Shown: positions 1 to 64,000 of the stretch, in pieces
How the letters are laid out: each line of letters starts with the position of its first letter
Position numbering within the stretch: the first letter of the stretch is position 1
NCBI RefSeq assembly: GCF_900129195.1
Contig: NZ_FQUY01000013.1
Span: forward strand, 16,564 to 80,563
Source of the DNA: Desulforamulus putei DSM 12395
GTDB lineage: Bacteria > Bacillota > Desulfotomaculia > Desulfotomaculales > Desulfotomaculaceae
Direction: 5' to 3'
Length of the DNA stretch: 64,000 nucleotides
Translations under genes and position numbers: made by a program
The notes under the pieces: model-generated
Databases searched by the model: none
Told to the model about the DNA's origin: nothing
The model's input: the letters and a program-made list of their open reading frames with translations, nothing else

Positions 1-892
1 AGGGAACAACGTCTGTAAAATTAAACTTATCGAGATTTTTAAAAATTTCTTTTAAAAAAGCATTTATTTTATCAGCATTGGAAAAAAGTAAAACTGAGCC
101 ATCTAAAAAAGTGTTTCCTAAAACAGAATTAACAAGATCACAAATAACTGGTGATAGGGTATTGAGTTCGTGTTCATAATACTCCAGCATAGTTTCAATA
201 TATTCTATTTCCGCATCTGCTCCAACAACAACGATTGGCAAAAATGCAAAACCTATTATCATATCTTCACGAGTTTTGGTTTCAAGATTCTTTGCGGTTG
301 CTCTTAAATTCTTCGGAACTTGATAAATATCTTTGAGTCTATCATTTTGGAATAAATCTTCAATATTTTCTTCGATTTGCTGCAAACTATCAGGAGGTAT
401 CAATCTATCGGCAACACTATACTTTACACCACGACAACGTAATTTAGAGATAGTTTCGTAATTAGGCAGGTCAGAAAATTTGTTTTTTAAAACATCAATT
501 ATACGATAAAGTGTTTTTTCAGGAAGCCGAGCCCCTATGGTCTTAATATCCTGTTTATCTTGAAAGATTAAAGGGATAAATGCAAATATAATTTGAACAG
601 TGCTGCATTCTTGCAGTGGTGGTAAGGGCAGGATAGGTACTAATTTATTGAGTTTTTCCATAGAATCGGTATCCTCTGCCATTTTTAACGCCCATCTTCT
701 ATGAGCATCGACAGTATCTATACCTTTGTTCCACTTACGGTATTCCTCGAAGACAAACGGCACATCAATAATCCTAACTGGTTCCTCTTCAAAATGCTCA
801 CGATGAAAATGCCGATTAACAAGGTAATCTTTATAATCTTCAATGTTTCCACCAAAATATTTTTTGTAGTCTTTAAAAGGATAAATAAGCAT
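1..892 (-). CDS. Partial protein of unknown function, C-terminus outside window
   Basis: An open minus-strand frame runs without a stop from about 1057 to the left edge. The first ATG is at 892, but the frame is open upstream of it and looks protein-like, so the gene could begin earlier or be 5'-truncated by the IS remnant at 1135. The translation is a soluble, charged protein with a VDAHRR motif about 65 residues after the ATG. This is loosely like the DGQHR motif of DndB/DGQHR-type proteins, a weak resemblance only. The part after the motif is rich in helical segments. I do not assign a function. It is read divergently from the XRE regulator at 1274. Confidence 0.6.
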   Translation of the reverse strand, partial: MLIYPFKDYKKYFGGNIEDYKDYLVNRHFHREHFEEEPVRIIDVPFVFEEYRKWNKGIDTVDAHRRWALKMAEDTDSMEKLNKLVPILPLPPLQECSTVQIIFAFIPLIFQDKQDIKTIGARLPEKTLYRIIDVLKNKFSDLPNYETISKLRCRGVKYSVADRLIPPDSLQQIEENIEDLFQNDRLKDIYQVPKNLRATAKNLETKTREDMIIGFAFLPIVVVGADAEIEYIETMLEYYEHELNTLSPVICDLVNSVLGNTFLDGSVLLFSNADKINAFLKEIFKNLDKFNFTDVVP

Positions 893-1134
893 CACAACCA
901 AGTTATCTTTTTGAATTATTCCTGGAATAATTTTAATACACCTGCCTTTCTGAATTTCTTGTTGACTGAGTAGGAAACTATGTATAATTAATTTATAAAC
1001 ATCCCGGCAAGCCCCGAACCCAACTAATCTCTTATTAGGGGATAGCCGGAGTTTATTTTAATTATAAAATTGATTATTACTCAAGTCAAACCTTTATAAA
1101 GAAAATATTTTACTGATTATATTCTTGTCAGTGA

Positions 1135-1155
1135 CCCCACGCCTAAAGGCGGGGG
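1135..1155. repeat. IS200/IS605-type terminal hairpin (remnant)
   Basis: CCCCACGCC, a TAAA loop, then GGCGGGGG, preceded by GTGAC. This matches the right-end hairpin type seen elsewhere in the window (inverse orientation at 25742). No transposase frame adjoins it. The segment 1156-1260 up to the XRE ribosome binding site looks like IS tail sequence and holds no gene I can support. Confidence 0.6.
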
Positions 1156-1273
1156 CTTGCGGTGGTAACGCTGTGAACTTTTGTCTTTAGTGCAAAAGGG
1201 TGGGACGGCGGTACTCCTATCCCTGAAGGGCGGAAATTCTGCACTGTGTGATTTGTTGAAAGGAGTTTTTTTT

Positions 1274-1597
1274 ATGAAAACATTAGGTGAAAGAATCAAA
1301 GAAATTAGGGAGTCATTAGGTTTAACCCAGGAGGACCTTGCTAAGAGGCTTAAAATCAAAACTGGAAGCACCATAGCGCAATACGAAGCAAACAGAAGTA
1401 AGCCATCTTTGGAAATGCTCACAAAAATAGCGGATATTTGTGGTACAACTACGGATTATCTTTTAGGGAGAACAGATGAAAATGAATCAAATGAAATTAA
1501 ATTTATTGCCCGAGCTTACGAAGAACTGCCAGAGGAAAAAAGGCAAAAAGTTTTGAGGTATTTAAAATTCTTCATTGAGGAAGAAAAGAATAGTTAA
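1274..1597 (+). CDS. XRE-family HTH repressor (ImmR-like)
   Basis: 107 residues. Residues 1-68 form a helix-turn-helix of the lambda cI/SinR type (RIKEIRESLGLTQEDLA, then YEANRSKPSLEML). The C-terminal helix (about 75-105) probably dimerises. Start ATG 1274 is chosen because AAGGAG lies 8 bases upstream; a longer frame from 1181 would read through an IS end. It is followed 15 bp later by an ImmA/IrrE-like gene, the usual ImmR-ImmA pairing that controls mobile elements. By family it should repress element promoters, possibly including its own. It is one of few plus-strand genes here. Confidence 0.9.
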   Translation: MKTLGERIKEIRESLGLTQEDLAKRLKIKTGSTIAQYEANRSKPSLEMLTKIADICGTTTDYLLGRTDENESNEIKFIARAYEELPEEKRQKVLRYLKFFIEEEKNS

Positions 1598-1612
1598 AAA
1601 GAGGTATCCGCA

Positions 1613-2155
1613 ATGCGGCAAACAGCAGTGGTCAATTATTCAGAGGCAATTGCCGGAAGAGCACTCAAAAAAGCTGGGATTTCCCGACCTCCGGTAAATC
1701 CAGTAACAGTCGCCATATCACTCGGCGTTATTGTTAAATTTGTTTTCGATGACATCCCCCCGGCACAAATTTTTCAGGTGAAAGATAAATATTATCTTAT
1801 CATTAAAGTCCATAATGACCATGAAGCAATGAATTTTGTTATAGCCCAACAGTTGGGCCATTTATGCCTAAACCATTTCACAAAATACGAGATGGACACT
1901 CCCTCACAAAGCAAACTTTCCAAAGAGGTTACTGAATATCTAATTAAAGAAGCAAACGATTTTGCAAATAAACTATTAATGCCTGAGTCATGGTTAAAAA
2001 AATATTTCAAAAAATTATCCATTCAACAAATTATGGAAACTAAATACTTGTTTAATGTGACTTATAAAACATTAATTGACAGGTTAATCGAAACCGGTTT
2101 TGCAACTCCGCGGATTTATAGTTTTTTCCCGGAATGTGAACTACCCCCCACTTAG
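1613..2155 (+). CDS. ImmA/IrrE-like (DUF955) protein with degenerate active site
   Basis: 180 residues, 15 bp after the XRE gene, apparently one operon. The fold signature of ImmA/IrrE peptidases is present: the zinc-helix region reads AQQLGHLCLNH and is followed by EANDFANKLLMP. The zinc motif HExxH has become QQLGH, so the first histidine and the catalytic glutamate are both glutamine; only the second histidine and the later EA..FA..LLMP element remain. Family members cleave the partner repressor, so this copy is probably non-proteolytic, perhaps a binding partner. The last codons and the stop lie inside an IS200/IS605-type hairpin, so the natural C-terminus may have been replaced by IS sequence. 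Confidence 0.8.
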   Translation: MRQTAVVNYSEAIAGRALKKAGISRPPVNPVTVAISLGVIVKFVFDDIPPAQIFQVKDKYYLIIKVHNDHEAMNFVIAQQLGHLCLNHFTKYEMDTPSQSKLSKEVTEYLIKEANDFANKLLMPESWLKKYFKKLSIQQIMETKYLFNVTYKTLIDRLIETGFATPRIYSFFPECELPPT

Positions 2156-2176
2156 CCTGCCGGCTAGAAGTGGGGG
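2145..2176. repeat. IS200/IS605-type terminal hairpin
   Basis: CCCCCACTT pairs with AAGTGGGGG around an inner AGCC/GGCT stem. It sits downstream of the minus-strand TnpB remnant, the position of a right end. Confidence 0.65.
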
Positions 2177-2270
2177 CTTCCTGCTTCAATGACCACAGCC
2201 TACTGTCGCAGGTCTTACACAGTCTCCACAGGCGTCAATTCGGGTGGTCCCCACCCTACTGAAAAGGTAT

Positions 2271-2597
2271 TTATGCAATCATAGCCAAACCACGGCGTTC
2301 GATTAGTTTTGCTGACACCAAGTCCCTGGGTTCTACTAAACCGCATATAGGGCACCGGTGGATACGAACGGACAAGTCCTTCGGCACACTGGCGCCACAA
2401 AGGCATTCCTGAGAAGTACCCTGCGGCGGCACCTTTAGAAATACTTTACCTTTCTGGACAGCTTTGTACTCCAGAAAATTCCCAAACATAGACCAGCCGG
2501 CATCATGAATAGACTTAGCAAGTTTCTTATTTTTAGCCATATTTTTAATCTTCAAATCTTCCACAAAGATATACTTATACCGTTTTACAACAAAATT
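2271..2597 (-). pseudogene. TnpB (IS200/IS605 family) C-terminal remnant
   Basis: About 108 codons of a TnpB C-terminus. Visible are the segment YIFVEDLKIKNM that carries the RuvC-II acid, a zinc ribbon (CLC ... CPIC) and a RuvC-III-like PRDLVSA segment. The N-terminal half with the first RuvC aspartate is absent. Upstream the frame continues into a GC-rich hairpin and a CRISPR-type repeat, so the apparent ATG at 2711 is not a real start. Terminal hairpins flank it at 2145-2176 and at 2780-2801 or 2944-2965. Confidence 0.8.
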
Positions 2598-2668
2598 GCG
2601 GCAGGTTTCCCCCGCCTCTATAGGCGGCGGGCGGAATGCCGTGTACTGATTAGACTGCTTTTTTCCAT

Positions 2669-2700
2669 GTTTCAATCCACGCGCCCGCGTGGGGCGCGAC
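2669..2700. CRISPR. Orphan single CRISPR repeat, type I-C-like
   Basis: A 32-bp sequence starting GTTTCAATCCACGCGCCC and ending GGGGCGCGAC. Read on the minus strand it starts GTCGCGCCCC and ends GTGGATTGAAAC, the form, length and palindrome position of type I-C repeats. Only one copy is present and there are no cas genes in the window. It sits inside IS200/IS605 debris. Confidence 0.75.
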
Positions 2701-2779
2701 AATAGAACCACCGGGGCCGCTGCTCTCCTTTCGGAGAACCGTCTAGTCAGCTAGTTTCCCCTGCCCCCGCCAGGGCAAG

Positions 2780-2801
2780 CCCCCACTTCTATAAGTGGGG
2801 G
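2780..2801. repeat. IS200/IS605-type terminal hairpin
   Basis: CCCCCACTT, CTAT loop, AAGTGGGGG. Probably one end of the element that carried the TnpB remnant. Confidence 0.6.
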
Positions 2802-2943
2802 TAGTTGACGATGGTAAGTAAGAAGAAAGACTGAATGACTATTTGTGTCTAATTTCATAGCAATAATCAGCCCTTTATGCTATTGCTGCTGATTATATTA
2901 TACTAGAAATATTTTATTAGAGTACCAAAAATCGGCAATTCAT

Positions 2944-2965
2944 CCCACCACTTTAGAAGTGGGGG
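2944..2965. repeat. Second IS200/IS605-type end hairpin
   Basis: CCACTT, TAG loop, AAGTGG within a CCCACC...GGGGG context, preceded by CAT as in the left ends at 27314 and 60186. Between 2802 and 2943 I see only a 10-bp inverted repeat (AATAATCAGC/GCTGATTATA) and no gene. Confidence 0.55.
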
Positions 2966-3015
2966 AATTTTTGCCGAATGATGTTAAAAAACTTTTCCCT
3001 AAAAATACAAACAAA

Positions 3016-3038
3016 GGGAACGTTTTGCCAACGTTCCC
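3016..3038 (-). terminator. Intrinsic terminator of the dnaN-type gene
   Basis: GGGAACGTT/AACGTTCCC hairpin followed on the minus strand by TTTGTTTGTATTTTT, about 24 bp after the stop codon. Confidence 0.8.
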
Positions 3039-3061
3039 TCTGTTTATGCTCGTGAAAAAAG

Positions 3062-4120
3062 TTAACGAATGGGCAATACCACAGAGAAATAACTGTTATC
3101 GTTCCATAGAAATATGGGACTTAACTCGCCTGCCATCCCTAATGTGACTTTGCCTGTAAACCTTTTTAACGCTTCAATAAGATATGCTATATTGACCTTA
3201 ATCTTTAGCCTATCCCCTTCCACTTCGGCCGGAATTTCTTCGTTCAATTTTCCCCTTTCAGTCTGCACGGAAAGAACCAGCCTATCAACAACATGAACAT
3301 TAATGATATTGTTTTCAGTTAGGACTTCCGCCCTTTCCAAAGCAGCTAAAACTCGTTCCGTCTCAACAGTCACCTTGGTATTATGTTTCTCCCTGATAAC
3401 TTGGCGGTAATTGATGTACTCGCCGGAGATTAACCGGGTCATCAAAACAGTATTTCCGTAATTAAATATAGCCTGGTTTTCTTCGATGGCGATATTTACG
3501 TTTCCATCACTCAGAAAACTGCTTAATTGCTTTAGTGATTTAGCAGGAATTATTACTCCCCCATCAGGAACACCGGCCCCGGAGATTGTTTTTAGTGCCA
3601 ACCGGTGTGTATCCGTTCCAACGAAATTAATCTGCCCATCTTTTGCATCAAAATACAATCCCTCAAAAACGGGACGGTATTCGCATTTGCCAGCCGCAGC
3701 ATACACCACAGCGTCAATAGCTTTTTTCAATTCCCCTGCGTCCATTGTGAACGTACTGGATACAGTTTCAGGAAACACCGGAAAATCCTTAGGATCGTAA
3801 GTGCTTAGGTGTGCGTTAGATTTTCCGTATTTTAGAACCAGTTTATTGTCTTTGACTTCCAGCACCAAGTCGGGTTCTGTTATCTTCCTGACGATGTCAA
3901 GCAGTTTAACAGGAACACCGATTTCGCCCGGTTCGATAATGTTTGCAATCGTTGAGCTTTTGATACCAATCTCTAAATCGGTTGCAAACGCTGTTATTTG
4001 TGAACCTTCGGCCTTTAAAAGAATTCCGTTTGCCAATGTGTCAATGGGTGTTCTGGAGACTGCTTTTCTAGCAGACGCCAAAATGTCTAATAAGTGATCT
4101 CTTTTGATTTGGATTTTCAT
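3062..4120 (-). CDS. dnaN: DNA polymerase III beta subunit (sliding clamp)
   Basis: 352 residues, slightly shorter than chromosomal DnaN (about 365-380). The three repeated clamp domains are recognisable: an N-terminal KDHLLDIL-like start, a middle segment with GTDTHRLAL, typical of beta clamps, and a C-terminal segment. It ends SVVLPIR, close to the canonical C-terminal PMR/PVR of the peptide-binding pocket. Start ATG 4120 is supported by AAGGAG 5 bases upstream; the upstream ATG lies in a GC-rich hairpin. The clamp tethers polymerases and other factors to DNA. A replicon-borne copy suggests the element influences its own replication or the host replisome. Confidence 0.93.
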   Translation of the reverse strand: MKIQIKRDHLLDILASARKAVSRTPIDTLANGILLKAEGSQITAFATDLEIGIKSSTIANIIEPGEIGVPVKLLDIVRKITEPDLVLEVKDNKLVLKYGKSNAHLSTYDPKDFPVFPETVSSTFTMDAGELKKAIDAVVYAAAGKCEYRPVFEGLYFDAKDGQINFVGTDTHRLALKTISGAGVPDGGVIIPAKSLKQLSSFLSDGNVNIAIEENQAIFNYGNTVLMTRLISGEYINYRQVIREKHNTKVTVETERVLAALERAEVLTENNIINVHVVDRLVLSVQTERGKLNEEIPAEVEGDRLKIKVNIAYLIEALKRFTGKVTLGMAGELSPIFLWNDNSYFSVVLPIR

Positions 4121-4213
4121 TTTTCTCCTTTCCGGTCTGCCGGGGCCGGGTGGCCCAAACAAGCAGACCACCCGTTTTTTCTCGCCCCGGGGAAAGGCTT
4201 TAGTTAGAATATA

Positions 4214-5095
4214 TTATTTTAAAAAATTTTCAAGCAAATCGCCCATATCGCCCATAGTGTAATAATCTTTCAAAAGAGAAGCTATTCGGTCGGCTTCTCT
4301 TTGAACCTCAATTTTACCTTCAGGAGTTTTTAAATAATCTCTGGCCTGCCAAAAAGGTTCGAGATTACGCCCGTTAGATGTACCAACTATTTTGTCGTCA
4401 CTTATACGAGAGATAACTTTATCCAGTGTAATTTTATAAGCCCAGCAATTAACTCTCTCATTAAAAGATTCTTGATACATCTTAATGTTCTTGTTTTTTG
4501 TAATTATTCTCCGTAGTCTTAGTTTATGTTCGTTAACTAGTTGGAAAGACATCCCACATTCGGACGGGACACCCAAACCATCTCCACCAAGAGCTTCTTC
4601 CCAGTCCCTTTTTCGTTTTTCCCATTGTTCTTCTGTGCATTCCTCGTCAGGATCAGTATTGTTCCAGTAGCCATAATATTCCACCATTGGAAGTTTGCTA
4701 AAAACACTTTCGAATTCTGCCTGTTCGCTATAGAACAATAACAATATAGAATCCTGAATAGGAATGGCATAAACGGTGCACTCAAAATCATACTTAGGAT
4801 TTCTTTCCTGAGTAATTTGGATTTGTCTCATTTGTTCGCGGATATAGCGTTCTGCAACAGATAGAGCAGAACTGTGTTTTGTTATTTCACTGTAATTCTT
4901 CTCAATACGTTCTTTATAGCTGTTAGGATAAAGAGTTTTGATATCCAGGATGTTAGTAGCTATATTAACTACCAACTCTGTATAAAGTTCTTGAGCTAAT
5001 GGCTGAATAACCTTTCTGGCATCCTTCATCCAGTTATTGAGTTCCCTAAGTGTGAAATTAGGGAGTCTATATCCATTGTATATTTTAGTACTCAT
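4214..5095 (-). CDS. Phage/plasmid-type hypothetical protein
   Basis: 293 residues, soluble, no recognised catalytic motif. The opening (STKIYNGYRLPNFTL) resembles conserved hypothetical proteins of phages and plasmids beginning MSTKxYNGY. A charged central block (EECTEEQWEKRKRDWEE) and a C-terminal helix follow. Start ATG 5095 is favoured by GGGAGAG upstream and because it forms an ATGA overlap with the stop of the upstream gene, suggesting translational coupling. Function unknown. Confidence 0.75.
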   Translation of the reverse strand: MSTKIYNGYRLPNFTLRELNNWMKDARKVIQPLAQELYTELVVNIATNILDIKTLYPNSYKERIEKNYSEITKHSSALSVAERYIREQMRQIQITQERNPKYDFECTVYAIPIQDSILLLFYSEQAEFESVFSKLPMVEYYGYWNNTDPDEECTEEQWEKRKRDWEEALGGDGLGVPSECGMSFQLVNEHKLRLRRIITKNKNIKMYQESFNERVNCWAYKITLDKVISRISDDKIVGTSNGRNLEPFWQARDYLKTPEGKIEVQREADRIASLLKDYYTMGDMGDLLENFLK

Positions 5096-5427
5096 GACAA
5101 TCTCTCCCTCGAAGTTAGTAGTATTTTTAGGTTGAGTTTTATAACGTTTTTGAAATGCTCCCAATTGCCTTGAACCGTTAAGTAAGTTGATGGTACAAAG
5201 GACAGTGTAAATTTAATTTTTCTGAGAGCAAGATATTCTACAAAATCTTCTGGATCAAACCCATTTTCTAGTTGACTTTGTATCTTCATCAGGATACTTG
5301 TGCAGTCAACTGACGTTAATTTATCAAATTTAAAATAATAGCATAGAATCTTAAAGGATTCTATGCTATCGAAACCTATTTCCAGAAGGTTATCGTATTT
5401 TCCGTTTTCACCAATCCATTTTCCCAT
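5092..5427 (-). CDS. Hypothetical protein coupled to the 4214 gene
   Basis: 111 residues, soluble and mixed alpha/beta by appearance. AAAGGAG lies 7 bases before ATG 5427. Its stop overlaps the next start as ATGA, so the two are probably made together. No family recognised. The 135 bp upstream contains a TGCCGGGG/CCCCGGCA hairpin without a U-tract and no gene. Confidence 0.7.
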   Translation of the reverse strand: MGKWIGENGKYDNLLEIGFDSIESFKILCYYFKFDKLTSVDCTSILMKIQSQLENGFDPEDFVEYLALRKIKFTLSFVPSTYLTVQGNWEHFKNVIKLNLKILLTSRERLS

Positions 5428-5562
5428 TATACGTCTCCTTTCCCGGTGTACAGAAAAAACCCAACTTCAACTATAAGGGGACAGGGTTCTTTCCCGTACA
5501 CATTTAATACCAGGGTGCCTCTGCCGGGGTAAACACTTCCCCCGGCAGGTTATCTCCCTATT

Positions 5563-5874
5563 CTATGAAACCCAACCCGGGTGGAGCTCCACCATGCCAG
5601 GTGTTTTTCCTCCCCCAGAGGGACCAATATTAGCCCATAACATTCCCATACCGACAATGATGTCTGATTCGTTCATATTGGTGATGACTGCCTTGGCATG
5701 AGTTACTTCAGCAATCATCAAATTTTGCCAATCCTCTTCGGTGAGCCTTACGTAAACTGGGTCAAGAATTGCTTCTCCATCCCATCCCAGTTTGCGGTAA
5801 AATTCTGTTAACCGTTCACCTGGGCTATCGGCTGAAAGGGTTGGTATAGGGAGTATTTTTACTTTATTTGACAT
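5563..5874 (-). CDS. Small hypothetical protein
   Basis: 103 residues. The last third is glycine-rich (IGPSGGGKTPGMVE), which looks like a P-loop but lacks the surrounding beta strand/helix of a nucleotide-binding site, so I do not call it an ATPase. The start is set by ATG 5874. Its Shine-Dalgarno AAGGAGGTGA lies 34 nt upstream with a strong hairpin in between. Confidence 0.65.
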   Translation of the reverse strand: MSNKVKILPIPTLSADSPGERLTEFYRKLGWDGEAILDPVYVRLTEEDWQNLMIAEVTHAKAVITNMNESDIIVGMGMLWANIGPSGGGKTPGMVELHPGWVS

Positions 5875-5881
5875 TTTTCAA

Positions 5882-5918
5882 GGGCAGGCCCCCGACGGCC
5901 CGCCCTTTTCACCTCCTT
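5882..5918 (-). promoter_or_regulatory. Shine-Dalgarno - hairpin - AUG arrangement
   Basis: On the RNA, AAGGAGGUGA (5918-5909) is followed by a 9-bp stem (GGGCGGGCC/GGCCUGCCC), then UUGAAAA and AUG at 5874. Folding the stem would bring the SD to about 10 nt from the start. Confidence 0.6.
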
Positions 5919-5975
5919 AAAGAGATTTTAAGAAAGCGGGCCGGGCCGCCTAGAATATTTTTCAGGTATCTCCGG

Positions 5976-6854
5976 CTATGCTGCTTTTTCCAGCAGATAG
6001 CGGTATTCTGACGGGATGTGTTCGGATAGTCCGTTCTTCTCCCAGTCGGTTCCATAAAAACCCCAGCAGCTGTCAATCTCGTTTCCTTCAGCGTCCTTTA
6101 GGACAAACCCGTAGACATCGCCTTCCAGCCACTGGCTATAGGTTTCTACTTCCGACTGCAATAATTGAACGGCTCTATTTGCCATTACTTCTTCTACATC
6201 CGACAGCGGCACGCAGACGATATTTTCGTCTTTTCTGAAATTCGCCACCTTATTGTAATCAAAATCCACTGTAAGTGTACTATTTTCAATAGATATAATT
6301 TTTCCGAAACCTTTGTCGGCATATCCTTTTAACTTGACGAGCTCGCCGACTACAGGTGCCCTATGTTTGTCGTGGCTGAATAGTTCACTTTCCGTATAGC
6401 CGGTTTCTTTTCGGAATCGTTCTTTCGAGCAATATATCCATCCTACCTGACCGCTGTCCCACGGGCAGCTGAAACCAGTGGTGTTCATGGTAATACCGCT
6501 GTGGTCGTACAGGTACAGAGGTAAAATAATAAACTTCTGCTCTATTACCGCTAAAATCTCATCATCTATCGCTTTGTTGTATGCCCCATATGACCGATAT
6601 ACTTCTCGGTCTATGCTGTTTCTAATTTTTTCGTATATCTTCTCTGCTTTTTCGGTATCCCCGACAGTTTCTTCGAGGAGCCAGAACAAGAACTCATCCT
6701 TGTCGGCAAAACGGTGCTGGTCGCCCAGGTTATACCTACGGTGCCAGCATACCATTGTGCCCAGATTATCCCATTCGCGAGGATTTTCAGCATCCTCGTC
6801 ATGGAAAATGGTTAATATGGCTTTTTCGTCTTTAAATTCCTCATATTTATACAT
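5976..6854 (-). CDS. Conserved phage/plasmid hypothetical protein
   Basis: 292 residues. It contains a block typical of a widespread phage hypothetical family: REWDNLGTMVCWHRRYNLGD near the N-terminus, then LPLYLYDHSGITMNT and WDSGQVGWIYCSKE around residues 110-150. A beta-rich segment with GELVKLKGYADKGFGKI looks like a small SH3-like insert (about 170-220). The C-terminus has DSCWGFYGTDW. No function is established that I know of. Its start is preceded by the same SD-hairpin design as the next gene, and both probably belong to one leftward operon. Confidence 0.75.
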   Translation of the reverse strand: MYKYEEFKDEKAILTIFHDEDAENPREWDNLGTMVCWHRRYNLGDQHRFADKDEFLFWLLEETVGDTEKAEKIYEKIRNSIDREVYRSYGAYNKAIDDEILAVIEQKFIILPLYLYDHSGITMNTTGFSCPWDSGQVGWIYCSKERFRKETGYTESELFSHDKHRAPVVGELVKLKGYADKGFGKIISIENSTLTVDFDYNKVANFRKDENIVCVPLSDVEEVMANRAVQLLQSEVETYSQWLEGDVYGFVLKDAEGNEIDSCWGFYGTDWEKNGLSEHIPSEYRYLLEKAA

Positions 6855-6861
6855 CCTAAGA

Positions 6862-6898
6862 GGGCAGGCTCCCGGCGGCCCGCCCTTCTCACCTCCTT
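6862..6898 (-). promoter_or_regulatory. Shine-Dalgarno - hairpin - AUG arrangement
   Basis: AAGGAGGUGA (6898-6889), GAA, 9-bp stem GGGCGGGCC/AGCCUGCCC, UCUUAGG, AUG 6854. It is almost the same sequence as at 5882-5918 although the downstream genes are unrelated. Confidence 0.6.
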
Positions 6899-6942
6899 AA
6901 AATAGTGTGAGTTGAGGCGGGCCGGGCCGCCAACTAAACTGA

Positions 6943-7197
6943 TTATTCTATTAATCCATATATTGTTAGCCCAATCAGGCTAAACAACAAAATAAATAAA
7001 AACCCTTCTGGACAGTACATCAAAATATTCCACCCGAAGTACACCGCAGCCAAGATTATGACGGGGTACTTAATCCGTTCCAGCACCAAATCAATTGACT
7101 CGGCCGGAAACCCTTCAAAGGTGGAATCTGTGGAATCTGTAGCAGAATTCACTTCCTCGTGTTTATAAATATCAATCTCAATCTCTTTTACTGTCAT
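6943..7197 (-). CDS. Small membrane protein
   Basis: 84 residues from ATG 7197. The first 45 residues are acidic and polar. Two hydrophobic segments follow (about 46-62 and 64-82) and the chain ends GLIE. A perfect SD AAAGGAGGTGA lies about 50 nt upstream, separated by a 9-bp hairpin (7219-7245); a TTG at 7230 inside the hairpin loop is an alternative start. Function unknown. Confidence 0.6.
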   Translation of the reverse strand: MTVKEIEIDIYKHEEVNSATDSTDSTFEGFPAESIDLVLERIKYPVIILAAVYFGWNILMYCPEGFLFILLFSLIGLTIYGLIE

Positions 7198-7267
7198 CGC
7201 AGTACCCGGAGGGATTGCCCCTGGGGGCAATTAAATCCCCCAGGGCAGTTCACCTCCTTTTTAAAAA

Positions 7268-10200
7268 TTAAGTTAACATCATGTCGAACAGAGTAAGCTG
7301 TTCGACTGGTTCCACTTTTTTGCGTTTCTTTTTAATCGGCTTCTTGGTTGCCTCAACCGTTCCCCACAAGTCTGTCAGTACAGACATATCATCTTTTACA
7401 GGTTCAAAGGGCGAAACCTCGGTATGCCCGAACGGTGAAGTTTCACTTGCTTCGATGGCTTTTTCTTCTTTGGATTCTTCGATTACACCGCAAAGACGTT
7501 TGGTTTCTTCGGTTAATTCTTTCATGGCTTTTCTTAATGCCTCTTGGAATTTATCTTCAGAGACCATAACGATTTTTTCGTCGATGTCTTTAGCGGCGAT
7601 CTTCTTCCATGTATCGGCCATATCGGAATCAGCGATACATTCAGCAATGCTTTTAGCCAGAGATGAATGAGCATCCTTGCTGTATTTGCTCAATTCACTC
7701 CGGTCAAGCCGTCCCTCAACGATAAGTGCATGCCCTCTTTTGAGCATTACATTCTCAAATTGAGGTACTTGTTGGGACTGGTTATAAACCATATAGTAAA
7801 CTCGACATTCTCTTGTTTGACCAATACGCCACGCTCTGCGGGACGATTGGCGAACTATGTTAATGTCATAGTTCATTTGGTAAAAAATGATCGTCGGGTA
7901 ATTGATGATGTTAAGGCCCACCTCAACAAGACGCATATTGGCAATTAATACCTTAATACCCTTAATCTTTTGGGCTTCCAGCCAGTCAACACGTTTTTCG
8001 GGACTAACTGAGCTTGAAAGAATTTTTGCCTCAATCCCGTGAGCAGCCAGGACTTCTTTGATTCTTGCATCTACACCGTAAGTATCAGTGTAGTTGCAAT
8101 AGATCATAACCCCTCTGTCTTCGGCTAGTTCTTTTTTAACCAGTTCTACCAATGTCCTTTCCTTGGCGTGGTAGTAGTCTCTTGGCAGAGCCGGAGCGTT
8201 ATAAATTTCTTTGCCGATTTTAACCGAGGCTCCCAGGTGGGGAACATCAGCATAGTTTATTGTTGCCGGGATAAATTTACTGAAAGCCCCTTTTGCTCCT
8301 TTCATGGCAGCCGTAGCACAAACGTCATGGAGCCTGCTGTGAAAACTCCTGTAGAGGCTTCCGTGTTCTTTATCAAAGTCAATAAATATCGGGATTTCTT
8401 TTAACTCTGGCAACGGTAGACCTAAGTCTGACAACTCCCGAAATACTGCCCGGTGTAATATAAATTGTGCCGTCATTCTCGGAGCAATACCCGGCTCCTC
8501 GGTAGGCTGTCGCTCGACTTTTTTCCTTCTGGTTACAATTCCTTCATCTTCGCCGGTGGTTTCTATAATTTTCTTGACTACCCCGAAGCGCTGTGCCCAG
8601 GTAACTGTCCCTGATTTATGGTTAAACCCTTCTTCAAGAAGTTCCTCCGGGGCAATACGCCAGAGGATTTCTTTAATAGATGACGATTTACCGTTTACCA
8701 GGGTACCGGTTAAACACAGTACCCGTTTACTGGCTTTCACCAGTTGGGCGAAAGCGTCTCCCCGGCCGGAATCGGCAGCCTTCATCTGTTGTATTTCATC
8801 AAAGATTGCCAGGTCAAACCATTTCTTTAAGTGGCGTTTAAACAACACTGAAATGAAATACCTTGGCTTGTTTTTAGTTTCACCCCTTGATTTCACCGCA
8901 GGCCGCCAGAGCTTAGCCTTGCAGTTGGGGCAGTTGTTCATTTTCTTGTTCCATTTTACCGCCATATCAACAGGCACCCCGTTGGGATGGCGTTTTCTGT
9001 AATGTTCCGTAGGCCCCAAATCTTCATCGTCAGCATGAACAAAGGTATTCCAGCCTGCCAATATGTCTGTTGTCATTCCCGACTCATCTTTGTCGGTATA
9101 AATAATGGGTTCTTGACACTCAGGGCAATGCCATGCCCAGGTGTCTTTTGAATTTTTTAATCTCTTCCAAACTGCCGTACACCACGGGTCAGGTCCCAAT
9201 TTTGCCCGGTCTGTAGATACCAGGATAAAATTAAGGCCTTCCCGGTGTTTCCCTGCTTTCACTTCCTGTATATACCGCAGAGCATCTTCGGTACTTTTTA
9301 TAATTCTTGTGGTGGCATATGGCAGTTGGACATTAATTTCCTCCACAACCCACTTTGGAATTGTTATTGACGGGGCCATTATCAGCACATTTTTCACTCC
9401 ATCTTCGTGGTGCATCACATGAGCCACGGTCAGTGATGTGGCTGACTTACCCGTCCCCATGTCCCCGACATCAAAGCAGTTGCCTTGTTCCCGCAGGGTA
9501 TTGATAATCCCCTGGGCGCTGTGAGCTTGTGCGGGGAATGGTATTCTTTTTTGTTTTGCAATCCAAGGGCTTAACGGGTCTTTGCCCGGGACGTGCCGGG
9601 GGCGGATGTTCTTTAATTTCTCAACGAATATATGTGCGTTTCGCATCATATATTCTGACCAGTTCCAGGAAGGGTCAAACAGCCCTTCCGGTTCAAAGGG
9701 GGAGATCTCTGGAATCTTTAATCGACCATCTTTAAGTCTTTGGTCGATTTGGTCCAGAATGAACTTTTCGTCGTAATAGTCTTTGGGGATATTAACAATT
9801 TTGCAGGACTCTGTTGGGAGAAGGTTCCCTACTGTTTTACGAACCATTTCCTGAATATGAGGGTTCTTCATTAATTCAGGATAAATGGGGTTCATAAAAA
9901 TAGTGTAAACATCCTTATCGGGAAGCATATCGTAGTAGAGCATCACCCATTCCCGGGGCAAGGCAAACTGTGAGGAATAATGTTCCCCTACGGCCTTTCT
10001 AACATCCCCGTCAAGGGCCATAATTGCTTTCCCTTCGGTCTTTTCGATATAGACTGCCTTTTTAGAGATAATAACCCCATGTGTTATAACCTCGTTTAGC
10101 TTAACTTGGGTAAATGTGTACCCAGAGCCGCCCTTTAAGTCCACAGGGGGTTTATCTTTTTCAAGGAGATTTAAGTCCTTGCCTGTTGTGATAGACGAAC

Positions 10201-10327
10201 AAACGGCGTCTACCGCTGTTGCTGTCCCCGCAAAGCTGGCGAATAGAATTTCACCTAACCCATCTGCGATTATACAGTGGGCATCAACAGTGAAACTTCT
10301 ACCTGTGGAAACTACATATAGTTCCAT
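7268..10327 (-). CDS. SNF2-family DNA helicase/translocase with zinc ribbon
   Basis: 1018 residues. Walker A GDMGTGKS is at 288-295 and motif II reads DEIQ at 510-513. A C-terminal RecA lobe carries VMIYCNY, LIANMRLVEVGLN and SRRAWRIGQT, the SNF2 motif V/VI region. Between motif Ia and II is an insert with CPEC (401) and CPNC (466), a four-cysteine zinc ribbon. SNF2 proteins translocate on double-stranded DNA using ATP. Start ATG 10327 has GGAGG 8 bases upstream; the longer frame would run through a hairpin. The upstream neighbour is a DNA methyltransferase, and the pair resembles the helicase/methylase modules of antirestriction (DarB-like) or DISARM-type systems. That role is an inference. 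Confidence 0.88.
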   Translation of the reverse strand: MELYVVSTGRSFTVDAHCIIADGLGEILFASFAGTATAVDAVCSSITTGKDLNLLEKDKPPVDLKGGSGYTFTQVKLNEVITHGVIISKKAVYIEKTEGKAIMALDGDVRKAVGEHYSSQFALPREWVMLYYDMLPDKDVYTIFMNPIYPELMKNPHIQEMVRKTVGNLLPTESCKIVNIPKDYYDEKFILDQIDQRLKDGRLKIPEISPFEPEGLFDPSWNWSEYMMRNAHIFVEKLKNIRPRHVPGKDPLSPWIAKQKRIPFPAQAHSAQGIINTLREQGNCFDVGDMGTGKSATSLTVAHVMHHEDGVKNVLIMAPSITIPKWVVEEINVQLPYATTRIIKSTEDALRYIQEVKAGKHREGLNFILVSTDRAKLGPDPWCTAVWKRLKNSKDTWAWHCPECQEPIIYTDKDESGMTTDILAGWNTFVHADDEDLGPTEHYRKRHPNGVPVDMAVKWNKKMNNCPNCKAKLWRPAVKSRGETKNKPRYFISVLFKRHLKKWFDLAIFDEIQQMKAADSGRGDAFAQLVKASKRVLCLTGTLVNGKSSSIKEILWRIAPEELLEEGFNHKSGTVTWAQRFGVVKKIIETTGEDEGIVTRRKKVERQPTEEPGIAPRMTAQFILHRAVFRELSDLGLPLPELKEIPIFIDFDKEHGSLYRSFHSRLHDVCATAAMKGAKGAFSKFIPATINYADVPHLGASVKIGKEIYNAPALPRDYYHAKERTLVELVKKELAEDRGVMIYCNYTDTYGVDARIKEVLAAHGIEAKILSSSVSPEKRVDWLEAQKIKGIKVLIANMRLVEVGLNIINYPTIIFYQMNYDINIVRQSSRRAWRIGQTRECRVYYMVYNQSQQVPQFENVMLKRGHALIVEGRLDRSELSKYSKDAHSSLAKSIAECIADSDMADTWKKIAAKDIDEKIVMVSEDKFQEALRKAMKELTEETKRLCGVIEESKEEKAIEASETSPFGHTEVSPFEPVKDDMSVLTDLWGTVEATKKPIKKKRKKVEPVEQLTLFDMMLT

Positions 10328-10350
10328 TCTTATCCCTCCAAACAAAATAA

Positions 10351-10377
10351 GCCCTCGAATAAAATATATTCGAGGGC
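10351..10377 (-). terminator. Intercistronic hairpin between methylase and helicase
   Basis: GCCCTCGAATA/TATTCGAGGGC, 11-bp stem, followed on the minus strand by TTATTTTGTTT and then the helicase SD. It could partly terminate transcription or protect mRNA ends. Confidence 0.6.
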
Positions 10378-10379
10378 TT

Positions 10380-11426
10380 TTAGTCGTTTTGCAGTACGTG
10401 AACGCCGGTTGGGGCGAACACAAAACACTTTGTAACGTCCCGGATTATTTCTACCCGGGTTTCTTTTCGCTTGCCGTCCTCTTTGATTTCCTCGCTTACT
10501 TCAACCTCCTTATGCTTAACAGTGGTTGCAGTTAGTATATGGGAACCAAAGTTTTCCGGCAAGTCGCCGCTTACTGCCCTGACAGCAAAGTGCATAATCT
10601 TTTCGGGCAGTACGGCAGGTTTTTGGGTTACCCCTTTTCTAGCTGAAGGGGGAAGCAGTTTATTTGACAGCCACTCCCATGCGGGAGAGACCATTACATC
10701 CTTAGCAATTTCAACGGGGTCATGGACTGAGCCCCTGAACATTGTTACTGGTTTTGTGGCTTCGGGCAGATCGTAGGTTACGTTGTCTTCCATATCCAGT
10801 GACGGGAGCGCAGACGGCCCCATTTCTGCCAGTGCCTCCAGTGTCTTTTTAAGCAGGGGATTGCGTTCAATCCCCTTTTTTCTGGTACCGAACAAGACTA
10901 CCTGGTTATAAACCGGGTAATTTTCGTCGGTAAACCTGTATACTGTTACGTTGTCTAATCGGGCCTCGGCCAAACGGGCAATATCCTTTAGGACGTATTG
11001 GGGAATGATTAATACCACCAATCCACCGTCTACAAGATATTTACCCGGAGCAGTCAGGTCCCGAAAGAATATTTCCTCTACCCTCTTACCGAAGCGCTCA
11101 TCATAGGGTGGATTCAAAAAAAGCAAGGAAACACAGTCATTTGTCATTCTTAACCCTTCGTACCCACCCTTAATAACTCTTTCCCGACCAAAAAGCTCAC
11201 GAGCTTTTTCTGCCCGCGAGCTTTCGAGTTCAACTGCATAGGGTTCTACATTGGAACCCTTGCCTTTCAGGTTTTCGACAATTTGGTTTAGCGCCAGTCC
11301 CTCACCCGCACAGGGGTCAAGAACTGTTACTGTACCGGCTGCATTAATTTTTTTGAGTATTAACTCCAACTCCTTTTCAGGAGTAGGATAATACCCACCT
11401 TTAGCCTTAGACTCTATCCTTGCCAT
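10380..11426 (-). CDS. DUF6094-like N6-adenine DNA methyltransferase
   Basis: 348 residues. SAM-binding motif I is DPCAGEGLAL (about residue 37). The catalytic motif NPPYDE (about 105) is the [DNS]PP[YFW] signature of amino-methyltransferases, here acting on adenine. The opening AKGGYYPTPEKELELIL matches DUF6094 proteins of plasmids and conjugative elements. No separate target-recognition domain is obvious; the C-terminal 130 residues are unassigned. GGGAG precedes ATG 11426, and the start overlaps the stop of the upstream small gene by 20 bp. Probable role: modify element DNA, together with the SNF2 protein. Confidence 0.88.
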   Translation of the reverse strand: MARIESKAKGGYYPTPEKELELILKKINAAGTVTVLDPCAGEGLALNQIVENLKGKGSNVEPYAVELESSRAEKARELFGRERVIKGGYEGLRMTNDCVSLLFLNPPYDERFGKRVEEIFFRDLTAPGKYLVDGGLVVLIIPQYVLKDIARLAEARLDNVTVYRFTDENYPVYNQVVLFGTRKKGIERNPLLKKTLEALAEMGPSALPSLDMEDNVTYDLPEATKPVTMFRGSVHDPVEIAKDVMVSPAWEWLSNKLLPPSARKGVTQKPAVLPEKIMHFAVRAVSGDLPENFGSHILTATTVKHKEVEVSEEIKEDGKRKETRVEIIRDVTKCFVFAPTGVHVLQND

Positions 11427-11667
11427 TTATACTCCCGCCTTTAAGTTCCCGATAAAGTTCCAACAAGGGGGCAGCGATATGAAGCAGCTCTTTTTCTACT
11501 TCATCTGTCTTTTCTGACAAGATTGCCCCAAACAAATGTCCCATGTGTTCCTGGGCAATCATAGCCCAATCGCTCATGGGACGTCTTTTTTCGCCGTGCA
11601 TCATGCGGTTGAGATCCACCTGGACTGCAACGGCTTTCAAAAAATCGTTTTTGGTTTGTTCTGTCAT
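11407..11667 (-). CDS. Small hypothetical protein, first gene of the methylase operon
   Basis: 86 residues, helical, no cysteines or membrane segment. The ribosome binding site AGAAAGGATGAT before ATG 11667 recurs before several genes in this region (14359, 21961, 24493). Its end overlaps the methylase start. Lying directly behind the leader/attenuator at 11702-11930, it is the first product of that operon. Function unknown. Confidence 0.7.
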   Translation of the reverse strand: MTEQTKNDFLKAVAVQVDLNRMMHGEKRRPMSDWAMIAQEHMGHLFGAILSEKTDEVEKELLHIAAPLLELYRELKGGSINGKDRV

Positions 11668-11701
11668 TGTGTATCATCCTTTCTTTTTTTAAAATAAAAA
11701 A

Positions 11702-11730
11702 AGCCCTACTGTTAAAAAAACAATAAGGCT
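11702..11730 (-). terminator. Leader terminator hairpin (attenuator candidate), operon 1
   Basis: RNA AGCCUUAUUGUU pairs over 12 positions with AACAGUAGGGCU and is followed by a U-run, all between promoter 11936-11963 and the first gene at 11667. A terminator inside a leader suggests regulated readthrough. Confidence 0.7.
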
Positions 11731-11765
11731 TTTTAGACATAAATATAGTATTTTTTTAGATATAA

Positions 11766-11777
11766 GTACGCGCGTAC
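11766..11777. promoter_or_regulatory. GTACGCGCGTAC palindrome, leader 1
   Basis: A perfect 12-bp palindrome followed on the plus strand by CTGTTAAAT. Related palindromes stand at the same place in leaders 2 (18192-18211) and 3 (24719-24730). Confidence 0.6.
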
Positions 11778-11801
11778 CTGTTAAATTTTGTAATTTCTTT
11801 A

Positions 11802-11829
11802 ACCGGTTCCCACTCGTGTGGCATCCGGT
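11802..11829 (-). ncRNA. Leader hairpin motif, copy A
   Basis: Outer stem ACCGG/CCGGT. Inner RNA stem CCAC, loop ACGA, GUGG. Internal loop AUG/GAA. Confidence 0.7.
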
Positions 11830-11840
11830 AAACAATCTCC

Positions 11841-11874
11841 CTATACAGTTCTCACTCGTGTGGCATCTGTATAG
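11841..11874 (-). ncRNA. Leader hairpin motif, copy B
   Basis: Outer stem is 8 bp (CTATACAG/CTGTATAG) with the same 18-nt core. The inner stem carries one base change that becomes a G-U pair. Confidence 0.7.
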
Positions 11875-11883
11875 GACACCCTG

Positions 11884-11911
11884 CCTGGTTCCCACTCGTG
11901 TGGCATCCAGG
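11884..11911 (-). ncRNA. Leader hairpin motif, copy C
   Basis: Outer stem CCTGG/CCAGG around the core TTCCCACTCGTGTGGCAT (plus strand). It is the first copy transcribed after promoter 1. Confidence 0.7.
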
Positions 11912-11935
11912 AAATTAAAAACTAACTATAAAAAA

Positions 11936-11963
11936 ATTATAGCACCTGGTAAAAAAATGGCAA
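11936..11963 (-). promoter_or_regulatory. SigmaA-type promoter of operon 1
   Basis: Minus strand TTGCCA, 16-bp spacer, TATAAT. The spacer end ACCAGGTGC is identical to the one in promoter 3. Confidence 0.75.
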
Positions 11964-11981
11964 TAGAAAAAAAGAAAAAAA

Positions 11982-11996
11982 CCGGCCAACAGCCGG
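11982..11996 (-). terminator. Terminator of the primase operon
   Basis: CCGGC/GCCGG hairpin followed on the minus strand by TTTTTTTCTTTTTTT, located between the primase stop and promoter 1. Confidence 0.8.
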
Positions 11997-12055
11997 ATTC
12001 GGTAATTAGTTAGATTTTCTTGAAACGCATATTTTAAAGATATCATTTTTCTTAA

Positions 12056-12083
12056 ACCGGTTCCTGCTCGTGCAGTATCCGGT
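12056..12083 (-). ncRNA. Leader hairpin motif, copy D (3' of the primase gene)
   Basis: Outer stem ACCGG/CCGGT with inner stem CTGC/GCAG instead of CCAC/GTGG, a two-sided change that keeps pairing. It lies just after the primase stop, not in a leader. Confidence 0.65.
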
Positions 12084-12105
12084 AAACTTTAATGGATTAA
12101 ATTTT

Positions 12106-13182
12106 TTACATTGCCAAAGTTGTGATTTTTGCCCGATTTACCAGGGCATCGTCAATACCTTTTCCTGCATGGACGCTCCAGTATGCTTTATAAACCTTAA
12201 ACCCATGACCAGTTAACAGGTCAACGAGTTTACGGGTGGCTTTTTTAACACCAGGGTTATCCATACGGTCGATGTCGTAAGCTATCACAACTTTTTTGGC
12301 TCCGATTTCTTTTAACACTTCAGGAATTTCGTTAATAATCGCCACTCCACCGTTGGCGATCATTGTTCTTCCTGAAAAGAAATGAGCAATATCAAGTTTT
12401 AAAGGGCCCTCGGTTAAGTAAACCGTAGTCGGGTCATTCCCTATCCGGCAGTGAATAGGACTCCCGGAACCAGCACCTTTACTGGTAGAGAACCATTTGT
12501 ACTTGCCCTTAGATTCGTCGTCAACACGAATCTGCATGGCAATAATTTGTTTTTTAGGGTTCAGCACCGGGATAAAATAGCCTTCAGGAGCATAAAAGTC
12601 CCAATAGAGACCTTTTCTGCCTTCCCGTTGAAAAAAGCCAGGTATCTGGGTCAAATCATATTTTGGGGAAAGAATCCTGGCAATCTTCCACCTTTCGGGG
12701 CCATTATTTGGTACCGACTTATAATGGTTTTTCTTAATAACCTCTTCAGGAAGTTTTCTCCTGATTAAGTCATTCCTGTGTTTGTCGTATAGGGGGAGCA
12801 TAGATAAAAATTCTCTGTAGATAATATCCCGATATTCTGCTATACCCCCTTCGACTGTCCGCCTCACCCTGGGAGTTTCAACAGCCACTGATTCATAAAG
12901 TATGTTCCTCACTTCAGGGTTTTCCGATAACTGACGGTATGCTTCACTGTAAGTAATCCTCATTAAATCTCCATAAAGAGTAAGGGCATTGCCCTCTTTG
13001 CCACAGTTAAAACAGTGGAAGGTTTGTTTTCTGATATTGGCACTGAAACGGGCTTTGTTAGGGTCTTTTTTGCTGTCACCGCAGAAAGGGCAGCGGTAAA
13101 ACCACTCGTCACCAGATTTCTTTTTGGGTTCCATATTTAAAAGTCTGGCAACTTCTGCTATTTCAAAGACTTTAAGTGCCAT
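12106..13182 (-). CDS. DNA primase with CHC2-type zinc finger and Toprim domain
   Basis: 358 residues. An N-terminal zinc finger (CPFCGDS near residue 31, HCFNCGKEG near 57) matches the CHC2 primase type. The C-terminal half has a Toprim-like core: VYLTEGPLKLDIA with the catalytic glutamate, then VVIAYDIDRMDN with the aspartates. It lacks the helicase-binding domain of full DnaG and is close in size to phage/plasmid primases. It would synthesise RNA primers for replication of the element. ATG 13182 has GAGGAGG upstream, and that SD lies inside a 12-codon leader frame overlapping the primase start. Confidence 0.88.
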   Translation of the reverse strand: MALKVFEIAEVARLLNMEPKKKSGDEWFYRCPFCGDSKKDPNKARFSANIRKQTFHCFNCGKEGNALTLYGDLMRITYSEAYRQLSENPEVRNILYESVAVETPRVRRTVEGGIAEYRDIIYREFLSMLPLYDKHRNDLIRRKLPEEVIKKNHYKSVPNNGPERWKIARILSPKYDLTQIPGFFQREGRKGLYWDFYAPEGYFIPVLNPKKQIIAMQIRVDDESKGKYKWFSTSKGAGSGSPIHCRIGNDPTTVYLTEGPLKLDIAHFFSGRTMIANGGVAIINEIPEVLKEIGAKKVVIAYDIDRMDNPGVKKATRKLVDLLTGHGFKVYKAYWSVHAGKGIDDALVNRAKITTLAM

Positions 13183-13210
13183 ACCGCAACCTCCTCACGG
13201 AATATTTCAT
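13172..13210 (-). CDS. Putative 12-codon leader peptide overlapping primase start
   Basis: MKYSVRRLRYGT, ATG 13210, stop TAA 13174-13172. It overlaps the primase start (13182) in another frame. Its two arginine codons AGG-AGG are also the primase Shine-Dalgarno. Upstream, GGGAGG is separated from ATG 13210 by a 10-bp hairpin with a GCAA tetraloop (13218-13241). Translation is inferred, not shown. Confidence 0.4.
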   Translation of the reverse strand: MKYSVRRLRYGT

Positions 13211-13217
13211 AGAAATC

Positions 13218-13241
13218 GGTGCCGACCTTGCGGCCGACACC
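13218..13241 (-). promoter_or_regulatory. GNRA-capped hairpin between SD and leader ATG
   Basis: RNA GGUGUCGGCC-GCAA-GGUCGGCACC, 10 bp with two G-U pairs, directly after a GGGAGG SD. Same layout as at 5882 and 6862. Confidence 0.5.
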
Positions 13242-13273
13242 TTTTCCTCCCTTCGGTGCCGGCCAGGGCCGGG

Positions 13274-14359
13274 TTATTTAATACTAACGAGTTTAAAGTT
13301 TTTAGTTGGTTTAATACTGGCTCCTAATTCCGCAATTTCCTTATCTGTCCAATTCAATTTTTTAAGTCCTGTGGCGGTTAAGGAGAATACGGTTAAGGGG
13401 TCAATATTTTGGTCCTTCATTTTTTCCTCGGCCTTTTTCATGGCTTCCTGTGGAAATTTCCAGTATTGGGAAATTACTAAATCCCACTGTTTTTTTCCAA
13501 CGGGAACCGGACCGTTTTTCTCAACATATTGCTTTAACCGTTCTTTCATCAGGTCGGCGGCCCTTTCAAGCCGGCAGATTTCTCGACCGTATTTTTCTGC
13601 TTCTTTCATGCTTACAAACTCACCGGGATCATCTTCCAGTATATCGGCAAGCTTAGCGCATTCCTCGGCATACCCGCAGTATTCACAAACGTCCCCAGGG
13701 GTGGCCGGGAAAAGCTCGTCAAGATTACCGCCGCAGTTTAGGGCATATATTTTTTGCTGAATATCCAGCGCCGTATCATATGCCCACCTGCGGGCCTTTT
13801 CAATATCCTCCGGGGTATATAAGTGCTCCCGGGTTTCTCCTGTACGCAGGAACACCAGCCGACCGCAGACTGGTTTATTATACTTTTGCGTGAGGTACAG
13901 GGCATATAACCCTAATTGGTGAGTATCCAACGGGTTATATGGAAGCCTGTTGGTTTTCCAGTCCGTTACGACAATCTCTGTATCCGTAACTTCGTAGTAG
14001 TCAATATATCCCTGCAGTTCTGGGCCAAAGGGGTCTTCCGGTGACAAGGAAATTTTGAAATATTCTTCGGTAAACCCCTTACCGATACTTTCAGTAACCT
14101 TTCTCCTGGTAGCCAGAGTCAGGATTTCTTCGGCATTAACAGGGAGTGAAGCTACACCTGCAATAGATTCAGCTAGGAACTTTAATTCTTCTTCTCTTTC
14201 AACTTTTAACACCCGAGCCATCTCAATAAGTGTGTGAACCGATTTCCCGAGTACCAAAGCCTCGGTGACAGGCTCTTTCTTTTCAAGGATATAGCTCTGG
14301 GCAAAAGCCCAGGGGCAACGAGATTTTTTATCTAGTCTCGAATAAGAGAATACTTGCAT
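13274..14359 (-). CDS. PD-(D/E)XK nuclease (Cas4/RecB-type, Fe-S)
   Basis: 361 residues. The N-terminus FSYSRLDKKSRCPWAF is the SxS-R-C-P motif of RecB/AddB/Cas4 nucleases. The core has GYIDYYEV (catalytic Asp) and IVVTDWKTNR (the D-x-K pair), followed by QLGLYAL, motif III of the family. Near residue 218 come CEYC and a third Cys (CAKL); with the N-terminal Cys these make a four-cysteine set that usually holds a 4Fe-4S cluster. It probably processes DNA ends for recombination with the RecA-like and SSB proteins. The start is set at ATG 14359 by AGAAAGGATGAT. Confidence 0.85.
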   Translation of the reverse strand: MQVFSYSRLDKKSRCPWAFAQSYILEKKEPVTEALVLGKSVHTLIEMARVLKVEREEELKFLAESIAGVASLPVNAEEILTLATRRKVTESIGKGFTEEYFKISLSPEDPFGPELQGYIDYYEVTDTEIVVTDWKTNRLPYNPLDTHQLGLYALYLTQKYNKPVCGRLVFLRTGETREHLYTPEDIEKARRWAYDTALDIQQKIYALNCGGNLDELFPATPGDVCEYCGYAEECAKLADILEDDPGEFVSMKEAEKYGREICRLERAADLMKERLKQYVEKNGPVPVGKKQWDLVISQYWKFPQEAMKKAEEKMKDQNIDPLTVFSLTATGLKKLNWTDKEIAELGASIKPTKNFKLVSIK

Positions 14360-14373
14360 TTTTATCATCCTTT

Positions 14374-16743
14374 CTAGCCAGCAATTACTTTTTTAAGCAT
14401 CCTGCCGATGATAATTGGCAGGTTTTCTAATTGCTCTACATTAATGAGGTTGTTATAAATTTTTTGAACAGTAGGCAATGATGAATCCGGGCCAAAGTAG
14501 AACCCGATAACACCAATTCCCTGTTTTTCGGCTTCACGAACAGCAAGGGCGGTGTCTTTATATCCTTCTTCTCCTACATACTTGGTGTAACCATGCCACG
14601 GTTCTCCATCAGAGAGAACCATGATAATCTTTTTTAGCTCACTAACTGCTTGAAGTTCTTGAGTGGCGACCCTAATTGAGTAACCATCTCTGTTTTGAAC
14701 TTCAGCCTTAATGTTTACTAATTTGGTTCCATCCTTTTCACCGAAATTTACATAGTTATGGTGGATCACAATATCGTGTCCTGTGAACGCTGTAAATCCG
14801 GTAATAGAATGGTTGATTTTAAGCTGGGTAAGGACTTCATGCAGCAACACAGCTGTTTTTCGGGCTGTTCTTACCCTGGTTCCACTCATGCTGCCGCTGC
14901 AGTCCACCAGCACCTTGATTGCCAGCGTCGGGTCGTCGGAGGGGTTATTCTTTTTACGGAACACCTTCGCATCAGCTACTCCCAATTTCCAAAGCGCCGA
15001 TGGGTCAACCGCACCTTTCTTGAGGTTTCTGGCAATAAAGTGGTTTTTGTATTCCAACGCCTTCCTGATTTCATCCACTGTCCGAATTATGAGAGGGTTG
15101 ATTTCTTTAACTAATTGGCTGTATCGGACAGTATCCCCGGGCAGGCTGTCAACACGTAGTCTAACATCCCTATTAATCCCCTTTGCCAAAACCGTTTCGA
15201 TTTTAGAAAAGTCGATATCTATTACTGTCTCCGATTCTTTTTCGGTTTCGGCACGTTCGTAGAATTCGAGTTCTTCCTTTGAGGACTCCAAAAGCTCGCT
15301 AAAGTCAACATCTTCGTCGCGTTCTTCCGCAGTTTCAGGAAGGCTTGTTAACCTACCCCCTGGGCTTCCTCCTTCACCTTCGCTGGATTCCGGCGAGTCA
15401 TCCGAAAACTCACCGCCAAAACCAGATGGCTCATCAAATGGCTTGTCGGGTTCACCAGGAAAGTCTACGTCATCAGGAAATTCCCCTGGAAAGTCATCTT
15501 CCGGCAATTCTTCGGTTTCACCAGGTTCGGGCATACTGTCTGAAACATCTTTCGGAATATCTTCCCATAAGTCATCATCCCATGATTCATCTTTGGGTTC
15601 TACAGAAGGTTCGGTTTCCTCTGATGCGCTTTCGGGAATTTTATCTGTGGTTTCTTCTGCGGTCTCTTTCAGAGTTTCATCTGTGGTCTCTTTTGGAGTT
15701 TCTTCGAGAGATTTTTCCGGGGCTTTCTCTGGGGTATCTTCAGAAGTATCTTCCGGGGTTTCTTCCATGACTTCTTCTGGGGCTTCTTCTGGGGCTTTTT
15801 CTGGAGTTTCCCTTGGTGCTTTTCCCGAAGTATCTCCCGGAGCATCTTCGAGAGTTTCTTCAGGGGCTTTTTCCAGGGTTTTCTTTGCAGTTTCTCCAAG
15901 AGATTCCTCCGGGGATTCCTTCGGGGATTTCTCTGGAATAACACTTTCTGAAGTATCCTCTTTAGCCGGAGTTTTAGAGGGTTTTTCCTTCAGCTTTTCG
16001 GTGGGTTCTTTTGACCTTTTTTTGGGTTCCCGTTCTGGAGGTCTGATTTTCGGTGTTTTTCGGGGGTCTTTCCCCATCATTTTGGGTTTCTTTTTAGCTT
16101 TGTCAGTACCTGTCATAGAAGGCTCCGGCAGTGATGGTGGTTCAGGAAAGTGTTTTTTAATAATTTCTGCCGCCTGGTCCGCAAGCTCTAAAACCTCCCA
16201 GGTATCATTAGCCTCCCTGCCAATATCAACTAAAGAAATTAGTTCATAGATTACTTCCATGACATTATCCTGATCTTGAATAGAATCAGGAATGTCACCA
16301 CAAACGGCATAAGTACACATGCCGTTGAGTACAGCTTCTATTCCGGTACCCCAATTCTTGCGGTTTTTGAAAATATACTCATTTTGAAACCGCAGCTGCA
16401 TGGCAGTACCAGGGAAAACCGCAGCCATACATTTTTCGATACGGGAGTCCTCAATAATGTTGACTATGTGCTGGATGAGAACGCCTTTTTCACATGCACT
16501 CTTCCAAGCATTTATATCTGTGAAACGTATGTGCCCAGATTCATGTATGTTTTGGGCTTTCATTGCCAGCCAGCACTCCTCGGGGAGAGCCGGAATGCCA
16601 GGTACAATACTGTCGGTTAACTTTTTAACGAAAATCTTTTTGAAGTCGGTGCTGGCTCTATTGCTAAGCACCACCGTCAAATCGTCCACTTTGGTGAACA
16701 TTCGGGCGAGTGTTTGCAACCGCCACCTTTTAAGTTCGGACAT
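14374..16743 (-). CDS. CobT-like VWA protein with HExxH motif and acidic linker
   Basis: 789 residues in three parts. The N-terminus (1-210) has HESGH at 67-71, an HExxH metal-site motif seen in this VWA family. The middle (about 210-500) is a low-complexity linker of repeated E/T/P/K units such as EETPEDTSED. The C-terminal VWA domain has the MIDAS motif DCSGSMSG (about 600) and LSDGEP. VWA proteins of this sort work with MoxR-type AAA ATPases as chaperone/chelatase-like machines; a MoxR protein is encoded at 20558. Substrate unknown. The linker DNA is repetitive, so its length may vary. Start ATG 16743 has AAGGGG upstream. Confidence 0.85.
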   Translation of the reverse strand: MSELKRWRLQTLARMFTKVDDLTVVLSNRASTDFKKIFVKKLTDSIVPGIPALPEECWLAMKAQNIHESGHIRFTDINAWKSACEKGVLIQHIVNIIEDSRIEKCMAAVFPGTAMQLRFQNEYIFKNRKNWGTGIEAVLNGMCTYAVCGDIPDSIQDQDNVMEVIYELISLVDIGREANDTWEVLELADQAAEIIKKHFPEPPSLPEPSMTGTDKAKKKPKMMGKDPRKTPKIRPPEREPKKRSKEPTEKLKEKPSKTPAKEDTSESVIPEKSPKESPEESLGETAKKTLEKAPEETLEDAPGDTSGKAPRETPEKAPEEAPEEVMEETPEDTSEDTPEKAPEKSLEETPKETTDETLKETAEETTDKIPESASEETEPSVEPKDESWDDDLWEDIPKDVSDSMPEPGETEELPEDDFPGEFPDDVDFPGEPDKPFDEPSGFGGEFSDDSPESSEGEGGSPGGRLTSLPETAEERDEDVDFSELLESSKEELEFYERAETEKESETVIDIDFSKIETVLAKGINRDVRLRVDSLPGDTVRYSQLVKEINPLIIRTVDEIRKALEYKNHFIARNLKKGAVDPSALWKLGVADAKVFRKKNNPSDDPTLAIKVLVDCSGSMSGTRVRTARKTAVLLHEVLTQLKINHSITGFTAFTGHDIVIHHNYVNFGEKDGTKLVNIKAEVQNRDGYSIRVATQELQAVSELKKIIMVLSDGEPWHGYTKYVGEEGYKDTALAVREAEKQGIGVIGFYFGPDSSLPTVQKIYNNLINVEQLENLPIIIGRMLKKVIAG

Positions 16744-16804
16744 AATCTCAGCCCCTTTTTTTAAAAATAAATCCCCGCAAACAATTGTTAACGGGGTTTT
16801 TGGA

Positions 16805-17692
16805 CTATAATTTTTGTAGTAGAGACTTAATAAAGTCTTCTACTTTTCCTTCTGGCAGAGAACATCCGGCAGACTGGGGATGACCACCGCCACCGGCCAG
16901 TTTTGCAAGTTGAGCGACGTTAAATTCTTTTGAGCGAAATGATAATTTCCTGTCCCGGACATTGACAATTACCAAGAAGTCTATATCCATTTCTTGGTTT
17001 TTGTAGTATCCGAGTTCGGAAGTGTATTGTTCTGCATAACATACTCCGAATTTAACAGGCCCTTCAAAAATATCTACATTTGTTTTGCGGATGTATTCCA
17101 TCCGCTTTACTTGAACCGCATCAACTACTGTTTTTTCATAGTCCGTCAGCTGTGGCACTGGGTTGTGCATAAATTTGTTTACCCAGTATTCCCGGCTGGT
17201 TGCAGAAAGTAAATCGTTTAGTGCAACCGCCATTTTAGATTCCGGTGATTCCGGGTTTTGCGTCCATAACCACATGTCGTATGTGTTTACTATATGAACT
17301 AACCTTGATAGTTCAAAATTTAAAAATTCAAAAAGCAAGTTTGCATTATTATCCCATTCAAGTTCTTTAAACATAATACAGGCTCCACATAACGAAGTGT
17401 CGATAACACACCAGGGATATTTCTGCATCCATAAAGCTGTCGCATGGTGGTCAAACAGACGCACCTTCATCCCTGCAGAATTGGCTTTGTCGAGTTCCCG
17501 AGCTACTTCTTTATTAACAGAAATATCGGCTAAATATAGAAGTTCCGGTTCACTTACTAACAAATCCATAACTTTTTGGTTTACAGTCTTATAGTCCTCG
17601 TAAAAAATAACACTGTCTGGAAAGGCTGTTTTAAACACTACGGCACATGCACACCCGTCCATGTCGTTATGGGTCACAAGAATTTTTTTCAT
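16805..17692 (-). CDS. DHH-family phosphoesterase (NrnA-like)
   Basis: 295 residues. Motif I THNDMDG at the N-terminus, motif II LADIS, motif III DHHAT, and a C-terminal DHHA1 signature GGGGHPQSAGC. These residues bind two metal ions. Family members degrade nano-RNA/oligonucleotides or cyclic dinucleotide products, or act as exonucleases on DNA. No extra domain suggests which. ATG 17692 follows GGGGG; the longer frame overlaps the upstream small gene. Possibly clears short RNA or DNA products, an inference. Confidence 0.88.
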   Translation of the reverse strand: MKKILVTHNDMDGCACAVVFKTAFPDSVIFYEDYKTVNQKVMDLLVSEPELLYLADISVNKEVARELDKANSAGMKVRLFDHHATALWMQKYPWCVIDTSLCGACIMFKELEWDNNANLLFEFLNFELSRLVHIVNTYDMWLWTQNPESPESKMAVALNDLLSATSREYWVNKFMHNPVPQLTDYEKTVVDAVQVKRMEYIRKTNVDIFEGPVKFGVCYAEQYTSELGYYKNQEMDIDFLVIVNVRDRKLSFRSKEFNVAQLAKLAGGGGHPQSAGCSLPEGKVEDFIKSLLQKL

Positions 17693-17708
17693 TTTTATAT
17701 ATCCCCCT

Positions 17709-17909
17709 TTAGCCAACTAATTCTTTGATTTCCTGCATCCATTGGGCGTTTTCTTTTGCCCGATGGTATTTCTTTGAGCCATTATCAATAGAAAAATCAA
17801 AACTGGCCTTAGACAGCCAGTTACCTTCTTCTTCTCCCAGGGCTATTGCCCTTTTTTTAATTATCCTTGTCCTGTGAAGTAATACCTTTGACCTTTCGTG
17901 TCTTTGCAT
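17709..17909 (-). CDS. Small basic hypothetical protein
   Basis: 66 residues from ATG 17909 (AAGGAG 8 bases upstream; an ATG two codons earlier is too close). Very basic N-terminal half (HERSKVLLHRTRIIKKR) and a polar helical rest (YHRAKENAQWMQEIKEL). It is the first gene behind leader 2, preceded by an 11-bp hairpin (17946-17971). Possibly nucleic-acid binding by charge only. Confidence 0.6.
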   Translation of the reverse strand: MQRHERSKVLLHRTRIIKKRAIALGEEEGNWLSKASFDFSIDNGSKKYHRAKENAQWMQEIKELVG

Positions 17910-18021
17910 TCGCATCTCTCCTTAAGCCATATTTTTTTAACCGAGGGCTCCCTGGTACCACCAGGAGAGCCAATAAAGTGATACCAGCAAACACCCCCTT
18001 TATTTTTTTTGAAAATAAAAA

Positions 18022-18047
18022 GGCCCTGATTAAAGATAATCAGAGCC
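18022..18047 (-). terminator. Leader terminator hairpin (attenuator candidate), operon 2
   Basis: GGCUCUGAUUA-UCUU-UAAUCAGGGCC followed by UUUUUAUUUU, between promoter 2 and the first gene at 17909. Confidence 0.7.
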
Positions 18048-18087
18048 TTTTAGTCAAGACTTATAATATATTTTTGAAATAACAAAG

Positions 18088-18147
18088 GAAACAAGCATAC
18101 GAGTCCGATCCGCTAAGGGATCTCAATACTCGAAGCATTGTTTCCCG
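18088..18147 (-). ncRNA. Nested hairpin in leader 2
   Basis: A 17-nt imperfect outer inverted repeat (GGAAACAAGCATACGAG against CTCGAAGCATTGTTTCC) encloses GATCC/GGATC. It is found only in leader 2, between the hairpin motifs and the attenuator. Confidence 0.45.
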
Positions 18148-18191
18148 TTCTAGCTGTCTTTAATTCTATTAATTATTCTTTAGAAACACAC

Positions 18192-18211
18192 GTACGCGCG
18201 TACGCGCGTAC
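18192..18211. promoter_or_regulatory. Extended CG palindrome, leader 2
   Basis: GTACGCG units repeated to 20 bp, then CTGTTAAATAATGTAAATC as in leader 3. Alternating CG/TA steps. Confidence 0.55.
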
Positions 18212-18235
18212 CTGTTAAATAATGTAAATCACTAA

Positions 18236-18263
18236 GACAGTACCTACTCGTGTAGCATCTGTC
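18236..18263 (-). ncRNA. Leader hairpin motif, copy E
   Basis: Outer stem GACAG/CTGTC, inner stem CTAC/GTAG (compensatory against CCAC/GTGG), loop TCGT on the plus strand. Confidence 0.7.
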
Positions 18264-18283
18264 ACACACTCATAACCATCCTG

Positions 18284-18311
18284 GCTAGTTCCTGCTCGTA
18301 CAGCATCTAGC
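18284..18311 (-). ncRNA. Leader hairpin motif, copy F
   Basis: Outer stem GCTAG/CTAGC, inner CTGC/ACAG with one mismatch, same 28-bp length and conserved CTCGT core. Confidence 0.65.
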
Positions 18312-18335
18312 TAATTAGAAACTAAAATATAGTAA

Positions 18336-18364
18336 ATTATAACACCCCTAATTAAGATAATCAA
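18336..18364 (-). promoter_or_regulatory. SigmaA-type promoter of operon 2
   Basis: TTGATT, 17-bp spacer, TATAAT on the minus strand, placed relative to copies E/F as in leaders 1 and 3. Confidence 0.7.
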
Positions 18365-18793
18365 GACAGTGAACTACCCACCACTTCACTATTCGAGTTA
18401 TCACAAAGGGGAACACATCAATATACAGCGGAAGATATGGCCTGTTTTCTTGATCAGGTACACCGGTGTTAGTGGGGCATTGGTTTTCTTGGTAAATCTA
18501 CAGATTATTCCAGCAAGATATTATTCCATATCCAATCGCTGACGGAGGGTAGGACTGGATGAGGATTCCTTTATGTTAGTGCGATGGAGAAAAAGTTATC
18601 TTCCCGGAAGGGTTTAATCACGGTCAAAATCACTCTTACCCTAGCACAACAACTTATAGGGTGATACAGAAAATTTATTTTATGGATTTGGATAAATTTT
18701 GGGCAAATTTTTTTCTATAAGAGAGGATATTTTACCAATAAAAGGTATTATTAACTATAAATGGTTTGTGCATAAAATATAAGGTGGTGTAAG
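18365..18793. other. Non-coding stretch of about 430 bp
   Basis: No frame of useful length on either strand. Short purine-rich and GGAAG/GGTAGG segments could fold, but I find no known RNA family here. The right end holds a probable plus-strand promoter for the small gene at 18832 (AT-rich, CATAAAATATAAGG). Confidence 0.4.
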
Positions 18794-18831
18794 ATGTGGG
18801 CAAGAGTAGGAAATTTAGGAAGGTGAGAAAG

Positions 18832-19002
18832 ATGTTAGCACCCAAAGCACTTTCCACGCAACAAAGATTGCTTAGAGCTGCAGAGTTGGCTAAAAGAGTT
18901 TATGCTAAAGTTGAGGCTCGTGGGCTTACTGAGGAACAATTAAGAGCAGACATTAAGAAGGCTCGTGAGGATGTCAGAAGTCGTCGTCCCTATCGTACTT
19001 GA
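18832..19002 (+). CDS. Small helical protein, antitoxin-like in size
   Basis: 56 residues, charged and helical, containing GLTEEQLRADIKKAREDVR, a pattern common in small antitoxin-like proteins, and ending RRPYRT. ATG 18832 is preceded by GGAAGGTGAG. That SD is the end of a 10-codon frame at 18794-18826 (MWARVGNLGR), which may couple translation. No toxin gene adjoins it. Function not assigned. Confidence 0.5.
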   Translation: MLAPKALSTQQRLLRAAELAKRVYAKVEARGLTEEQLRADIKKAREDVRSRRPYRT

Positions 19003-19071
19003 TTTATACTACTATTGAGTAAATAAGTCAATAGAAAGGGGGATAAGCCGCTTTCCTCCCCTGAATAAATT

Positions 19072-19167
19072 CAGGGGTATCCAGCGGCGAGATTTCATGA
19101 AGAAAATGCGGACTACAATGCAGCAAGAAACATAAGCATGTCAACTAAATACATAGACAGCAATTAA
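19072..19167 (+). pseudogene. TnpB C-terminal tail remnant
   Basis: The plus-strand frame ending TAA 19165-19167 reads ENADYNAARNI, the RuvC-III end of TnpB (D-x-NAA-x-NI), plus 11 more residues. Everything upstream of it is lost. A CCCCTGAATAAATTCAGGGG hairpin at about 19058-19077 overlaps its start. Confidence 0.75.
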
Positions 19168-19186
19168 GTAATTTATTGTAAATTTT

Positions 19187-19299
19187 AGGCTGACTCCGCA
19201 GCCTGAAGGTGAGAAGTGTTGCTAGAGCCCTTTGTGGACGTGCAATAACGCTCACCAAGCTCCGGGTGAACATCCGGAGGCACCCCCTGAAGTCAGGGG
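19187..19299 (+). ncRNA. Three tandem hairpins after the TnpB tail (omega-RNA-like)
   Basis: AGGCTG/CAGCCT (19187-19204), CTCCGG/CCGGAG (19260-19279) and CCCCTGA/TCAGGGG (19284-19299). Position after TnpB and before the element end is where omega-RNA scaffolds and right-end hairpins of IS200/IS605 elements lie. Assignment by position only. Confidence 0.4.
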
Positions 19300-19460
19300 A
19301 GCGCCATATAGCTGGAAAACATTTTTCAGGAACAGTATAACTTATGCCTTTAGCACAATTTGTCGTCGATCCTACGTGGTTTTTGCGCTATTACCAGTCG
19401 ACAACAAAATTACCTTTTTCAAGCTCCAACAAACCAGGCAAACCAATGCTTTCACAACGA

Positions 19461-19623
19461 GTTCTGGTACCAGCTATATGGGGCTGGAGCGCCCCGCTAT
19501 AACATCCTTTTGGGCCCGGCAGTGGTGGTTCTGGTACCAGCTATATGGGGCTGGAGCATCCATCAATAGTGCAGACATAGTCACCAGTGTAGGGTTCTGG
19601 TACCAGCTATATGGGGCTGGAGC
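19461..19623 (+). CRISPR. Three-repeat CRISPR-like mini-array
   Basis: Three identical 30-bp repeats (starting GTTCTGGTACCAGC, ending GGGGCTGGAGC) at 19461-19490, 19528-19557 and 19594-19623. They are separated by unrelated spacers of 37 and 36 bp. Length and regularity fit a type I or III array. No cas gene is in the window. A 15-bp near-perfect inverse copy of the repeat centre lies at 19301-19315, touching the TnpB-tail hairpins, so an IS-related origin is possible. Orientation is not certain. Confidence 0.7.
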
Positions 19624-19672
19624 CTTCTATACTCATATTCACACCTTTCCTTCTTTCGCATTATTTAGCGAA

Positions 19673-19709
19673 AGTGCATCAGAAGAATTTCACCTCTGAT
19701 GCACTTTTT
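19673..19709. terminator. Bidirectional terminator hairpin
   Basis: AGTGCATCAGA/TCTGATGCACT, 11 bp, with TTTTT on the plus side. It lies between the CRISPR-like array and the stop of the minus-strand gene at 19730. Confidence 0.7.
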
Positions 19710-19729
19710 GAATGTTATACGCATTAGCA

Positions 19730-20086
19730 TTAACTACAAGGATTATCTTTACGACATTTATATTCGCAAGTATTTTTTATTCTGCACATAAAACAACAGT
19801 CGGTGAAACCATGCGGGCATTCCTGGCATTCATTTGTCGATTGCTCTAATACCTCTGAAACAACATCCGTTCCTACTTGCTTTTGAATCATTCCGGTTCC
19901 TCTGCAAGATCCACAGAAGATAGCTTCACAGATGAAGCCTTCTTCAAAAATACATTTACTGTAACCACTTCCCCCGCAAACAGGGCATGGCATTTTGACG
20001 TTTTCAGGAACCGAAATTTGGGATACCGGTATTTTGTGTATACAACCTTTAACCTTCATTTCTCCAATATTGCAGTAATGATTCAT
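19730..20086 (-). CDS. Cysteine-rich zinc-finger protein (DnaJ central domain-like)
   Basis: 118 residues with two CxxCxGxG-type units, CPVCGGSG and CGSCRGTG, as in the DnaJ zinc-binding domain. More cysteine pairs follow (CQEC, CCFMC) with a C-terminal CEYKCRKDNPC. No J domain. The first 30 residues are a short polar lead. It probably binds two or more zinc ions; partner and role unknown. GGGGG precedes ATG 20086, and the upstream gene ends 13 bp away, so they form one operon. Confidence 0.75.
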   Translation of the reverse strand: MNHYCNIGEMKVKGCIHKIPVSQISVPENVKMPCPVCGGSGYSKCIFEEGFICEAIFCGSCRGTGMIQKQVGTDVVSEVLEQSTNECQECPHGFTDCCFMCRIKNTCEYKCRKDNPCS

Positions 20087-20098
20087 TTTTGAACCCCC

Positions 20099-20518
20099 TT
20101 AATTAATATTTTCGCGGTAAATTTTGAACATGGCAAAGTGGTATCGGCCCCACTTATTTACTGCCTCCAAAAAGGCATCCATGTTTTCACGATAACTGTT
20201 TTCTACTTCCGCAAGCACTTGATCTATATGCTTTTTAATATCGGGACGATGTTTTTCTACCCATTCATAACACCCAGCAGGGTAGGCAGCCCGGACTTCA
20301 TTATACACTTCCATCCAAGCCGAATCTGCCTTAGCCTCATCCCATGATATTACCTTCAGCAACTCATCGTGTTTGGCAGATCTAAGTTTTTGTAATAAAG
20401 CCATTGCATCCCCCGGTATTTCCTTTGGGGATTTCCAAGGCAACTTAATGTTGGGCTTTCCGCCCTGAATACTGAATTGCACCCCGTATGTTCTTAATTT
20501 ATCGACCAGGGTTTTCAC
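20099..20518 (-). CDS. Protein with TubC-N-like N-terminal domain
   Basis: 139 residues, GTG start 20518 with GGGAG upstream. Residues 1-55 (LVDKLRTYGVQFSIQGGKPNIK, then LLQKLRSAKHDELLKVI) resemble the TubC N-terminal docking fold, frequently seen in replication/primase-linked proteins of mobile elements. The rest is helical with aromatic residues. Possibly an adaptor for the neighbouring ATPase. Function not established. Confidence 0.6.
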   Translation of the reverse strand: MKTLVDKLRTYGVQFSIQGGKPNIKLPWKSPKEIPGDAMALLQKLRSAKHDELLKVISWDEAKADSAWMEVYNEVRAAYPAGCYEWVEKHRPDIKKHIDQVLAEVENSYRENMDAFLEAVNKWGRYHFAMFKIYRENIN

Positions 20519-20557
20519 GTTTGCACTCCCTTTTTAGATAGCAAAGCCAGGGGTGGC

Positions 20558-21961
20558 TTATGCTAATAGGCTTTGGCAAATATCAGTTACCTGCTCGATT
20601 TCGTACTTATCGCCTAGGCCCTCGGTCAAAACGCTGATGGCAGCACTCTTTAAATTGCTCCCATCCATATACTCCTCCGCAATAGTGAACAGCGCCCGGA
20701 CGGAAAGAGTTCTGTCTGAGATGTCACCGTTTTTTACTCTCTCTGAAAGTAGTTGGAACAATTCAGAGAGCTTTCGGGCGATCTCTCGTTTTACCCCGGT
20801 TTTGTCCTGAATGAGTGACGTTAAATTCTCTCTAGTCAGATGAGGCACATAAATAGACCGAAAGCGGTCTTGGAATGCCTCATTTAAGGGCTTCGTTCCT
20901 GCGTATCCGTAGTTCATGCAGGCAACCAGCCTAAAGGACTCGGGGGCTTTTACCTCGCCATAACCGGGAACCGAAAGGGTTTTCTGCCAGTCAAGCAACC
21001 CATGCAGTAGGGAGGTTACCTCGGGGATGAGCATATTGACTTCATCCACCACCACTAACTCCCCATTTAACACAGCAGATAAAAGAATGCCCGGCTCGAA
21101 ACCAATTTTAAGCTGTGCGCCCCTTAGTTTTTGGACTAACGGCTCAGCATCTATTCCTGCGGCCTTACATGCAGCCCTTAATTTGGTTTCCGTAATCAAG
21201 TCAACGCCCTCCTGGGGTTCCAACGTCTTGGACCCTAACAGGGCTTCGGCAGACAAGTCGATTCCTCCGAATATTTTCCGAATCGGGAGCATCAGTATTG
21301 CCGCCAGGGTTTCGGCCATGGTAGACTTACCGGACCCCTTCGGACCAATCAATAGCGGTGCTACCCATGAGGAACGAGTCATATTACCGACCGCCCGGAT
21401 AACTTCCTCACCGGACGGAATATAATTCGCTTCGGGAATTCTGGATAATTGTTCCGGGGTTAACTTTTCTTTTTGTTTAGCCCGGAACTCTAAAACTCTT
21501 TTCAATATCCGCGGAGGGAAGTTAAACCTTGCCAACCAGCGGTCCTCATCAGGGAGATCAACGGTTTCAGGTATAATTTCTTCCCCTTCGGTTTCATAGA
21601 CCGGTTTTAAAAGTTCAAACCGGCCTTTGCGACCTAATTTTTCTTCGGTTAGGTCTTTTACGATTCTCACCGTATTGGGGTCAGGGATGACACCTGATAC
21701 GGTAACCTCTTCCCGGCGGTTGAAGCCTCTAGCAAAATCTATCAGGGCCGCCAGATGCCAGCATGGCATCCCCTTTTCAATCGCCATGCAATGATGGTCC
21801 ACAATAAGAGTACCAGGATTAATCCGGCACAAAAAAGGATTGGTTGAGGCCATCATTTCGGCGTATATTAAGCCGTCAGCACCCAGACCAACGGTTAATA
21901 TGTTATCTTTTTGCTCAATGTATTTATTGTAATTTTTTTCGAATACACTGATTTTTTTCAT
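20558..21961 (-). CDS. MoxR-type AAA+ ATPase with SWIM-like N-terminal finger
   Basis: 467 residues. Residues about 42-75 have C...(15)...C...(8)...C-W-H, a SWIM-like CxnCxH zinc-finger pattern. The AAA+ core begins near 200: Walker A GPKGSGKST, Walker B LVVVDEVN, a sensor-1 region CMNYGYAGTKPLN and the arginine of QDRFRS. MoxR ATPases act with VWA proteins; the probable partner is the CobT-like protein at 14374, in the neighbouring operon. ATG 21961 follows AGAAAGG. An AGAGGAC/GTCCTCT hairpin lies between it and the upstream gene. Confidence 0.85.
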   Translation of the reverse strand: MKKISVFEKNYNKYIEQKDNILTVGLGADGLIYAEMMASTNPFLCRINPGTLIVDHHCMAIEKGMPCWHLAALIDFARGFNRREEVTVSGVIPDPNTVRIVKDLTEEKLGRKGRFELLKPVYETEGEEIIPETVDLPDEDRWLARFNFPPRILKRVLEFRAKQKEKLTPEQLSRIPEANYIPSGEEVIRAVGNMTRSSWVAPLLIGPKGSGKSTMAETLAAILMLPIRKIFGGIDLSAEALLGSKTLEPQEGVDLITETKLRAACKAAGIDAEPLVQKLRGAQLKIGFEPGILLSAVLNGELVVVDEVNMLIPEVTSLLHGLLDWQKTLSVPGYGEVKAPESFRLVACMNYGYAGTKPLNEAFQDRFRSIYVPHLTRENLTSLIQDKTGVKREIARKLSELFQLLSERVKNGDISDRTLSVRALFTIAEEYMDGSNLKSAAISVLTEGLGDKYEIEQVTDICQSLLA

Positions 21962-22024
21962 AAGAACCATCCTTTCTAAAAATGAAAGAGGACAGCCTTA
22001 AAAAAGACCGTCCTCTTGTTTAGC

Positions 22025-23659
22025 CTATACAGCAGACTTATTATGGGATTTAATACCCGTAATGAATAAGACATTACTGCCTTTAAACTGCTGAACGTTG
22101 CCGGTGACAACCAGAATGTCATTTTCTTTAACAGGGGGCAGTTTAAGCCCGGACTCCTGATCTACCGCAACAACGCCTTTATTTTCGCCCACGAAGGCCC
22201 AGAACCAGTGGACCTTCAGTAATTTACCATTTTCTTCCGCAGAACCTTCCGCCGGAAGTGAGGCCACTTTCAAAGTATAAGTGGGTTCCTCATCGGCTTT
22301 AGGAGGTTCCTCAGCAGGGCTTCCAAAGGACTTGTAGGACTCAACAGTTACTATACCGTCCTTGATTTTCCCGGTAATCTCTACGCCTTCGCCGGGTTTT
22401 AAACCTTCGATGTTGCCAACAATGGTCAGAAGGTTGTCTGTTGCAACATCGAATCCTTTGAAGCCGCCTTCAACGGGATCGGTTATAGCAACCATTCCGG
22501 TATAAGGTTCACCTTCGTCCTCTCCCGCAAAAGTGATGGTAATGCCGGCATACGTTCCGGCTTCCTTGCCATCATTTAACCATTCTGCAGGAGGGGTTAA
22601 GGTTTCATCGGGAGTACCTGGAAGTTGGGGCTCAACCTCGATCTTTTCAAATTGAGCAACCTTAACCTTACCCTCTTTGAATTGACCTTTGATTTTATAT
22701 TTTTCGCCTTCAGCAAAGGAACTGAGTTTTTCGTCGCCTACCAAGCCGTCCACCTTACCGTCCTCTGAGGTTACAGTAACGGTGTAGTAAACACGCTTTT
22801 CGCCATGCTTTTCAGGGGCGGCAGCGATGGTTACAACACCTTCGTAAACCTCAACCTGTGGCTTCGGATCAGTTTTTGGAGGTTCAGGTTTGGATTCGAG
22901 TTTAGCTTCAGGTTTAGGTTCGGGTTCCGGGGGATCAATCGGCACACCGCCTGCATTCAGCCAATCCAGCAGGATTTGACCGGTTTGAACCGACGGCTTG
23001 AAATACCGACCATCCAGCGTGTTGGTGCGGTCTTTTGAGGCCCTGGCCATATGGTCATGGTCGATGTCCAAAAAGACCGTGAATTCGTATTCCATGCCGT
23101 CCCTTTGGATAGGTGCCATGCCCACTTTTCTAATAACGGTTTTCCCTCTATCATCAACCGTTTGGACGTACTCAGTTTTCGCCCTAATTGTTGCCAAAAT
23201 GTGCAGCTTGGACTGCAGCATGGCATCGACCAGTGCATTATGCTGCGGCGTGACTTTGCGCCACGCTGCCCAAGAATTGTTTACCTCCCCACGGTCAACA
23301 ATACCACCGTGGATGTCTAACAAACCTCCCTGACCTGCCCAGGCGTGGGTTAACGAATCAATAATCAGCGCTTTTAACCCACTTCTTTCGGCCATTTCAA
23401 TTGCTTGAATGTATTTTTCCGGGGTAAAGGGAGGAGTAATCTCGCAAGTTAAGTATTGGCCGATGCGGACACCGTTGATTTCAGCTCCGACATAGAGTTC
23501 GCCGGAGCGATTTTCAGTATCGGCAATACCAATGAGCCCCCAATCTTTTACCAGCCCATAAGCCATTAATAGTGAACTGGCAGTCTTACCGGAACCTGAA
23601 GGGCCACTGATACCTAATTTTATAAAAGCATTAGACCTTTTGGCAGGACGAAATTCCAT
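22025..23659 (-). CDS. RecA-like P-loop ATPase (Sak4/phage recombinase type) with OB-like tail
   Basis: 544 residues. The N-terminal ATPase has Walker A GPSGSGKTAS, DTENRSGEL after strand 2, Walker B ALIIDSLTHAW and a later sensor (ILATIRAKTEY), as in Sak4-type single-strand annealing/recombination ATPases of phages. After a proline/lysine/glutamate-rich linker (about 240-275) come about three beta-rich repeats (VYEGVVTIAA, TYAGITITFAG, YTLKVASLPA) that look like OB-type domains. That layout is unusually long for Sak4. AAGGAGG precedes ATG 23659. SSB is encoded 78 bp upstream, a normal pairing. Confidence 0.82.
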   Translation of the reverse strand: MEFRPAKRSNAFIKLGISGPSGSGKTASSLLMAYGLVKDWGLIGIADTENRSGELYVGAEINGVRIGQYLTCEITPPFTPEKYIQAIEMAERSGLKALIIDSLTHAWAGQGGLLDIHGGIVDRGEVNNSWAAWRKVTPQHNALVDAMLQSKLHILATIRAKTEYVQTVDDRGKTVIRKVGMAPIQRDGMEYEFTVFLDIDHDHMARASKDRTNTLDGRYFKPSVQTGQILLDWLNAGGVPIDPPEPEPKPEAKLESKPEPPKTDPKPQVEVYEGVVTIAAAPEKHGEKRVYYTVTVTSEDGKVDGLVGDEKLSSFAEGEKYKIKGQFKEGKVKVAQFEKIEVEPQLPGTPDETLTPPAEWLNDGKEAGTYAGITITFAGEDEGEPYTGMVAITDPVEGGFKGFDVATDNLLTIVGNIEGLKPGEGVEITGKIKDGIVTVESYKSFGSPAEEPPKADEEPTYTLKVASLPAEGSAEENGKLLKVHWFWAFVGENKGVVAVDQESGLKLPPVKENDILVVTGNVQQFKGSNVLFITGIKSHNKSAV

Positions 23660-23737
23660 AGTTGAATCCTCCTTAATTAATAATTTTTAGATGTGAAAGG
23701 GCAGGTTTATTTCCTGCCCTTTAGCCTTAGTTAGTTA

Positions 23738-24493
23738 TTAAAACGGTATGTCGTCCAAATCTCCGAACGGATTGTCACCGAATGGATTGGATTCCTTTTT
23801 CTTCGAGCTGAATGGGTTTTCTAAAGGTGGAGTTTCCTCAGCTTTAGAACCACCGCCATTACTACCGCCGCCGCAAAGACGAACGGTGTTTACTATAATT
23901 TCCCATGCGGTACGTTCTTCACCCTCTTTTGAGGTATATCTCCGGCTCCGAAGGCTGCCTTCAACCAGGAGTGGAGTACCTTTTTTGATGTACTGGCAGG
24001 TCTTTGCTGCTTCCCAATATTGGCAGTTAAAAAAGTCTGTCCCATCGTCTTTGTTGAAACCGCGATTAACCGCAATCGCAAAGTTGCCAACGTCTTTGCC
24101 ATTTGTCGTTGTCCTATTTTCACAATCTTTTGTGGATCGCCCAAGCAGGACAACTTCGTTTAAAAACGGGACTTCTTCCTCGGTTACAGGGAAGGGAATA
24201 ATTCTCGTAAGAACAAGCTCAACTACTTTTTTCTTAGCGCCGCCGTCAAGCTCTATGGTCCGGTCAATAAGGCGACCTTCAACCATATAAAACTTGTTGG
24301 CTTCCACGTTTTTAACAACGGCAACCTGTCCGTTATAGGCGTGGATATTAAGTGACATCGAAACATACTGCCGACCTTCCTCGTTCGTGCGGACTATCTC
24401 CAGCACAAAACGAGCATAAGGTTGATCTCCCTCCGTTACATCCGGGAATCCAGCAGCTCTTCCAATAAATCTTGCTTTGTTGTAAAAAGACAT
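23738..24493 (-). CDS. ssb: Single-stranded DNA-binding protein
   Basis: 251 residues, longer than the common 150-180. Two OB-fold-like segments are visible: the first at 3-110 (FIGRAAGFPDV, YVSMSLNIHAY), the second with EVVLLGRSTKD, GKDVGNFAIAVNR and YWEAAKTCQYIKKG, the classic SSB region. The C-terminus is the conserved acidic tip DLDDIPF. It protects single-stranded DNA and recruits partners via the tip. ATG 24493 follows AAAGGATGAT; an in-frame TTG at 24610 with a perfect SD would add 39 residues coded by the hairpin switch. Confidence 0.9.
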   Translation of the reverse strand: MSFYNKARFIGRAAGFPDVTEGDQPYARFVLEIVRTNEEGRQYVSMSLNIHAYNGQVAVVKNVEANKFYMVEGRLIDRTIELDGGAKKKVVELVLTRIIPFPVTEEEVPFLNEVVLLGRSTKDCENRTTTNGKDVGNFAIAVNRGFNKDDGTDFFNCQYWEAAKTCQYIKKGTPLLVEGSLRSRRYTSKEGEERTAWEIIVNTVRLCGGGSNGGGSKAEETPPLENPFSSKKKESNPFGDNPFGDLDDIPF

Positions 24494-24543
24494 TAAAATC
24501 ATCCTTTCTCGAAATAAAATATTTTTAAGACCTGTGGTCTGTC

Positions 24544-24590
24544 GCTTCGTTAGTCCCCTTATGGGACTAACGAAGCAGTCCCATAAGGGG
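24544..24590 (-). promoter_or_regulatory. Two mutually exclusive 14-bp hairpins upstream of ssb
   Basis: Perfect inverted repeats CCCCTTATGGGACT (24555-24568)/AGTCCCATAAGGGG (24577-24590) and GCTTCGTTAGTCCC (24544-24557)/GGGACTAACGAAGC (24563-24576) overlap, so the RNA can form one or the other. An SD AAAGGAGGTGG sits just upstream (24611-24621). Confidence 0.7.
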
Positions 24591-24657
24591 AAAATAATGA
24601 TGGCGGTCAACCACCTCCTTTAGAGAGTAAAAAATTTAAGGCTTATAAACGCAAAAA

Positions 24658-24683
24658 AGCCCTTAATGCGAACATTAAGAGCT
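24658..24683 (-). terminator. Leader terminator hairpin (attenuator candidate), operon 3
   Basis: AGCUCUUAAUG-UUCG-CAUUAAGGGCU followed by UUUUUU, a UUCG-capped intrinsic terminator between promoter 3 and ssb. Confidence 0.75.
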
Positions 24684-24718
24684 TTTAGAACTAAATATTT
24701 ATGAATTTTTAGACACAG

Positions 24719-24730
24719 GTACGCGTATAC
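24719..24730. promoter_or_regulatory. CG palindrome, leader 3
   Basis: GTACGCGTATAC followed by CTGTTAAATAATGTAAATC, matching leader 2 over the whole following block. Confidence 0.55.
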
Positions 24731-24756
24731 CTGTTAAATAATGTAAATCATCCAAG

Positions 24757-24780
24757 CAGTCCCCACTCGGGTGGCATCTG
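24757..24780 (-). ncRNA. Leader hairpin motif, copy G
   Basis: Inner stem CCAC/GTGG. The outer stem is weaker (CAG/CTG plus a G-U pair). Loop TCGG instead of TCGT on the plus strand. Confidence 0.6.
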
Positions 24781-24801
24781 TCAATACTCAAAATCACCCT
24801 G

Positions 24802-24829
24802 CTCGGTTCCTGTTCGTACAGCCTCCGAG
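24802..24829 (-). ncRNA. Leader hairpin motif, copy H
   Basis: Outer stem CTCGG/CCGAG, inner stem CTGT/ACAG, both compensated relative to other copies. Confidence 0.7.
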
Positions 24830-24854
24830 TAATTAAAAACTAAACTATGGAAAA

Positions 24855-24883
24855 ATTATAGCACCTGGTAAAAAACTTGGCAA
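24855..24883 (-). promoter_or_regulatory. SigmaA-type promoter of operon 3
   Basis: TTGCCA, 17-bp spacer ending ACCAGGTGC, TATAAT on the minus strand. Confidence 0.75.
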
Positions 24884-24938
24884 CATGGTAATAAGAAATA
24901 ATGTTGTTGTTCTGTGATATTGTCACTATATAACTGTT

Positions 24939-24983
24939 CTGTGAAAATGTCACTATGGAACAGGAAAGGTGACATTTTCACAG
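24939..24983. repeat. 15-bp perfect inverted repeat plus a direct copy
   Basis: CTGTGAAAATGTCAC (24939-24953) and GTGACATTTTCACAG (24969-24983). A related unit CTGTGATATTGTCAC occurs at 24912-24926. Possibly an operator, a terminator for the gene at 24985, or an insertion-sequence end with repeated units. Confidence 0.6.
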
Positions 24984-24984
24984 A

Positions 24985-25590
24985 CTATTGACAGCCAAAA
25001 TTAACCCGGTCAATCTTGCCATCAGGAGTTAAAAACATTTCGGAAACATCGTTTCGGAAAAGCATCTCGTCAGTTGTTATCCTTACAGGAATAGGGTACT
25101 TTTCCGGTTTGAATTTTTCTGTAATAATAATAGCTCTTGGTAACCCTTTTAAGAGAGGAGTAAGAATTTTTTCGTTATGTCTAAGCACGAATACCGGAAA
25201 TAAAGCCTTGCCAATGCTTAATAACGTCAGGTCCCCACGGAAAATTGAACAGGATTGATATCTTCTTATTTTAGTATAAAGCTGTGCCAAAACAATATCT
25301 TTAATTACTTTTTCAGGCTTAGGGAAGAAGGAAGGAAGAGTGTATATATTAATCTTCTTCCCATTGGAAATAAGCACATGATTATTTAAAAGACCGTTCA
25401 CAGCCATAGTTTTTAACTTGTTCTTCGATTTAGCCCCCCATAGAAATTCTAACTGCGTGGCAATAACAGCGTGACATTCTTTAATGATGTTCATGGTCAC
25501 CAATTCTGCAGGAAAAAGATTAACCGGCTTTTTTTTCGGTAGTTCATCGTATATGATTTGTAAATTGTTAGCTGATGAGTAAAGGTTCAT
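24985..25590 (-). CDS. Hypothetical protein with winged-helix-like segment
   Basis: 201 residues from ATG 25590 (AAAGGAG upstream). Residues 30-85 (AELVTMNIIKECHAVIATQLEFLWG, then LKTMAVNGLLNNHVLI) look like a winged helix and resemble in layout the N-terminus of the replication-relaxation-type protein at 29391. The C-terminus is beta-rich and ends with DRVNFGCQ. No catalytic motif. It may be a DNA-binding regulator of transfer or replication; low certainty. Confidence 0.6.
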   Translation of the reverse strand: MNLYSSANNLQIIYDELPKKKPVNLFPAELVTMNIIKECHAVIATQLEFLWGAKSKNKLKTMAVNGLLNNHVLISNGKKINIYTLPSFFPKPEKVIKDIVLAQLYTKIRRYQSCSIFRGDLTLLSIGKALFPVFVLRHNEKILTPLLKGLPRAIIITEKFKPEKYPIPVRITTDEMLFRNDVSEMFLTPDGKIDRVNFGCQ

Positions 25591-25741
25591 GATCAAAACT
25601 CCTTTGAATGGTAAATTCAAAACGGGGATCAGGTCAGGCCTGGCACCGCCTGGTGTATCCGTCGCCCACTACGCTCTCAATGTGGTAGCGGCCATGCCGC
25701 AAATACTACGAGCAGCGACTACGCACGGGTGCCCGAAGAAG

Positions 25742-25764
25742 CCGCTGGGCTTAAGCCCACGGCG
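25742..25764. repeat. IS200/IS605 right-end hairpin (plus orientation)
   Basis: CCGCTGGGC TTAA GCCCACGGCGG followed by AGTGTCAC, preceded by GGGTGCCCGAAGAAG. The 100 bp before it look like an IS tail; no TnpB frame survives. 25591-25849 holds no gene. Confidence 0.55.
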
Positions 25765-25848
25765 GAGTGTCACATATTACCATCATCCAAGGAAATAGTT
25801 CAAAAAAAGCCAGGGCTGCGCGCCCTGGCGGTAAAAATTAATTAGCTC

Positions 25849-26706
25849 TTAACTAGCTCTATTGATGATACTGCGAATAATCCCCTTAATCTTTTGCTCT
25901 TGAATATCTATATTCTCAACCTCGAAACGCACCATATCTCCAACCTCGGGATAGATGCCGTTCCGATTGTGCCGGCAAAGTATATCTACACCAGGTTCAA
26001 AATTAACAAATACACCGTACCGCGCAATACCAGTGACTTTGCCTGCATAGACACCTTTTTTCTGAATCCTGCGCGCTACATCCGGCCAGGGGTTCGGCAG
26101 GAGTGCCTTCATGGAAACCTGGCAACGTTTCTTGTCCTTATTAACGCGGATTACTTTAACAACTACTTCAGTACCCGGCTGGAGAGTGTCGCGAATTTCT
26201 TCAACCCAACCATGGCTGATTTCGTAAATTGGCAGTACCGCTTCAATACCATCAAATTCCACATAGGCACCGTCAGGAGTCTTTTTGCCATCCTCACGAA
26301 CTACACCCCGGTAAGTGCGGCGAATAGTAGCTTTTTTAACCTGACCCACTTCTAAAGTATCCCAAACGTGACGGGATAACTCTTCCATGGCGGCCTTACG
26401 GGACGCAATAAAAATATCATCTTCCTCAACAATGCCAGTTACGATAATAGAAATATCCTGCCCGATTAATGTGTTTAAACGGCTTTTGTTAGCTTTTTTA
26501 TTCTCACCTTCGGATACGCCGCTTTCGTGCATGGGGATAATCCCCTTAACAGTGCCCTTTTGGACTACCAGGCAGGGAACTTTCAGAATTTCGCCATCCT
26601 TGAGTCTTACCTGGTGTTCCTCTACACCTACAACAGGCCATTTAATGATTCCTCTGTTTTGGCGACTTGCAAAAACCTCAGTCCATATTTGTTCGTGTGT
26701 TAACAT
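25849..26706 (-). CDS. S1-domain RNA-binding protein
   Basis: 285 residues. At least two S1-type OB domains: around 125-200 (VGQVKKATIRRTYRGV ... AYVEFDGIEAVLPIYEIS ... VVVKVIRVNKDKKR) and around 215-280 (GVYAGKVTGIARYGVFVNFEPGVDILC). A preceding degenerate unit (residues 20-110) reads like a third. It is similar in form to RpsA/YmfK-type S1 proteins but much shorter than ribosomal S1. It probably binds RNA; an attractive but unproven idea is that it recognises the structured leaders nearby. ATG 26706 follows AAGGAGG. Confidence 0.85.
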   Translation of the reverse strand: MLTHEQIWTEVFASRQNRGIIKWPVVGVEEHQVRLKDGEILKVPCLVVQKGTVKGIIPMHESGVSEGENKKANKSRLNTLIGQDISIIVTGIVEEDDIFIASRKAAMEELSRHVWDTLEVGQVKKATIRRTYRGVVREDGKKTPDGAYVEFDGIEAVLPIYEISHGWVEEIRDTLQPGTEVVVKVIRVNKDKKRCQVSMKALLPNPWPDVARRIQKKGVYAGKVTGIARYGVFVNFEPGVDILCRHNRNGIYPEVGDMVRFEVENIDIQEQKIKGIIRSIINRAS

Positions 26707-26731
26707 CCCAAATTCCTCCTTATATTTTTTT

Positions 26732-27337
26732 GACATCCTCCCCCGAATGAATTCGGAGGATTCCCGAAGAGAAACCCTCCGGACCCACCCGGAGTTCCCC
26801 GGGAATTGCGTGCCCTTGCGGGTTCACGCCCGGTTTCGGTCGGGATCCGCTTCGGCAGGCACATTTCTGCCCCGCCTCATCAGCTCACCCGCTGGGCCGT
26901 GCCAACCGGCCCGCCCCGGAAGGTTCAAGGGACCACCTGCCCTCCACCCTCCCGGGCAGCGGCACTTTCCAGCCCGAAGGCCGTACTCCATACCGCCAGG
27001 GTCAATTCTCACGCGGCAAGCCCGCTGACTGCCTGGGCGATGTTGTCCGCCGCGTTCGCGTCGATGTGTTTCACCCTCCTGCACCGCGGGCATTTGAACC
27101 ACCGGCCTTTGGGACGGCTCCGCCGTACTTCCCCGCACCTCGAACAGGTCAGGGTGGTCAGGTCAGGGTTCACACAGCTTCAGCTTGACCGTGATCGCCT
27201 GCTCCATCCGCTCCCCACCCCCCTTTCCCCCACCCCCTTTCCTCTGTAAAAACGCTCCAAAAATAGAAAAGCGTCCGTCTTTCAACAGCCGCTGAATATC
27301 AACTGCCTCTCATCCCCCAATTGAAATTGGGGGAATT
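26732..27337 (-). mobile_element. GC-rich IS200/IS605-type remnant
   Basis: It is bounded by a right-end-like hairpin (CCGAAT-GA-ATTCGG, 26737-26760, after GACATCCTC) and a left-end-like hairpin (CCCCCAATT/AATTGGGGG, 27314-27333). The same flanks, GACATCCTC and CATCCC, occur at the ends of the complete element at 58386-60225. The interior is visibly more GC-rich than its surroundings, suggesting recent arrival from a different background. About 250 bp between the tnpB stop and the right end is densely hairpin-forming, the usual omega-RNA position. Confidence 0.75.
27009..27207 (-). pseudogene. tnpB with large internal deletion
   Basis: ATG 27207 opens MEQAITVKLKLCEP, a typical TnpB N-terminus, then stops at 27163. 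Overlapping it in another frame is the TnpB C-terminus: CSRCG ... CPRC zinc ribbon and DANAADNI, ending TGA 27009. The whole middle, with RuvC-I and -II, is gone, so N- and C-terminal pieces were joined near 27165-27175. Confidence 0.8.
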
Positions 27338-27364
27338 CCCGGCAGTGATCTTAAAAAAAGCCGG

Positions 27365-29377
27365 CTACCGCCGACTCCAAAAATCGCTTTCTTCCAGGTA
27401 TTCGTGATTGATTCGTTCCATGAGTTCTTCTTCTGTTATACCTTCTCCGTCTTCGATTACTTCCTCAACAAAAGTATCGGTGTGACGTATAATTTTTGAC
27501 CCTGTTTCTTCTACCAAATCTGCTTCTTCTGTTGTATCTACTTTCTTTGTTAATTCTACTTTCTCTATTGACCCTGCCTTTATTGACTTTGTTTCTTTAA
27601 TTACACTGGATTCAAATTCAAACTCGTCCCATTCTTCAAATCTCGGGTCAGGTGGCAATAAATCTAACGCCCAATGAGGTCGGTAATTTAATATGTGGCT
27701 CGGTGTTATTTTGGAATTCTCAGGGTGTTGAGAATAATCCAGCTTATCAACCATTAAGGGATACTGGCCACGTACCAGAACAATAGCTTTGTTATTATCC
27801 AACCGCATAATTTCGTCCACTGTTAAAAGCTCTCGTGATTTATAGCTGTATGTCACACGACCCAATTCCAGAGCGCCCTTAATGCCTTCTGTCCTAGTAA
27901 AAGAAACGTTTTCTACAGGCCCTTTACCAAGGAGTTCAGCTAGATATTTAGCTGTCATGGTGTCATTAACACCTAAAAATAAACGAGTATCACAGCATGA
28001 TATAATCTCCTGCCAGCCGTTCTGCTGGTAACGGTTTGACAACTGCGGTAGCGACTGCACAATCATGGTAACGTTAATCCCCCGGCTTCGCATGGTTGCA
28101 AGGCGCTTCGTAAAGTCTAATCCCAGACTGCCAACGTTACAAAATTCATCCAGCAGAAAATTAACCGGCACCGGCATCCGACCGCCGCTTCTGTCACCGA
28201 GTTTTGTTAGTTTAATCATCAAGAAAGACAAAAACAGCGAAGCGATAAACTCAAATGTTGAATCGGTATCCGGTATAATCAGGAAATACGCGCATTTTCT
28301 TTTTCCCGGTGCCTCCAGATCAATGTCGCTTTCTTCTGTTAGTCTCTTAACGATGGTATTTTGGAAAAGCTGCAGCCTGGTGCCTAAACCCATTACCATA
28401 CCTGTCCTAACAGAATCTTTGGCCTGGCAGAAGATATTGTACGGCGCCTTAGCCGGGTGGTCGGCGTCCAGAGACTTAAAAATAAAGTCCAGTTGGTCCA
28501 TATCACCGCCGGAAATTAATTCATAAAAGGCTTCCATAGTAGGGTTATCCGGTGCCTCGTTGACTACATAGAGTGCAATGGCTTTTATAAGATTTTTCTC
28601 GCCGCGGTCAAAAAACTGATCGCCGCCGACTTTTGTTCCTGCATTGGTGTTCGCTATCACAATTTCCGCAAACATTTGGGCATCCAGGTCTTCTTTAATC
28701 TCTTTTAAAGGGTTCCAACGGTCCGAGTGAAGCATATTAACCAGGTTAAAAACTTTGGTTTCATAACCGGCATCCTTATGGTACTGCAGCATAGTCTGTG
28801 CTATTTCACCTTTAGGGTCAACATATATTACAGACTCACCGGAAGCCACCGCTTGCATTCCTGCGGGGATAATCTGGCTTCTGGTTTTCTTTGTGCCCGG
28901 AGCCCCGAATACGATTATATTTCTGTTTATCAATGGGTTCGTTAAACGTATTGGAGTGCCCTTATATATCCCGAGCATTACACCTGCACCATATCCCTGC
29001 TCGAAGTTTGCTTTTACTTCTTTATCATTCATCCATCGGGATGTGCCATGAACAGGGTTCTTTATGAATTTTAAATCCTCCGGTACATTCTGCCGGTTCA
29101 TTTTATAAATAAAATAACCAAGTCCAATAATCCCCAAAATAATGGCATTAAAAAAGAGCCAGTAATTTCTTGCTTCAGAGAATGGCAAGAATACGGCCGC
29201 TTTTAATGGGTTTTCCCATATTGATTTTGCAAAGGTTGTGTCGCCCAGGGCGAGGCCCTTTAGAAAGGCGGCTGGCGTACCAATGACCCAAGCATCAATA
29301 ATATAAAAGACTAAACCAACAGAAACATAAAGGATTACTTTCTTTTTATCAATCTGAGGGAGTTTTATATTAATCAC
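27365..29377 (-). CDS. VirD4/TraG-type coupling ATPase (T4CP)
   Basis: 670 residues, GTG start 29377 with GGGGG upstream. Membrane segments at about 13-31 and 74-92. Walker A variant GAPGTKKT at 158-165, Walker B VNFLLDEFCNVG, and a TraG-family region VIYVDPKGEI. The C-terminal 90 residues are acidic and repetitive (VEETGSK, VEEVIEDGEG). Coupling proteins bring relaxase-DNA complexes to a type IV secretion channel. No relaxase or VirB4 is in the window, so transfer genes must lie outside or be supplied by another element. The next gene upstream may act with it. Confidence 0.92.
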   Translation of the reverse strand: MINIKLPQIDKKKVILYVSVGLVFYIIDAWVIGTPAAFLKGLALGDTTFAKSIWENPLKAAVFLPFSEARNYWLFFNAIILGIIGLGYFIYKMNRQNVPEDLKFIKNPVHGTSRWMNDKEVKANFEQGYGAGVMLGIYKGTPIRLTNPLINRNIIVFGAPGTKKTRSQIIPAGMQAVASGESVIYVDPKGEIAQTMLQYHKDAGYETKVFNLVNMLHSDRWNPLKEIKEDLDAQMFAEIVIANTNAGTKVGGDQFFDRGEKNLIKAIALYVVNEAPDNPTMEAFYELISGGDMDQLDFIFKSLDADHPAKAPYNIFCQAKDSVRTGMVMGLGTRLQLFQNTIVKRLTEESDIDLEAPGKRKCAYFLIIPDTDSTFEFIASLFLSFLMIKLTKLGDRSGGRMPVPVNFLLDEFCNVGSLGLDFTKRLATMRSRGINVTMIVQSLPQLSNRYQQNGWQEIISCCDTRLFLGVNDTMTAKYLAELLGKGPVENVSFTRTEGIKGALELGRVTYSYKSRELLTVDEIMRLDNNKAIVLVRGQYPLMVDKLDYSQHPENSKITPSHILNYRPHWALDLLPPDPRFEEWDEFEFESSVIKETKSIKAGSIEKVELTKKVDTTEEADLVEETGSKIIRHTDTFVEEVIEDGEGITEEELMERINHEYLEESDFWSRR

Positions 29378-29390
29378 CAGTCAATCCCCC

Positions 29391-30260
29391 CTACAACATA
29401 AAATATTTCAGCTCAGGATAATTTTTAAAAATCTTCCTGAAGTGTGATTGCTGATCTTTCAAGATAACTGCAGTTATGGATTTGCTTTTCTCGTATTGAA
29501 TCACCTGGTCGTAGAAAAGTTTAATTCGGTTTATCTTAACAATGTCGTTTGTAACCAGATAACTGAAGTAAGTATTGTTACCAGCAATATAATCTGCAAA
29601 AGTCCGGTCGGCTGGCTTTAACGGTTCTTTAATTATCTCACAAAGATTATCCTTCCGTACAAACCAGTCTATTCCTAGGGGATAAGGCAATAAGAGCAGT
29701 TCATCTATTCCTTCACAGGGATTGTCGGGGTCAAAGGCATCATACGATTCTTTAGACGGACAGAACACAATAGCTTTTTTAATGTTATAATGCCTTAATT
29801 TATTAATCTCGTTTTTTATGTCTTTAACTAATTTTTGTGTTGTTTTTTTGGGCAGTGCATATACAGCATAAATACCGTCCTTTTCTACCCCGCCACCAAT
29901 ACGGAATGTAGTCGGAATCAAACAAAGTTCTTTAATTTCCTTTGAGGAATATACATTCAGATGTTCAGAAAGTGAAATAAGTGCTTCATTGACAGCTATT
30001 TTTTTATGAACGTTATATTCTTTAACTACAGGAACACTATCCAGCCCTATTTCCCTAGCCCCTTTAATGGTTAACGTAAGATTATATCCATCACGTTTTA
30101 TATAGCCCCGTTCAATCAATTGGTACGTTCTTTTTTTTACGTAATTCTTACTTACATCCGTAATAATTTCGCTCAGCGCATTAGTTGATAACACAGAATA
30201 CTTCCCAAATAGCCGCAATATTCTCAGGTCATTTTCCGTAACCATTTTTGGTCTCGGCAT
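29391..30260 (-). CDS. Replication-relaxation / MobC-like winged-helix protein
   Basis: 289 residues from ATG 30260 (AGGAGGG upstream). The N-terminal winged helix (LRILRLFGKYSVLSTNALSEI ... YQLIERGYIKRD) is typical of replication-relaxation family proteins, found next to coupling proteins in Gram-positive elements. The middle and C-terminal region is alpha/beta without recognised catalytic residues. The 13-bp gap to the T4CP gene suggests one operon. The iteron field at 30348-30640 lies immediately upstream, so this protein is a candidate to bind it. Confidence 0.75.
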   Translation of the reverse strand: MPRPKMVTENDLRILRLFGKYSVLSTNALSEIITDVSKNYVKKRTYQLIERGYIKRDGYNLTLTIKGAREIGLDSVPVVKEYNVHKKIAVNEALISLSEHLNVYSSKEIKELCLIPTTFRIGGGVEKDGIYAVYALPKKTTQKLVKDIKNEINKLRHYNIKKAIVFCPSKESYDAFDPDNPCEGIDELLLLPYPLGIDWFVRKDNLCEIIKEPLKPADRTFADYIAGNNTYFSYLVTNDIVKINRIKLFYDQVIQYEKSKSITAVILKDQQSHFRKIFKNYPELKYFML

Positions 30261-30347
30261 TTTAAATCCCTCCTGCATTTTTTTTAAAAAAAACCAAAGG
30301 GGGCTTATCCCAAAACTGACCAGTCTCTAACTACACAGTCGTTCAGC

Positions 30348-30640
30348 AACCCGTATTCTTCAAAACCGCCTAAGCCTTGAAATTAAAGACTTTTTTAAAA
30401 AAATACAGGTTGCGTGCAACCCGTATATACGAGTTTTTTCGCTACCAAGCCTATAAAGGTTACACGTAACCCGTATATTCAGGTTTTTTTTCCGTACCAG
30501 CGACCCGTATAACGCCCACTAATAACCCGTATAATGACCCCCCAGTAACCCGTATAATTTTCTAACAACCCATATAATAATACTCAGAATAACCTGTATT
30601 TTAAAAGATTTTACTATTTTTACCAAATAAATACAGGTTG
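30348..30640. repeat. Iteron-like field of AACCCGTATA repeats
   Basis: Ten copies of AAYCYGTATA or close variants: 30348, 30403 (inverted), 30418, 30468, 30502, 30524, 30547, 30567, 30591 and 30631 (inverted). The last copies from 30502 are spaced 20-24 bp, about two helical turns. This is the pattern of plasmid replication iterons or a multi-site operator. No gene lies in 30279-30619. Confidence 0.75.
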
Positions 30641-31216
30641 TTCTTTTCTACCTATCGTGATTTTATTATCAAATTTTTCCAAATCATAAACCCAAATTTC
30701 AGTCCTGGGGTTCTCTTTATCAGTTCCACCAATTACCATATAAGACATTTTATCCCATGAGTCGTCTTTAATTAGTCTACCAAGTTTGACCCCGTTTATG
30801 ACATAATTTATAGCTCGGTTGTCTGGATCCCACGCAACCGATAAGGGTAAAAAAAACCGAATGATTATCAATGCACTACTAATGGTTTTAATATCATGTT
30901 TCCTTAGGGCACTTGAAATACTGTACTGCCAAATATTGCGGTATTTATCAGATTTTTTTACGGCTCTTGCAGGATAATCATAAACGGTTATTTGTGTTAC
31001 CCCATCGTAAGGGAAAGAAACTACCGGCCCTTTAAGATTGTCGCACAAACAAGCCATTTCTTTGTATTCATCCTGAATGTCCTGAACTTCTAGGGTTTGC
31101 TGCATCAATTCAAATAACTCCAGCCTAATTCTTTCAATTTTTTCATAGGTAGAATTAGTTACCTTTATGAACTTGTCCAATCTGTCAATAAATTTTTCAA
31201 TGGCTATTTCCTTCAT
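30620..31216 (-). CDS. RusA-like Holliday junction resolvase
   Basis: 198 residues from ATG 31216 (GAAAGGG upstream). The N-terminal 60 residues are helical, probably coiled coil. The C-terminal part has the RusA arrangement: AWDPDNRAINYVINGV, then LIKDDSWD, then PRTEIWVYDL, giving the D..DN...DD acidic set of RusA. Standard RusA is about 120 residues, so this has an extra helical domain. It would cut four-way junctions in recombination or replication. Low similarity, so moderate confidence. The 3' end carries the last iteron copy. Confidence 0.6.
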   Translation of the reverse strand: MKEIAIEKFIDRLDKFIKVTNSTYEKIERIRLELFELMQQTLEVQDIQDEYKEMACLCDNLKGPVVSFPYDGVTQITVYDYPARAVKKSDKYRNIWQYSISSALRKHDIKTISSALIIIRFFLPLSVAWDPDNRAINYVINGVKLGRLIKDDSWDKMSYMVIGGTDKENPRTEIWVYDLEKFDNKITIGRKEQPVFIW

Positions 31217-31239
31217 TTTCACCAACCCTTTCTATTGTT

Positions 31240-31617
31240 TTATCCCAGAGCGATAGTGCCGGCGATTCTGTTTTCGTAAGGTACGATTCTCATAGCCAGG
31301 TGGTCATCGGCACCTACGCCCAGGGCATCCAACACTTCACGGTTCACATAAATATAACCTATTTCGCCCATTTCGTTTAGATTTTCACTGTATCGGATAC
31401 ATGCTTCGTATTCTTTGTTGGGCTTCAGGGAAGTAATATACCCGCCCGGGGGAAGATATTTTTTGTCGGTATCCAGTTGGACAAGAATTTCATCCACAAT
31501 TCCAAGTCTGTTTTTAAGCTGGTGCGGGATATAAATTTTGCCGATTCGGTTCATACCCTCGGTGAATACCGTTTTATTTGGTGTTTTTTTGTAATATCTC
31601 ATGTAGAAGTTATACAT
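31240..31617 (-). CDS. Small protein with AbrB-like repeats
   Basis: 125 residues. Two related units, GKIYIPHQLKNRLGI-DEILVQL and GYIYVNREVLDALGV-DDHLAMRI, look like the swapped-hairpin (SpoVT/AbrB) fold in duplicate. Such proteins bind DNA as regulators or antitoxins. ATG 31617 has AGGAG about 10 bases upstream. It is 23 bp before the RusA-like gene, likely one operon. Confidence 0.55.
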   Translation of the reverse strand: MYNFYMRYYKKTPNKTVFTEGMNRIGKIYIPHQLKNRLGIVDEILVQLDTDKKYLPPGGYITSLKPNKEYEACIRYSENLNEMGEIGYIYVNREVLDALGVGADDHLAMRIVPYENRIAGTIALG

Positions 31618-31756
31618 AGATTTGTCTCTCCTCTCTTGCTTTGTTACATTTTTACAGATTTTACATTTTTACCGTTCGTTTTAAGACCCCAAAAATACTT
31701 TTAGGGCCAATTCCTGTTACCTGAACCTTTTTCTCCGTTTCCAGGGGTATTTCTGC

Positions 31757-32305
31757 TCATCTGGGACGGTTTTGGATGTCCTGCACTATCCTGCCTGCAT
31801 CTAACATCAGCTGTTCCGCCACGCCGCTAATCAACTGGCGTACATCAGCAGGCATGATAGCCATTTCTCGTTCCCGGGCGGCGTATTGCTCATAGGCCAT
31901 GCGGAATTGACCCCGAAGCACCTCTGGTTCCTCACAGGCACACATTTCGCGCCAGCCAAAACGTTTTACTACGGCGGCAGTGGCCGGGGACATCGAGGCC
32001 AAGGCCTCATCCGGCCGGTAGTAGCCATATAACCTCATGGCTCTGGTTACTTCGCCCCAAGCTTCGGACGCACTGGGCAGTCTTGGAGTAGTCAATTCTA
32101 CAGCTGCTGCCCTGATTTTTCCCACCGCCGGCAGGCATGAAATTTCTTGTTCAGCCAATACTTTTTTGACGGCTGCTTTGGCGTTTTCGTAGGGTATGTC
32201 ACATAAGAGGTCGTGCCAGGCTTCAATGGTCCCCTGCCGAATGTCGATATTGGGATATACCGCCGTGATGTAGCTTAACAGTTTAGCTGTTTCTGTTTTT
32301 GTCAA
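31757..32305 (-). CDS. Replicative helicase loader/inhibitor-like protein
   Basis: 182 residues, TTG start 32305 with GAGGAGGG. The N-terminus (KLLSYITAVYPNIDI, WHDLLCDIPYENAKAAVKKVLAE, FLP-like LPAVGKIR) fits phage loader/inhibitor proteins of the G39P/LIP family. These bind the DnaB-type helicase and control its loading. The C-terminal helices are extra. It overlaps the 3' end of the initiator gene by 23 bp, so the two are translationally linked. Confidence 0.75.
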   Translation of the reverse strand: MTKTETAKLLSYITAVYPNIDIRQGTIEAWHDLLCDIPYENAKAAVKKVLAEQEISCLPAVGKIRAAAVELTTPRLPSASEAWGEVTRAMRLYGYYRPDEALASMSPATAAVVKRFGWREMCACEEPEVLRGQFRMAYEQYAAREREMAIMPADVRQLISGVAEQLMLDAGRIVQDIQNRPR

Positions 32306-33641
32306 TGGAGCAGCCCTCCTCTTCTTGCAGGTATTTTCTCAATACATGCCAGGCTTTCGGCACATTATCCCCAGCAGTTTTAAGTGCTTTTTCCAACCAG
32401 TCATCACTGTGGCTTTGCTCGCAGGACTCTTCCTCAAGGTATCTTTTGATTGTGTGCCATGCTTTAGGTACATTCAGTTGTGTTTCCACAGCAGGGTTTA
32501 TCCAGTCCTCATAAGGTTTATTGGGGCCCAGGAAAGTTGCCGGGTGTTTGATGTATTTGGGTTCGGTACCGTGTGTCAAGCAGTACTCCCGGTAGTTTTG
32601 GGCAGCCAGTATCAGATCCCCGGGGTTAACGCCTTCTTTTAATCTGGCTTGAAAAGCTTTAAATGCTTTTCGTTTTTCGATTTTACGGGGATATTCGGCA
32701 TAGAATTCTTCAAATTCTTGGGTATATGTGTTGTTAACCGGGTTATTATCTTTTCTGATCTCTTCGGGTTTATTAATATAGGCAGGAATGTCTTGCGGCA
32801 TATCTGTTTTTTCTGGCGTCAGTTTGGCAATAACAGCCTCTTCCTGCATCACGGTGTTGATAACCGCCTTTAAAAGACCGAAATAACTGTGTTTGATATT
32901 GCCCTGTTTTTGTTGCTGATTGGTCCTGCGGATTGCTTCAAAAACTTGTTCCGGTGTGGCTCCGGTTTCTGCGCATAACTGGTCAATGATAACTTGTTCC
33001 GGGTCATTTTTATCTGCCTCCGGGTTTTTGTCTTGAGCAATCTCTGCGCAATTTTGGTGCGACATATTATATCTATCTATCCATCTATCTTTATTACTGT
33101 TAATATTATTAAGATTATCTTTGTTAATATTAGATAATATGTTAATATTAGTGTCCGCTTTTTTGGGACACGGTAAATTAGGACACGGTTCCGTGTCCTG
33201 TTTTTTGGGACACGGAAATTTGGTACACGGGTCCGTGTCCGTATTTTTAGGACGCGGGTTTTCTACCGTGTCCTGTTTTTTAGTACACGGCTTTTGATAT
33301 TTGCTATCATCGTTTTGACCATGCAAAAGCACGGGATTTTGCACAATCCAAAATATATTACCAAGGAATTTCCCTTGTTCATTTTTGCGTTGCTCGATTC
33401 TGATGTAATCCCGTTTTTTTAGCTCGGCCAGGTATTTTGTTAAGGTATTTTTGTTAATGCCAAGGTCTTCACAGATGCGTTCCCTGCCCGGCCAGGCGGT
33501 GTTACCAGCTCCGGCATAGCTGCATATATATGCGTATAGACCCTTTGCCCCTATAGACAATGAGTGGTCTTTCATGATAGACTTGGCTACCATTCCATAA
33601 CCTTGGCTGTATATACCGTTTATCTTCAGTTGGTCTATCAT
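32283..33641 (-). CDS. Replication initiator-like HTH protein with internal origin
   Basis: 452 residues. Residues 15-105 are a winged HTH (LSIGAKGLYAYICSYAG, INKNTLTKYLAELKKRDYI). Residues 115-170 are repeats of PCPKKQDT type, encoded by tandem inverted DNA repeats. An asparagine/isoleucine-rich stretch encoded by very AT-rich DNA follows. The C-terminal half has a DnaD-like helical region (EFEEFYAEYPRK ... AFQARLKEG, YIKHPATFL) and ends with a duplicated unit NVPKAWHT-KRYLEEE / NVPKAWHV-RKYLQEE. It is likely the Rep initiator. ATG 33641 has AAGGGGG upstream. Confidence 0.8.
   Translation of the reverse strand: MIDQLKINGIYSQGYGMVAKSIMKDHSLSIGAKGLYAYICSYAGAGNTAWPGRERICEDLGINKNTLTKYLAELKKRDYIRIEQRKNEQGKFLGNIFWIVQNPVLLHGQNDDSKYQKPCTKKQDTVENPRPKNTDTDPCTKFPCPKKQDTEPCPNLPCPKKADTNINILSNINKDNLNNINSNKDRWIDRYNMSHQNCAEIAQDKNPEADKNDPEQVIIDQLCAETGATPEQVFEAIRRTNQQQKQGNIKHSYFGLLKAVINTVMQEEAVIAKLTPEKTDMPQDIPAYINKPEEIRKDNNPVNNTYTQEFEEFYAEYPRKIEKRKAFKAFQARLKEGVNPGDLILAAQNYREYCLTHGTEPKYIKHPATFLGPNKPYEDWINPAVETQLNVPKAWHTIKRYLEEESCEQSHSDDWLEKALKTAGDNVPKAWHVLRKYLQEEEGCSIDKNRNS
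33063..33290. other. Probable replication origin inside the initiator gene
   Basis: 33151-33290 holds nine or ten copies of GGACACGG (or GGTACACGG/GGACGCGG) in both orientations, e.g. 33166, 33181, 33191, 33208, 33223, 33233, 33250, 33266, 33283. Next to it, 33063-33150 is strongly AT-rich with repeated TTAATATTA, a DNA-unwinding-element-like stretch. Confidence 0.7.
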
Positions 33642-33655
33642 CGTCTATACCCCCT

Positions 33656-34066
33656 TTACTTCCAACAATCCCTTTTCCACCAGTCCCCTTCTTCCTCTGG
33701 TTCAGTCTTTACCGGTGGTAAATTACTACCCTCATCTGTTTTGGGAGGGTCCAATAGGGCATAGACAGTGCTTTCATGTTCCTGGTTGGGTCTGATGCGG
33801 ATTGTTTTTTGTATCCAGCCTTTTTCTTCCAGTTCATGAATTGCTTTTATTACGGTTGGTTTGCTTATTCCGCAGCATTTGGCAATGTAGTTTAGTGACG
33901 GCCATGATTGACAATCTCCGTTGGCACAACGAGCTAAAAATAACCTCACAAGTTTTGCTTTGTCTGAAAGGTCAGAGGAAAACACATCGTTATAGTCCCA
34001 AAACCAATTTTTACGGCGGTTGTCATTTAAGTAGATTTTGGGTTCTGTAATTTGAATATCGGGCAT
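33656..34066 (-). CDS. Small winged-HTH replication/regulatory protein
   Basis: 136 residues. The HTH at residues 30-100 (LSDKAKLVRLFLARCANG, IAKCCGISKPTVIKAIHELEEKGWI) is of the same type as the N-terminus of the initiator downstream. The C-terminus is proline/acidic and ends DWWKRDCWK. GGGGG precedes ATG 34066. It may be an auxiliary initiator or a repressor of the rep operon. Confidence 0.7.
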   Translation of the reverse strand: MPDIQITEPKIYLNDNRRKNWFWDYNDVFSSDLSDKAKLVRLFLARCANGDCQSWPSLNYIAKCCGISKPTVIKAIHELEEKGWIQKTIRIRPNQEHESTVYALLDPPKTDEGSNLPPVKTEPEEEGDWWKRDCWK

Positions 34067-34137
34067 TTTTATCCCCCTTTTGGCTCAGATGTTTCTCTTA
34101 AAAAATAAAAGCCTACGGGATATACCGTGGGCATGTT

Positions 34138-34410
34138 TTAGAAGTCGATAAAACCTTCCAAAAGAGTTGATAAACCGCTGTTTTCTTCTTGCTTTTCTTC
34201 CTTTTGGACGGTAATTACCTTGATATTTTTAATTTCGTTCTGTATTTGTTCAAACCCCAGTTTTATTTCTTCCTGCAAGGACAAAAAGAGAGCTTCAAAG
34301 CGTAAACCAAGTTCAATTAGTTCCCTGGCCCTGTCTCCCCGTTTGCCTTTAGGCAGGGTAAATAAAACGTGATCTTCAGGGAGCTTAATATGGAAATTTT
34401 TTAAGGCCAT
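34138..34410 (-). CDS. parR: ParR-like DNA-binding adaptor
   Basis: 90 residues. The N-terminal ribbon-helix-helix-like region (HIKLPEDHVLFTLPKGKRGDRARELIELG) is followed by an amphipathic helix and a C-terminal tail (LEGFIDF), where ParR proteins contact ParM filaments. It lies directly downstream of the ParM-like gene, the usual order. GGAGGCGG precedes ATG 34410. Symbol given by context and fold, not by strong sequence identity. Confidence 0.65.
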   Translation of the reverse strand: MALKNFHIKLPEDHVLFTLPKGKRGDRARELIELGLRFEALFLSLQEEIKLGFEQIQNEIKNIKVITVQKEEKQEENSGLSTLLEGFIDF

Positions 34411-34466
34411 GTATCACCGCCTCCGGCCAGTCATTTCAAGGCATTAAGACCGTTTTTTTATTATTT

Positions 34467-34504
34467 TGTAACATCCCATCTTTGGTAATTTATGGGATGT
34501 TACA
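34467..34504. repeat. 13-bp perfect inverted repeat between parM and parR
   Basis: TGTAACATCCCAT/ATGGGATGTTACA with a 12-bp centre. Candidate centromere or operator, or an intercistronic hairpin. Confidence 0.5.
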
Positions 34505-34556
34505 ATTTATCATTTTTTAACCTCTCAGCCCTTGATTCTTCTGGGTTAAAGCGGTA

Positions 34557-35549
34557 TCACGCTGTTTTTGTTTTATTCATGGCAATTTGTGCCATTTTGT
34601 AAAAACCAACAGCATTGGCAAACTGGGGATCATTAATTTGTTGAACCTGGGGCAGCATATTTTTAATAGCATCACCCAGTTCTATTGCCCCGCCGCCGGC
34701 CATTAGTATCTGGTCAATCATTCCGATATGTTCTGTCCATATTTCTCTAATTGATGATGTTATAGTCCTTGCGGCATAGTTTTTGGCGTCCCTGACCATA
34801 TCTTCGATATTAATTTCTTGGCCGTTATACCTTACTTCTTTTCGTTTCCATACGTTCATGGCATTGATCAGGGTAAGCGATGCCCCTGTTTGTCTTGTAA
34901 AGTTATCGAGAAACAACTGCAGTGCCCGTGATACTCCCTGATTAACTGACCGGAAATAAGTAGGCAGGGGAGTAATCACCCCATCATTGCATTCAAACAG
35001 CACCATATCGGTAGTAAAGAATCCTATATCAATCAGGCCGATTAGTCCGTTCTTGGGTATGTTGTCAAGGGCATAAACAGCACCAACGCCCTGGGCAAAG
35101 CAAAATACATTGGAAAAGGTAATGTATCTCTCCGGCCCGCCGTCAATACTGACGTATGCATTGATAGATTTTAGTGTTTTAATCACGTCTTCCCTGTACT
35201 GTTTATTTTTATATGTGTTGATCGGTAGGCCTACAGCCAGATCCACGCTGTCCTTTGCACCTATCAGGCCGGCAGCAGCCAGGGCTAGCACCGCGCTGGC
35301 CTCTTTGGTGAATTTTTGATTGTCCAGACTGAGTTCTACCGCCCGTCCTTCCTTGATCGCTCTTTCCCCGAATGAAAGGGTTCTCTTTTTGATTTCCCCA
35401 GGTTTTTTGAGTTCGATAATATGCCCGATGGTGTTAAATCCTTCGATGGTGTTTGCATCAGACGGCGCTACTGCAGATGGAAATATGACTCTGTTATCGG
35501 ATGATACGGCCTTTGTGTAGCCAAAACCAAGATCGATAGCTATTTGCAT
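34557..35549 (-). CDS. parM: ParM/StbA-type actin-like segregation ATPase
   Basis: 330 residues. Actin-fold motifs: phosphate-1 AIDLGFGYTKAV, phosphate-2 GLIDIGFFTTDMV, adenosine motif ILMAGGGA. ParM filaments push sister plasmids apart by binding ParR-parC complexes. The start ATG 35549 overlaps the stop of the HD-GYP gene by 10 nt, suggesting translational coupling. The downstream small gene fits ParR. Confidence 0.88.
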   Translation of the reverse strand: MQIAIDLGFGYTKAVSSDNRVIFPSAVAPSDANTIEGFNTIGHIIELKKPGEIKKRTLSFGERAIKEGRAVELSLDNQKFTKEASAVLALAAAGLIGAKDSVDLAVGLPINTYKNKQYREDVIKTLKSINAYVSIDGGPERYITFSNVFCFAQGVGAVYALDNIPKNGLIGLIDIGFFTTDMVLFECNDGVITPLPTYFRSVNQGVSRALQLFLDNFTRQTGASLTLINAMNVWKRKEVRYNGQEINIEDMVRDAKNYAARTITSSIREIWTEHIGMIDQILMAGGGAIELGDAIKNMLPQVQQINDPQFANAVGFYKMAQIAMNKTKTA

Positions 35550-36091
35550 AAAATTTTCACTCCTTTTAACTTTTCTCCCTCTGGTTTGCTGATCTGCGCC
35601 ACCCTCGCCAACGCATCCACCACCTGTTCCGGCGCAAACCTGGCTATTTCCGCCAGGGCAACCTCCGGGGTGAAGGCTTTCGCAGTGCGGTAGTCCCTTT
35701 TTGCCACCATTGCGGTGTACACATCGCAGGCTGCCAGTACCAGCACATCCAGGGGCGGGTCATATATGCCGTGTGGATAACCCCGGCCGCCGGGCCTTTC
35801 GTGGTGCTGACATACCAGGCGCAGGATATCCCGGGGCACGTCCGGCCAATTTTCAAGAATAATTTTCTCACTCTGTAGGGGATGGGTCTTGATAATATTC
35901 CATTCATGCGGCAGGATGGGTGTTCTCCAGAAAAGTTCTTCCGGCCAGGTGGTTTTACCCAAATCGTGCAAAAATGCCGCTGTACCAATGCTTGTTACCG
36001 TTTTTCTGTCAAAGGACATGGCAACAGCTGTTTTTACTGCCAGCTCCATCATTTGAAATGAGTGCTGGAGTAGTACAGGTATTGGCTTCAT
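35540..36091 (-). CDS. HD-GYP-type phosphohydrolase
   Basis: 183 residues from ATG 36091 (GAGG upstream; a GTG at 36130 has a poorly spaced SD). HD motif FLHDLGK and the GYP signature HHERPGGRGYPHG are intact, as in c-di-GMP phosphodiesterases. There is no sensor or receiver domain, so it is a stand-alone catalytic domain. Its stop overlaps the parM start, an uncommon pairing. It may also be relevant to the pilus cluster to its right and the GGDEF protein at 53008. Activity on c-di-GMP is inferred from the family. Confidence 0.82.
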   Translation of the reverse strand: MKPIPVLLQHSFQMMELAVKTAVAMSFDRKTVTSIGTAAFLHDLGKTTWPEELFWRTPILPHEWNIIKTHPLQSEKIILENWPDVPRDILRLVCQHHERPGGRGYPHGIYDPPLDVLVLAACDVYTAMVAKRDYRTAKAFTPEVALAEIARFAPEQVVDALARVAQISKPEGEKLKGVKILCK

Positions 36092-36165
36092 TTTTTCCTC
36101 GGCCCAATATAAATCTTTCAAAGGTAACACCGCCTTTGCTTTTAATTTTGGTGCCTATAAAAAAA

Positions 36166-36184
36166 CCCCACCGTATTGGTGGGG
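36166..36184 (-). terminator. Intrinsic terminator after the 36195 gene
   Basis: CCCCACC-GTATT-GGTGGGG followed on the minus strand by TTTTTTTATAGG. Confidence 0.8.
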
Positions 36185-36194
36185 CTTCAGAAGT

Positions 36195-37484
36195 TCACTG
36201 CATTTTTTTAGTTACGTTAATCAATCGGTCTAAGATATTTCCTTTTATTGTAAAGGGAACATTACAACTTTTAACCGTTACGGCTTTTCTGCCTGTTACA
36301 ATTACTTCATAGGTGCCGTTATCAGGCCATTTACCTTTTTGGGTAATGTGGCTTGGAATGAGATAATCTCCATACCAATCTTTTCTCGCTGCGTCATATT
36401 TTAAGTTGATAGTGGTCGGAACAAACCCGGCCGGGGCTTTGCCTGTACTGGTATCTATGATTGTTGCTGTTGCACTGTCGATGTCTACCCGTGTAGATAA
36501 ATCGCTCGGCCTTACAGCCCGAGCAAAAATTCTTATTTTACGGCCCCGTTCTGCTGGCGCCGGGATAATATCCCCTCTCATAACAAAGCCTTCCAGTACA
36601 GTAAAGGTACGCTTAAACCAGGTATTCGGATCGGCAGATGGGTGTGACCATTTTGCTGACTGCTGCGGGTATTTTGGAATGTCGATGGCTCTTAACGCCA
36701 ATGTAAATGTACCGGCGCCGTATGCTTCGTAGTTACTCGGCGGGTTGCTGAGGTAAATCCATGAACCGCCGTTCTTTCGCAGGGCCCACTGATAACCGCC
36801 GCAAGGATCGCCGTCCGGGTCGCTGTAGCTTACGTTATAGGTTACTGGTTCGAAGTCGTAGAAGTTTGTTGCCGGGGTCATGGTAAAGCTGACTGTCGGT
36901 GGGTTGTTGTCCGGGATAACTTCTACATCTTGATAGTACGGTTCTGATGACATAATTCCATCGCTTACTATCAGCTCAATTTTATATTTGCCCACTGTAC
37001 TAAAGGACGCCGGCGGTGTTGACGACACTGCACTCCAAGTACCGGCAGGGTTTTGGTAACGCCAAGAACGGGACGTAATAGGTTTGCCGGTAGGACTATA
37101 GGAAGCATCGTTATATGTTAATGCCTTTCCAGCCACTACCGGATTTGGCGTCACTGTGAAAAGTGCCACAGGAGGCAAGTTGATGTTTCGAGTGGATATC
37201 AGTTTTATATCCGGCAACGACCAAGCGCCTTCTTTATCCTGCACTTCATACTTAATTAGATAATCTTTATTATCCTCTAATATTGAAGGATACCCGTTTA
37301 TCCATGTTGGGCTTGTGGCCTCACGCCAGGACCACTTTTCCTGAATAATACCTTTATTTGGTTGGCTAAAATGATCCAGGTCATAAGCTGTTTTGTTAAA
37401 AGTAATTGACCAGGCAGCCAGGGCCGTTGAGGTACACAGGAAAGTCATGATTAATGCTAGGAATATAATTCTTAATTTGTTCAT
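36195..37484 (-). CDS. Secreted PKD-domain protein
   Basis: 429 residues with a signal peptide (residues 1-24, cut after ALA-A). At least two PKD-type units: LPPVALFTVTPNPVVAGKALTYN... and NPPTVSFTMTPATNFYDFEPVTYN..., each ending in the usual aspartate/glycine-rich strand. The C-terminal 150 residues are another beta-rich domain. No sortase or S-layer anchor is seen. Probably a surface or pilus-associated protein. AGGAGG precedes ATG 37484. A strong hairpin (37516-37541) separates it from the larger PKD protein upstream. Confidence 0.82.
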   Translation of the reverse strand: MNKLRIIFLALIMTFLCTSTALAAWSITFNKTAYDLDHFSQPNKGIIQEKWSWREATSPTWINGYPSILEDNKDYLIKYEVQDKEGAWSLPDIKLISTRNINLPPVALFTVTPNPVVAGKALTYNDASYSPTGKPITSRSWRYQNPAGTWSAVSSTPPASFSTVGKYKIELIVSDGIMSSEPYYQDVEVIPDNNPPTVSFTMTPATNFYDFEPVTYNVSYSDPDGDPCGGYQWALRKNGGSWIYLSNPPSNYEAYGAGTFTLALRAIDIPKYPQQSAKWSHPSADPNTWFKRTFTVLEGFVMRGDIIPAPAERGRKIRIFARAVRPSDLSTRVDIDSATATIIDTSTGKAPAGFVPTTINLKYDAARKDWYGDYLIPSHITQKGKWPDNGTYEVIVTGRKAVTVKSCNVPFTIKGNILDRLINVTKKMQ

Positions 37485-37515
37485 TTACATTTACCTCCTC
37501 TTTTTAAAACTTAGA

Positions 37516-37541
37516 GGGTAAGTGCATCTCTGCACTTACCC
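37516..37541 (-). terminator. Intercistronic hairpin between the two PKD genes
   Basis: GGGTAAGTGCA/TGCACTTACCC, 11-bp stem with TCTC loop. The following T-tract is weak, so it may be a partial terminator or mRNA-stabilising element. Confidence 0.6.
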
Positions 37542-37546
37542 CCGTT

Positions 37547-40500
37547 TTACCGTTTAGTCATTTGAAAGGTAAATGTTCCGATAGGTCTGCGGTGAACAAA
37601 GAGCGACAGTTTATCCGCCGGAGAGAAAGACCACAACCGGTACTCGTCAAAACGGTCATCTGGTGTGGGATTATCTCTCTTTTGGAAGTCAACCAGGTAT
37701 TTACCAACTTTGTCAAAGCGGTATACCGGGCTGCCAATCCACTGACCGTCAAAGGAGGCTTTCCCAAAGCTGTTTTCAAAGAAGTTGGGGTCGTGTTCAT
37801 ATATCCATCTTTGAGCTATTTCAGGGTCGTTTTCGTAGTCGTTGTAGTAGGTTTTATACTCAACTTCTTCGTTAAGAAGTATATACTGGTTATTCCCAGC
37901 CGGTTTGTTTAAGATTTTCTGCAATATATATTCTCCAGCTGTGTTTAACGCATTATCTATATCATTATTATTTATAAACACTCCTTTATCAATTTTACTT
38001 ATTAAGTTTTCGTAGATTGCAGTATTATTACCTAAACCAATAAAATCAATATTATTTTTTAAAATACACTCTACTGCAGTAAATAAATCATCTTTTTTAG
38101 CACCTCCAGAAACAATACCTTCACCTATAACAAGCTCGGTTCCATAAGGATCAAATTTTTCAAAAATTACGTTACCTCCTTTAACAGCAGCAAAAGCAAG
38201 TCCACGTCTCCAATGTAAATTATTTACTATGTTGCTAGACATTTTTAGATTAAGCAGTTGATTTTTAAGGGACGGTGTTAGTCCTCCTATAGCATCAAGA
38301 ATTGATAATGTAATAATACAACCATTAGGAATCGATGCAATATCATTAGCTAAGTTATCACCTAAATATGGATGAGCGTATGAATCATACTGAACTGCTT
38401 TAATAACCTGCAAATTATTAGGATCTAAAGCTACCATCGCCCATCCTCGAAAAGGACTAGCATATACCAAAACCCCATTCTTATAAGTATTAGCTCTGAG
38501 ATAATTGTTAGGATAAAGATAAGAGTATTTAAAGTAATAATCAAATCCTGTCGATTCTACTCTTAATATACAAGAAGGTTTGTCGCGCAAATCAATAACA
38601 AAACGATCTGCCCCCTCATTCCAATTTATCTGATTTATTGAATTGCTTATGTTTTTTAATTCTTGAACGTTGACCTTGGTGATATTGGAGTATATCCCGT
38701 TCTGCTGTAGCTTTGACTTGATGTAAATATCAATTTTATTATCTATACCCCATACTTTCCCAGCATCAACATCCCCCACCGTAAACACAATATCCACCTT
38801 TTTCTTCCTTTGGGCTTCAAAGGCCACGACAGGCTGGACATTTATTACCTCAGTTTTCTTCTCCTGCAGAGGTTTATTATCCGTGTTAGCCTTCAAATAG
38901 TCTTCCGGCGAGATAAACTCATCCAGCGTTCCCGTAGGTTCACCGAATCCCTCGGTAACTTCCAGCTCTACCAGGTACTTGCCCACATGACTGGTGCGAA
39001 TTACCGGCGATGGGTTGTTAGCCGCATCAAAAACAATAAAGGTTTCATCGTCAAAACTGCCGTCGTTGTCGCTGTCAAACTTGTACTTCCATACCCGTTT
39101 ATTAATGACGTCACCGTCCGGGGAGTAAGACAGGTCTCTGATGAGTAATTCAGATACATTTCTGTCTTCCGGGTTCCTGAGATAGGCACTCTGGACATTA
39201 AAGTCAGCCACCGGGGGGGCATCGGGCTGTATGTCATAAAGCTTTTCGTACCATTCCGAGGTATGCCCTGCGGTGTTGGTGACTTTCAATTTTACCCTGT
39301 ACTGCCCGGGTTTTTTAAATAATAAAACCCTTTCCCCTTTATTATCAGGGTTTTCCAGCCTGATTTTAATATCATCTGCCGTAAGGCCGGAAGTTACTGG
39401 TTCAATAACCCACTGATTCAGGTTGGTTATGATGGGATACCGTGAAGGTGATGAACCACCTGCCACAAACTGCAGTTTACGGTTTTGCTTGTAAGGGCCA
39501 ACCGGTTCAAAATATGCGTTGGGGATGGCCGGTTTTACTACAATGGTCTCTGTGGTACTGGCCTTTTTACCCCAGTCGTCAGTCACTTCAATCGTAACCT
39601 TATAGGTTCCCTCCTTGTCAAAATATACTCTGTTTTCATCCTCGGTGAATTGCGTTACCACGCTGCTGTCGGAGGATTTTTTGATCACCCCGCCGGCAGG
39701 TATTTCCAGTGTCCATTTAACCTCTTTGATTTCACCGTCCGGGTCATAGGAACGGTTTTTGATAACCACATCGTCCCCCTGCATCACATCAGTGGGGCAA
39801 GATATAAGGGCCCTTGGTGCACTGTTTTTAACATCAATGGTACCGCTGACGGAAGCTGTTTCGCCGCCGTCATCCTTAACAGTCAGGGTGATTTTATATT
39901 CCCCCTCTTCCTTAAAGATAACGGTACCGCCGTTATCATCCAGACCGCTGTCGTCAATACTGCTGCTACTCTGCCCTTCCTGGGGGTCAATGTCCCAGTC
40001 TACGTCAACAATAGTGCCGTCAGTATCATAAGAAAGGTTTTCAATTTGGGCGGGCTTGCCGATACCAACGGTTTTCGGGTACTTCATCTTAGCTACCGGC
40101 GGACCGTTGGGCGGGTCCGGCGGAGTCGGGGGAATGAAGTCGCCTTGCACTATAATTGATTTCTCGCAGGGGTCAGAAGTGTTGCCCTTGGAATCCTTAA
40201 CAACCAGCTTGACTGTGTAAGTACCTTCCGAAGGGAAGGACACCGAATAACTGGTGCCTGCCGGGGTGCCGCTGTAGCCGCTGGGCGTAATGGTCCAGGT
40301 GCGGGTGGTAATGGTTGCCCCGCCATAAGCCTGGGATCTGTCCGTCACGGTTACGCTGGTATTGGGCGTGGTCATGTTGGGCATATCAAAGTCCGCCAGT
40401 GGTTTACCGCCCGAAGGTGGTACAGGCGGCGGCCCGGTACCGCCCGCCTCAACAACTACTTCTTTGGTAATGGGCGGTGCGGCACGCTTAAAGGCATCGG

Positions 40501-41215
40501 TCAGTTCCAGGGTCAGGGTGTATTTACCCGGTGACGGGAAGGTGTAGTTTACCTGCTTAGACAGGCTCTTACTGGCCGTCCCCGAATCAACCTGGCTGCC
40601 GTTAACCTTGAATTTGTAGTCTAGTCTATACTTGTCATACTTTACATCTATACCACTCAAGGTTAGGCTGGCAGCTGTCAGGCTGATATTAACCGGCTGG
40701 CCCGCCTTAATGGTGGGCGGTGTTGAGATATTGCCCGTGGGCAGGGGAGACGGGGTTATGTTTACAACCTTCCCCGAGTAAGCTACGTCTGCGCCGCTGT
40801 GGTAGCCTACCTCCCGTATCCAGTAGCGTTTGTTGTTGTTTGGGTTAATGGTGTATAGGTTAACGTTGCCGCTGACATGGCTGTAATTGCCCTTAAATGC
40901 TGAAACGGCTTCACTTAAGGCCGAGGAAGGTATAAAGGCATAGCCACCGTAGCTGGGGATTTGGTTGATTAACACCGCACTGCCCACTTGTGAGCCGTTT
41001 ACCTTTACATCGTAAAGGGTGTTGTATTTGTAGGTGCCTGGCTTAATATCACTTCCACCAGTTATTGTAACCTGCGTACCCTGTACCACACCGGGCCCTA
41101 ATCCCGGGTCCGACCATGCATAAACCGCCCCCGGAAAGATGACCAGATTTAAAAGACATAAAAAGAAAATTATCAACCGCATTTTTTGTTTTGGTTTATC
41201 AACCGTAGGCATCAT
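37547..41215 (-). CDS. Large secreted PKD-repeat protein with ILEI/FAM3-like domain
   Basis: 1222 residues. A hydrophobic signal segment (about 12-34) ends VYA-W. Residues about 265-760 hold five or more PKD-like repeats. Residues about 870-1040 contain PFRGWAMVALDP, NLANDIASIPNGCIITLS and RRGLAFAAVKGG, the pattern of the ILEI/FAM3 (PANDER-like) domain. A final beta domain follows. The ILEI part (about 37.9-38.7 kb) is visibly more AT-rich than the PKD part, suggesting a recombined module. Likely a surface adhesin of the pilus system. AAGGAG lies 14 bases before the start. Confidence 0.85.
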   Translation of the reverse strand: MMPTVDKPKQKMRLIIFFLCLLNLVIFPGAVYAWSDPGLGPGVVQGTQVTITGGSDIKPGTYKYNTLYDVKVNGSQVGSAVLINQIPSYGGYAFIPSSALSEAVSAFKGNYSHVSGNVNLYTINPNNNKRYWIREVGYHSGADVAYSGKVVNITPSPLPTGNISTPPTIKAGQPVNISLTAASLTLSGIDVKYDKYRLDYKFKVNGSQVDSGTASKSLSKQVNYTFPSPGKYTLTLELTDAFKRAAPPITKEVVVEAGGTGPPPVPPSGGKPLADFDMPNMTTPNTSVTVTDRSQAYGGATITTRTWTITPSGYSGTPAGTSYSVSFPSEGTYTVKLVVKDSKGNTSDPCEKSIIVQGDFIPPTPPDPPNGPPVAKMKYPKTVGIGKPAQIENLSYDTDGTIVDVDWDIDPQEGQSSSSIDDSGLDDNGGTVIFKEEGEYKITLTVKDDGGETASVSGTIDVKNSAPRALISCPTDVMQGDDVVIKNRSYDPDGEIKEVKWTLEIPAGGVIKKSSDSSVVTQFTEDENRVYFDKEGTYKVTIEVTDDWGKKASTTETIVVKPAIPNAYFEPVGPYKQNRKLQFVAGGSSPSRYPIITNLNQWVIEPVTSGLTADDIKIRLENPDNKGERVLLFKKPGQYRVKLKVTNTAGHTSEWYEKLYDIQPDAPPVADFNVQSAYLRNPEDRNVSELLIRDLSYSPDGDVINKRVWKYKFDSDNDGSFDDETFIVFDAANNPSPVIRTSHVGKYLVELEVTEGFGEPTGTLDEFISPEDYLKANTDNKPLQEKKTEVINVQPVVAFEAQRKKKVDIVFTVGDVDAGKVWGIDNKIDIYIKSKLQQNGIYSNITKVNVQELKNISNSINQINWNEGADRFVIDLRDKPSCILRVESTGFDYYFKYSYLYPNNYLRANTYKNGVLVYASPFRGWAMVALDPNNLQVIKAVQYDSYAHPYLGDNLANDIASIPNGCIITLSILDAIGGLTPSLKNQLLNLKMSSNIVNNLHWRRGLAFAAVKGGNVIFEKFDPYGTELVIGEGIVSGGAKKDDLFTAVECILKNNIDFIGLGNNTAIYENLISKIDKGVFINNNDIDNALNTAGEYILQKILNKPAGNNQYILLNEEVEYKTYYNDYENDPEIAQRWIYEHDPNFFENSFGKASFDGQWIGSPVYRFDKVGKYLVDFQKRDNPTPDDRFDEYRLWSFSPADKLSLFVHRRPIGTFTFQMTKR

Positions 41216-41290
41216 ACCGGATTAACACGCTCCTTTTTCTAATAAAATCGACCCCCTTTCTATTTCGGCAATACCGCCCTAAAATAAGAA

Positions 41291-41320
41291 AGACCTCCAG
41301 GTTCTTTTAAACCTGAAGGT
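41291..41320 (-). terminator. Terminator after the stalk-domain gene
   Basis: AGACCUUCAGGU/ACCUGGAGGUCU hairpin followed on the minus strand by TTCTTATTTT. Confidence 0.75.
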
Positions 41321-41326
41321 CTCTTC

Positions 41327-42301
41327 TTAACGGATTATAATACTCTGGGTTTTGCTGTCCCAGTTTACGGTCAGCCCCAATCCCTCCGAAACAAACCGCA
41401 GGGGGATCAGTGTCCTGCCCCCCCTTACCACCGCCGGGCTTGCCAGGGTGTACTCTTGATCGTTGACAAAGGCTTTATCGGAATTCAGGGTTAGGTTAAC
41501 CTTTTTGTCCCCTTTGACAACCTCAATTTTCGTACCGCCGTCCCAGGTAATCTCTGCTCCCAGTTTATCCACTACGCCCCGTAAAGGCACCAGGGTCACG
41601 CCGTTTAACACAATGGGTTCCGTATCCAGCAGAGCCGGGCGGCTGAGGCCGTCCTTCACTTCACTGTATTCCTTTTTACCTACCGTAAGCACCAGGCTGT
41701 CCGGCCGTGCTTCAGTTACAGCAGGTTCCTGTGGTTCGGTTTCAATCTTACCCTGATTATCTTGGACAGGCGGTTCTTTGACCTCCGGCTTACCCAGCAG
41801 GGCCTTTATCTCGGCGGCGGTCTTACCGGCTTCTACCAGGGCAATAACCTCTTTCCCCTTGCCGTTCAAGGACGGGTCTAAGAAAAGTTCTTCCATAGGG
41901 GTACCAACCCATTTAGACGGTTCTGTGTACTGCTTGTCAGCATAAAATAACTCTTTCTTAAGCATCTCTGCATAAGGGGTCAACTGCCACGGTTTGCCGT
42001 CAATTTCCAAAAGCTCATATTTGGGATACACTGTTGCCATTTCACTGGCAGCACCACGAAGTGAATTCTCAAATTCTTTAAACACATCTTCCTCTTTTAT
42101 ATAGCCCTTACTCTCCGCCCACTTGATGTTTTCCCAAACATCTACTTCATAAACTAGCCCATTATCATTAACTTTAACGACAGTGTGTAAATCTTTGCAC
42201 TTATCACAAGCCAATGCCTGACCTGTAAACATCCCTAAAATCAACCCAAATGATAAAACGCCAACCGCAGCAATCTTTTTCATATTCTTAAACAGCTTCA
42301 T
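41327..42301 (-). CDS. Secreted stalk-domain protein (copper amine oxidase N-like)
   Basis: 324 residues with a signal peptide (1-31) followed by CDKCKDLH, a CxxC pair at the mature N-terminus. The C-terminal 110 residues carry two copies of the stalk/copper-amine-oxidase-N unit (GVTLVPLRGVVDKLGAEITWDG, GRTLIPLRFVSEGLGLTVNWD). These domains are common in secreted proteins of Peptococcaceae and do not by themselves imply copper binding. AAGGAGGG precedes ATG 42301. It has its own promoter at 42351-42379. Confidence 0.82.
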   Translation of the reverse strand: MKLFKNMKKIAAVGVLSFGLILGMFTGQALACDKCKDLHTVVKVNDNGLVYEVDVWENIKWAESKGYIKEEDVFKEFENSLRGAASEMATVYPKYELLEIDGKPWQLTPYAEMLKKELFYADKQYTEPSKWVGTPMEELFLDPSLNGKGKEVIALVEAGKTAAEIKALLGKPEVKEPPVQDNQGKIETEPQEPAVTEARPDSLVLTVGKKEYSEVKDGLSRPALLDTEPIVLNGVTLVPLRGVVDKLGAEITWDGGTKIEVVKGDKKVNLTLNSDKAFVNDQEYTLASPAVVRGGRTLIPLRFVSEGLGLTVNWDSKTQSIIIR

Positions 42302-42350
42302 CCAAACCCTCCTTGCATTAATAACTTTAACGTAATATTCATATATAATA

Positions 42351-42379
42351 ATTATACACTATTTAGCAAATTTTGTTAA
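42351..42379 (-). promoter_or_regulatory. SigmaA-type promoter for the stalk-domain gene
   Basis: TTAACA, 17-bp spacer, TATAAT on the minus strand, about 50 bp before ATG 42301. Confidence 0.65.
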
Positions 42380-42387
42380 GCATTTTA

Positions 42388-42921
42388 TTATGTTTGCGGT
42401 ATTAACTGCGGCTTAACAGTTGCCTGAACATACAGGTCAAAATCCTCCGGTATATCTGCCGACACCTTAGCAAAGCCGGATAGTTTAATCGGCACCTTAA
42501 TGACAGCCGACACGCAGACATCGTTTATATTTTCGGTATAACTGCCGTAGGTAAACTGATTGGGCACGGTATTAAAAACCTGAAAGGCTTCCACTATTAC
42601 CCGGTCCTTCGCAATGGAACCCGTATCCGGGTTAAACCCCGCATTAAGTTTAAGGTTCTTCTGCAAAATCTGATCAAACTTTGCCCTGGCTTCCGGCTCT
42701 TTAATATACAGTACCGGGTTTACGGGGTCAGCCAGGCGGTTGAGGTCGATTTCATTGGCGGCGGCCCGGAGCGCCAGATTTAAAGCGTGCTTGGCCTTGA
42801 TTTTAGCCATCAGTACATGGCCTATGTCTACAGCCACCGAGATGAACAGCATGAAAACCATGAAACAAAGCAGGGTATAGATAAAGGCCATACCCCGGTT
42901 GTCTTTAAATATATTTTTCAC
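42388..42921 (-). CDS. TadG/TadE-like pilus assembly protein
   Basis: 177 residues, GTG start. The N-terminus KDNRGMAFIYTLLCFMVFMLFIS is a pilin-type leader and membrane helix, but tyrosine replaces the +5 glutamate. The rest is periplasmic/extracellular and beta-rich. It overlaps the TadE-like gene upstream by 17 nt, so they are co-translated. Minor pseudopilin or assembly factor of the Tad system. Confidence 0.75.
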   Translation of the reverse strand: MKNIFKDNRGMAFIYTLLCFMVFMLFISVAVDIGHVLMAKIKAKHALNLALRAAANEIDLNRLADPVNPVLYIKEPEARAKFDQILQKNLKLNAGFNPDTGSIAKDRVIVEAFQVFNTVPNQFTYGSYTENINDVCVSAVIKVPIKLSGFAKVSADIPEDFDLYVQATVKPQLIPQT

Positions 42922-43393
42922 TGCTGCTCACCGCCCATGCTTTTAAAGTCAACTCTGTTTGCTCAACCACCCACTGGAAAGTGCCTCGGACGATAAAGGT
43001 TTTAAAACGCACCGGATACACAACCCCTACTTGAATATCATCACCCCTCTGCACCTGGGTAGTTCTGTCGGTACCATAGACGACCACCACACCGGGGGCA
43101 TAGTAACCGGATGTGCCGGAAACATCAAAACCGTATTTTTTACCGTTTGATGTCCAGTTGCGCAAGTTGTTCTGCAAGGATTGCCGGATGGTATCATTGA
43201 AACTACCCTCCATCGCCGCTTTTTCTGCGGCGGTGGAGGTGAAGTAGTTTACTACGGCAAAGTCATACATGATAAAGGCGCTTTCGATGATAAAAAGAAA
43301 CATCATAAAAAGCACCGGCATTACCCAGAGCAGTTCCACAGCAGATAAACCCCTGGTATCTTTAAGCAATTTTTTCATACTATCAGCCGCCAA
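42905..43393 (-). CDS. tadE: TadE-like pseudopilin
   Basis: 162 residues if the TTG at 43393 (AAGGTG 7 bases upstream) is used; an ATG five codons later is the alternative. KDTRGLSAVELLWVMPVLFMMF is a class III pilin-type leader with glutamate at +5, then a hydrophobic helix. The rest is an extracellular beta-rich domain. It begins inside the end of the Flp-like gene at 43383. Confidence 0.78.
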   Translation of the reverse strand: MAADSMKKLLKDTRGLSAVELLWVMPVLFMMFLFIIESAFIMYDFAVVNYFTSTAAEKAAMEGSFNDTIRQSLQNNLRNWTSNGKKYGFDVSGTSGYYAPGVVVVYGTDRTTQVQRGDDIQVGVVYPVRFKTFIVRGTFQWVVEQTELTLKAWAVSSSEKYI

Positions 43394-43553
43394 TCTGGTT
43401 CACCTTGTCAGTAAACTGGGTGAACTTAACACCGACAGCACCTGTAAGGGCTGCCAGGAACGGGGCTGTACCCAGTACCACAATTATAAGATACAAGGCA
43501 TACTGGACAAAATCTCCCCGTTCATCCTTTAAAAAATTGCTAAAGCTCCTCAC
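43383..43553 (-). CDS. Second Flp-type pilin-like protein
   Basis: 56 residues, GTG 43553 with GGGGG 8 bases upstream; short enough to be missed by usual cut-offs. The leader LKDERGDFVQYALYLIIVVL matches the Flp pattern (basic, G, then a hydrophobic helix with Y-A-L), but glutamine stands where the conserved glutamate is expected. It ends DKVNQIGG. It is a close relative of the pilin-like protein at 43572. Confidence 0.75.
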   Translation of the reverse strand: MRSFSNFLKDERGDFVQYALYLIIVVLGTAPFLAALTGAVGVKFTQFTDKVNQIGG

Positions 43554-43571
43554 AAGAGAACAGCCCCCTTA

Positions 43572-43751
43572 TTAAATGTGAGGCACTTGTACGTTATCTA
43601 CACTGCCCTTAATGCCGTCAAACTTGCCCTTTAGACTACCCGCAAATGCTAAAGAAGCACCTGCTACCAGAAGTACCACAATGACAATCCACAGACCGTT
43701 TTGGATGAAGTCGCCTCTTTCGTCTTTAATAAAGTTAACCAAGTTTTTCAT
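43572..43751 (-). CDS. flp: Flp-type pilin-like protein
   Basis: 59 residues from ATG 43751 (AAGGAGG upstream; a longer frame lacks an SD). IKDERGDFIQNGLWIVIVVLLVAG is a pilin-type leader plus helix. As in the neighbour, the +5 glutamate is missing (Q). Probably the major pilin subunit of the Tad fibre. No prepilin peptidase (TadV) is in the window. Confidence 0.75.
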   Translation of the reverse strand: MKNLVNFIKDERGDFIQNGLWIVIVVLLVAGASLAFAGSLKGKFDGIKGSVDNVQVPHI

Positions 43752-43859
43752 AATAAAAATTCCTCCTTGTGTTTTTTTAGATATGGAAGTTAATAGATGC
43801 AAAAATAACTACTGTGATTTTGGCAACCACCCCCTTTAAAAACTCTATAAATAAAAAAA

Positions 43860-43879
43860 GCCGGGGCTGCTTCCCCGGC
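43860..43879 (-). terminator. Terminator after tadC
   Basis: GCCGGGG-AAGCAG-CCCCGGC followed on the minus strand by TTTTTTTATTT. It separates the tadABC genes from the pilin genes. Confidence 0.8.
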
Positions 43880-43880
43880 C

Positions 43881-44654
43881 TTAAAATTTGTTCAAGCTGG
43901 TTATGATGTTGGAGAACATGGGATATACGATGATTAAAAGTAGAGCGAACATTAATATGGCTGGCATAAGGGTTTGGATAATGGGTTGGGCCTTAATTTT
44001 TCTTTTAATTTCATCCACCCTTACCCGATAAGCTCCTTTGGCAAACTTATCAAGGATTTCGTCTATGTCATTGCCGTTATTAATGCCCATTAACAGCACA
44101 CTTACCAGGTTAGTTAAAGGCGGATATTTGCAACGATCGGAAAGCCTGTCTAGGGCTTCCTGCAGGGGATAAATTTCCAACTCCAGCACCAATATATCTA
44201 ACTGCCGCCTTAATTCCCCCTGTACGGCATCCTTTACTATTTTTAACGCTTTGTAAATACCGCCAGCCCGGGAATAAACACGCAGCAAAGAAACCATCAA
44301 GGGAAATTCTTTGCTGAGATCCTTTAACCGTTCTTTTTCCCGTGCATTAAGCCAGGCCATTGGAGAGTAATAAATACCGATGGCAGCCGCCGTAAAGCTA
44401 AAGGTTGTAAACCAGTTCAAGGTGGAACCAATTACAATACCCAACAGCACCACCAAAACCACCGCTACCATACGAAGTCCCAAAATAAATTCAGCATTAA
44501 GCTCAATGCCCATACTTTTGGCACCGGACTTGAAACGATTATAAAGACTGTCCGCCCGGCCCAGGGCTGTGATAACATCCTCTATACGGAGGGAAATTAA
44601 TATTCCACTGACGGATAACCCCAAAAGAACAGATGGTAAAATCAATTCAACCAT
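43881..44654 (-). CDS. tadC: TadC-like inner membrane protein (T2SSF family)
   Basis: 257 residues. Membrane segments near 1-20, 65-100 (two) and 225-250. A GspF-type cytoplasmic domain carries FPLMVSLLRVYSRAGGIYKALKIV and GINNGNDIDEIL. The start overlaps the tadB stop as TGATG, indicating coupled translation. It forms the pilus platform with TadB. Confidence 0.85.
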   Translation of the reverse strand: MVELILPSVLLGLSVSGILISLRIEDVITALGRADSLYNRFKSGAKSMGIELNAEFILGLRMVAVVLVVLLGIVIGSTLNWFTTFSFTAAAIGIYYSPMAWLNAREKERLKDLSKEFPLMVSLLRVYSRAGGIYKALKIVKDAVQGELRRQLDILVLELEIYPLQEALDRLSDRCKYPPLTNLVSVLLMGINNGNDIDEILDKFAKGAYRVRVDEIKRKIKAQPIIQTLMPAILMFALLLIIVYPMFSNIITSLNKF

Positions 44655-45511
44655 CAAAGTTCATCCACCAGCCTTTGCGCCCCAGAGAAATACCAGGCAA
44701 TAAAGTTTAGAAGAATGACCACGTCCAGCACAACTTTACCCATAAAGGTATTGGTCAAAATATGTCTGGCTTCATCGTAAAAACCAATGACACCGGCAGC
44801 CGTCAGGGGCAGGAATATCAGGAAAATGGTAGTGGTGAGTTTTTGCCCCCTTAATTCATTCTTAATTTCTTCCCTTAAAATGATGCGGTCGCTGATAACC
44901 TTTGAAGTATCTATAATCACTTCGGAAGTGTTGGTGCCGTATTCTTCGGAAATGGTCACAGCCCGCACAAAAACCTCCAAGTCCCGGTTTTCGGTACGGT
45001 CTGCCAGTCCTTTTAATGCTTCCAACAAGCTTTTACCGGCTCGATACTCCATAACGGTTTTTATCAACTCGTCCCTCATGGGTGAAGCTGTGGTCTGCGC
45101 CGCCCCCTCTACGCTGTAGATAAGGTCGCCGGTGGTTTCATGCAAGGAAGCGATCATCTGCAGGGCTGTATCCACCTGGGTATCAATCATGGCCTTGCGC
45201 TGCATAAATTTCTCGTGCAGTTTTTTCTTGCGGTAAATGACCGCAAATAGCGCCAGCATAACAGAAGCCAGGGGATTTTTTAAAACAATACCAAGTCCGG
45301 CACCAGCGGCGGCCAGCATCCCGGTCCCGAGGTAATATTCAGACCGGTTTATGTTTAAAACGCTTAAAAGGTATTCAACGCTACCTGGTTTTGGTTTTTT
45401 TGGAGTTAAAATATATTTTTTTGGTTTTTCGGCAGTATCATATTTTAAAGCTATGATTATCCCAAAAACCGCTAAACCGGCCAGGAAGCTGAGCGACAGC
45501 AGATCTGTCAA
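44654..45511 (-). CDS. tadB: TadB-like inner membrane protein (T2SSF family)
   Basis: 285 residues, TTG start with GGGGG upstream. Membrane segments at 5-22, 62-90 (two) and 230-275 (two). The GspF-type domain (ALQMIASLHETTGDLIYSVEGAA, EYGTNTSEVIIDT) is present. It is placed 3 bp after tadA, the standard tadA-tadB-tadC order. Confidence 0.85.
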   Translation of the reverse strand: MTDLLSLSFLAGLAVFGIIIALKYDTAEKPKKYILTPKKPKPGSVEYLLSVLNINRSEYYLGTGMLAAAGAGLGIVLKNPLASVMLALFAVIYRKKKLHEKFMQRKAMIDTQVDTALQMIASLHETTGDLIYSVEGAAQTTASPMRDELIKTVMEYRAGKSLLEALKGLADRTENRDLEVFVRAVTISEEYGTNTSEVIIDTSKVISDRIILREEIKNELRGQKLTTTIFLIFLPLTAAGVIGFYDEARHILTNTFMGKVVLDVVILLNFIAWYFSGAQRLVDEL

Positions 45512-45514
45512 AAT

Positions 45515-46765
45515 TTATGCCCCCTTCACAAAGTATTGCGTACATTCTGCAGGAATTTCCCTGCCGGTAAAGGCGGGCAGTTTAGGTAGTTCTTCCATAA
45601 AGTTTTGGGACAGGATTTCCAGCAATTCTTCAGAAATAGGTTGGATAAAACGGTGACCCCGGCCGGGAGAGTATTTATAAATATCCCGGAAAGCCGGCCT
45701 ACCGTCGTTGGAAAGTACCTGGCTAATGCTTACTAACCTCCTGGTACCATCGGGGAAGCGTTTTAAGAAAATAATAAGGTTCAATATTTCACTGATCATG
45801 GCTTGTATTTCTTCCGGGGAGACTGTTCCTGCCCGGGCTGCTGCCCTAACAAAACGCTGGATGGCAGAAAGATTACCCAGGTTGGTGTGAATTGATGAAA
45901 TACTTCCCTCGTGGCCTGTACCCATAGCGTTTAATAGTTCAAGGGCTTCGGCGCCCCGAATCTCACCTAACAGGATTCTGTCCGGACGCATCCGCAGGGT
46001 GTTTATAATAAGTTTGGCGGCATCTGCTTTTTCATTGGTTTCCAGGCTTACTAAGTGCTCCCTGATAAGGTTTAACTCCTTAGTGTCCTCAATGGTGATT
46101 AACCTTTCGTTTTCTGGAATGTGTTCGCACAGCCACCGCATAAAGGTGGTTTTGCCGCAGCCGGTGGCCCCGGCCACTAGGATGTTGGCTTTGCCGATTA
46201 CGCAGTACCTTAAAAATTCAGCAATTTCTTCGGTAAAGTACCCGGTTTTAAGAAAATCTTCTGTGCTGAATACCTTTTTGACAAACCGCCGGATGGTGAT
46301 ATATGGTACAGAGGCACATGGTTTTATGACAGCGTTTACCCTCATTTCACCTAATCTGGCATCCACCGTGGGGTCGGAGTAGTTTATCTTCCTGCCGCAC
46401 CGCCTCACAATTCTGTCTAATACGTCCATCACTTCCTGCTCGTTCTCAAACTCAACCCCCTGGGCTTTTTCAATAACCCCATTTCTTTCAATAAAAATGT
46501 CTTTGGGGCCGTTTATCATAATTTCTGATACTTCCGGGTCTTTTAACAGAACATCGGCAGGGCCTAGGCCAATGATGCGTGCTTTGACATACTCCCGCAC
46601 TTCCTCCGGCGACTGTCCCTCCACTTCCCTGCCGCCTGTAATACTGTCAACCACTTTGTTTATGATGTCTGTCATGTCTTTGGTGCCGTCCATTAAAACG
46701 GCTCCGTGTTCCGCAACTAAAATATTGCGGGCAGAGTCCAAAACATTTCTTAATGTTAACTGCAT
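45515..46765 (-). CDS. tadA: TadA/CpaF-type secretion ATPase
   Basis: 416 residues. An N-terminal domain is followed by the hexameric ATPase core: Walker A GATGCGKTT, Asp box ITIEDTKEL, Walker B DRILLGEIRGAEALELL, His box GHEGSISSIHTN. It powers Tad pilus assembly with TadB/TadC. AAGGAG precedes ATG 46765. A shorter, degenerate relative is encoded at 57611. Confidence 0.92.
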   Translation of the reverse strand: MQLTLRNVLDSARNILVAEHGAVLMDGTKDMTDIINKVVDSITGGREVEGQSPEEVREYVKARIIGLGPADVLLKDPEVSEIMINGPKDIFIERNGVIEKAQGVEFENEQEVMDVLDRIVRRCGRKINYSDPTVDARLGEMRVNAVIKPCASVPYITIRRFVKKVFSTEDFLKTGYFTEEIAEFLRYCVIGKANILVAGATGCGKTTFMRWLCEHIPENERLITIEDTKELNLIREHLVSLETNEKADAAKLIINTLRMRPDRILLGEIRGAEALELLNAMGTGHEGSISSIHTNLGNLSAIQRFVRAAARAGTVSPEEIQAMISEILNLIIFLKRFPDGTRRLVSISQVLSNDGRPAFRDIYKYSPGRGHRFIQPISEELLEILSQNFMEELPKLPAFTGREIPAECTQYFVKGA

Positions 46766-46842
46766 TTATTCTTCACTCCTTTTTGATTTGATTAATTTAG
46801 AACAGCAGATGGCATAAAGCCTTTAAAAAAATAAATCCCGGC

Positions 46843-47556
46843 TTACTCTGCCGGGGTATTCATTTTATTTTTTTCTTTTATTGCTTCCGAAAGTCCGCCG
46901 TGAATTAAGTCAAGTAAATTTATATCACTCTTTTTAACATTTATCATGTTATCTAATTCGTGTATATTTTTAAAATTTAGCGATATGCATTTGCCTAAAT
47001 CCAGTACAAATAATTCGCATGTATCAGCATGCCTTAATAAAAGTTCCTCCCTGCCATTCCAGCAGTATTTTAGCACCTCTCCCTCTATATTTTTGTCTTT
47101 ATCAAAATACACCACAACAAAAGGTTTCTTATTCGCAAACCGGTAACAAATTAAAATTCTTTTTAATATATTGCCAGGTTCTACCTCTACGGCATCAGAC
47201 TTTTTATTAACCCATTTTTTTAAATCCCTTTTAGCATTCCATAATGTTTTATATTCTAAATAAAGCTGCAACCATCCTAGTATAAATCCGCCCAAAATAT
47301 ATACAGCAATCGTATAAACAAAAACACGATTATCCATATTTTCGGGTGTATTCTGAAACAATTTAAAATATGCTTTACTCACCTGTGAGCCGCTAAATGC
47401 TAAAGCTAGTGCGTTTATTATAAAGAATACAGCTGCTCCACGATAAACAATTCTAGCAAAGATTCCTTTTTCATCGACATTATATCCTGCAGCTGCATAA
47501 GCAATATAACCTGGTAAAAGAATAAACAATACATATAACAAGCTGGTTAAAACCAA
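46843..47556 (-). CDS. Membrane protein, DUF6338-like, paralogue of the 63443 gene
   Basis: 237 residues, TTG start overlapping the upstream stop by 10 nt. Three to four membrane helices (1-22, 35-58, 78-105) precede a cytoplasmic domain with VVVYFDKDKNIEGEVLKYCWN...ELLLRHAD. The same pattern (VKVMLKDSQNISGECLRYSWN...LLVKDAD) occurs in the protein at 63443. Overall layout resembles DUF6338. Function unknown. A CCCGGC/GCCGGG terminator hairpin (46837-46855) overlaps its stop. Confidence 0.65.
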   Translation of the reverse strand: MVLTSLLYVLFILLPGYIAYAAAGYNVDEKGIFARIVYRGAAVFFIINALALAFSGSQVSKAYFKLFQNTPENMDNRVFVYTIAVYILGGFILGWLQLYLEYKTLWNAKRDLKKWVNKKSDAVEVEPGNILKRILICYRFANKKPFVVVYFDKDKNIEGEVLKYCWNGREELLLRHADTCELFVLDLGKCISLNFKNIHELDNMINVKKSDINLLDLIHGGLSEAIKEKNKMNTPAE

Positions 47557-47879
47557 TCGTCATCATCTCCTCTGTCATAAATTATTTGCTTAATTAAAAC
47601 CTCTTTAAGAGTAATTCTTTTCTTTGCATACCTTGGATTTTCCTTTAAAACAATGCATCGTAGGTTTGTGTATGTTTTTATGCAAAAGATAAACACTAAA
47701 ATAACAAGAAAAACAACTGTACCAGTTAAAATGAACGAAGCCACGGTGATTTGTCCTTCACTACCAGTTCTTAACTGCTCAGTTAATAATGTTATTACGA
47801 ACCAAAGTAATGATACTAAAGGAATATTAAAAATAATTTCTTCGATTGCATCGGCAAAACTTTCTCTCCACAGAGACAT
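47547..47879 (-). CDS. Small membrane protein, paralogue of the 53839 gene
   Basis: 110 residues with two membrane helices (15-35, 48-72) and a C-terminal cytoplasmic motif RITLKEVLIKQIIYD, then an acidic end DDDDWF. The protein at 53839 has the same plan and ends RLTVKEILTKQYNYEE. AGGAGGG precedes ATG 47879. Confidence 0.65.
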   Translation of the reverse strand: MSLWRESFADAIEEIIFNIPLVSLLWFVITLLTEQLRTGSEGQITVASFILTGTVVFLVILVFIFCIKTYTNLRCIVLKENPRYAKKRITLKEVLIKQIIYDRGDDDDWF

Positions 47880-47918
47880 TTTATCCCTCCTAAAAACCTT
47901 ATTATTTGGGAGTTTTTA

Positions 47919-47947
47919 CCCGGTGTAATAATCAGGTTTTCCGGGTG
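47919..47947. repeat. 29-bp direct repeat, left copy
   Basis: Identical over 29 bp (starting CCCGGTGTAATAATCAGG, ending CCGGGTG) to 49127-49155, which codes for the end of the CpaB-like protein. The two copies flank the gene pair 47932-49089. Confidence 0.8.
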
Positions 47948-48546
47948 TTCTGGAATAAGGTTAAATACATCTCTGCGCTATCTTTTGAACAAATTTTATC
48001 TTCCCATATTTCCTCCCATTGAATGGCAGACGTAAAAAACAAATAAGGTATTAGCCAAATCAGAAGAATCTTAAATGATAAATATTTAATCAGAATTATT
48101 GCCGGTATAATTGCTGGCATCAAGCAACAACATATCCACGAAAACGAATCCCAATATCTATATCGACACTCTATTCTTACTGCATATTTCTCAGGGTATA
48201 ATTTATATAAAGGTTTATTCTTTGTCAGTAAACTAACCAGTAATAAAGCTGCCAGACCCACAACTAGCTGGATTAAACCTAACAGCAGTGAACATAAACA
48301 TATCAAATGTTGGTCGTCCTTAAGTCCAAAAACAGTCAAATTTTTAATAAAAGTAAAGGGTGAAAAATTATGCTCACTGAAAATATTCCAGATATAGAAG
48401 GCAAGCAAAGGGAGCAACGGAACAAACAAGATTCTGATAACATCCTCTTTGGAAAAACCTGTACCGTTTCTACTTTTGATGTTCCTGACCATTCGAGTAT
48501 ACTTAGACTCCCTTTTGGGAATCTTTTTGTTCATAGATACGGCCAT
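47932..48546 (-). CDS. Polytopic membrane protein of unknown function
   Basis: 204 residues if started at ATG 48546 (no clear SD; another ATG at 48534). A basic N-terminus (MNKKIPKRESKYTRM) is followed by about four membrane helices (45-62, 90-120, 150-185). Its last codons are read from the duplicated 29-bp segment. A divergent plus-strand frame begins at nearly the same place, so start assignment is uncertain. Confidence 0.5.
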   Translation of the reverse strand: MAVSMNKKIPKRESKYTRMVRNIKSRNGTGFSKEDVIRILFVPLLPLLAFYIWNIFSEHNFSPFTFIKNLTVFGLKDDQHLICLCSLLLGLIQLVVGLAALLLVSLLTKNKPLYKLYPEKYAVRIECRYRYWDSFSWICCCLMPAIIPAIILIKYLSFKILLIWLIPYLFFTSAIQWEEIWEDKICSKDSAEMYLTLFQNTRKT

Positions 48547-49089
48547 TTGGTAATAGTTGTAATTTCTTTTATCATTTTTATTAGTCTGTTTTATAAAGTT
48601 TCCTTGTATAATACTTTCGCTTTTATACTCTTTATAAGTATTTCGATTATTTATTTCATTAACAGCCTTTATTTGGTTCCCCTCAGCCTTATTGGTTACG
48701 GAAGATGTATTAAAAAAGACACTTGGAAAATTCAAATGGCACCTTTCGCCTTTATTGTCTATAACCGCTTTAAAGAAAGACGAAAATTTATTATTGAAGA
48801 AATGGAGATATGTATTAATACCCTTTAAAAAGCAGGTGTTAAAAAAATTGTTCTTGTCACATGGCTTCTGACACCTGAATTGCTCCCTCAAACTCTTTCC
48901 TCCCCTCCTCCTAAATATGAAAAACTTGGTAAAGGCAAAAGTCTCTGGCTGGGTATTAAGACACAGCCTTTTCACTATATTGCCAACTTCATCGGTAAAA
49001 GAAAATCAAAGTATACCCCATTAACTAGCAGTTGGTACGAATTTGAATGGGATTTTCTCATTAATAAAAACACCTCTTTCAAAAAATAA
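48547..49089 (+). pseudogene. Membrane protein gene with in-frame stop, relative of the 54520 gene
   Basis: One plus-strand frame reads two membrane helices, then a cytoplasmic domain up to CINTL, a TAA stop at 48826, and continues in the same frame (KAGVKKIVLVTWLLTPELL) to 49089. The joined product matches the plan of the intact protein at 54520-55131, where the corresponding segment IQFLRKVKI...TYTPLAVRGLL is uninterrupted. This suggests a nonsense mutation. The start near 48547 (TTG) is approximate. Confidence 0.55.
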
Positions 49090-49091
49090 GT

Positions 49092-49114
49092 GGCACCCTT
49101 AATATTTGGGTGCC
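49092..49114. terminator. Bidirectional terminator at convergent gene ends
   Basis: GGCACCC/GGGTGCC hairpin with an A/T-rich tail on the minus strand (ACTTATTTTTT), between the plus-strand pseudogene and the cpaB stop. Confidence 0.65.
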
Positions 49115-49821
49115 GCTGTGTTTTTGCCCGGTGTAATAATCAGGTTTTCCGGGTGCTCCGGTGTAACGTAAATCATTTTGGCTTTTTGGGTAGCACTAAG
49201 TATTTTTTTACCTTCCTCCCGGGTGCATATAACCACAATTTTACCTTCAGTGGGGTCTTTCCCGGCTGAAAGGTTGTTAAAGTTATGAACGATATTAGGG
49301 CCGGAGGAAGAAATAAATTTTGACCCTTTGCCGTATTCTTTAGTTCCATCATCTTCCACCGAATAGAAAGTAACATAGTCACCTTTTTTCAATAATTTAG
49401 GAAAAGCAATGTTTTTACCTTCCTGCAGTTCCAGAATCATTTCGTCCGGCTGCAGGGCTTCAAAGGCATCTACCACTTTATCTGGGTTGTTTACGAGTTT
49501 TGTGCTTAATATCTGTTCCCCGGCTGTTATGGGCATCTTGGGATAAGTACCAATAACATTCTTTAAGTCATGATAGGCTTTTGGATGTACAGATCTGGCT
49601 GATATTTTCTTTATTGCCACGTCCGCCTCTGTGATTTTTTTTAAGTTGTCTATATCCCTAACTGCTACTACTACATCCACCGGACGGATAAAAGACATCA
49701 CCGCTGTATAAATACCTACAGCAGCTATAAACCCAATAATGATGGAACCCAGCAGAATACTTTTGTTTTTGCTTTTAGGTTTAACTATTTTGGGAACGTT
49801 AGGTTTATTAAACTTTAACAT
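49099..49821 (-). CDS. cpaB: CpaB/RcpC-like pilus protein with SAF domain
   Basis: 240 residues. Membrane anchor at 22-45, then an SAF/CpaB region (VVVAVRDIDNLKKITEADV, SARSVHPKAYHDLKNVIGTYPKMPITAGEQIL) and a C-terminal domain with IVVICTREEGKKIL. CpaB/RcpC are periplasm-side components of Tad systems. In a Gram-positive host, which lacks the outer-membrane secretin RcpA, it would act at the cell wall. GGAGG precedes ATG 49821. Confidence 0.8.
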   Translation of the reverse strand: MLKFNKPNVPKIVKPKSKNKSILLGSIIIGFIAAVGIYTAVMSFIRPVDVVVAVRDIDNLKKITEADVAIKKISARSVHPKAYHDLKNVIGTYPKMPITAGEQILSTKLVNNPDKVVDAFEALQPDEMILELQEGKNIAFPKLLKKGDYVTFYSVEDDGTKEYGKGSKFISSSGPNIVHNFNNLSAGKDPTEGKIVVICTREEGKKILSATQKAKMIYVTPEHPENLIITPGKNTAAPKY

Positions 49822-49865
49822 TTTCTTATCTAATTCCTCCCGTATTAATATGCCATACTTTTAGC

Positions 49866-50762
49866 TTAATCTCCTCCAAACAACCTGCTGATTTTAGTAA
49901 ATAATGTGTCGCTCTTTTTACTGTTCAAAAGACCAGGTAAAATTGCCTCAACAAGAGAAGAAACCCCTTCCTGGTAATGTGACCTGCGGCTGACAAAATC
50001 TCCCCTGTTGAAGGCATCAGTCAATTCAGGGGAAAATGGCAGATAAATGCCTTCTTCAATGTCGTAATCACTAAACTGCTGTACCAGCTCCTGCAGGATT
50101 TTTTCATTGGTTTCTATCTGCCGGCCGTTATTTACAACCACAAATTTACTTCTTAAAGCTGTCATTTGGTGCCAGGACAGCAGCTTCCCTATTCCTTGCA
50201 AGGTGGTATCAAGCAAAATAATGCCGGTGTTACAATATTGAGTAATCTCCTGCAAGTTTTTAAGTTCTGCATTAGGTAAGTCTAAAATTATAGCATCAAA
50301 ATTTTCCTTTGCCTTTTTTATTGAATCTTTCACCTCTCCTGGTTGTGGGTAATGAAAGTAAAAGTTATCTGTTAATCGTATAGCTACTAAAGAACCTGTT
50401 TGCCCCAGGTGCAGTCCTTTATCTAAAACATACTGTTTTGTGTCCCCACCGTTCGGGTTTAAATCTATTAATAAAACATTTAGTTTGCCTGAAATTGTAT
50501 TGGCTAGGTGGACTGCAAGAGTGCTGGCTCCAATACCACCCTTTGCCCTGATTATGGCTATGCATTTTTGCGGATGTGACGAAGCGGCGGCTTTTACTAA
50601 AATAATCGGTTTTTCTCCCACCTGCCTGTTTTCTATTTTTAAAGGTTTGCCCTCCAGGACAGTATATACAGCTTCCAAGGGTATTTTTAAGGCAGTGGCT
50701 ATACCTTCGGGAGTGCAGTATTGGTGCATTTCCCGTATTTTTTGAATAAGATCATCCTGCAC
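49866..50762 (-). CDS. cpaE: CpaE/TadZ-like ParA-family protein
   Basis: 298 residues, GTG start (GAAGGATG upstream). The Walker A-like loop is RAKGGIGAST: the signature lysine is kept but the P-loop lysine is alanine, as is usual in CpaE/TadZ proteins. DLNPNGGD and IILDLPNAE follow. It places the pilus machine in the cell. N-terminal 65 residues contain an HTH-like segment (TPEGIATALKIPLEAVYTVLEG), unusual for CpaE. It is 3 bp after the next ParA-like gene. Confidence 0.82.
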   Translation of the reverse strand: MQDDLIQKIREMHQYCTPEGIATALKIPLEAVYTVLEGKPLKIENRQVGEKPIILVKAAASSHPQKCIAIIRAKGGIGASTLAVHLANTISGKLNVLLIDLNPNGGDTKQYVLDKGLHLGQTGSLVAIRLTDNFYFHYPQPGEVKDSIKKAKENFDAIILDLPNAELKNLQEITQYCNTGIILLDTTLQGIGKLLSWHQMTALRSKFVVVNNGRQIETNEKILQELVQQFSDYDIEEGIYLPFSPELTDAFNRGDFVSRRSHYQEGVSSLVEAILPGLLNSKKSDTLFTKISRLFGGD

Positions 50763-50765
50763 AAA

Positions 50766-52466
50766 CTACACATCCTTCTTGAATTTTTGAAATAACTTCT
50801 TCAAAAAACCTTGTTTTGGATTATTCTCTTCTAATCTGCCTGCAGACAATATTTCATAGCTGTACCCGGCTAATTGAGCTATTTTCTGCACCACATGGTG
50901 AATTTGGTTGTACCCCTTATCCAGGTCCACCACCTTGCCTTCATGGGTTCCCTTGACATTTTCTCGATAATTAACCGGGATAATAGCTTCTATCCGGGGC
51001 AGGGAGTTTTTATCCTTTACTTTAAGGTTAACTGAAAAGCTGGCTTCAATTTTTCTTGGATCTCTTAATTCAGGATCATACATGTTAAGTATTAAGCCAA
51101 TTTGGTCTGGCTTGACGCCGCACATGATATATTGCGGGGCATAGTCTTTGGCTTCTTCTTCCGAAAAGGAAGATTGAGTCAGTATAGAATACACCCGGTC
51201 GGCGCGCTCAAACAGTTCCTTTAACCTTTCGTCCGTCCAAAATTCAGGCGGCGTGTCAGCTATTAAGACTGGGAATTGGCTTAATAAAAAGTCCAGTATT
51301 TTTCCCACCTTACCATCTTCAAAATACGGGTTAGTGGTGTCCATCGGCCCGGGTAGAACGTAAAGGTATTCGTTTACTTTTACCAGCACATCCATCACCA
51401 GTGATGGCGAGAAAGGGTTTGCCGCCAGCAGTTCAATGCCAGGTACGCCTTCAATTTTAAAGAAGGTGGCAATATCAGGGGCAGCCAGGTTAAAGTCCAG
51501 CAGGCAGGTTTTTATCCCTGCATGGGCTAAGGCCACTGCTTTTGTAATAGCTATAGTGGTTTTTCCAACTCCGCCTTTAGTAGATGAGGATATAATTAGC
51601 TTTCCTCTGGTATTGAATGCTTGGGACGCCAAAATTGGTTGTTGTCTTGTGTCTGGTGTACTTGTTTTTTCCTCTCTTTTTATCACCGGAGTTTGAAGTT
51701 TTTGGGCCGGTATTGCCGGCCTGTCTTCTTTTTCTGTGGTTATATACTCCACTTTATTATCAGGCAAGGTATTAAGGAGAGGTTCTCTGCGGGGAAGTTC
51801 TTTAATTGTATTTTTTACTGGTATTTTAGACACCACAGGCTGTTCAACAGGTGCCCTAGCCGGTATTTCCCAGCAACCAATTTCTTCTCTGTCATACATT
51901 AAAGCAACCGGCAGGGTATAAGGCCGATCACCCGGGGTATTTGGTACATCTCCGGTAACAATGTTGTTAAAACCATAACTTTGAGCATTTTCAATAAACT
52001 CTCCGGTTGCTCTATCTCCTAAATTTCCAGCCAATAAAATAACTCTGGATTTAGGAAAGAAGGTTCTTATTTTAGAGAGTGATAGGTTTTGCTGGTTTAA
52101 ATACTTACGGCTGAACACAACTATATCAGGATAATTACTGTTTTTAAGGGTAAAATACCAGTGCTTAAATTGCGCCAGACTTTTTAAAGCTGTTAATAAA
52201 TCCCCGGCAATCTCTTTTTCTACAAGCAGAAGGCAGCTGGTGGTGATGGCCCCCAGGGCTTTCTCAGTTATTTCTTCCTGTTCAAAGGGAAGTATTTCCG
52301 GGTTTTGTTTTGCCAGCTCACTAAGGCATGCTTTTGCTTCTTCGATATTAACTGCAGGCCCAAGTTTATTGCCGTTAAACCATTCCGGAAATTGATTTTT
52401 CAGTTTTTCGACAGTCTGGTTTGCCAGCTGCTGTTTGCGTTCTTCTTCAAACTGTTCCCAGTTCAC
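50766..52466 (-). CDS. MinD/ParA-family ATPase with long N-terminal region
   Basis: 566 residues, GTG start (AGGAGG upstream). The N-terminal 170 residues are a receiver-like alpha/beta domain without clear phosphorylation site. A proline/lysine-rich linker follows (215-285). The ATPase has a complete deviant Walker A STKGGVGKTT, switch I DFNLAAPD and VLIADTPP. The combination of this canonical ATPase and the P-loop-lysine-less CpaE in tandem suggests a hetero-pair in pilus positioning. A CCCGCC/GGCGGG hairpin (52496-52514) lies just upstream. Confidence 0.82.
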   Translation of the reverse strand: MNWEQFEEERKQQLANQTVEKLKNQFPEWFNGNKLGPAVNIEEAKACLSELAKQNPEILPFEQEEITEKALGAITTSCLLLVEKEIAGDLLTALKSLAQFKHWYFTLKNSNYPDIVVFSRKYLNQQNLSLSKIRTFFPKSRVILLAGNLGDRATGEFIENAQSYGFNNIVTGDVPNTPGDRPYTLPVALMYDREEIGCWEIPARAPVEQPVVSKIPVKNTIKELPRREPLLNTLPDNKVEYITTEKEDRPAIPAQKLQTPVIKREEKTSTPDTRQQPILASQAFNTRGKLIISSSTKGGVGKTTIAITKAVALAHAGIKTCLLDFNLAAPDIATFFKIEGVPGIELLAANPFSPSLVMDVLVKVNEYLYVLPGPMDTTNPYFEDGKVGKILDFLLSQFPVLIADTPPEFWTDERLKELFERADRVYSILTQSSFSEEEAKDYAPQYIMCGVKPDQIGLILNMYDPELRDPRKIEASFSVNLKVKDKNSLPRIEAIIPVNYRENVKGTHEGKVVDLDKGYNQIHHVVQKIAQLAGYSYEILSAGRLEENNPKQGFLKKLFQKFKKDV

Positions 52467-52495
52467 AAAAAATACACCTCCTGAAAAAGAAAAGC

Positions 52496-52514
52496 CCGCC
52501 TTTGGTTGGCGGGG
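52496..52514 (-). terminator. Hairpin/terminator upstream of the ParA-like gene
   Basis: CCCGCC/GGCGGG followed on the minus strand by TTTTCTTTTTC. Confidence 0.7.
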
Positions 52515-52524
52515 GAAAGTACGT

Positions 52525-52662
52525 CTACTTACTATAGAACTGCAGAAAAATAACTACTACAGCTGCTAAAAGCAAAGTTCCTACTACAATGAAATGCGTA
52601 CGATCTATGAAATTTATGTAGATGTTTTCGTTGTTATGCTTGTCGTTTTGACTGTCTATGAT
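52525..52662 (-). CDS. Putative small membrane protein with AUC or AUA start
   Basis: An in-frame reading of 45 codons starts directly after the DUF192 stop, with GGGAGGAG 4-8 bases upstream of ATC ATA. It encodes a polar N-terminus (DSQNDKHNNEN), then a membrane helix (FIVVGTLLLAAVVVIFLQFY). No ATG, GTG or TTG exists before the helix. Either a rare AUA/AUC start is used or the frame is not translated. Confidence 0.4.
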   Translation of the reverse strand: MIDSQNDKHNNENIYINFIDRTHFIVVGTLLLAAVVVIFLQFYSK

Positions 52663-53004
52663 TTACTCCTCCCTTCCCTGCCAATACAGCACATCTCCCA
52701 CGTTAATTCTTTCCAGTGCGCCAGGTTCTACCTCTACCACCATTTCCGCATCCATGACCAATTTACTGACCCGCCAGGGTTTCAGTACCTCTTTATGCAG
52801 CACCACTCCCTGCTTATTAAGGAATATCGCCCCGATGGGAAATCGCATAAAAAAGGTATGTACCTGGCGACAGGGGCTAAGTATAAGGGCTGTGTTTTTT
52901 GGCATCTCAGACCGCCCCAGAAGCCCTTTGAGTCGGGTTAAAAAGGTGTTGGCTATAATTACATTATCGAAAGCTATTTGACTTATAGAGGAAAATTGAA
53001 GCAT
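52663..53004 (-). CDS. DUF192 protein
   Basis: 113 residues. Family signature: NTFLTRLKGLLGR, LILSPCRQVHTFFMRFPIGAIFLN, VEVEPGALERINVGDVL. It is the minimal domain without a signal peptide. DUF192 genes often sit in Tad clusters, but their biochemical role is not established. AAAGGAG precedes ATG 53004; the diguanylate cyclase gene ends 3 bp upstream. Confidence 0.9.
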   Translation of the reverse strand: MLQFSSISQIAFDNVIIANTFLTRLKGLLGRSEMPKNTALILSPCRQVHTFFMRFPIGAIFLNKQGVVLHKEVLKPWRVSKLVMDAEMVVEVEPGALERINVGDVLYWQGREE

Positions 53005-53007
53005 TTT

Positions 53008-53715
53008 TTATTCTCCTTTCACCCTATTTCTGCCTTCCTGCTTAGCTTGATACAGAAACCCGTCCGCCCTCTGTATAAGGCTTTCTACTGTATCTTCCGG
53101 CCTTCTTTGAGCCACACCCAGGCTGGCGGTGATTTTGATGGTTCCGGCACAGGTTTGTACCGGGGTGGCTTCCACTGCTTCTCTAATTCTTTCCGCAACT
53201 TTGCGGGTGTTTTGGGCATCGGACAAACAGATAACGGCAAATTCTTCCCCGCCGTATCTGGCCACTAAATCACCTAGTCGGACAGTCTTAGATATGGTCT
53301 TGGCAAAGTGTTTCAGCACTTCATCCCCCGCCTGGTGGCCATAAGTATCGTTAACTTTTTTGAAGTGGTCTATATCCAGCATGATGACGGAGAATACACT
53401 GTCGTTCTTTATCATTTCTGCCAAACGGCTGTCCAAGTGTTTGCGGTTGGCTACGCCGGTTAAGCCGTCCGTGCAGTTGGCCATCATAAGGCGAAAAGAT
53501 TCTCCGGCCTGCCGGGCGGTTTGACACAGGATTTTTTCTTCCTGCGTTTTAAGTTTTTGCAGAAGTATTGTTTTTTCCCGGCGGTGGGAAACCATGATAT
53601 ATAATACTGCTATGAGCCACAACAGCTGGCTTAGCCACAGCAGGGTTTTCACTTGTCCTATTGTACCTGCCACGCCTAATAGAAAAGGCGGGATTAATAC
53701 TGCAGGTTGTTTCAT
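53008..53715 (-). CDS. GGDEF diguanylate cyclase
   Basis: 235 residues. Two N-terminal membrane helices (5-22, 25-42), a coiled-coil linker (45-72) and a GGDEF domain with DGLTGVANRKHLD, the metal-binding DIDHFKKVND and active-site RYGGEEF. All catalytic residues are present. No obvious RxxD inhibitory site just before the active site. It would make c-di-GMP, and its position inside the pilus cluster suggests control of pilus assembly. Confidence 0.92.
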   Translation of the reverse strand: MKQPAVLIPPFLLGVAGTIGQVKTLLWLSQLLWLIAVLYIMVSHRREKTILLQKLKTQEEKILCQTARQAGESFRLMMANCTDGLTGVANRKHLDSRLAEMIKNDSVFSVIMLDIDHFKKVNDTYGHQAGDEVLKHFAKTISKTVRLGDLVARYGGEEFAVICLSDAQNTRKVAERIREAVEATPVQTCAGTIKITASLGVAQRRPEDTVESLIQRADGFLYQAKQEGRNRVKGE

Positions 53716-53740
53716 CGAATCACCCCCTTGAAAAAGGGAA

Positions 53741-53768
53741 CCCCGGTAGAATAATCATTCTGCCGGGG
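53741..53768 (-). terminator. Terminator upstream of the GGDEF gene
   Basis: CCCCGGTAGAAT/ATTCTGCCGGGG, 12-bp stem, followed on the minus strand by TTCCCTTTTTC. Confidence 0.75.
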
Positions 53769-53838
53769 CGCATTTTTCATTACCACATGAAGGCTTCTAT
53801 TGTGTTTTCATCTTTGTAAGGGCAGAAACCAAGTTAAC

Positions 53839-54153
53839 TCACTCCTCATAATTATATTGTTTAGTAAGGATTTCTTTTACTGTTAACCGGTTCCTTCTAT
53901 ACATGGCAGTTATTTTCAGTATGTTCACATATAGGTGTGAGATAAAAACAACTATTAGCAGAATATGTCCCACAACAACAGTCCATAAAATAAAGTCAAG
54001 CAATGCATTGTCAGCTAGATGTTTTACCATGTTAAATGTTTTTAGAATCATTGTCACCAGCAATGATAGCCCTGTGAATGTTATAGGCAATTGCCGGAAA
54101 AGTAATTGAATTGTTTCTTCCCCTGTGGTTTTTAATAATTTCAATTTTTTCAC
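53839..54153 (-). CDS. Small membrane protein, paralogue of the 47547 gene
   Basis: 104 residues. Two helices (22-42, 55-78), then a basic cytoplasmic tail ending RLTVKEILTKQYNYEE. GGGGG precedes ATG 54153. Same neighbourhood plan as the first copy: minus small protein, minus membrane protein, divergent plus-strand membrane protein. Confidence 0.65.
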   Translation of the reverse strand: MKKLKLLKTTGEETIQLLFRQLPITFTGLSLLVTMILKTFNMVKHLADNALLDFILWTVVVGHILLIVVFISHLYVNILKITAMYRRNRLTVKEILTKQYNYEE

Positions 54154-54207
54154 CCCCTTGTATGATATTGACCAACAGGTAATTTCCAGTTGGTCATTTT
54201 TATTTAT

Positions 54208-54465
54208 TCAAGATATCAATATCCAAACACAGGTGTTAAGGAAAAAACCTGTCAAAACAAAGCCTCCTATATAGTTCCTTAAAATGTAGTTTTCAGTTAT
54301 AGTTCCATATATAGCCATAAGTGATCCAACTATGACTCCAAAACGCAATAACCACATAAACCATTTTTCCGGAGGAATCGCAAAATGCCATACAAAAAAA
54401 GGTACGAAAACGTAAAAAAGAATTTGAAATCCCTTCTCAATCAAGTTTTCATGGCATCCCTTCAT
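54208..54465 (-). CDS. Small membrane protein
   Basis: 85 residues from ATG 54465 (GGAAGGTGAATATA upstream). Two to three hydrophobic segments (10-27, 34-58, 62-82). No family recognised. Confidence 0.55.
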   Translation of the reverse strand: MKGCHENLIEKGFQILFYVFVPFFVWHFAIPPEKWFMWLLRFGVIVGSLMAIYGTITENYILRNYIGGFVLTGFFLNTCVWILIS

Positions 54466-54519
54466 ATTATATTCACCTTCCTTCACTTTCCATCTGTGCT
54501 TACAGGGGTTATTATAACC

Positions 54520-55131
54520 TTGTTTGGTATTAGTGGTGCTTTCTTTCTGTTTTTAGGTCATTTTGTATTCATCCTCCTGAATTACCCATTGATCACCTAT
54601 TTTACTAAAACATACTTCAATATAAATCTATCTCTATTTATATATTTATTTGGACCACCCGTATATATTCTTATCTATTATGCCATCATGGTCATGATTA
54701 ATAATATATTCCACCGAATAAGTAAAAATCATTACTTGTATACTTTCTTGTCATCACCATTTTGCTACTATTTCGCATTAAAAATCCTATCTACCGATAA
54801 TACTTCACTTAATATTCCTTTAAACTGTCTTTATATAGAGATACATTTACCTGCAACTTTTAAAATAAAAAAGAATCCATATCTTAAAGATGCTCTTGTG
54901 AATGATATAAATTCTTATATCCAGTTCCTTCGAAAAGTAAAAATATTTCGAAGCGCAACCGTGTACACTTATACACCACTTGCAGTTAGAGGACTTCTAA
55001 AATTAACAAATACGGATTCAAACATATCATGTATCTCAACACCAACGCTCATTGATCCGGAAAAAGCATTGACAGTGCGGCTAACCAAAAAGAAATGGCA
55101 TTTTTACACCATTACATTTTCTAAAAAATAA
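54520..55131 (+). CDS. Membrane protein, intact relative of the 48547 pseudogene
   Basis: About 203 residues; the start is uncertain (TTG 54520 with AGGGG upstream, or ATG 54451). Two to three N-terminal membrane helices, then a soluble domain: LYIEIHLPATFKIKK, DINSYIQFLRKVKIFRSATVYTYTPLAVRGLL, ending LTKKKWHFYTITFSKK. One of only a few plus-strand genes in the pilus cluster. Function unknown. Confidence 0.6.
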   Translation: MFGISGAFFLFLGHFVFILLNYPLITYFTKTYFNINLSLFIYLFGPPVYILIYYAIMVMINNIFHRISKNHYLYTFLSSPFCYYFALKILSTDNTSLNIPLNCLYIEIHLPATFKIKKNPYLKDALVNDINSYIQFLRKVKIFRSATVYTYTPLAVRGLLKLTNTDSNISCISTPTLIDPEKALTVRLTKKKWHFYTITFSKK

Positions 55132-55134
55132 AAA

Positions 55135-55153
55135 AGCCGGGTTATCCCCGGCT
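55135..55153. terminator. Hairpin at the end of the plus-strand gene
   Basis: AGCCGGG/CCCCGGCT; flanking A-run gives a U-tract on the minus strand. Region 55154-55287 holds no supported gene, only a glutamine/proline-rich frame without SD. Confidence 0.55.
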
Positions 55154-55287
55154 CTCCATTACTGCTGCTGTCCCTGCTGTTACTTCTGCACCTATGGCTG
55201 CTGACCCTGTACTGGCGGCGCCTGCGAAGGCTGCGGTTCCTGTTCGCCCTGCCTCAGTTCCCGGTGTAACGCCATCGCCTGGCCAAA

Positions 55288-55308
55288 CCCCGGCTTATTT
55301 TGCCGGGG
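55288..55308 (-). terminator. Hairpin overlapping the thioredoxin-like gene stop
   Basis: CCCCGGC-TTATTTT-GCCGGGG. Weak T-tract. Confidence 0.5.
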
Positions 55309-56110
55309 CGGTGACAGCTTTGATAATGTTTTCTTTTCCGTAGATAGTTGTTATTTTACCGTTTTGCTTTATTATCAGTACCGGAACTCCCCCGGCATAG
55401 CGGTGGTAGGAGACTTCCCCCGCATAACCTTTTTCTTTTAGGTATTTAACCCCTTCCTGGGCTTCTCCGCTACTCTGAACAGGCTGCCACTTTTCACCCT
55501 TTGGGTCCAGTTTAGCCAGGGCTTCTGTCACTTCTTTACATGCAGGGCACTTGGGACTGAATAAAAGAACCGGTTTTATTTCTGCTATTTTCTCTATTTC
55601 TGCATCGAGTTTATTTGGGTTCAATTTCGCAGTTATGTCCTGCGCCGCCGTTAATGTATTCATACTGCTTATTGGTACGGCTATAAAAGCCACGGCAACC
55701 ATAAGAACAGTCATAACCAGCGCCATCACCCGGGCCGGGGTCTTGGTTTTTCCTCTCTGCACCAGAGATAAGCAGATAACTCCTGCCAGAATTAAAAGGT
55801 CTGCCTTTAAGCAGGTCAAGCAGGTTGTTTTTATGACGGCCTGCATAGTAAGTGATATGGATATAAGCCCTATGCCGCCGATTAACGACCAGATGGATTT
55901 ATGGGTTAGGGCAATAGCACTGCACAAGGCGCAAATCAGTACCGCAAATACGGTTATCACATCAAAGTCTGCTTGGGCTGTAAGGTATACTGCGGCAGAC
56001 AAAAATAACAGTGAGGATGGTAGCTTTTTCAAAGCACAGATCATTCCTTTCCGGTTATTCTTCGCAATAGTTATCCGGCGGTCTTTGCCATTTACCGTTA
56101 TTAACGTCAT
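55295..56110 (-). CDS. Membrane thioredoxin-like (possibly VKOR-Trx) protein
   Basis: 271 residues from ATG 56110 (GGGAGG upstream). Four to five membrane helices (20-140) with a CxxC in TTCLTCLKADLL near a membrane end, then a thioredoxin-like domain with LLFSPKCPACKEVTEAL (CPAC) and GGVPVLIIKQNGKITTIYG. This resembles VKOR-thioredoxin fusions that form disulfides in secreted proteins. It overlaps the cysteine-rich TadG-like gene by 56 bp, so its substrate may be that protein. Confidence 0.7.
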   Translation of the reverse strand: MTLITVNGKDRRITIAKNNRKGMICALKKLPSSLLFLSAAVYLTAQADFDVITVFAVLICALCSAIALTHKSIWSLIGGIGLISISLTMQAVIKTTCLTCLKADLLILAGVICLSLVQRGKTKTPARVMALVMTVLMVAVAFIAVPISSMNTLTAAQDITAKLNPNKLDAEIEKIAEIKPVLLFSPKCPACKEVTEALAKLDPKGEKWQPVQSSGEAQEGVKYLKEKGYAGEVSYHRYAGGVPVLIIKQNGKITTIYGKENIIKAVTAPAK

Positions 56111-56780
56111 GGTAGTATGTCCTCCCCTGGGAGCAGGTGGAGGCATTCAGGTACTCAAAATTAGCGTTCGGGTTGATTAGTTTTAAAAAGTCCATCAGCA
56201 GGGTCCTTACTTTGCCGTGGGCCTGGACAAATACGGATGGATAAAAACGGCTGTTGCGCCTGTTTTGGCTTAAATAGCTTGTGTCAACGGAAATATTAGA
56301 AGAACCCCCTGTTTGCGCATCCATTTCGGCGGGCTTGTTTATTTCAAAAACAGTATTAGCCGCAATAACAGCATCATCGCCTCCGTTTTTATAGTCTACC
56401 CAACGGTCCAGTATTTCCGGATCTCCGTTGCACCCGCAGGAACAGCAGTAACGACGCCATCCTTCGTTGTCTATTAAATCTGCTTCTTTACCGACAACAA
56501 TTATGGGGTCGCCGCAGTCAACACAGCAGGGACAACAACCTTTCTTACAGTCACAGCATTCTCTGCTACTACCAGGGTCTATCTCCAGTTTTACATAACG
56601 GTCAACGCTTTTAGCCGCCGCCAGCGCTGCCGCATCCCCGGCGGTTTGTAATTTTTCCTTGGCGGCGGTATATCTGCCGAAGTCTACCACAATGGCTACT
56701 AGGGCTAGAAAGATAAAAATAACTCCGGCGGTAATGGGGAGGATGCCGCCTTTCTGGTCTTTTAAGATTTTTTTAATCAC
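56055..56780 (-). CDS. tadG: TadG-like pilus protein with cysteine-rich insert
   Basis: 241 residues, GTG 56780 with GGTGGTGGG upstream, overlapping the upstream stop by 8 nt. KDQKGGILPITAGVIFIFLALVAI is the TadG-type leader/helix, followed by AKEKLQTAGDAAALAAAKSV. Residues about 75-120 hold a dense cysteine cluster (ECCDCKKGCCPCCVDCG, then YCCSCGCNG), about 14 cysteines, unusual for TadG. It may bind metal or form disulfides. Confidence 0.78.
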   Translation of the reverse strand: MIKKILKDQKGGILPITAGVIFIFLALVAIVVDFGRYTAAKEKLQTAGDAAALAAAKSVDRYVKLEIDPGSSRECCDCKKGCCPCCVDCGDPIIVVGKEADLIDNEGWRRYCCSCGCNGDPEILDRWVDYKNGGDDAVIAANTVFEINKPAEMDAQTGGSSNISVDTSYLSQNRRNSRFYPSVFVQAHGKVRTLLMDFLKLINPNANFEYLNASTCSQGRTYYHDVNNGKWQRPPDNYCEE

Positions 56781-57210
56781 CAAAGTCCCACCACCCAAAA
56801 GTTGATTTACCCGTCAGTTCTTTTTCGTCTACCGGCTGTCCTCCTACCAAAGTGGGAAACATGCTAGAAAAAGGCGATGAACGATATTTTACTTCGCAGG
56901 TTATAAATTTTCTTTGCCCGTAATTACTTGAGTTGAAAGAAATATTTATTTTACTTTGTTCAAGTTTCCACATCCATGCGGTTTGTTGTGCTTTTTCCAG
57001 TCCCTTGCTGATATCCCCGGTCATAACCGCCTGGCGGCTGCCGTCTCTGGCTGCCTTCTGTACGGCGGTATAATCGGCAATCCTGAGTCCTATGGTAATA
57101 AAAAACAAGTACAGCATGAGGAAAATAATAATACTGCCGGCAAATTCCAGCATGGCCTGGCCCCGTTCATCGCCAGTTATATTCGCTTGAGTTGGTGTAT
57201 TTGTGTTCAC
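56773..57210 (-). CDS. TadE-like pseudopilin
   Basis: 145 residues, GTG start (AAAGGAGG upstream). DERGQAMLEFAGSIIIFLMLYLF has G-1 and E+5, the pseudopilin leader, then a helix and an extracellular domain ending FGWWDFGD. It overlaps both neighbours, so the three minor-pilin genes form one coupled unit. Confidence 0.78.
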   Translation of the reverse strand: MNTNTPTQANITGDERGQAMLEFAGSIIIFLMLYLFFITIGLRIADYTAVQKAARDGSRQAVMTGDISKGLEKAQQTAWMWKLEQSKINISFNSSNYGQRKFITCEVKYRSSPFSSMFPTLVGGQPVDEKELTGKSTFGWWDFGD

Positions 57211-57604
57211 CGGGTGCCACTGCCTCCTTTACTATTTGCACTTCTTTAGACCAGACAGGGTTATTTTTGTTTAATATTTTTGGTATGCCGGGGAAAAAGG
57301 TTTTCATACTTGTTTCCACCCGGCAGGCGGGGAAGTTGCCGTTCCAGTATACGCTGACATTTTTTATTTGGGAAAAAACTTGTGTTTTAGCCAGGTAGTT
57401 TTCAGCAACAGCTTTTGCCTTGGCATAGTTATTGGTTGTGCCCAGGTAAACTGCCCCGTGGCGGGCTGCCCTGTCTGCCTGGAAGCTGTTGTACAGCCAG
57501 GAGGCGTGGATGATAAACACAAACAGCACAGCCATGTAGATGTAAAAAACCAGAGCGAATTCTACCAGGGCTTGGCCTTTTTGATCTTTCAGCAGGTTTT
57601 TTAT
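57167..57604 (-). CDS. TadE-like pseudopilin with apparent AUA start
   Basis: 145 residues if read from ATA 57604, which has AAGGAG 9 bases upstream. The resulting N-terminus KNLLKDQKGQALVEFALVFYI is a textbook TadE leader (G-1, E+5, hydrophobic helix). The first ATG (57535) lies inside the membrane helix and would remove the leader. An in-frame TGA precedes the ATA by two codons, so no other start is available. The rest is an extracellular beta-rich domain. Confidence 0.65.
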   Translation of the reverse strand: MKNLLKDQKGQALVEFALVFYIYMAVLFVFIIHASWLYNSFQADRAARHGAVYLGTTNNYAKAKAVAENYLAKTQVFSQIKNVSVYWNGNFPACRVETSMKTFFPGIPKILNKNNPVWSKEVQIVKEAVAPGEHKYTNSSEYNWR

Positions 57605-57610
57605 TTTAGA

Positions 57611-58093
57611 TCACTCCTTATCCCTTTTTGCTCCGGGGGATTCCGCAATTAATTCACCTTTGGGATCAGCAATGATTACATTACCAAAATCCTTTTCAGC
57701 AAGTGTACTTAATCTAATCCATCGTGAACTCATCCCGCCACCAACCGCGCCAAAAGACTTTATCGCAGGATGTCTGCGTATAGCTTCCTCGCACCTTTCA
57801 GCTAGGTTAGTAAAGTAACTTCGCCGTTTTGAAAAGGTTACGTCTGCATAACGTTCTACTGTCCATATTGGTTCTTCCAATACTATTCGGGTGCTGAGCA
57901 TACGAAGCATGGTAGTCATGCCCGTCTCGGTTGCCATACTGCTGATGATATAGCCATTATGCCCGGTTACCATTGCTTGGAGTAATTCACGGGCTTCCAT
58001 CTCTGTACACTCACCTACCTCGATATGTTCCGGACTTAATCTTGTTGTATCTGTCTTTTCACTGCTTTGCCTGATCTGAATTTTATTTTTCAC
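57611..58093 (-). CDS. Degenerate CpaF-like C-terminal fragment
   Basis: 160 residues from GTG 58093 (AAGGGAG upstream; the ATG at 58147 lies in a terminator). VGECTEMEARELLQAMVTGHNGYIISSMATETGMTTMLRML matches the Walker B to His-box region of CpaF ATPases, but there is no Walker A or N-terminal domain. It cannot be an ATPase on its own. Perhaps a regulatory partner of TadA or a relic. Directly upstream of the minor-pilin genes. Confidence 0.6.
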   Translation of the reverse strand: MKNKIQIRQSSEKTDTTRLSPEHIEVGECTEMEARELLQAMVTGHNGYIISSMATETGMTTMLRMLSTRIVLEEPIWTVERYADVTFSKRRSYFTNLAERCEEAIRRHPAIKSFGAVGGGMSSRWIRLSTLAEKDFGNVIIADPKGELIAESPGAKRDKE

Positions 58094-58136
58094 TTCATAA
58101 TCATCTCCCTTGAAAGTTGCTTTTAAAAACGAAAAA

Positions 58137-58159
58137 CCCCACTTCAAACTGAAGTGGGG
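58137..58159 (-). terminator. Terminator after the IS-split gene
   Basis: CCCCACTTCA/TGAAGTGGGG followed on the minus strand by TTTTTCGTTTTT. Confidence 0.8.
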
Positions 58160-58185
58160 TAATGTAGTCAGTATATAGCACAGTA

Positions 58186-58385
58186 TTAGTTGCTTAGAAT
58201 TTTAATTGGTTCTTCTGTTTTTAAGTCAACAGCGGGGTTGTATGGTGAAACAATACAGGTCTTGCCTTTGTAGAATTTTTTGTATCGCTTTGCAAAACTT
58301 TCTGCAAACATTTCTACATCAGTATGCTTCCACGTTTTAACAAAACCTGAGTCACTTGAATTTTCTCTGGCATATTGTTCTATCT
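58186..58385 (-). pseudogene. 3' part of a gene split by the IS605-type element
   Basis: 66 codons (IEQYARENSSDSGF onward, ending EEPIKILSN). Placing it after 60226 restores one continuous frame across the insertion (VLLQ-IEQYAR). The apparent start at 58398 lies inside the IS. Confidence 0.8.
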
Positions 58386-58435
58386 GACATCCTCCCACGG
58401 CTAAAGCCCGTGGGGTTCTTTTAATTCGTGGCTGT

Positions 58436-59728
58436 TTAAGCTGCTAGCTTAAACGTCCCTTGTTCACGGCCTAACGGTGTGGTTTTTCTCCACACGAACA
58501 AGTTAACCACCGGGCGTGCCAGTGCGCCCACTACTTCTAATAACGGCAAGCCGTTATCTCGAAGATACTTTTGTAGGATATTGAACGCTCCCACCACATC
58601 GGCATTAAATGCTTTACCGCAATGCACAAACAGCCCACGCTCTACTCTAGCTGACTTAACCCGTTTACTGCATAGCGGACAAGTGGTACTGGTGTTGCGT
58701 TCTGAGACTTCTTCTACCAGGATACCTCTAAGGGCCGCTTTGTATCGAAGCATTTGTATAATTCTGCGGTACGGCCAGGTGTGCAGTTCTTGATTTTGTT
58801 TAGCACCCCAATTTTTGTTTAAGCGAATACCTTTTAATTCGCCAACAATGATATGGGATACATTATTAGCCTCTGCCTGGTCTATTACCCTTTTGGTTAA
58901 TACATGCAGAAAATGATTGCGCTGCCTGCTCCACTTGCGGTTTAGAAACCGGCATTTACGGCTCTTGGTACTGTTGGTTTTAGCTTTCATCTTGTTAAAA
59001 TACCGGTCTAATGCTAATAGCTCCCCGCCCGGGAATATAAAACTTTTACCGTTAGTGATATAGCCGGTGATAATGTTAACTATGCCCAGGTCAAGTGCCA
59101 TGATGTTCTGCAGGGGCAGGTAGTTTACTTTAACTTTATGGTAGATAAGCAAATACCAGCTGCCGGTCTTATGTTCATAGGATAGCTTTACCTGCTGGAC
59201 TTTGCCCAGTGTGGTTTCCGGTGGCAGTTTATATTCCAAAGTTACAACCCGCCGGGCATATGTCCGGGGAAGTTTCAATACTATCTGGCCAATATCCGGC
59301 ATAGCAAAGGCGTTTTGCTTAAAAGTTAATGTGCTTAGCGTGTCCTTTTTCCGGAAACCGGGCGGCTTAGCCAACTTATTGCCATTCTTGCGGTGGCTGT
59401 ACCACGAACGGTAGGAGTCATCAAGTTCCGCCAAGATTTCCTGGGCGGTTTGGCTGGGCAAAAGTTTATACCAGCGGTTGGTTTTCAGGGCTTTACACTG
59501 CTCGGGAAACCCCGGAATTTTACCGGTTTCCTGCCAAACAGTCCTTCGTTCGTGATTAGCTACATTCCACATTTTTGTGGCGGCATATCCGGCAAGCCCT
59601 AACAGTAGAGCATCCTGGTTGCTAAGGTTTATAATTTTAGCTTTGGTTGTGAGCAATTGATAGGGTTCTTCGTGTTCCTCTACAATAAGTTGGCCTAACT
59701 CATCGTATTTTTTCTTTTTTCGTTTCAC
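58436..59728 (-). CDS. tnpB: TnpB, RNA-guided nuclease of IS605 type
   Basis: 430 residues from GTG 59728 (GGGGGTGA upstream), just after the tnpA stop. RuvC acids are intact: MALDLGIVNI, IIVGELKG, FNADVVGAFNIL. The zinc ribbon is incomplete: CPLC is present, but the second pair reads FVHCGK with one cysteine, a two-residue gap compared with the usual C-x-x-C-G. Nuclease residues remain, so activity is possible but zinc binding may be weakened. The omega-RNA should lie toward 58386. Confidence 0.88.
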   Translation of the reverse strand: MKRKKKKYDELGQLIVEEHEEPYQLLTTKAKIINLSNQDALLLGLAGYAATKMWNVANHERRTVWQETGKIPGFPEQCKALKTNRWYKLLPSQTAQEILAELDDSYRSWYSHRKNGNKLAKPPGFRKKDTLSTLTFKQNAFAMPDIGQIVLKLPRTYARRVVTLEYKLPPETTLGKVQQVKLSYEHKTGSWYLLIYHKVKVNYLPLQNIMALDLGIVNIITGYITNGKSFIFPGGELLALDRYFNKMKAKTNSTKSRKCRFLNRKWSRQRNHFLHVLTKRVIDQAEANNVSHIIVGELKGIRLNKNWGAKQNQELHTWPYRRIIQMLRYKAALRGILVEEVSERNTSTTCPLCSKRVKSARVERGLFVHCGKAFNADVVGAFNILQKYLRDNGLPLLEVVGALARPVVNLFVWRKTTPLGREQGTFKLAA

Positions 59729-59732
59729 GTTC

Positions 59733-60131
59733 TCACCCCCTCGTCTTTTGTTCAGCAATATATCTTTTAATGGTTTCACTGGATACATTGCCGGCCGTAG
59801 AACAAAAGAATGAACGTGTCCATAGACTTGGCAAGTGCTGCAGGTGTTTAAATTCCTGCCGCAGTTTCCTTGATGTCACTCCTTTCACTTTTGCCATAAT
59901 GTCTGATGGACTGATAGAAGGCGGGGCATTGACAAATAGGTGAACATGATCCGGCATTACTTCTAATGCCACTATTTTTAAATCGTTTTCATCGCATATC
60001 TCTTGCAGAATTTCCCGAAACCTTTTGTCTACGTCCCCGATTAGCACCTTCCGCCTGTAGCGTGGGCAGAAAACAAAGTGGTAGTTGATTAATGTTACGG
60101 TGGTTTTGGTGTACCGATATTCTTGTCCCAT
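59733..60131 (-). CDS. tnpA: TnpA, Y1 HUH transposase (IS200 type)
   Basis: 132 residues. HUH motif MPDHVHLFV and the catalytic tyrosine in IKRYIAEQ are present, with YHFVFCPRYRRKVL near the N-terminus, a family hallmark. Full length for the family. It cuts and joins single-stranded IS ends. The element appears functional. Confidence 0.93.
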   Translation of the reverse strand: MGQEYRYTKTTVTLINYHFVFCPRYRRKVLIGDVDKRFREILQEICDENDLKIVALEVMPDHVHLFVNAPPSISPSDIMAKVKGVTSRKLRQEFKHLQHLPSLWTRSFFCSTAGNVSSETIKRYIAEQKTRG

Positions 60132-60225
60132 ATTATTATTGTATCAGTTTATTGTTTTAACTGCAACATATCTTAAAAAGCCTTCATCCCACGATTAAAA
60201 CCGTGGGCTTTCGGCTAAGTTTTCT

Positions 60226-60559
60226 GTAATAGAACACCTATCCAATCTTCATTTTTTGCAGCAAAATATATATCATAATGTTTAATGCCATTAATATCTT
60301 TTTTTATGCACCTACCGGAAATTTTTTCCTTAACCTCCGGGTCATAATATTTTTCTTCTGGTATTTCATGTATAGTAATTCTCCCTAGTATATTAGCAGG
60401 ATATCCCTCAACTCTAAGTGCATTTAATACTTCCGAAACGGTTTCTGGTTTCCTAAAAATTACATTGCCGGTTTTATTATCCGTGTCAACAATCGTTAAA
60501 GCCTCTGCTGGCACTGCATTCAGCAGTGCCAGCAGAATAAAGAGAATTACTTTTTTCAT
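60226..60559 (-). pseudogene. 5' part of the IS-split secreted protein
   Basis: 111 codons: signal peptide (MKKVILFILLALLNAVPAEA), then a soluble domain ending AAKNEDWIGVLLQ. The current reading ends at 60215 after four IS-derived codons. Joined to 58186-58385 the protein would be about 177 residues. No family recognised. Confidence 0.8.
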
Positions 60560-60562
60560 CTT

Positions 60563-62719
60563 TTACAAACCAACTCCAATACCTGATTCACCTTTAGGCA
60601 CTTTTCCTCTTTTGACTATGATTGTCACCTCAGCTATGTTGTTTTCCGGCCTTATATCTGTCCATTCACCGTTGGGCGGCCAGGCTTCTGCTCTGATTTT
60701 ATATGTCCCAGGCCCGGCGGTGAAGTTGTAAGGAAACTTTTTGTAGTCTTTGGGTCCAATGTTCAGGTTATATGTTTTCGTACCACCTGCCCCGGTAATG
60801 GTGAGTCTTACAGGGATTGTTCCGGGGTTCTCGTCATCGCGGCCGGTTATAATTGTGTTTTCTACTAACACGGTAGGGTCAAAGATAATGTATTCGGTTT
60901 TTAACGGATAGATTTTTGCTATTGCGTCATAGCCGTTAATTACAATGGGCACCCGTTTCAGGTTGTTTTCTAAAGTGGTTTCCGGCCACAGGTTTTTAAG
61001 CTGCGGGGAAGCTGTCGGGTAATCCAGGTTGGCTCCCACTGCGATGTGCTGCGTTCCTTTTTCGGCGCCGGTCCATTCAAAGGTTACGGTTATTTCTTCG
61101 CCCTGGTTGTTAAAGACAAGGTATTGGTCGTCATTTAACTGGGCATTTATCTGAGAAAGTCTTGGTAGTTCATTGCCGTTTTGGTCTTTTAAAACAGCTT
61201 TGTATGCAGCAGTACCCAGTTCGTTAAAGGCCCCCACCGGTACCGGCAGGCCCGGGATGATAAGTTTATTAGCCTTGATTTTTGCCGTGGCTTTGTATTT
61301 TTCTCCCGGCTTCACGATGTACCCCTGGGCGTTTTTGGGGCAGCCCGGGTCAAGGGATACCACTTCAATGTCAAGGGGCTGGGCATACCATGCTTTAACG
61401 CCTTTCTCTGTAGTTACTACTACCCAGTTTTCGGAACCGGAAAGCTCGCCGGAAATCCCGGTACCGTAGGAACTGCCTCCTTCTGTTTGAACCGCAGGAA
61501 CGGCGCTTGCTTTAACCCCGGTGTAAGGGTCAATGGAAGCCAGCCAGCCCTGGCCTGTACCTTCTAAAACTCTTGCCCCGATACCCGGTACCAGCCACAC
61601 CATGGGGGCTGTCTGCGCCCGGCTGTCAAACTGTACTGCCCAGTTGGTGTTATGGGTGTTTCTGTCTACGGACAGCAGTTTGCCCTTTTGCCCAGGCATA
61701 CCCACCGCAGGGAAGTAAACTGTATTTTTGGTTAATGCCGGGGAACGGTTGGAGAAGGTGCCGTAGTTGTCACTGTTAATCCAACCTTCCATGGTTTTTA
61801 CATTGTACCCGTATACCCTACTCCACTGGTCACCGAAGTATAGCCAGTCGCCGTCTACGCTGAAGCTGGCTACTATGCTGGAGTGGGTTGTTACGGTTTT
61901 GTAGGCTATGGGGCTTTTCAATTCAACTTTACCGTTTACTTCCTGTAAAATATCGTCCAGCCTATATATTTTAAACTCACCTTTGCCATTGGGGCCCCGG
62001 TCTAAGCCCACCACAAAGCCCTGGCCGTTAAGCACCGGCGCCGGGCTTGAGCTGGTGCGGCCGCTGTCGGCTACTTTGATGCGGATGTTATTGGCTTTTG
62101 TTTTGTCCATCGGGTCGGTGGCTAAATGCACCTCTGCGGTGTTGCCGGCGGTGTAGACTACCACCTCGTGGCCACGCCATTTTAATACCAGGGGGGCGGA
62201 GACGATGTCGGAGGACCACTGGTCCTGAAATTCATATACCTTTTTAGCTTGGGTAAAATCGGTAATGTCAATAATGTGAAGATACCCTGTTTTTCCTTCG
62301 TGCTTATCTGTCCCGATGTAAATATATCTTTTACCATCATCTTTTTTAATCAAGGTCGGGTGAGACTTAGTTTCCCTATCACCCATCAAAGGAATACTCC
62401 ACAAGGGACTGTTCTGCTGGAAACCTGATTCGTCAATTTTGCCGGTAGGTTCTTTACAGACATAGCCTCTCAGCTGGTTGCCGGTGACCGCCACTACCAG
62501 GGTTTGCCCCTCGAACTGGCCCCAGCCTTTTAGAATTAAAGGTTGTGAGTAGGATGTGCCGCTGTCGTCTTTCCAGGCCGGCCACAGCACCGGTTCTGTT
62601 CCCTCTGCCACCCTTGTCCGATGGTCGTTAAAACCAAAAGTGGTCACTTCCGCATAGGCGGCTGAGCAGAGGGAAAACAGAAACAGCATGACCAGTAACC
62701 ATACTCTTGCTCTTTTCAC
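60563..62719 (-). CDS. Secreted PQQ-like beta-propeller protein with CARDB-like tail
   Basis: 718 residues, GTG start (AAGGAGG upstream). Signal peptide 1-23. Residues 40-430 show repeated WSIP-, GWLASIDPYTG- and KLLSVDRNT-type blades of a PQQ-like propeller. The C-terminal 200 residues form two CARDB-like beta domains (VKPGEKYKATAKIKANK; NIAEVTIIVKR). Its place next to minor pilins suggests a PilY/TadG-like tip or surface role; this is an inference. Confidence 0.78.
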   Translation of the reverse strand: MKRARVWLLVMLFLFSLCSAAYAEVTTFGFNDHRTRVAEGTEPVLWPAWKDDSGTSYSQPLILKGWGQFEGQTLVVAVTGNQLRGYVCKEPTGKIDESGFQQNSPLWSIPLMGDRETKSHPTLIKKDDGKRYIYIGTDKHEGKTGYLHIIDITDFTQAKKVYEFQDQWSSDIVSAPLVLKWRGHEVVVYTAGNTAEVHLATDPMDKTKANNIRIKVADSGRTSSSPAPVLNGQGFVVGLDRGPNGKGEFKIYRLDDILQEVNGKVELKSPIAYKTVTTHSSIVASFSVDGDWLYFGDQWSRVYGYNVKTMEGWINSDNYGTFSNRSPALTKNTVYFPAVGMPGQKGKLLSVDRNTHNTNWAVQFDSRAQTAPMVWLVPGIGARVLEGTGQGWLASIDPYTGVKASAVPAVQTEGGSSYGTGISGELSGSENWVVVTTEKGVKAWYAQPLDIEVVSLDPGCPKNAQGYIVKPGEKYKATAKIKANKLIIPGLPVPVGAFNELGTAAYKAVLKDQNGNELPRLSQINAQLNDDQYLVFNNQGEEITVTFEWTGAEKGTQHIAVGANLDYPTASPQLKNLWPETTLENNLKRVPIVINGYDAIAKIYPLKTEYIIFDPTVLVENTIITGRDDENPGTIPVRLTITGAGGTKTYNLNIGPKDYKKFPYNFTAGPGTYKIRAEAWPPNGEWTDIRPENNIAEVTIIVKRGKVPKGESGIGVGL

Positions 62720-62770
62720 AAATCAGTCCTCCTTTGTATTTTTTTCATCAAAATCACCTCCAGAATATAT

Positions 62771-62796
62771 GAAACCCGGCCATTTAGCCGGGTTTC
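62771..62796 (-). terminator. Terminator after the stalk-domain gene
   Basis: GAAACCCGGC/GCCGGGTTTC, 10-bp stem, partly followed by T-rich sequence. Confidence 0.65.
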
Positions 62797-62798
62797 GG

Positions 62799-63353
62799 TT
62801 ATTTGCTGGTGATGTATACGGTGTTATTTGCCTGATCCCAGTTGACGTTGCAGTTTAAGGCTTCACTTAACGCACGAACGGGAATAAAAGTACGGTTATT
62901 CTTAACTAGCGGAGCGGTGTCCATGGTTTTATTGACGCCGTTGACGGTGAAGGTTTTCTTGCCGATGGTCATTTCAACTTTAAAGAGCTCTTTATTAAAG
63001 ATTTCTTTCTTGCAAATAATCTTTTGTGTTTCATTAATCCAGACTACCTGGCAGCCCAGTGCTTCGCCGATGGCCCGGAAGGGAGCCTGGGTGCGGTTGG
63101 CGCTGTCTACAAAGGGCGGTACATCAGAAATAACCTGCTGGCCGTTGACAAAGATTTTGATAGTGTTGTTAACTGCAGGAGGATTGGTAGGGTTTGTAGG
63201 TTTATTTTCCTGCCATTGGAAATTGGGGTCGGGCTTAGAGGTATCAACCCCTTCGCCCCCGTTGCCGGGGATAATAATTTCGGCAAAAGCCGGGGTCACG
63301 GCCATCGTTACCACCATTACAGCCAGCATCAGCATGGTTAACAGTTTTTTCAT
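62799..63353 (-). CDS. Secreted stalk-domain protein (copper amine oxidase N-like)
   Basis: 184 residues from ATG 63353 (AAAGGAG upstream). Signal peptide 1-25 (ends PAFA). A proline/asparagine-rich linker (30-60) is followed by two stalk units: RTQAPFRAIGEALGCQVVWINE and RTFIPVRALSEALNCNVNWDQ. Each unit has a cysteine at the same place. Related to the protein at 41327. Confidence 0.85.
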   Translation of the reverse strand: MKKLLTMLMLAVMVVTMAVTPAFAEIIIPGNGGEGVDTSKPDPNFQWQENKPTNPTNPPAVNNTIKIFVNGQQVISDVPPFVDSANRTQAPFRAIGEALGCQVVWINETQKIICKKEIFNKELFKVEMTIGKKTFTVNGVNKTMDTAPLVKNNRTFIPVRALSEALNCNVNWDQANNTVYITSK

Positions 63354-63442
63354 GAAAATCACTCTCCTTTAAAGTTTAGACGTTTAGAACCTGTGTTTGG
63401 TTTCAGGGTTAAGGGGGTTATTTACTGATTTTTACAGAAAAT

Positions 63443-64000
63443 TTAGGAATCACCTCCTAGGGCTTTTATAGATTTTTCTTTTTTGCCATATATTTCATCG
63501 CCGTACCCTTTAGCCATCCAATTTAATACTTTGCGATATGCAAAGGCTTTTTGTTCTTTTTCTGTTTCATTAATTACTGATTGTGAATTCAAAAATTCTA
63601 TTTTCACAATATCATTTAAAGGTACCCAAATTTGTTTCTCAGGGTTATCTGCATCCTTTACCAACAACGAACCTTTATCATTCCAACTGTATCTTAAACA
63701 TTCCCCACTGATATTTTGGCTGTCTTTAAGCATCACTTTAACATATGGCCGTATGCCGGCTTTGCGATACATGATAAACGATTTTTGTAATAAATTGTCT
63801 CTATTAGTTTTGACACCTTTGTTTTTAAAAGGCAAAATACCTACATTAATAATTAATTCAAGCAATCCTAATGCCAGTGCCAAAATAATTTCAATCATAA
63901 ATATTTCGCTAATTATATTGATATTTATTATGCCACCGGAAATTCCTGCTGCTGCCATCATAGTATCAATAAATTGTTTAATAGCGTTTTCCTGCCAAAA
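63443..64000 (-). CDS. Membrane protein, paralogue of the 46843 gene (5' end outside window)
   Basis: The frame is open to the right edge, so the start may lie beyond 64000; the first visible ATG is 63961. A membrane segment (IIININIISEIFMIEIILALALG region) is followed by a domain with VKVMLKDSQNISGECLRYSWN and LLVKDAD, matching the C-terminal domain of the protein at 46843. Function unknown. Confidence 0.65.
   Translation of the reverse strand, partial: FWQENAIKQFIDTMMAAAGISGGIININIISEIFMIEIILALALGLLELIINVGILPFKNKGVKTNRDNLLQKSFIMYRKAGIRPYVKVMLKDSQNISGECLRYSWNDKGSLLVKDADNPEKQIWVPLNDIVKIEFLNSQSVINETEKEQKAFAYRKVLNWMAKGYGDEIYGKKEKSIKALGGDS

What the first reader, a model, noticed from the sequence alone, without database searches (positions are those of the whole stretch)
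11766..24883. A repeated, covarying leader hairpin tied to three near-identical promoters
Seen: eight copies (11802, 11841, 11884, 12056, 18236, 18284, 24757, 24802) of one element with an 18-nt core, TTCCCACTCGTGTGGCAT or a variant on the plus strand. On the transcribed strand each folds as an outer stem of about 5-8 bp, an internal loop AUG/GAA, an inner stem of 4 bp and an ACGA-type loop. Outer stems differ in nearly every copy (ACCGG, CTATACAG, CCTGG, GACAG, GCTAG, CTCGG) yet keep pairing; inner stems change CCAC/GTGG to CTAC/GTAG, CTGC/GCAG and CTGT/ACAG. Seven copies lie in three leaders with the order promoter, 2-3 hairpins, conserved TTAAATAATGTAAATC block, GTACGCG palindrome, terminator hairpin, gene. 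Known: such covariation is the signature of selected RNA structure. Inferred: an element-wide RNA regulon in which a protein or ligand binding the hairpins controls readthrough into replication/recombination operons. I do not recognise it as a known family.
Basis: partly seen in the sequence, partly recalled or inferred. Interest (0 to 1): 0.93.

Follow-up and report, generated by a model that had tools for sequence, protein, structure and literature searches.

The report
Private RNA hairpins gating mobile-element operons
A bacterial DNA element with conjugation genes carries tandem small RNA hairpins between predicted promoters and predicted transcription stop signals, and related elements carry differently spelled hairpins at matching places; the hairpins likely let RNA polymerase pass the stop signals so that replication operons switch on together, predicted to happen with help from an RNA-binding protein that the element makes.

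Summary
In detail: eight minus-strand hairpins, seven in three promoter-hairpins-palindrome-terminator-gene leaders, one between the primase gene and its terminator. Pairing covaries. The design is not private to this window. Of the 10 other genomes of the class with the element's AAA+ gene, 8 hold, in nine related elements, tandem hairpins of similar architecture spelled differently by sub-family. Arrays lie behind the homolog of ORF 24985-25620 in 8 of 8 elements that have it, and behind the primase in 5 of 9. No Rfam family matches. Six leader terminators end 28-36 nt before the start codon or 7-15 nt before the ribosome-binding site, so the next gene seems to need readthrough. Best reading: an antitermination regulon of conjugative elements in which tandem hairpins recruit a factor to RNA polymerase. 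Best candidate reader: the element's S1-domain protein, a weak link, since distant S1 homologs occur without detected arrays. It resembles pLS20 conAn, HK022 put and lambda N/nut in design but failed the conAn, LoaP and ANTAR tests that gave an answer. New variant of a known kind; function untested.

The parts
11936..11963 (-). predicted promoter of leader 1 (TTGCCA-16-TATAAT, extended -10)
   Evidence: 11 of 12 consensus matches
11884..11911 (-). hairpin, leader 1, first
11841..11874 (-). hairpin, leader 1, second (long outer stem, one inner mismatch)
11802..11829 (-). hairpin, leader 1, third
11781..11796 (-). diverged copy of the TTAAATAATGTAAATC block
   Evidence: alignment of the leaders
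11766..11777 (.). palindrome GTACGCGCGTAC, likely a double-stranded operator
11698..11734 (-). predicted intrinsic terminator of leader 1, 28 nt before the next start codon
12056..12083 (-). single hairpin between the primase stop codon and its terminator
11982..11996 (-). predicted terminator after the primase operon, about 51 nt after the single hairpin
18336..18364 (-). predicted promoter of leader 2
   Evidence: 10 of 12 consensus matches
18284..18311 (-). hairpin, leader 2, first
18236..18263 (-). hairpin, leader 2, second
18215..18230 (-). conserved block TTAAATAATGTAAATC (as on the plus strand)
18192..18211 (.). doubled palindrome
18018..18051 (-). predicted terminator of leader 2, 107 nt before the next start codon
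24855..24883 (-). predicted promoter of leader 3 (TTGCCA-17-TATAAT)
   Evidence: 11 of 12 consensus matches
24802..24829 (-). hairpin, leader 3, first
24757..24782 (-). hairpin, leader 3, second (weak outer stem)
24734..24749 (-). conserved block TTAAATAATGTAAATC (as on the plus strand)
24719..24730 (.). palindrome GTATACGCGTAC
24655..24686 (-). predicted terminator of leader 3, 159 nt before the start codon used
25849..26736 (-). protein with S1 domains, candidate hairpin reader (inferred)
   Evidence: Pfam S1; model of mean pLDDT 82, pTM 0.66, read as three S1/OB folds, best fold matches ribosomal S1
24985..25620 (-). conserved protein of unknown function directly upstream of leader 3
   Evidence: no Pfam, NCBIfam or PHROGs match; a hairpin array follows its homolog in 8 of 8 elements
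23738..24610 (-). SSB gene, first of the leader 3 operon
   Evidence: Pfam SSB
12106..17915 (-). leader 2 operon: small ORF, DHH protein, CobT-type VWA protein, PD-(D/E)XK nuclease, primase
7268..11667 (-). start of the leader 1 operon: small ORF, DUF6094 methyltransferase, SNF2-type helicase

Best explanation
The tandem hairpins are selected RNA structures that likely recruit a factor, best candidate the element's own S1-domain protein, to RNA polymerase in the leader, and this would let transcription pass the predicted terminator and switch several replication and recombination operons on together. Shown from sequence: hairpins, covariation, placement between predicted promoters and predicted terminators, and a similar arrangement with other spellings in nine related elements. 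Inferred: transcription from these promoters, readthrough as the regulated step, and a trans factor that reads the hairpins. The S1 protein as reader is a guess of about 0.25-0.3. Because the hairpins end 22-184 nt before the nine terminators measured, action through the polymerase, as with lambda N or put, is more likely than mutually exclusive folding.
For: Covariation in the window and in 21 hand-aligned hairpins of four relatives (121 of 126 outer cells paired, shuffles at most 94). Model R1 lists only these 8 in 113 genomes at E up to 0.01. Model R2, from 7 hairpins of two relatives: of its 20 best hits in 581 kb, 8 are training hairpins or an identical copy, 11 of the other 12 lie in the arrays described here, 1 does not; several of the 11 had first been seen with a tip pattern. 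Arrays lie behind the homolog of ORF 24985-25620 in 8 of 8 elements and behind the primase gene in 5 of 9 elements with a primase match. All 15 leaders folded end in a terminator hairpin. Terminators end 28 nt (window leader 1) and 29, 36, 44, 48 and 62 nt (relatives) before the start codon that I took, or 7, 8 and 15 nt before the ribosome-binding site, leaving little or no room for a further promoter; in leaders 2 and 3 (107 and 159 nt) no promoter-like match lies behind the terminator. A close S1 homolog is in 9 of the 11 genomes with the AAA+ gene.
Against: No transcript, binding or reporter data. The 21 hairpins were mostly picked with a pattern that demanded 4 outer pairs, so pairing as such is partly by construction; the variety of pairs is not. 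More distant S1 homologs (31-42% identity) are in eight genomes (G062, G025, G035, G191, G375, G378, G405, G439); in the seven fetched I saw no convincing arrays, though the scan gave candidates that I set aside by eye, so S1 is not diagnostic. G068 and G069 have the AAA+ gene but no S1 hit. Seven arrays lie inside operons without an evident promoter, six of them also without an evident terminator behind them (by eye). R2 gives hits in 46 of 113 genomes at E up to 1e-3, mostly single and weak, which I take as background. In 5 of the 15 leader folds (window leader 3, G075 965k, G054, G073 C20, G026) at least one drawn hairpin is replaced by other pairings. A basic 68-aa ORF behind leader 2 (17709-17915) is an alternative, unfollowed candidate reader; it had no match in the relatives.
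Confidence: 0.5

Rival explanations
1. The hairpin pair acts in cis on RNA polymerase without a dedicated protein, as HK022 put is reported to do and Tn916 canT RNA is suspected to do.
For: putRNAs have two stem-loops after early promoters and act on terminators at least 10 kb away (PMC9378689, passages); canT is an RNA in a conjugative element (PMC11658703, passages). No protein is proven here.
Against: A terminator 22-184 nt behind the arrays measured would then be bypassed always, and its conservation would be hard to explain; spelling differs between elements in related hosts, which suits a co-evolving reader better.
Confidence: 0.22
2. The hairpins are RNA stability, processing or attenuation signals whose main effect is on mRNA life or on strengthening termination, not on readthrough.
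For: Arrays also lie inside operons, six of them without an evident terminator behind them.
Against: Place between predicted promoter and terminator in many leaders; shared spelling within an element with changing stems points to a specific reader.
Confidence: 0.13
3. A DNA-level device for entry into a recipient cell: a single-stranded promoter or an establishment leader such as EGeRS1 of pLS20.
For: Several operons, among them SSB, share the leader; EGeRS1 precedes several operons with an unknown mechanism (PMC8708921, abstract, section 4.1 and passages).
Against: In minimum-energy DNA folds no single duplex holds both promoter boxes (paired positions on the coding strand 10 of 28, 17 of 29, 3 of 29; on the template strand 10 of 28, 13 of 29, 13 of 29); EGeRS1 is 400-600 bp, and the one analysed has no strong promoter, whereas these leaders are short with a strong predicted promoter.
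Confidence: 0.05
4. Host ANTAR-domain regulators bind the tandem hairpins.
For: The genome encodes three ANTAR matches; ANTAR sites are tandem stem-loops before terminators (PMC3369931, passages).
Against: No A1/G4 hexaloops; the second hairpin does not overlap the terminator; none of the three lies on the element's contig.
Confidence: 0.03

Closest known systems
conAn of plasmid pLS20 (ConAn1 protein and conAn2 RNA)
   Different: No ConAn1 homolog found by tblastn (best E 0.12); in the 32 of 66 kb of pLS20 searched, no R1 match and one weak R2 match of 12.4 bits; several replication operons instead of one conjugation operon.
HK022 put RNA
   Same: Two stem-loops near an early promoter that act on terminators at a distance (PMC9378689, passages).
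   Different: Here the hairpins are about 26-34 nt, separate, two or three per leader and element-specific in spelling; need for a protein unknown. No sequence comparison with put was made.
lambda N with nut/boxB
   Same: Hairpin copies in more than one operon and element-specific spelling, as among lambdoid phages (the phage part is recalled, not from a call).
   Different: No systematic search for a small arginine-rich N-like protein was made; one search lists two small basic ORFs (17709-17915, 26824-27138) that were not followed up.
LoaP with the dfn hairpin
   Same: Small leader hairpin upstream of an intrinsic terminator (PMC12691694, passages).
   Different: Only one NusG-domain match in the genome; loop ACGA or CCGA, not UNCG.
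ANTAR dual hexaloop
   Same: Tandem stem-loops before a terminator (PMC3369931 and PMC8934654, passages).
   Different: No A1/G4 hexaloop; no overlap with the terminator.
EGeRS1 establishment leaders of pLS20
   Same: Repeated structured leaders before several operons of a conjugative element.
   Different: Much longer, and the one analysed has no strong promoter (PMC8708921).

Membership tests
conAn (pLS20) | ConAn1 protein (ORF28 per PMC11730352; taken as NC_015148 2564-3082 from gene order) | tested here: not met
   tblastn against window and relatives, best E 0.12; remote homology not tested
[quoted passage not shown]
   All 8 window copies lie at 11.8-24.8 kb, at replication/recombination operons
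LoaP | A specialised NusG paralog in the genome | tested here: not met
   One NusG match only
LoaP | UNCG-type hairpin in the leader | tested here: not met
   Loop is ACGA or CCGA in all 8 copies
ANTAR-responsive leader | Hexaloops with A at 1 and G at 4 | tested here: not met
   Tetraloop ACGA/CCGA closed by a 4-bp stem
ANTAR-responsive leader | Second hairpin overlaps the terminator | tested here: not met
   Last hairpin ends 51-184 nt before the four terminators of the window
ANTAR-responsive leader | ANTAR protein present | tested here: inconclusive
   Three in the host genome, on contigs C24 and C17, none on C36
put RNA | Two stem-loops of about 70 nt near an early promoter | tested here: inconclusive
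   Two or three separate hairpins near the promoter, but no comparison with put sequences was made
put RNA | Acts without a dedicated protein | not testable with these tools
   Needs transcription assays
Single-stranded DNA promoter | Promoter boxes brought into one duplex by folding of one strand | tested here: not met
   Minimum-energy folds of both strands of the three leaders only; parts of the boxes pair, but not both in one duplex
Any Rfam 15 family | Match at gathering score | tested here: not met
   None in the window; in the 15 loci of relatives scanned only HEARO, group II introns and a CRISPR repeat matched, none on an array

The most novel reading that the evidence does not exclude
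A family of conjugative elements gates its replication operons by antitermination with a private hairpin alphabet: each sub-family writes its own hairpin spelling into the same leader positions and reads it with its own S1-domain protein, so that related elements in one cell stay deaf to each other. One Desulforudis genome bin even holds two such elements with two different alphabets (G073 C20 and C65).
Probability: 0.2. Interest if true: 0.85.

Novelty: new variant of a known kind. Interest (0 to 1): 0.68.

Why it matters
It would add an antitermination regulon acting on replication rather than on transfer operons to the few known in conjugative elements. The natural set of differently spelled hairpins at matching positions gives a ready test of how an RNA code and its reader co-evolve. 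The hairpins are short, so binding and readthrough can be tested directly in Bacillus subtilis.

Tried and rejected
Chance or coding repeat: rejected by covariation, location in gaps between genes, and uniqueness in the genome; the look-alike on contig C37 lies, by eye, in a reading frame. Rfam at lax threshold: only hits far below the gathering scores. Plasmid collection: no near match for 13 kb, no distant DNA match for the SSB gene and leader 3; the VWA protein has 540 partial matches, all under 60% identity and none over 80% of its length. Viral contigs with two exact patterns: none. A second NusG (LoaP) as reader: one NusG only. ORF 24985-25620 as reader: the model is poor (pLDDT 57) and no fold match reaches E 0.001; left open. 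Direct competition between hairpins and terminator: one relative shows a short complementarity by eye, the window leaders do not; rejected as general. Single-stranded promoter. Palindrome as part of the RNA signal: in relatives it lies elsewhere, in one also upstream of a promoter, or was not found, so I treat it as a separate operator. R2 hits in 46 of 113 genomes: only the strong ones were followed; of those, G036 C13 and G075 at 2.54 Mb look by eye like coding sequence. Seven weak hits in G081 (20.9-21.6 bits) and hits in G085, G112, G064 and others were not examined. G068 (locus L030) and G439 were not examined. In one search the row for the G075 937k leader is void (I gave a wrong terminator string) and was dropped; one search shows that leader's fold.
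Full report
What was checked. The eight elements are real and at the given places. All lie on the minus strand, which is also the strand of the neighbouring genes. The alignment of the eight copies gives 88.8% of cells paired over 10 pairs and a covariation score of 0.754, against 0.305 in shuffles (none of 500 as high) and 0.014-0.175 when the partner strand is slid. Seven pairs change on both sides (17 of 500 shuffles reach that), and the number of pair types is no higher than in shuffles. Eight copies are few and related, so this is strong but not formal proof; the relatives below carry more weight.

Anatomy. In the order of transcription, each leader has a predicted promoter (10-11 of 12 consensus matches with an extended -10), two or three hairpins, the conserved block, a GTAYRCGCGTAC palindrome, a predicted terminator with 14-16 pairs, and the gene. 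Promoter-like matches as such are near chance number in these AT-rich stretches (1-4 found, 1.5-2.2 expected), but these three are the best matches of their stretches and lie at one place in the alignment. The eighth hairpin lies about 22 nt after the primase gene and about 51 nt before a short terminator, in front of leader 1. Leader 1 precedes a small ORF, a DUF6094 methyltransferase and an SNF2-type helicase; leader 2 a small ORF, a DHH protein, a VWA protein, a PD-(D/E)XK nuclease and a primase; leader 3 an SSB, two AAA proteins and small ORFs. The element also encodes a T4 coupling protein, a ParM-like protein and a sliding clamp, so it is a conjugative-type element. The contig ends do not overlap, so plasmid or integrated element is open.

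Relatives. The AAA+ gene finds relatives in 10 other genomes of 113 searched in the class. I fetched stretches of nine of the ten; G068 was not examined, and the 18 kb contig of G069 gave no arrays. The other eight genomes hold nine elements, all with hairpin arrays: G075 five (four in leaders with terminators, one behind the primase), G017 four, G054 two, G036 two, G096 three, G073 C20 two, G026 one, G073 C65 two and G045 one. The arrays of G026, G073 and G045 were recognised by eye or by a tandem scan, not by a model; those of G096 are less regular, with one model hit each.

Spelling. In G075, G017, G054, G036 and, more loosely, G096 and G026, the tip is CUUnnAAG on an outer stem such as CCGG/CCGG with a 0-2 nt bulge. 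Over 21 such hairpins of G075, G017, G054 and G036, aligned by hand, 121 of 126 outer cells pair; shuffles give 82.4 on average and 94 at most. Most had been picked with a pattern that asks for 4 outer pairs, so the level of pairing is partly by construction, the variety of pairs is not. G073 C20 uses CCGGUCCC-GGA-GGGAUCGG and close variants, G073 C65 CGC-UGUU-GCG tips (UGGU in one of four), and G045 GUGC-CCGA-GCGC and GUGC-UCAA-GCGC. Tandem pairs with the CUUnnAAG tip are far above shuffles in G075, G017, G054 and G036 (for example 5 on the coding strand of G075 against 0.15 expected on both) and absent by this test in the window, G096, G073, G026, G045 and G069. The window's own spelling is found nowhere else among 113 genomes of the class at E up to 0.01. 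So hairpin sequence is specific to the element or sub-family while position is shared: 8 of 8 elements with a homolog of ORF 24985-25620 have an array behind it (31-410 nt away; in G054, with 410 nt, an insert lies between), 5 of 9 elements with a primase match have one behind the primase, and 3 have one next to the clamp gene.

Why readthrough. All 15 leaders that I folded, each cut at the end of the terminator, end in a terminator hairpin in the minimum-energy structure; in 10 of them the drawn hairpins also form, some in a slightly shifted register, and in 5 at least one is replaced. In leader 1 of the window only 28 nt separate the terminator from the start codon; five leaders of relatives measured have 29-62 nt to the start codon that I took, and in G045 and G073 C65 the terminator ends 7-15 nt before the ribosome-binding site. 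A promoter hardly fits into such gaps, so the downstream genes appear to need readthrough. Leaders 2 and 3 leave 107 and 159 nt, but no promoter-like match lies there. Because hairpins and terminators do not overlap, action through the polymerase is the simplest reading. This step is inference.

Who reads the hairpins. The element's evident RNA-binding protein has S1 domains, modelled as what I read as three S1/OB folds, with ribosomal S1 as best fold match. Homologs are in 12 of 113 genomes of the class, 9 of them among the 11 genomes with the AAA+ gene; in G036 it lies on another contig. Against it: more distant homologs in eight genomes; in the seven of these that I fetched, a tandem scan gave no convincing arrays (judged by eye; gaps of three of them folded). 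S1 domains are known mainly as single-strand binders (recalled). I give this link about 0.25-0.3. A small basic ORF behind leader 2 (17709-17915) is another candidate that I did not follow.

Known systems. pLS20 conAn, Tn916 canT, HK022 put, LoaP, ANTAR and EGeRS1 were compared through passages of papers, for EGeRS1 also the abstract and one section; the original conAn paper is not held. Tests for conAn, LoaP and ANTAR membership failed where they gave an answer; presence of an ANTAR protein is inconclusive. I found no description of this hairpin family: no Rfam match and none among the listings of paper searches; these cover open-licence papers only.

Verdict. A real, conserved and apparently undescribed RNA regulon of a family of conjugative elements, most likely an antitermination system. 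Mechanism and reader are untested.

Noticed in passing
L034 3160-3380, L051 6700-6930, L056 3280-3450, G096 C146 9.4 and 25.6 kb (L049, L035): Operon-internal arrays of relatives are preceded by another conserved structured RNA: outer stem, UGCU, inner stem, UGGAG, outer stem. In five sequences 12 of 22 predicted pairs have at least one sequence that keeps the pair through changes on both sides.
   Followed up: partly
L036 10490-10699: A HEARO RNA (RF02033) is inserted between promoter and hairpins of the G054 leader; others are in L036 and L038.
   Followed up: no
window 33148-33300: Four tandem inverted repeats of the type GTGTCC...GGACAC, spaced 42, 42 and 33 nt, inside the DnaD-like replication gene; possibly iterons or an origin.
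   Followed up: no
window 18085-18150: Extra long hairpin in leader 2 between palindrome and terminator, absent from leaders 1 and 3.
   Followed up: no
window 19465-19630: Three tandem 66-67 nt repeats.
   Followed up: no
window 17709-17915: First ORF behind leader 2 encodes a 68-aa protein with a basic N-terminal part; no match in relatives. A possible N-like reader.
   Followed up: no
L116 4850-5100 and 5860-6080: Two similar long structured stretches, each followed by a terminator, behind a distant S1 homolog in G062; no Rfam match.
   Followed up: no
window 11766, 18192, 18200, 24719; relatives: Palindrome GTAYRCGCGTAC with sites in several elements (1-4 each, none found in others), in one case upstream of a predicted promoter: likely an operator.
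   Followed up: partly
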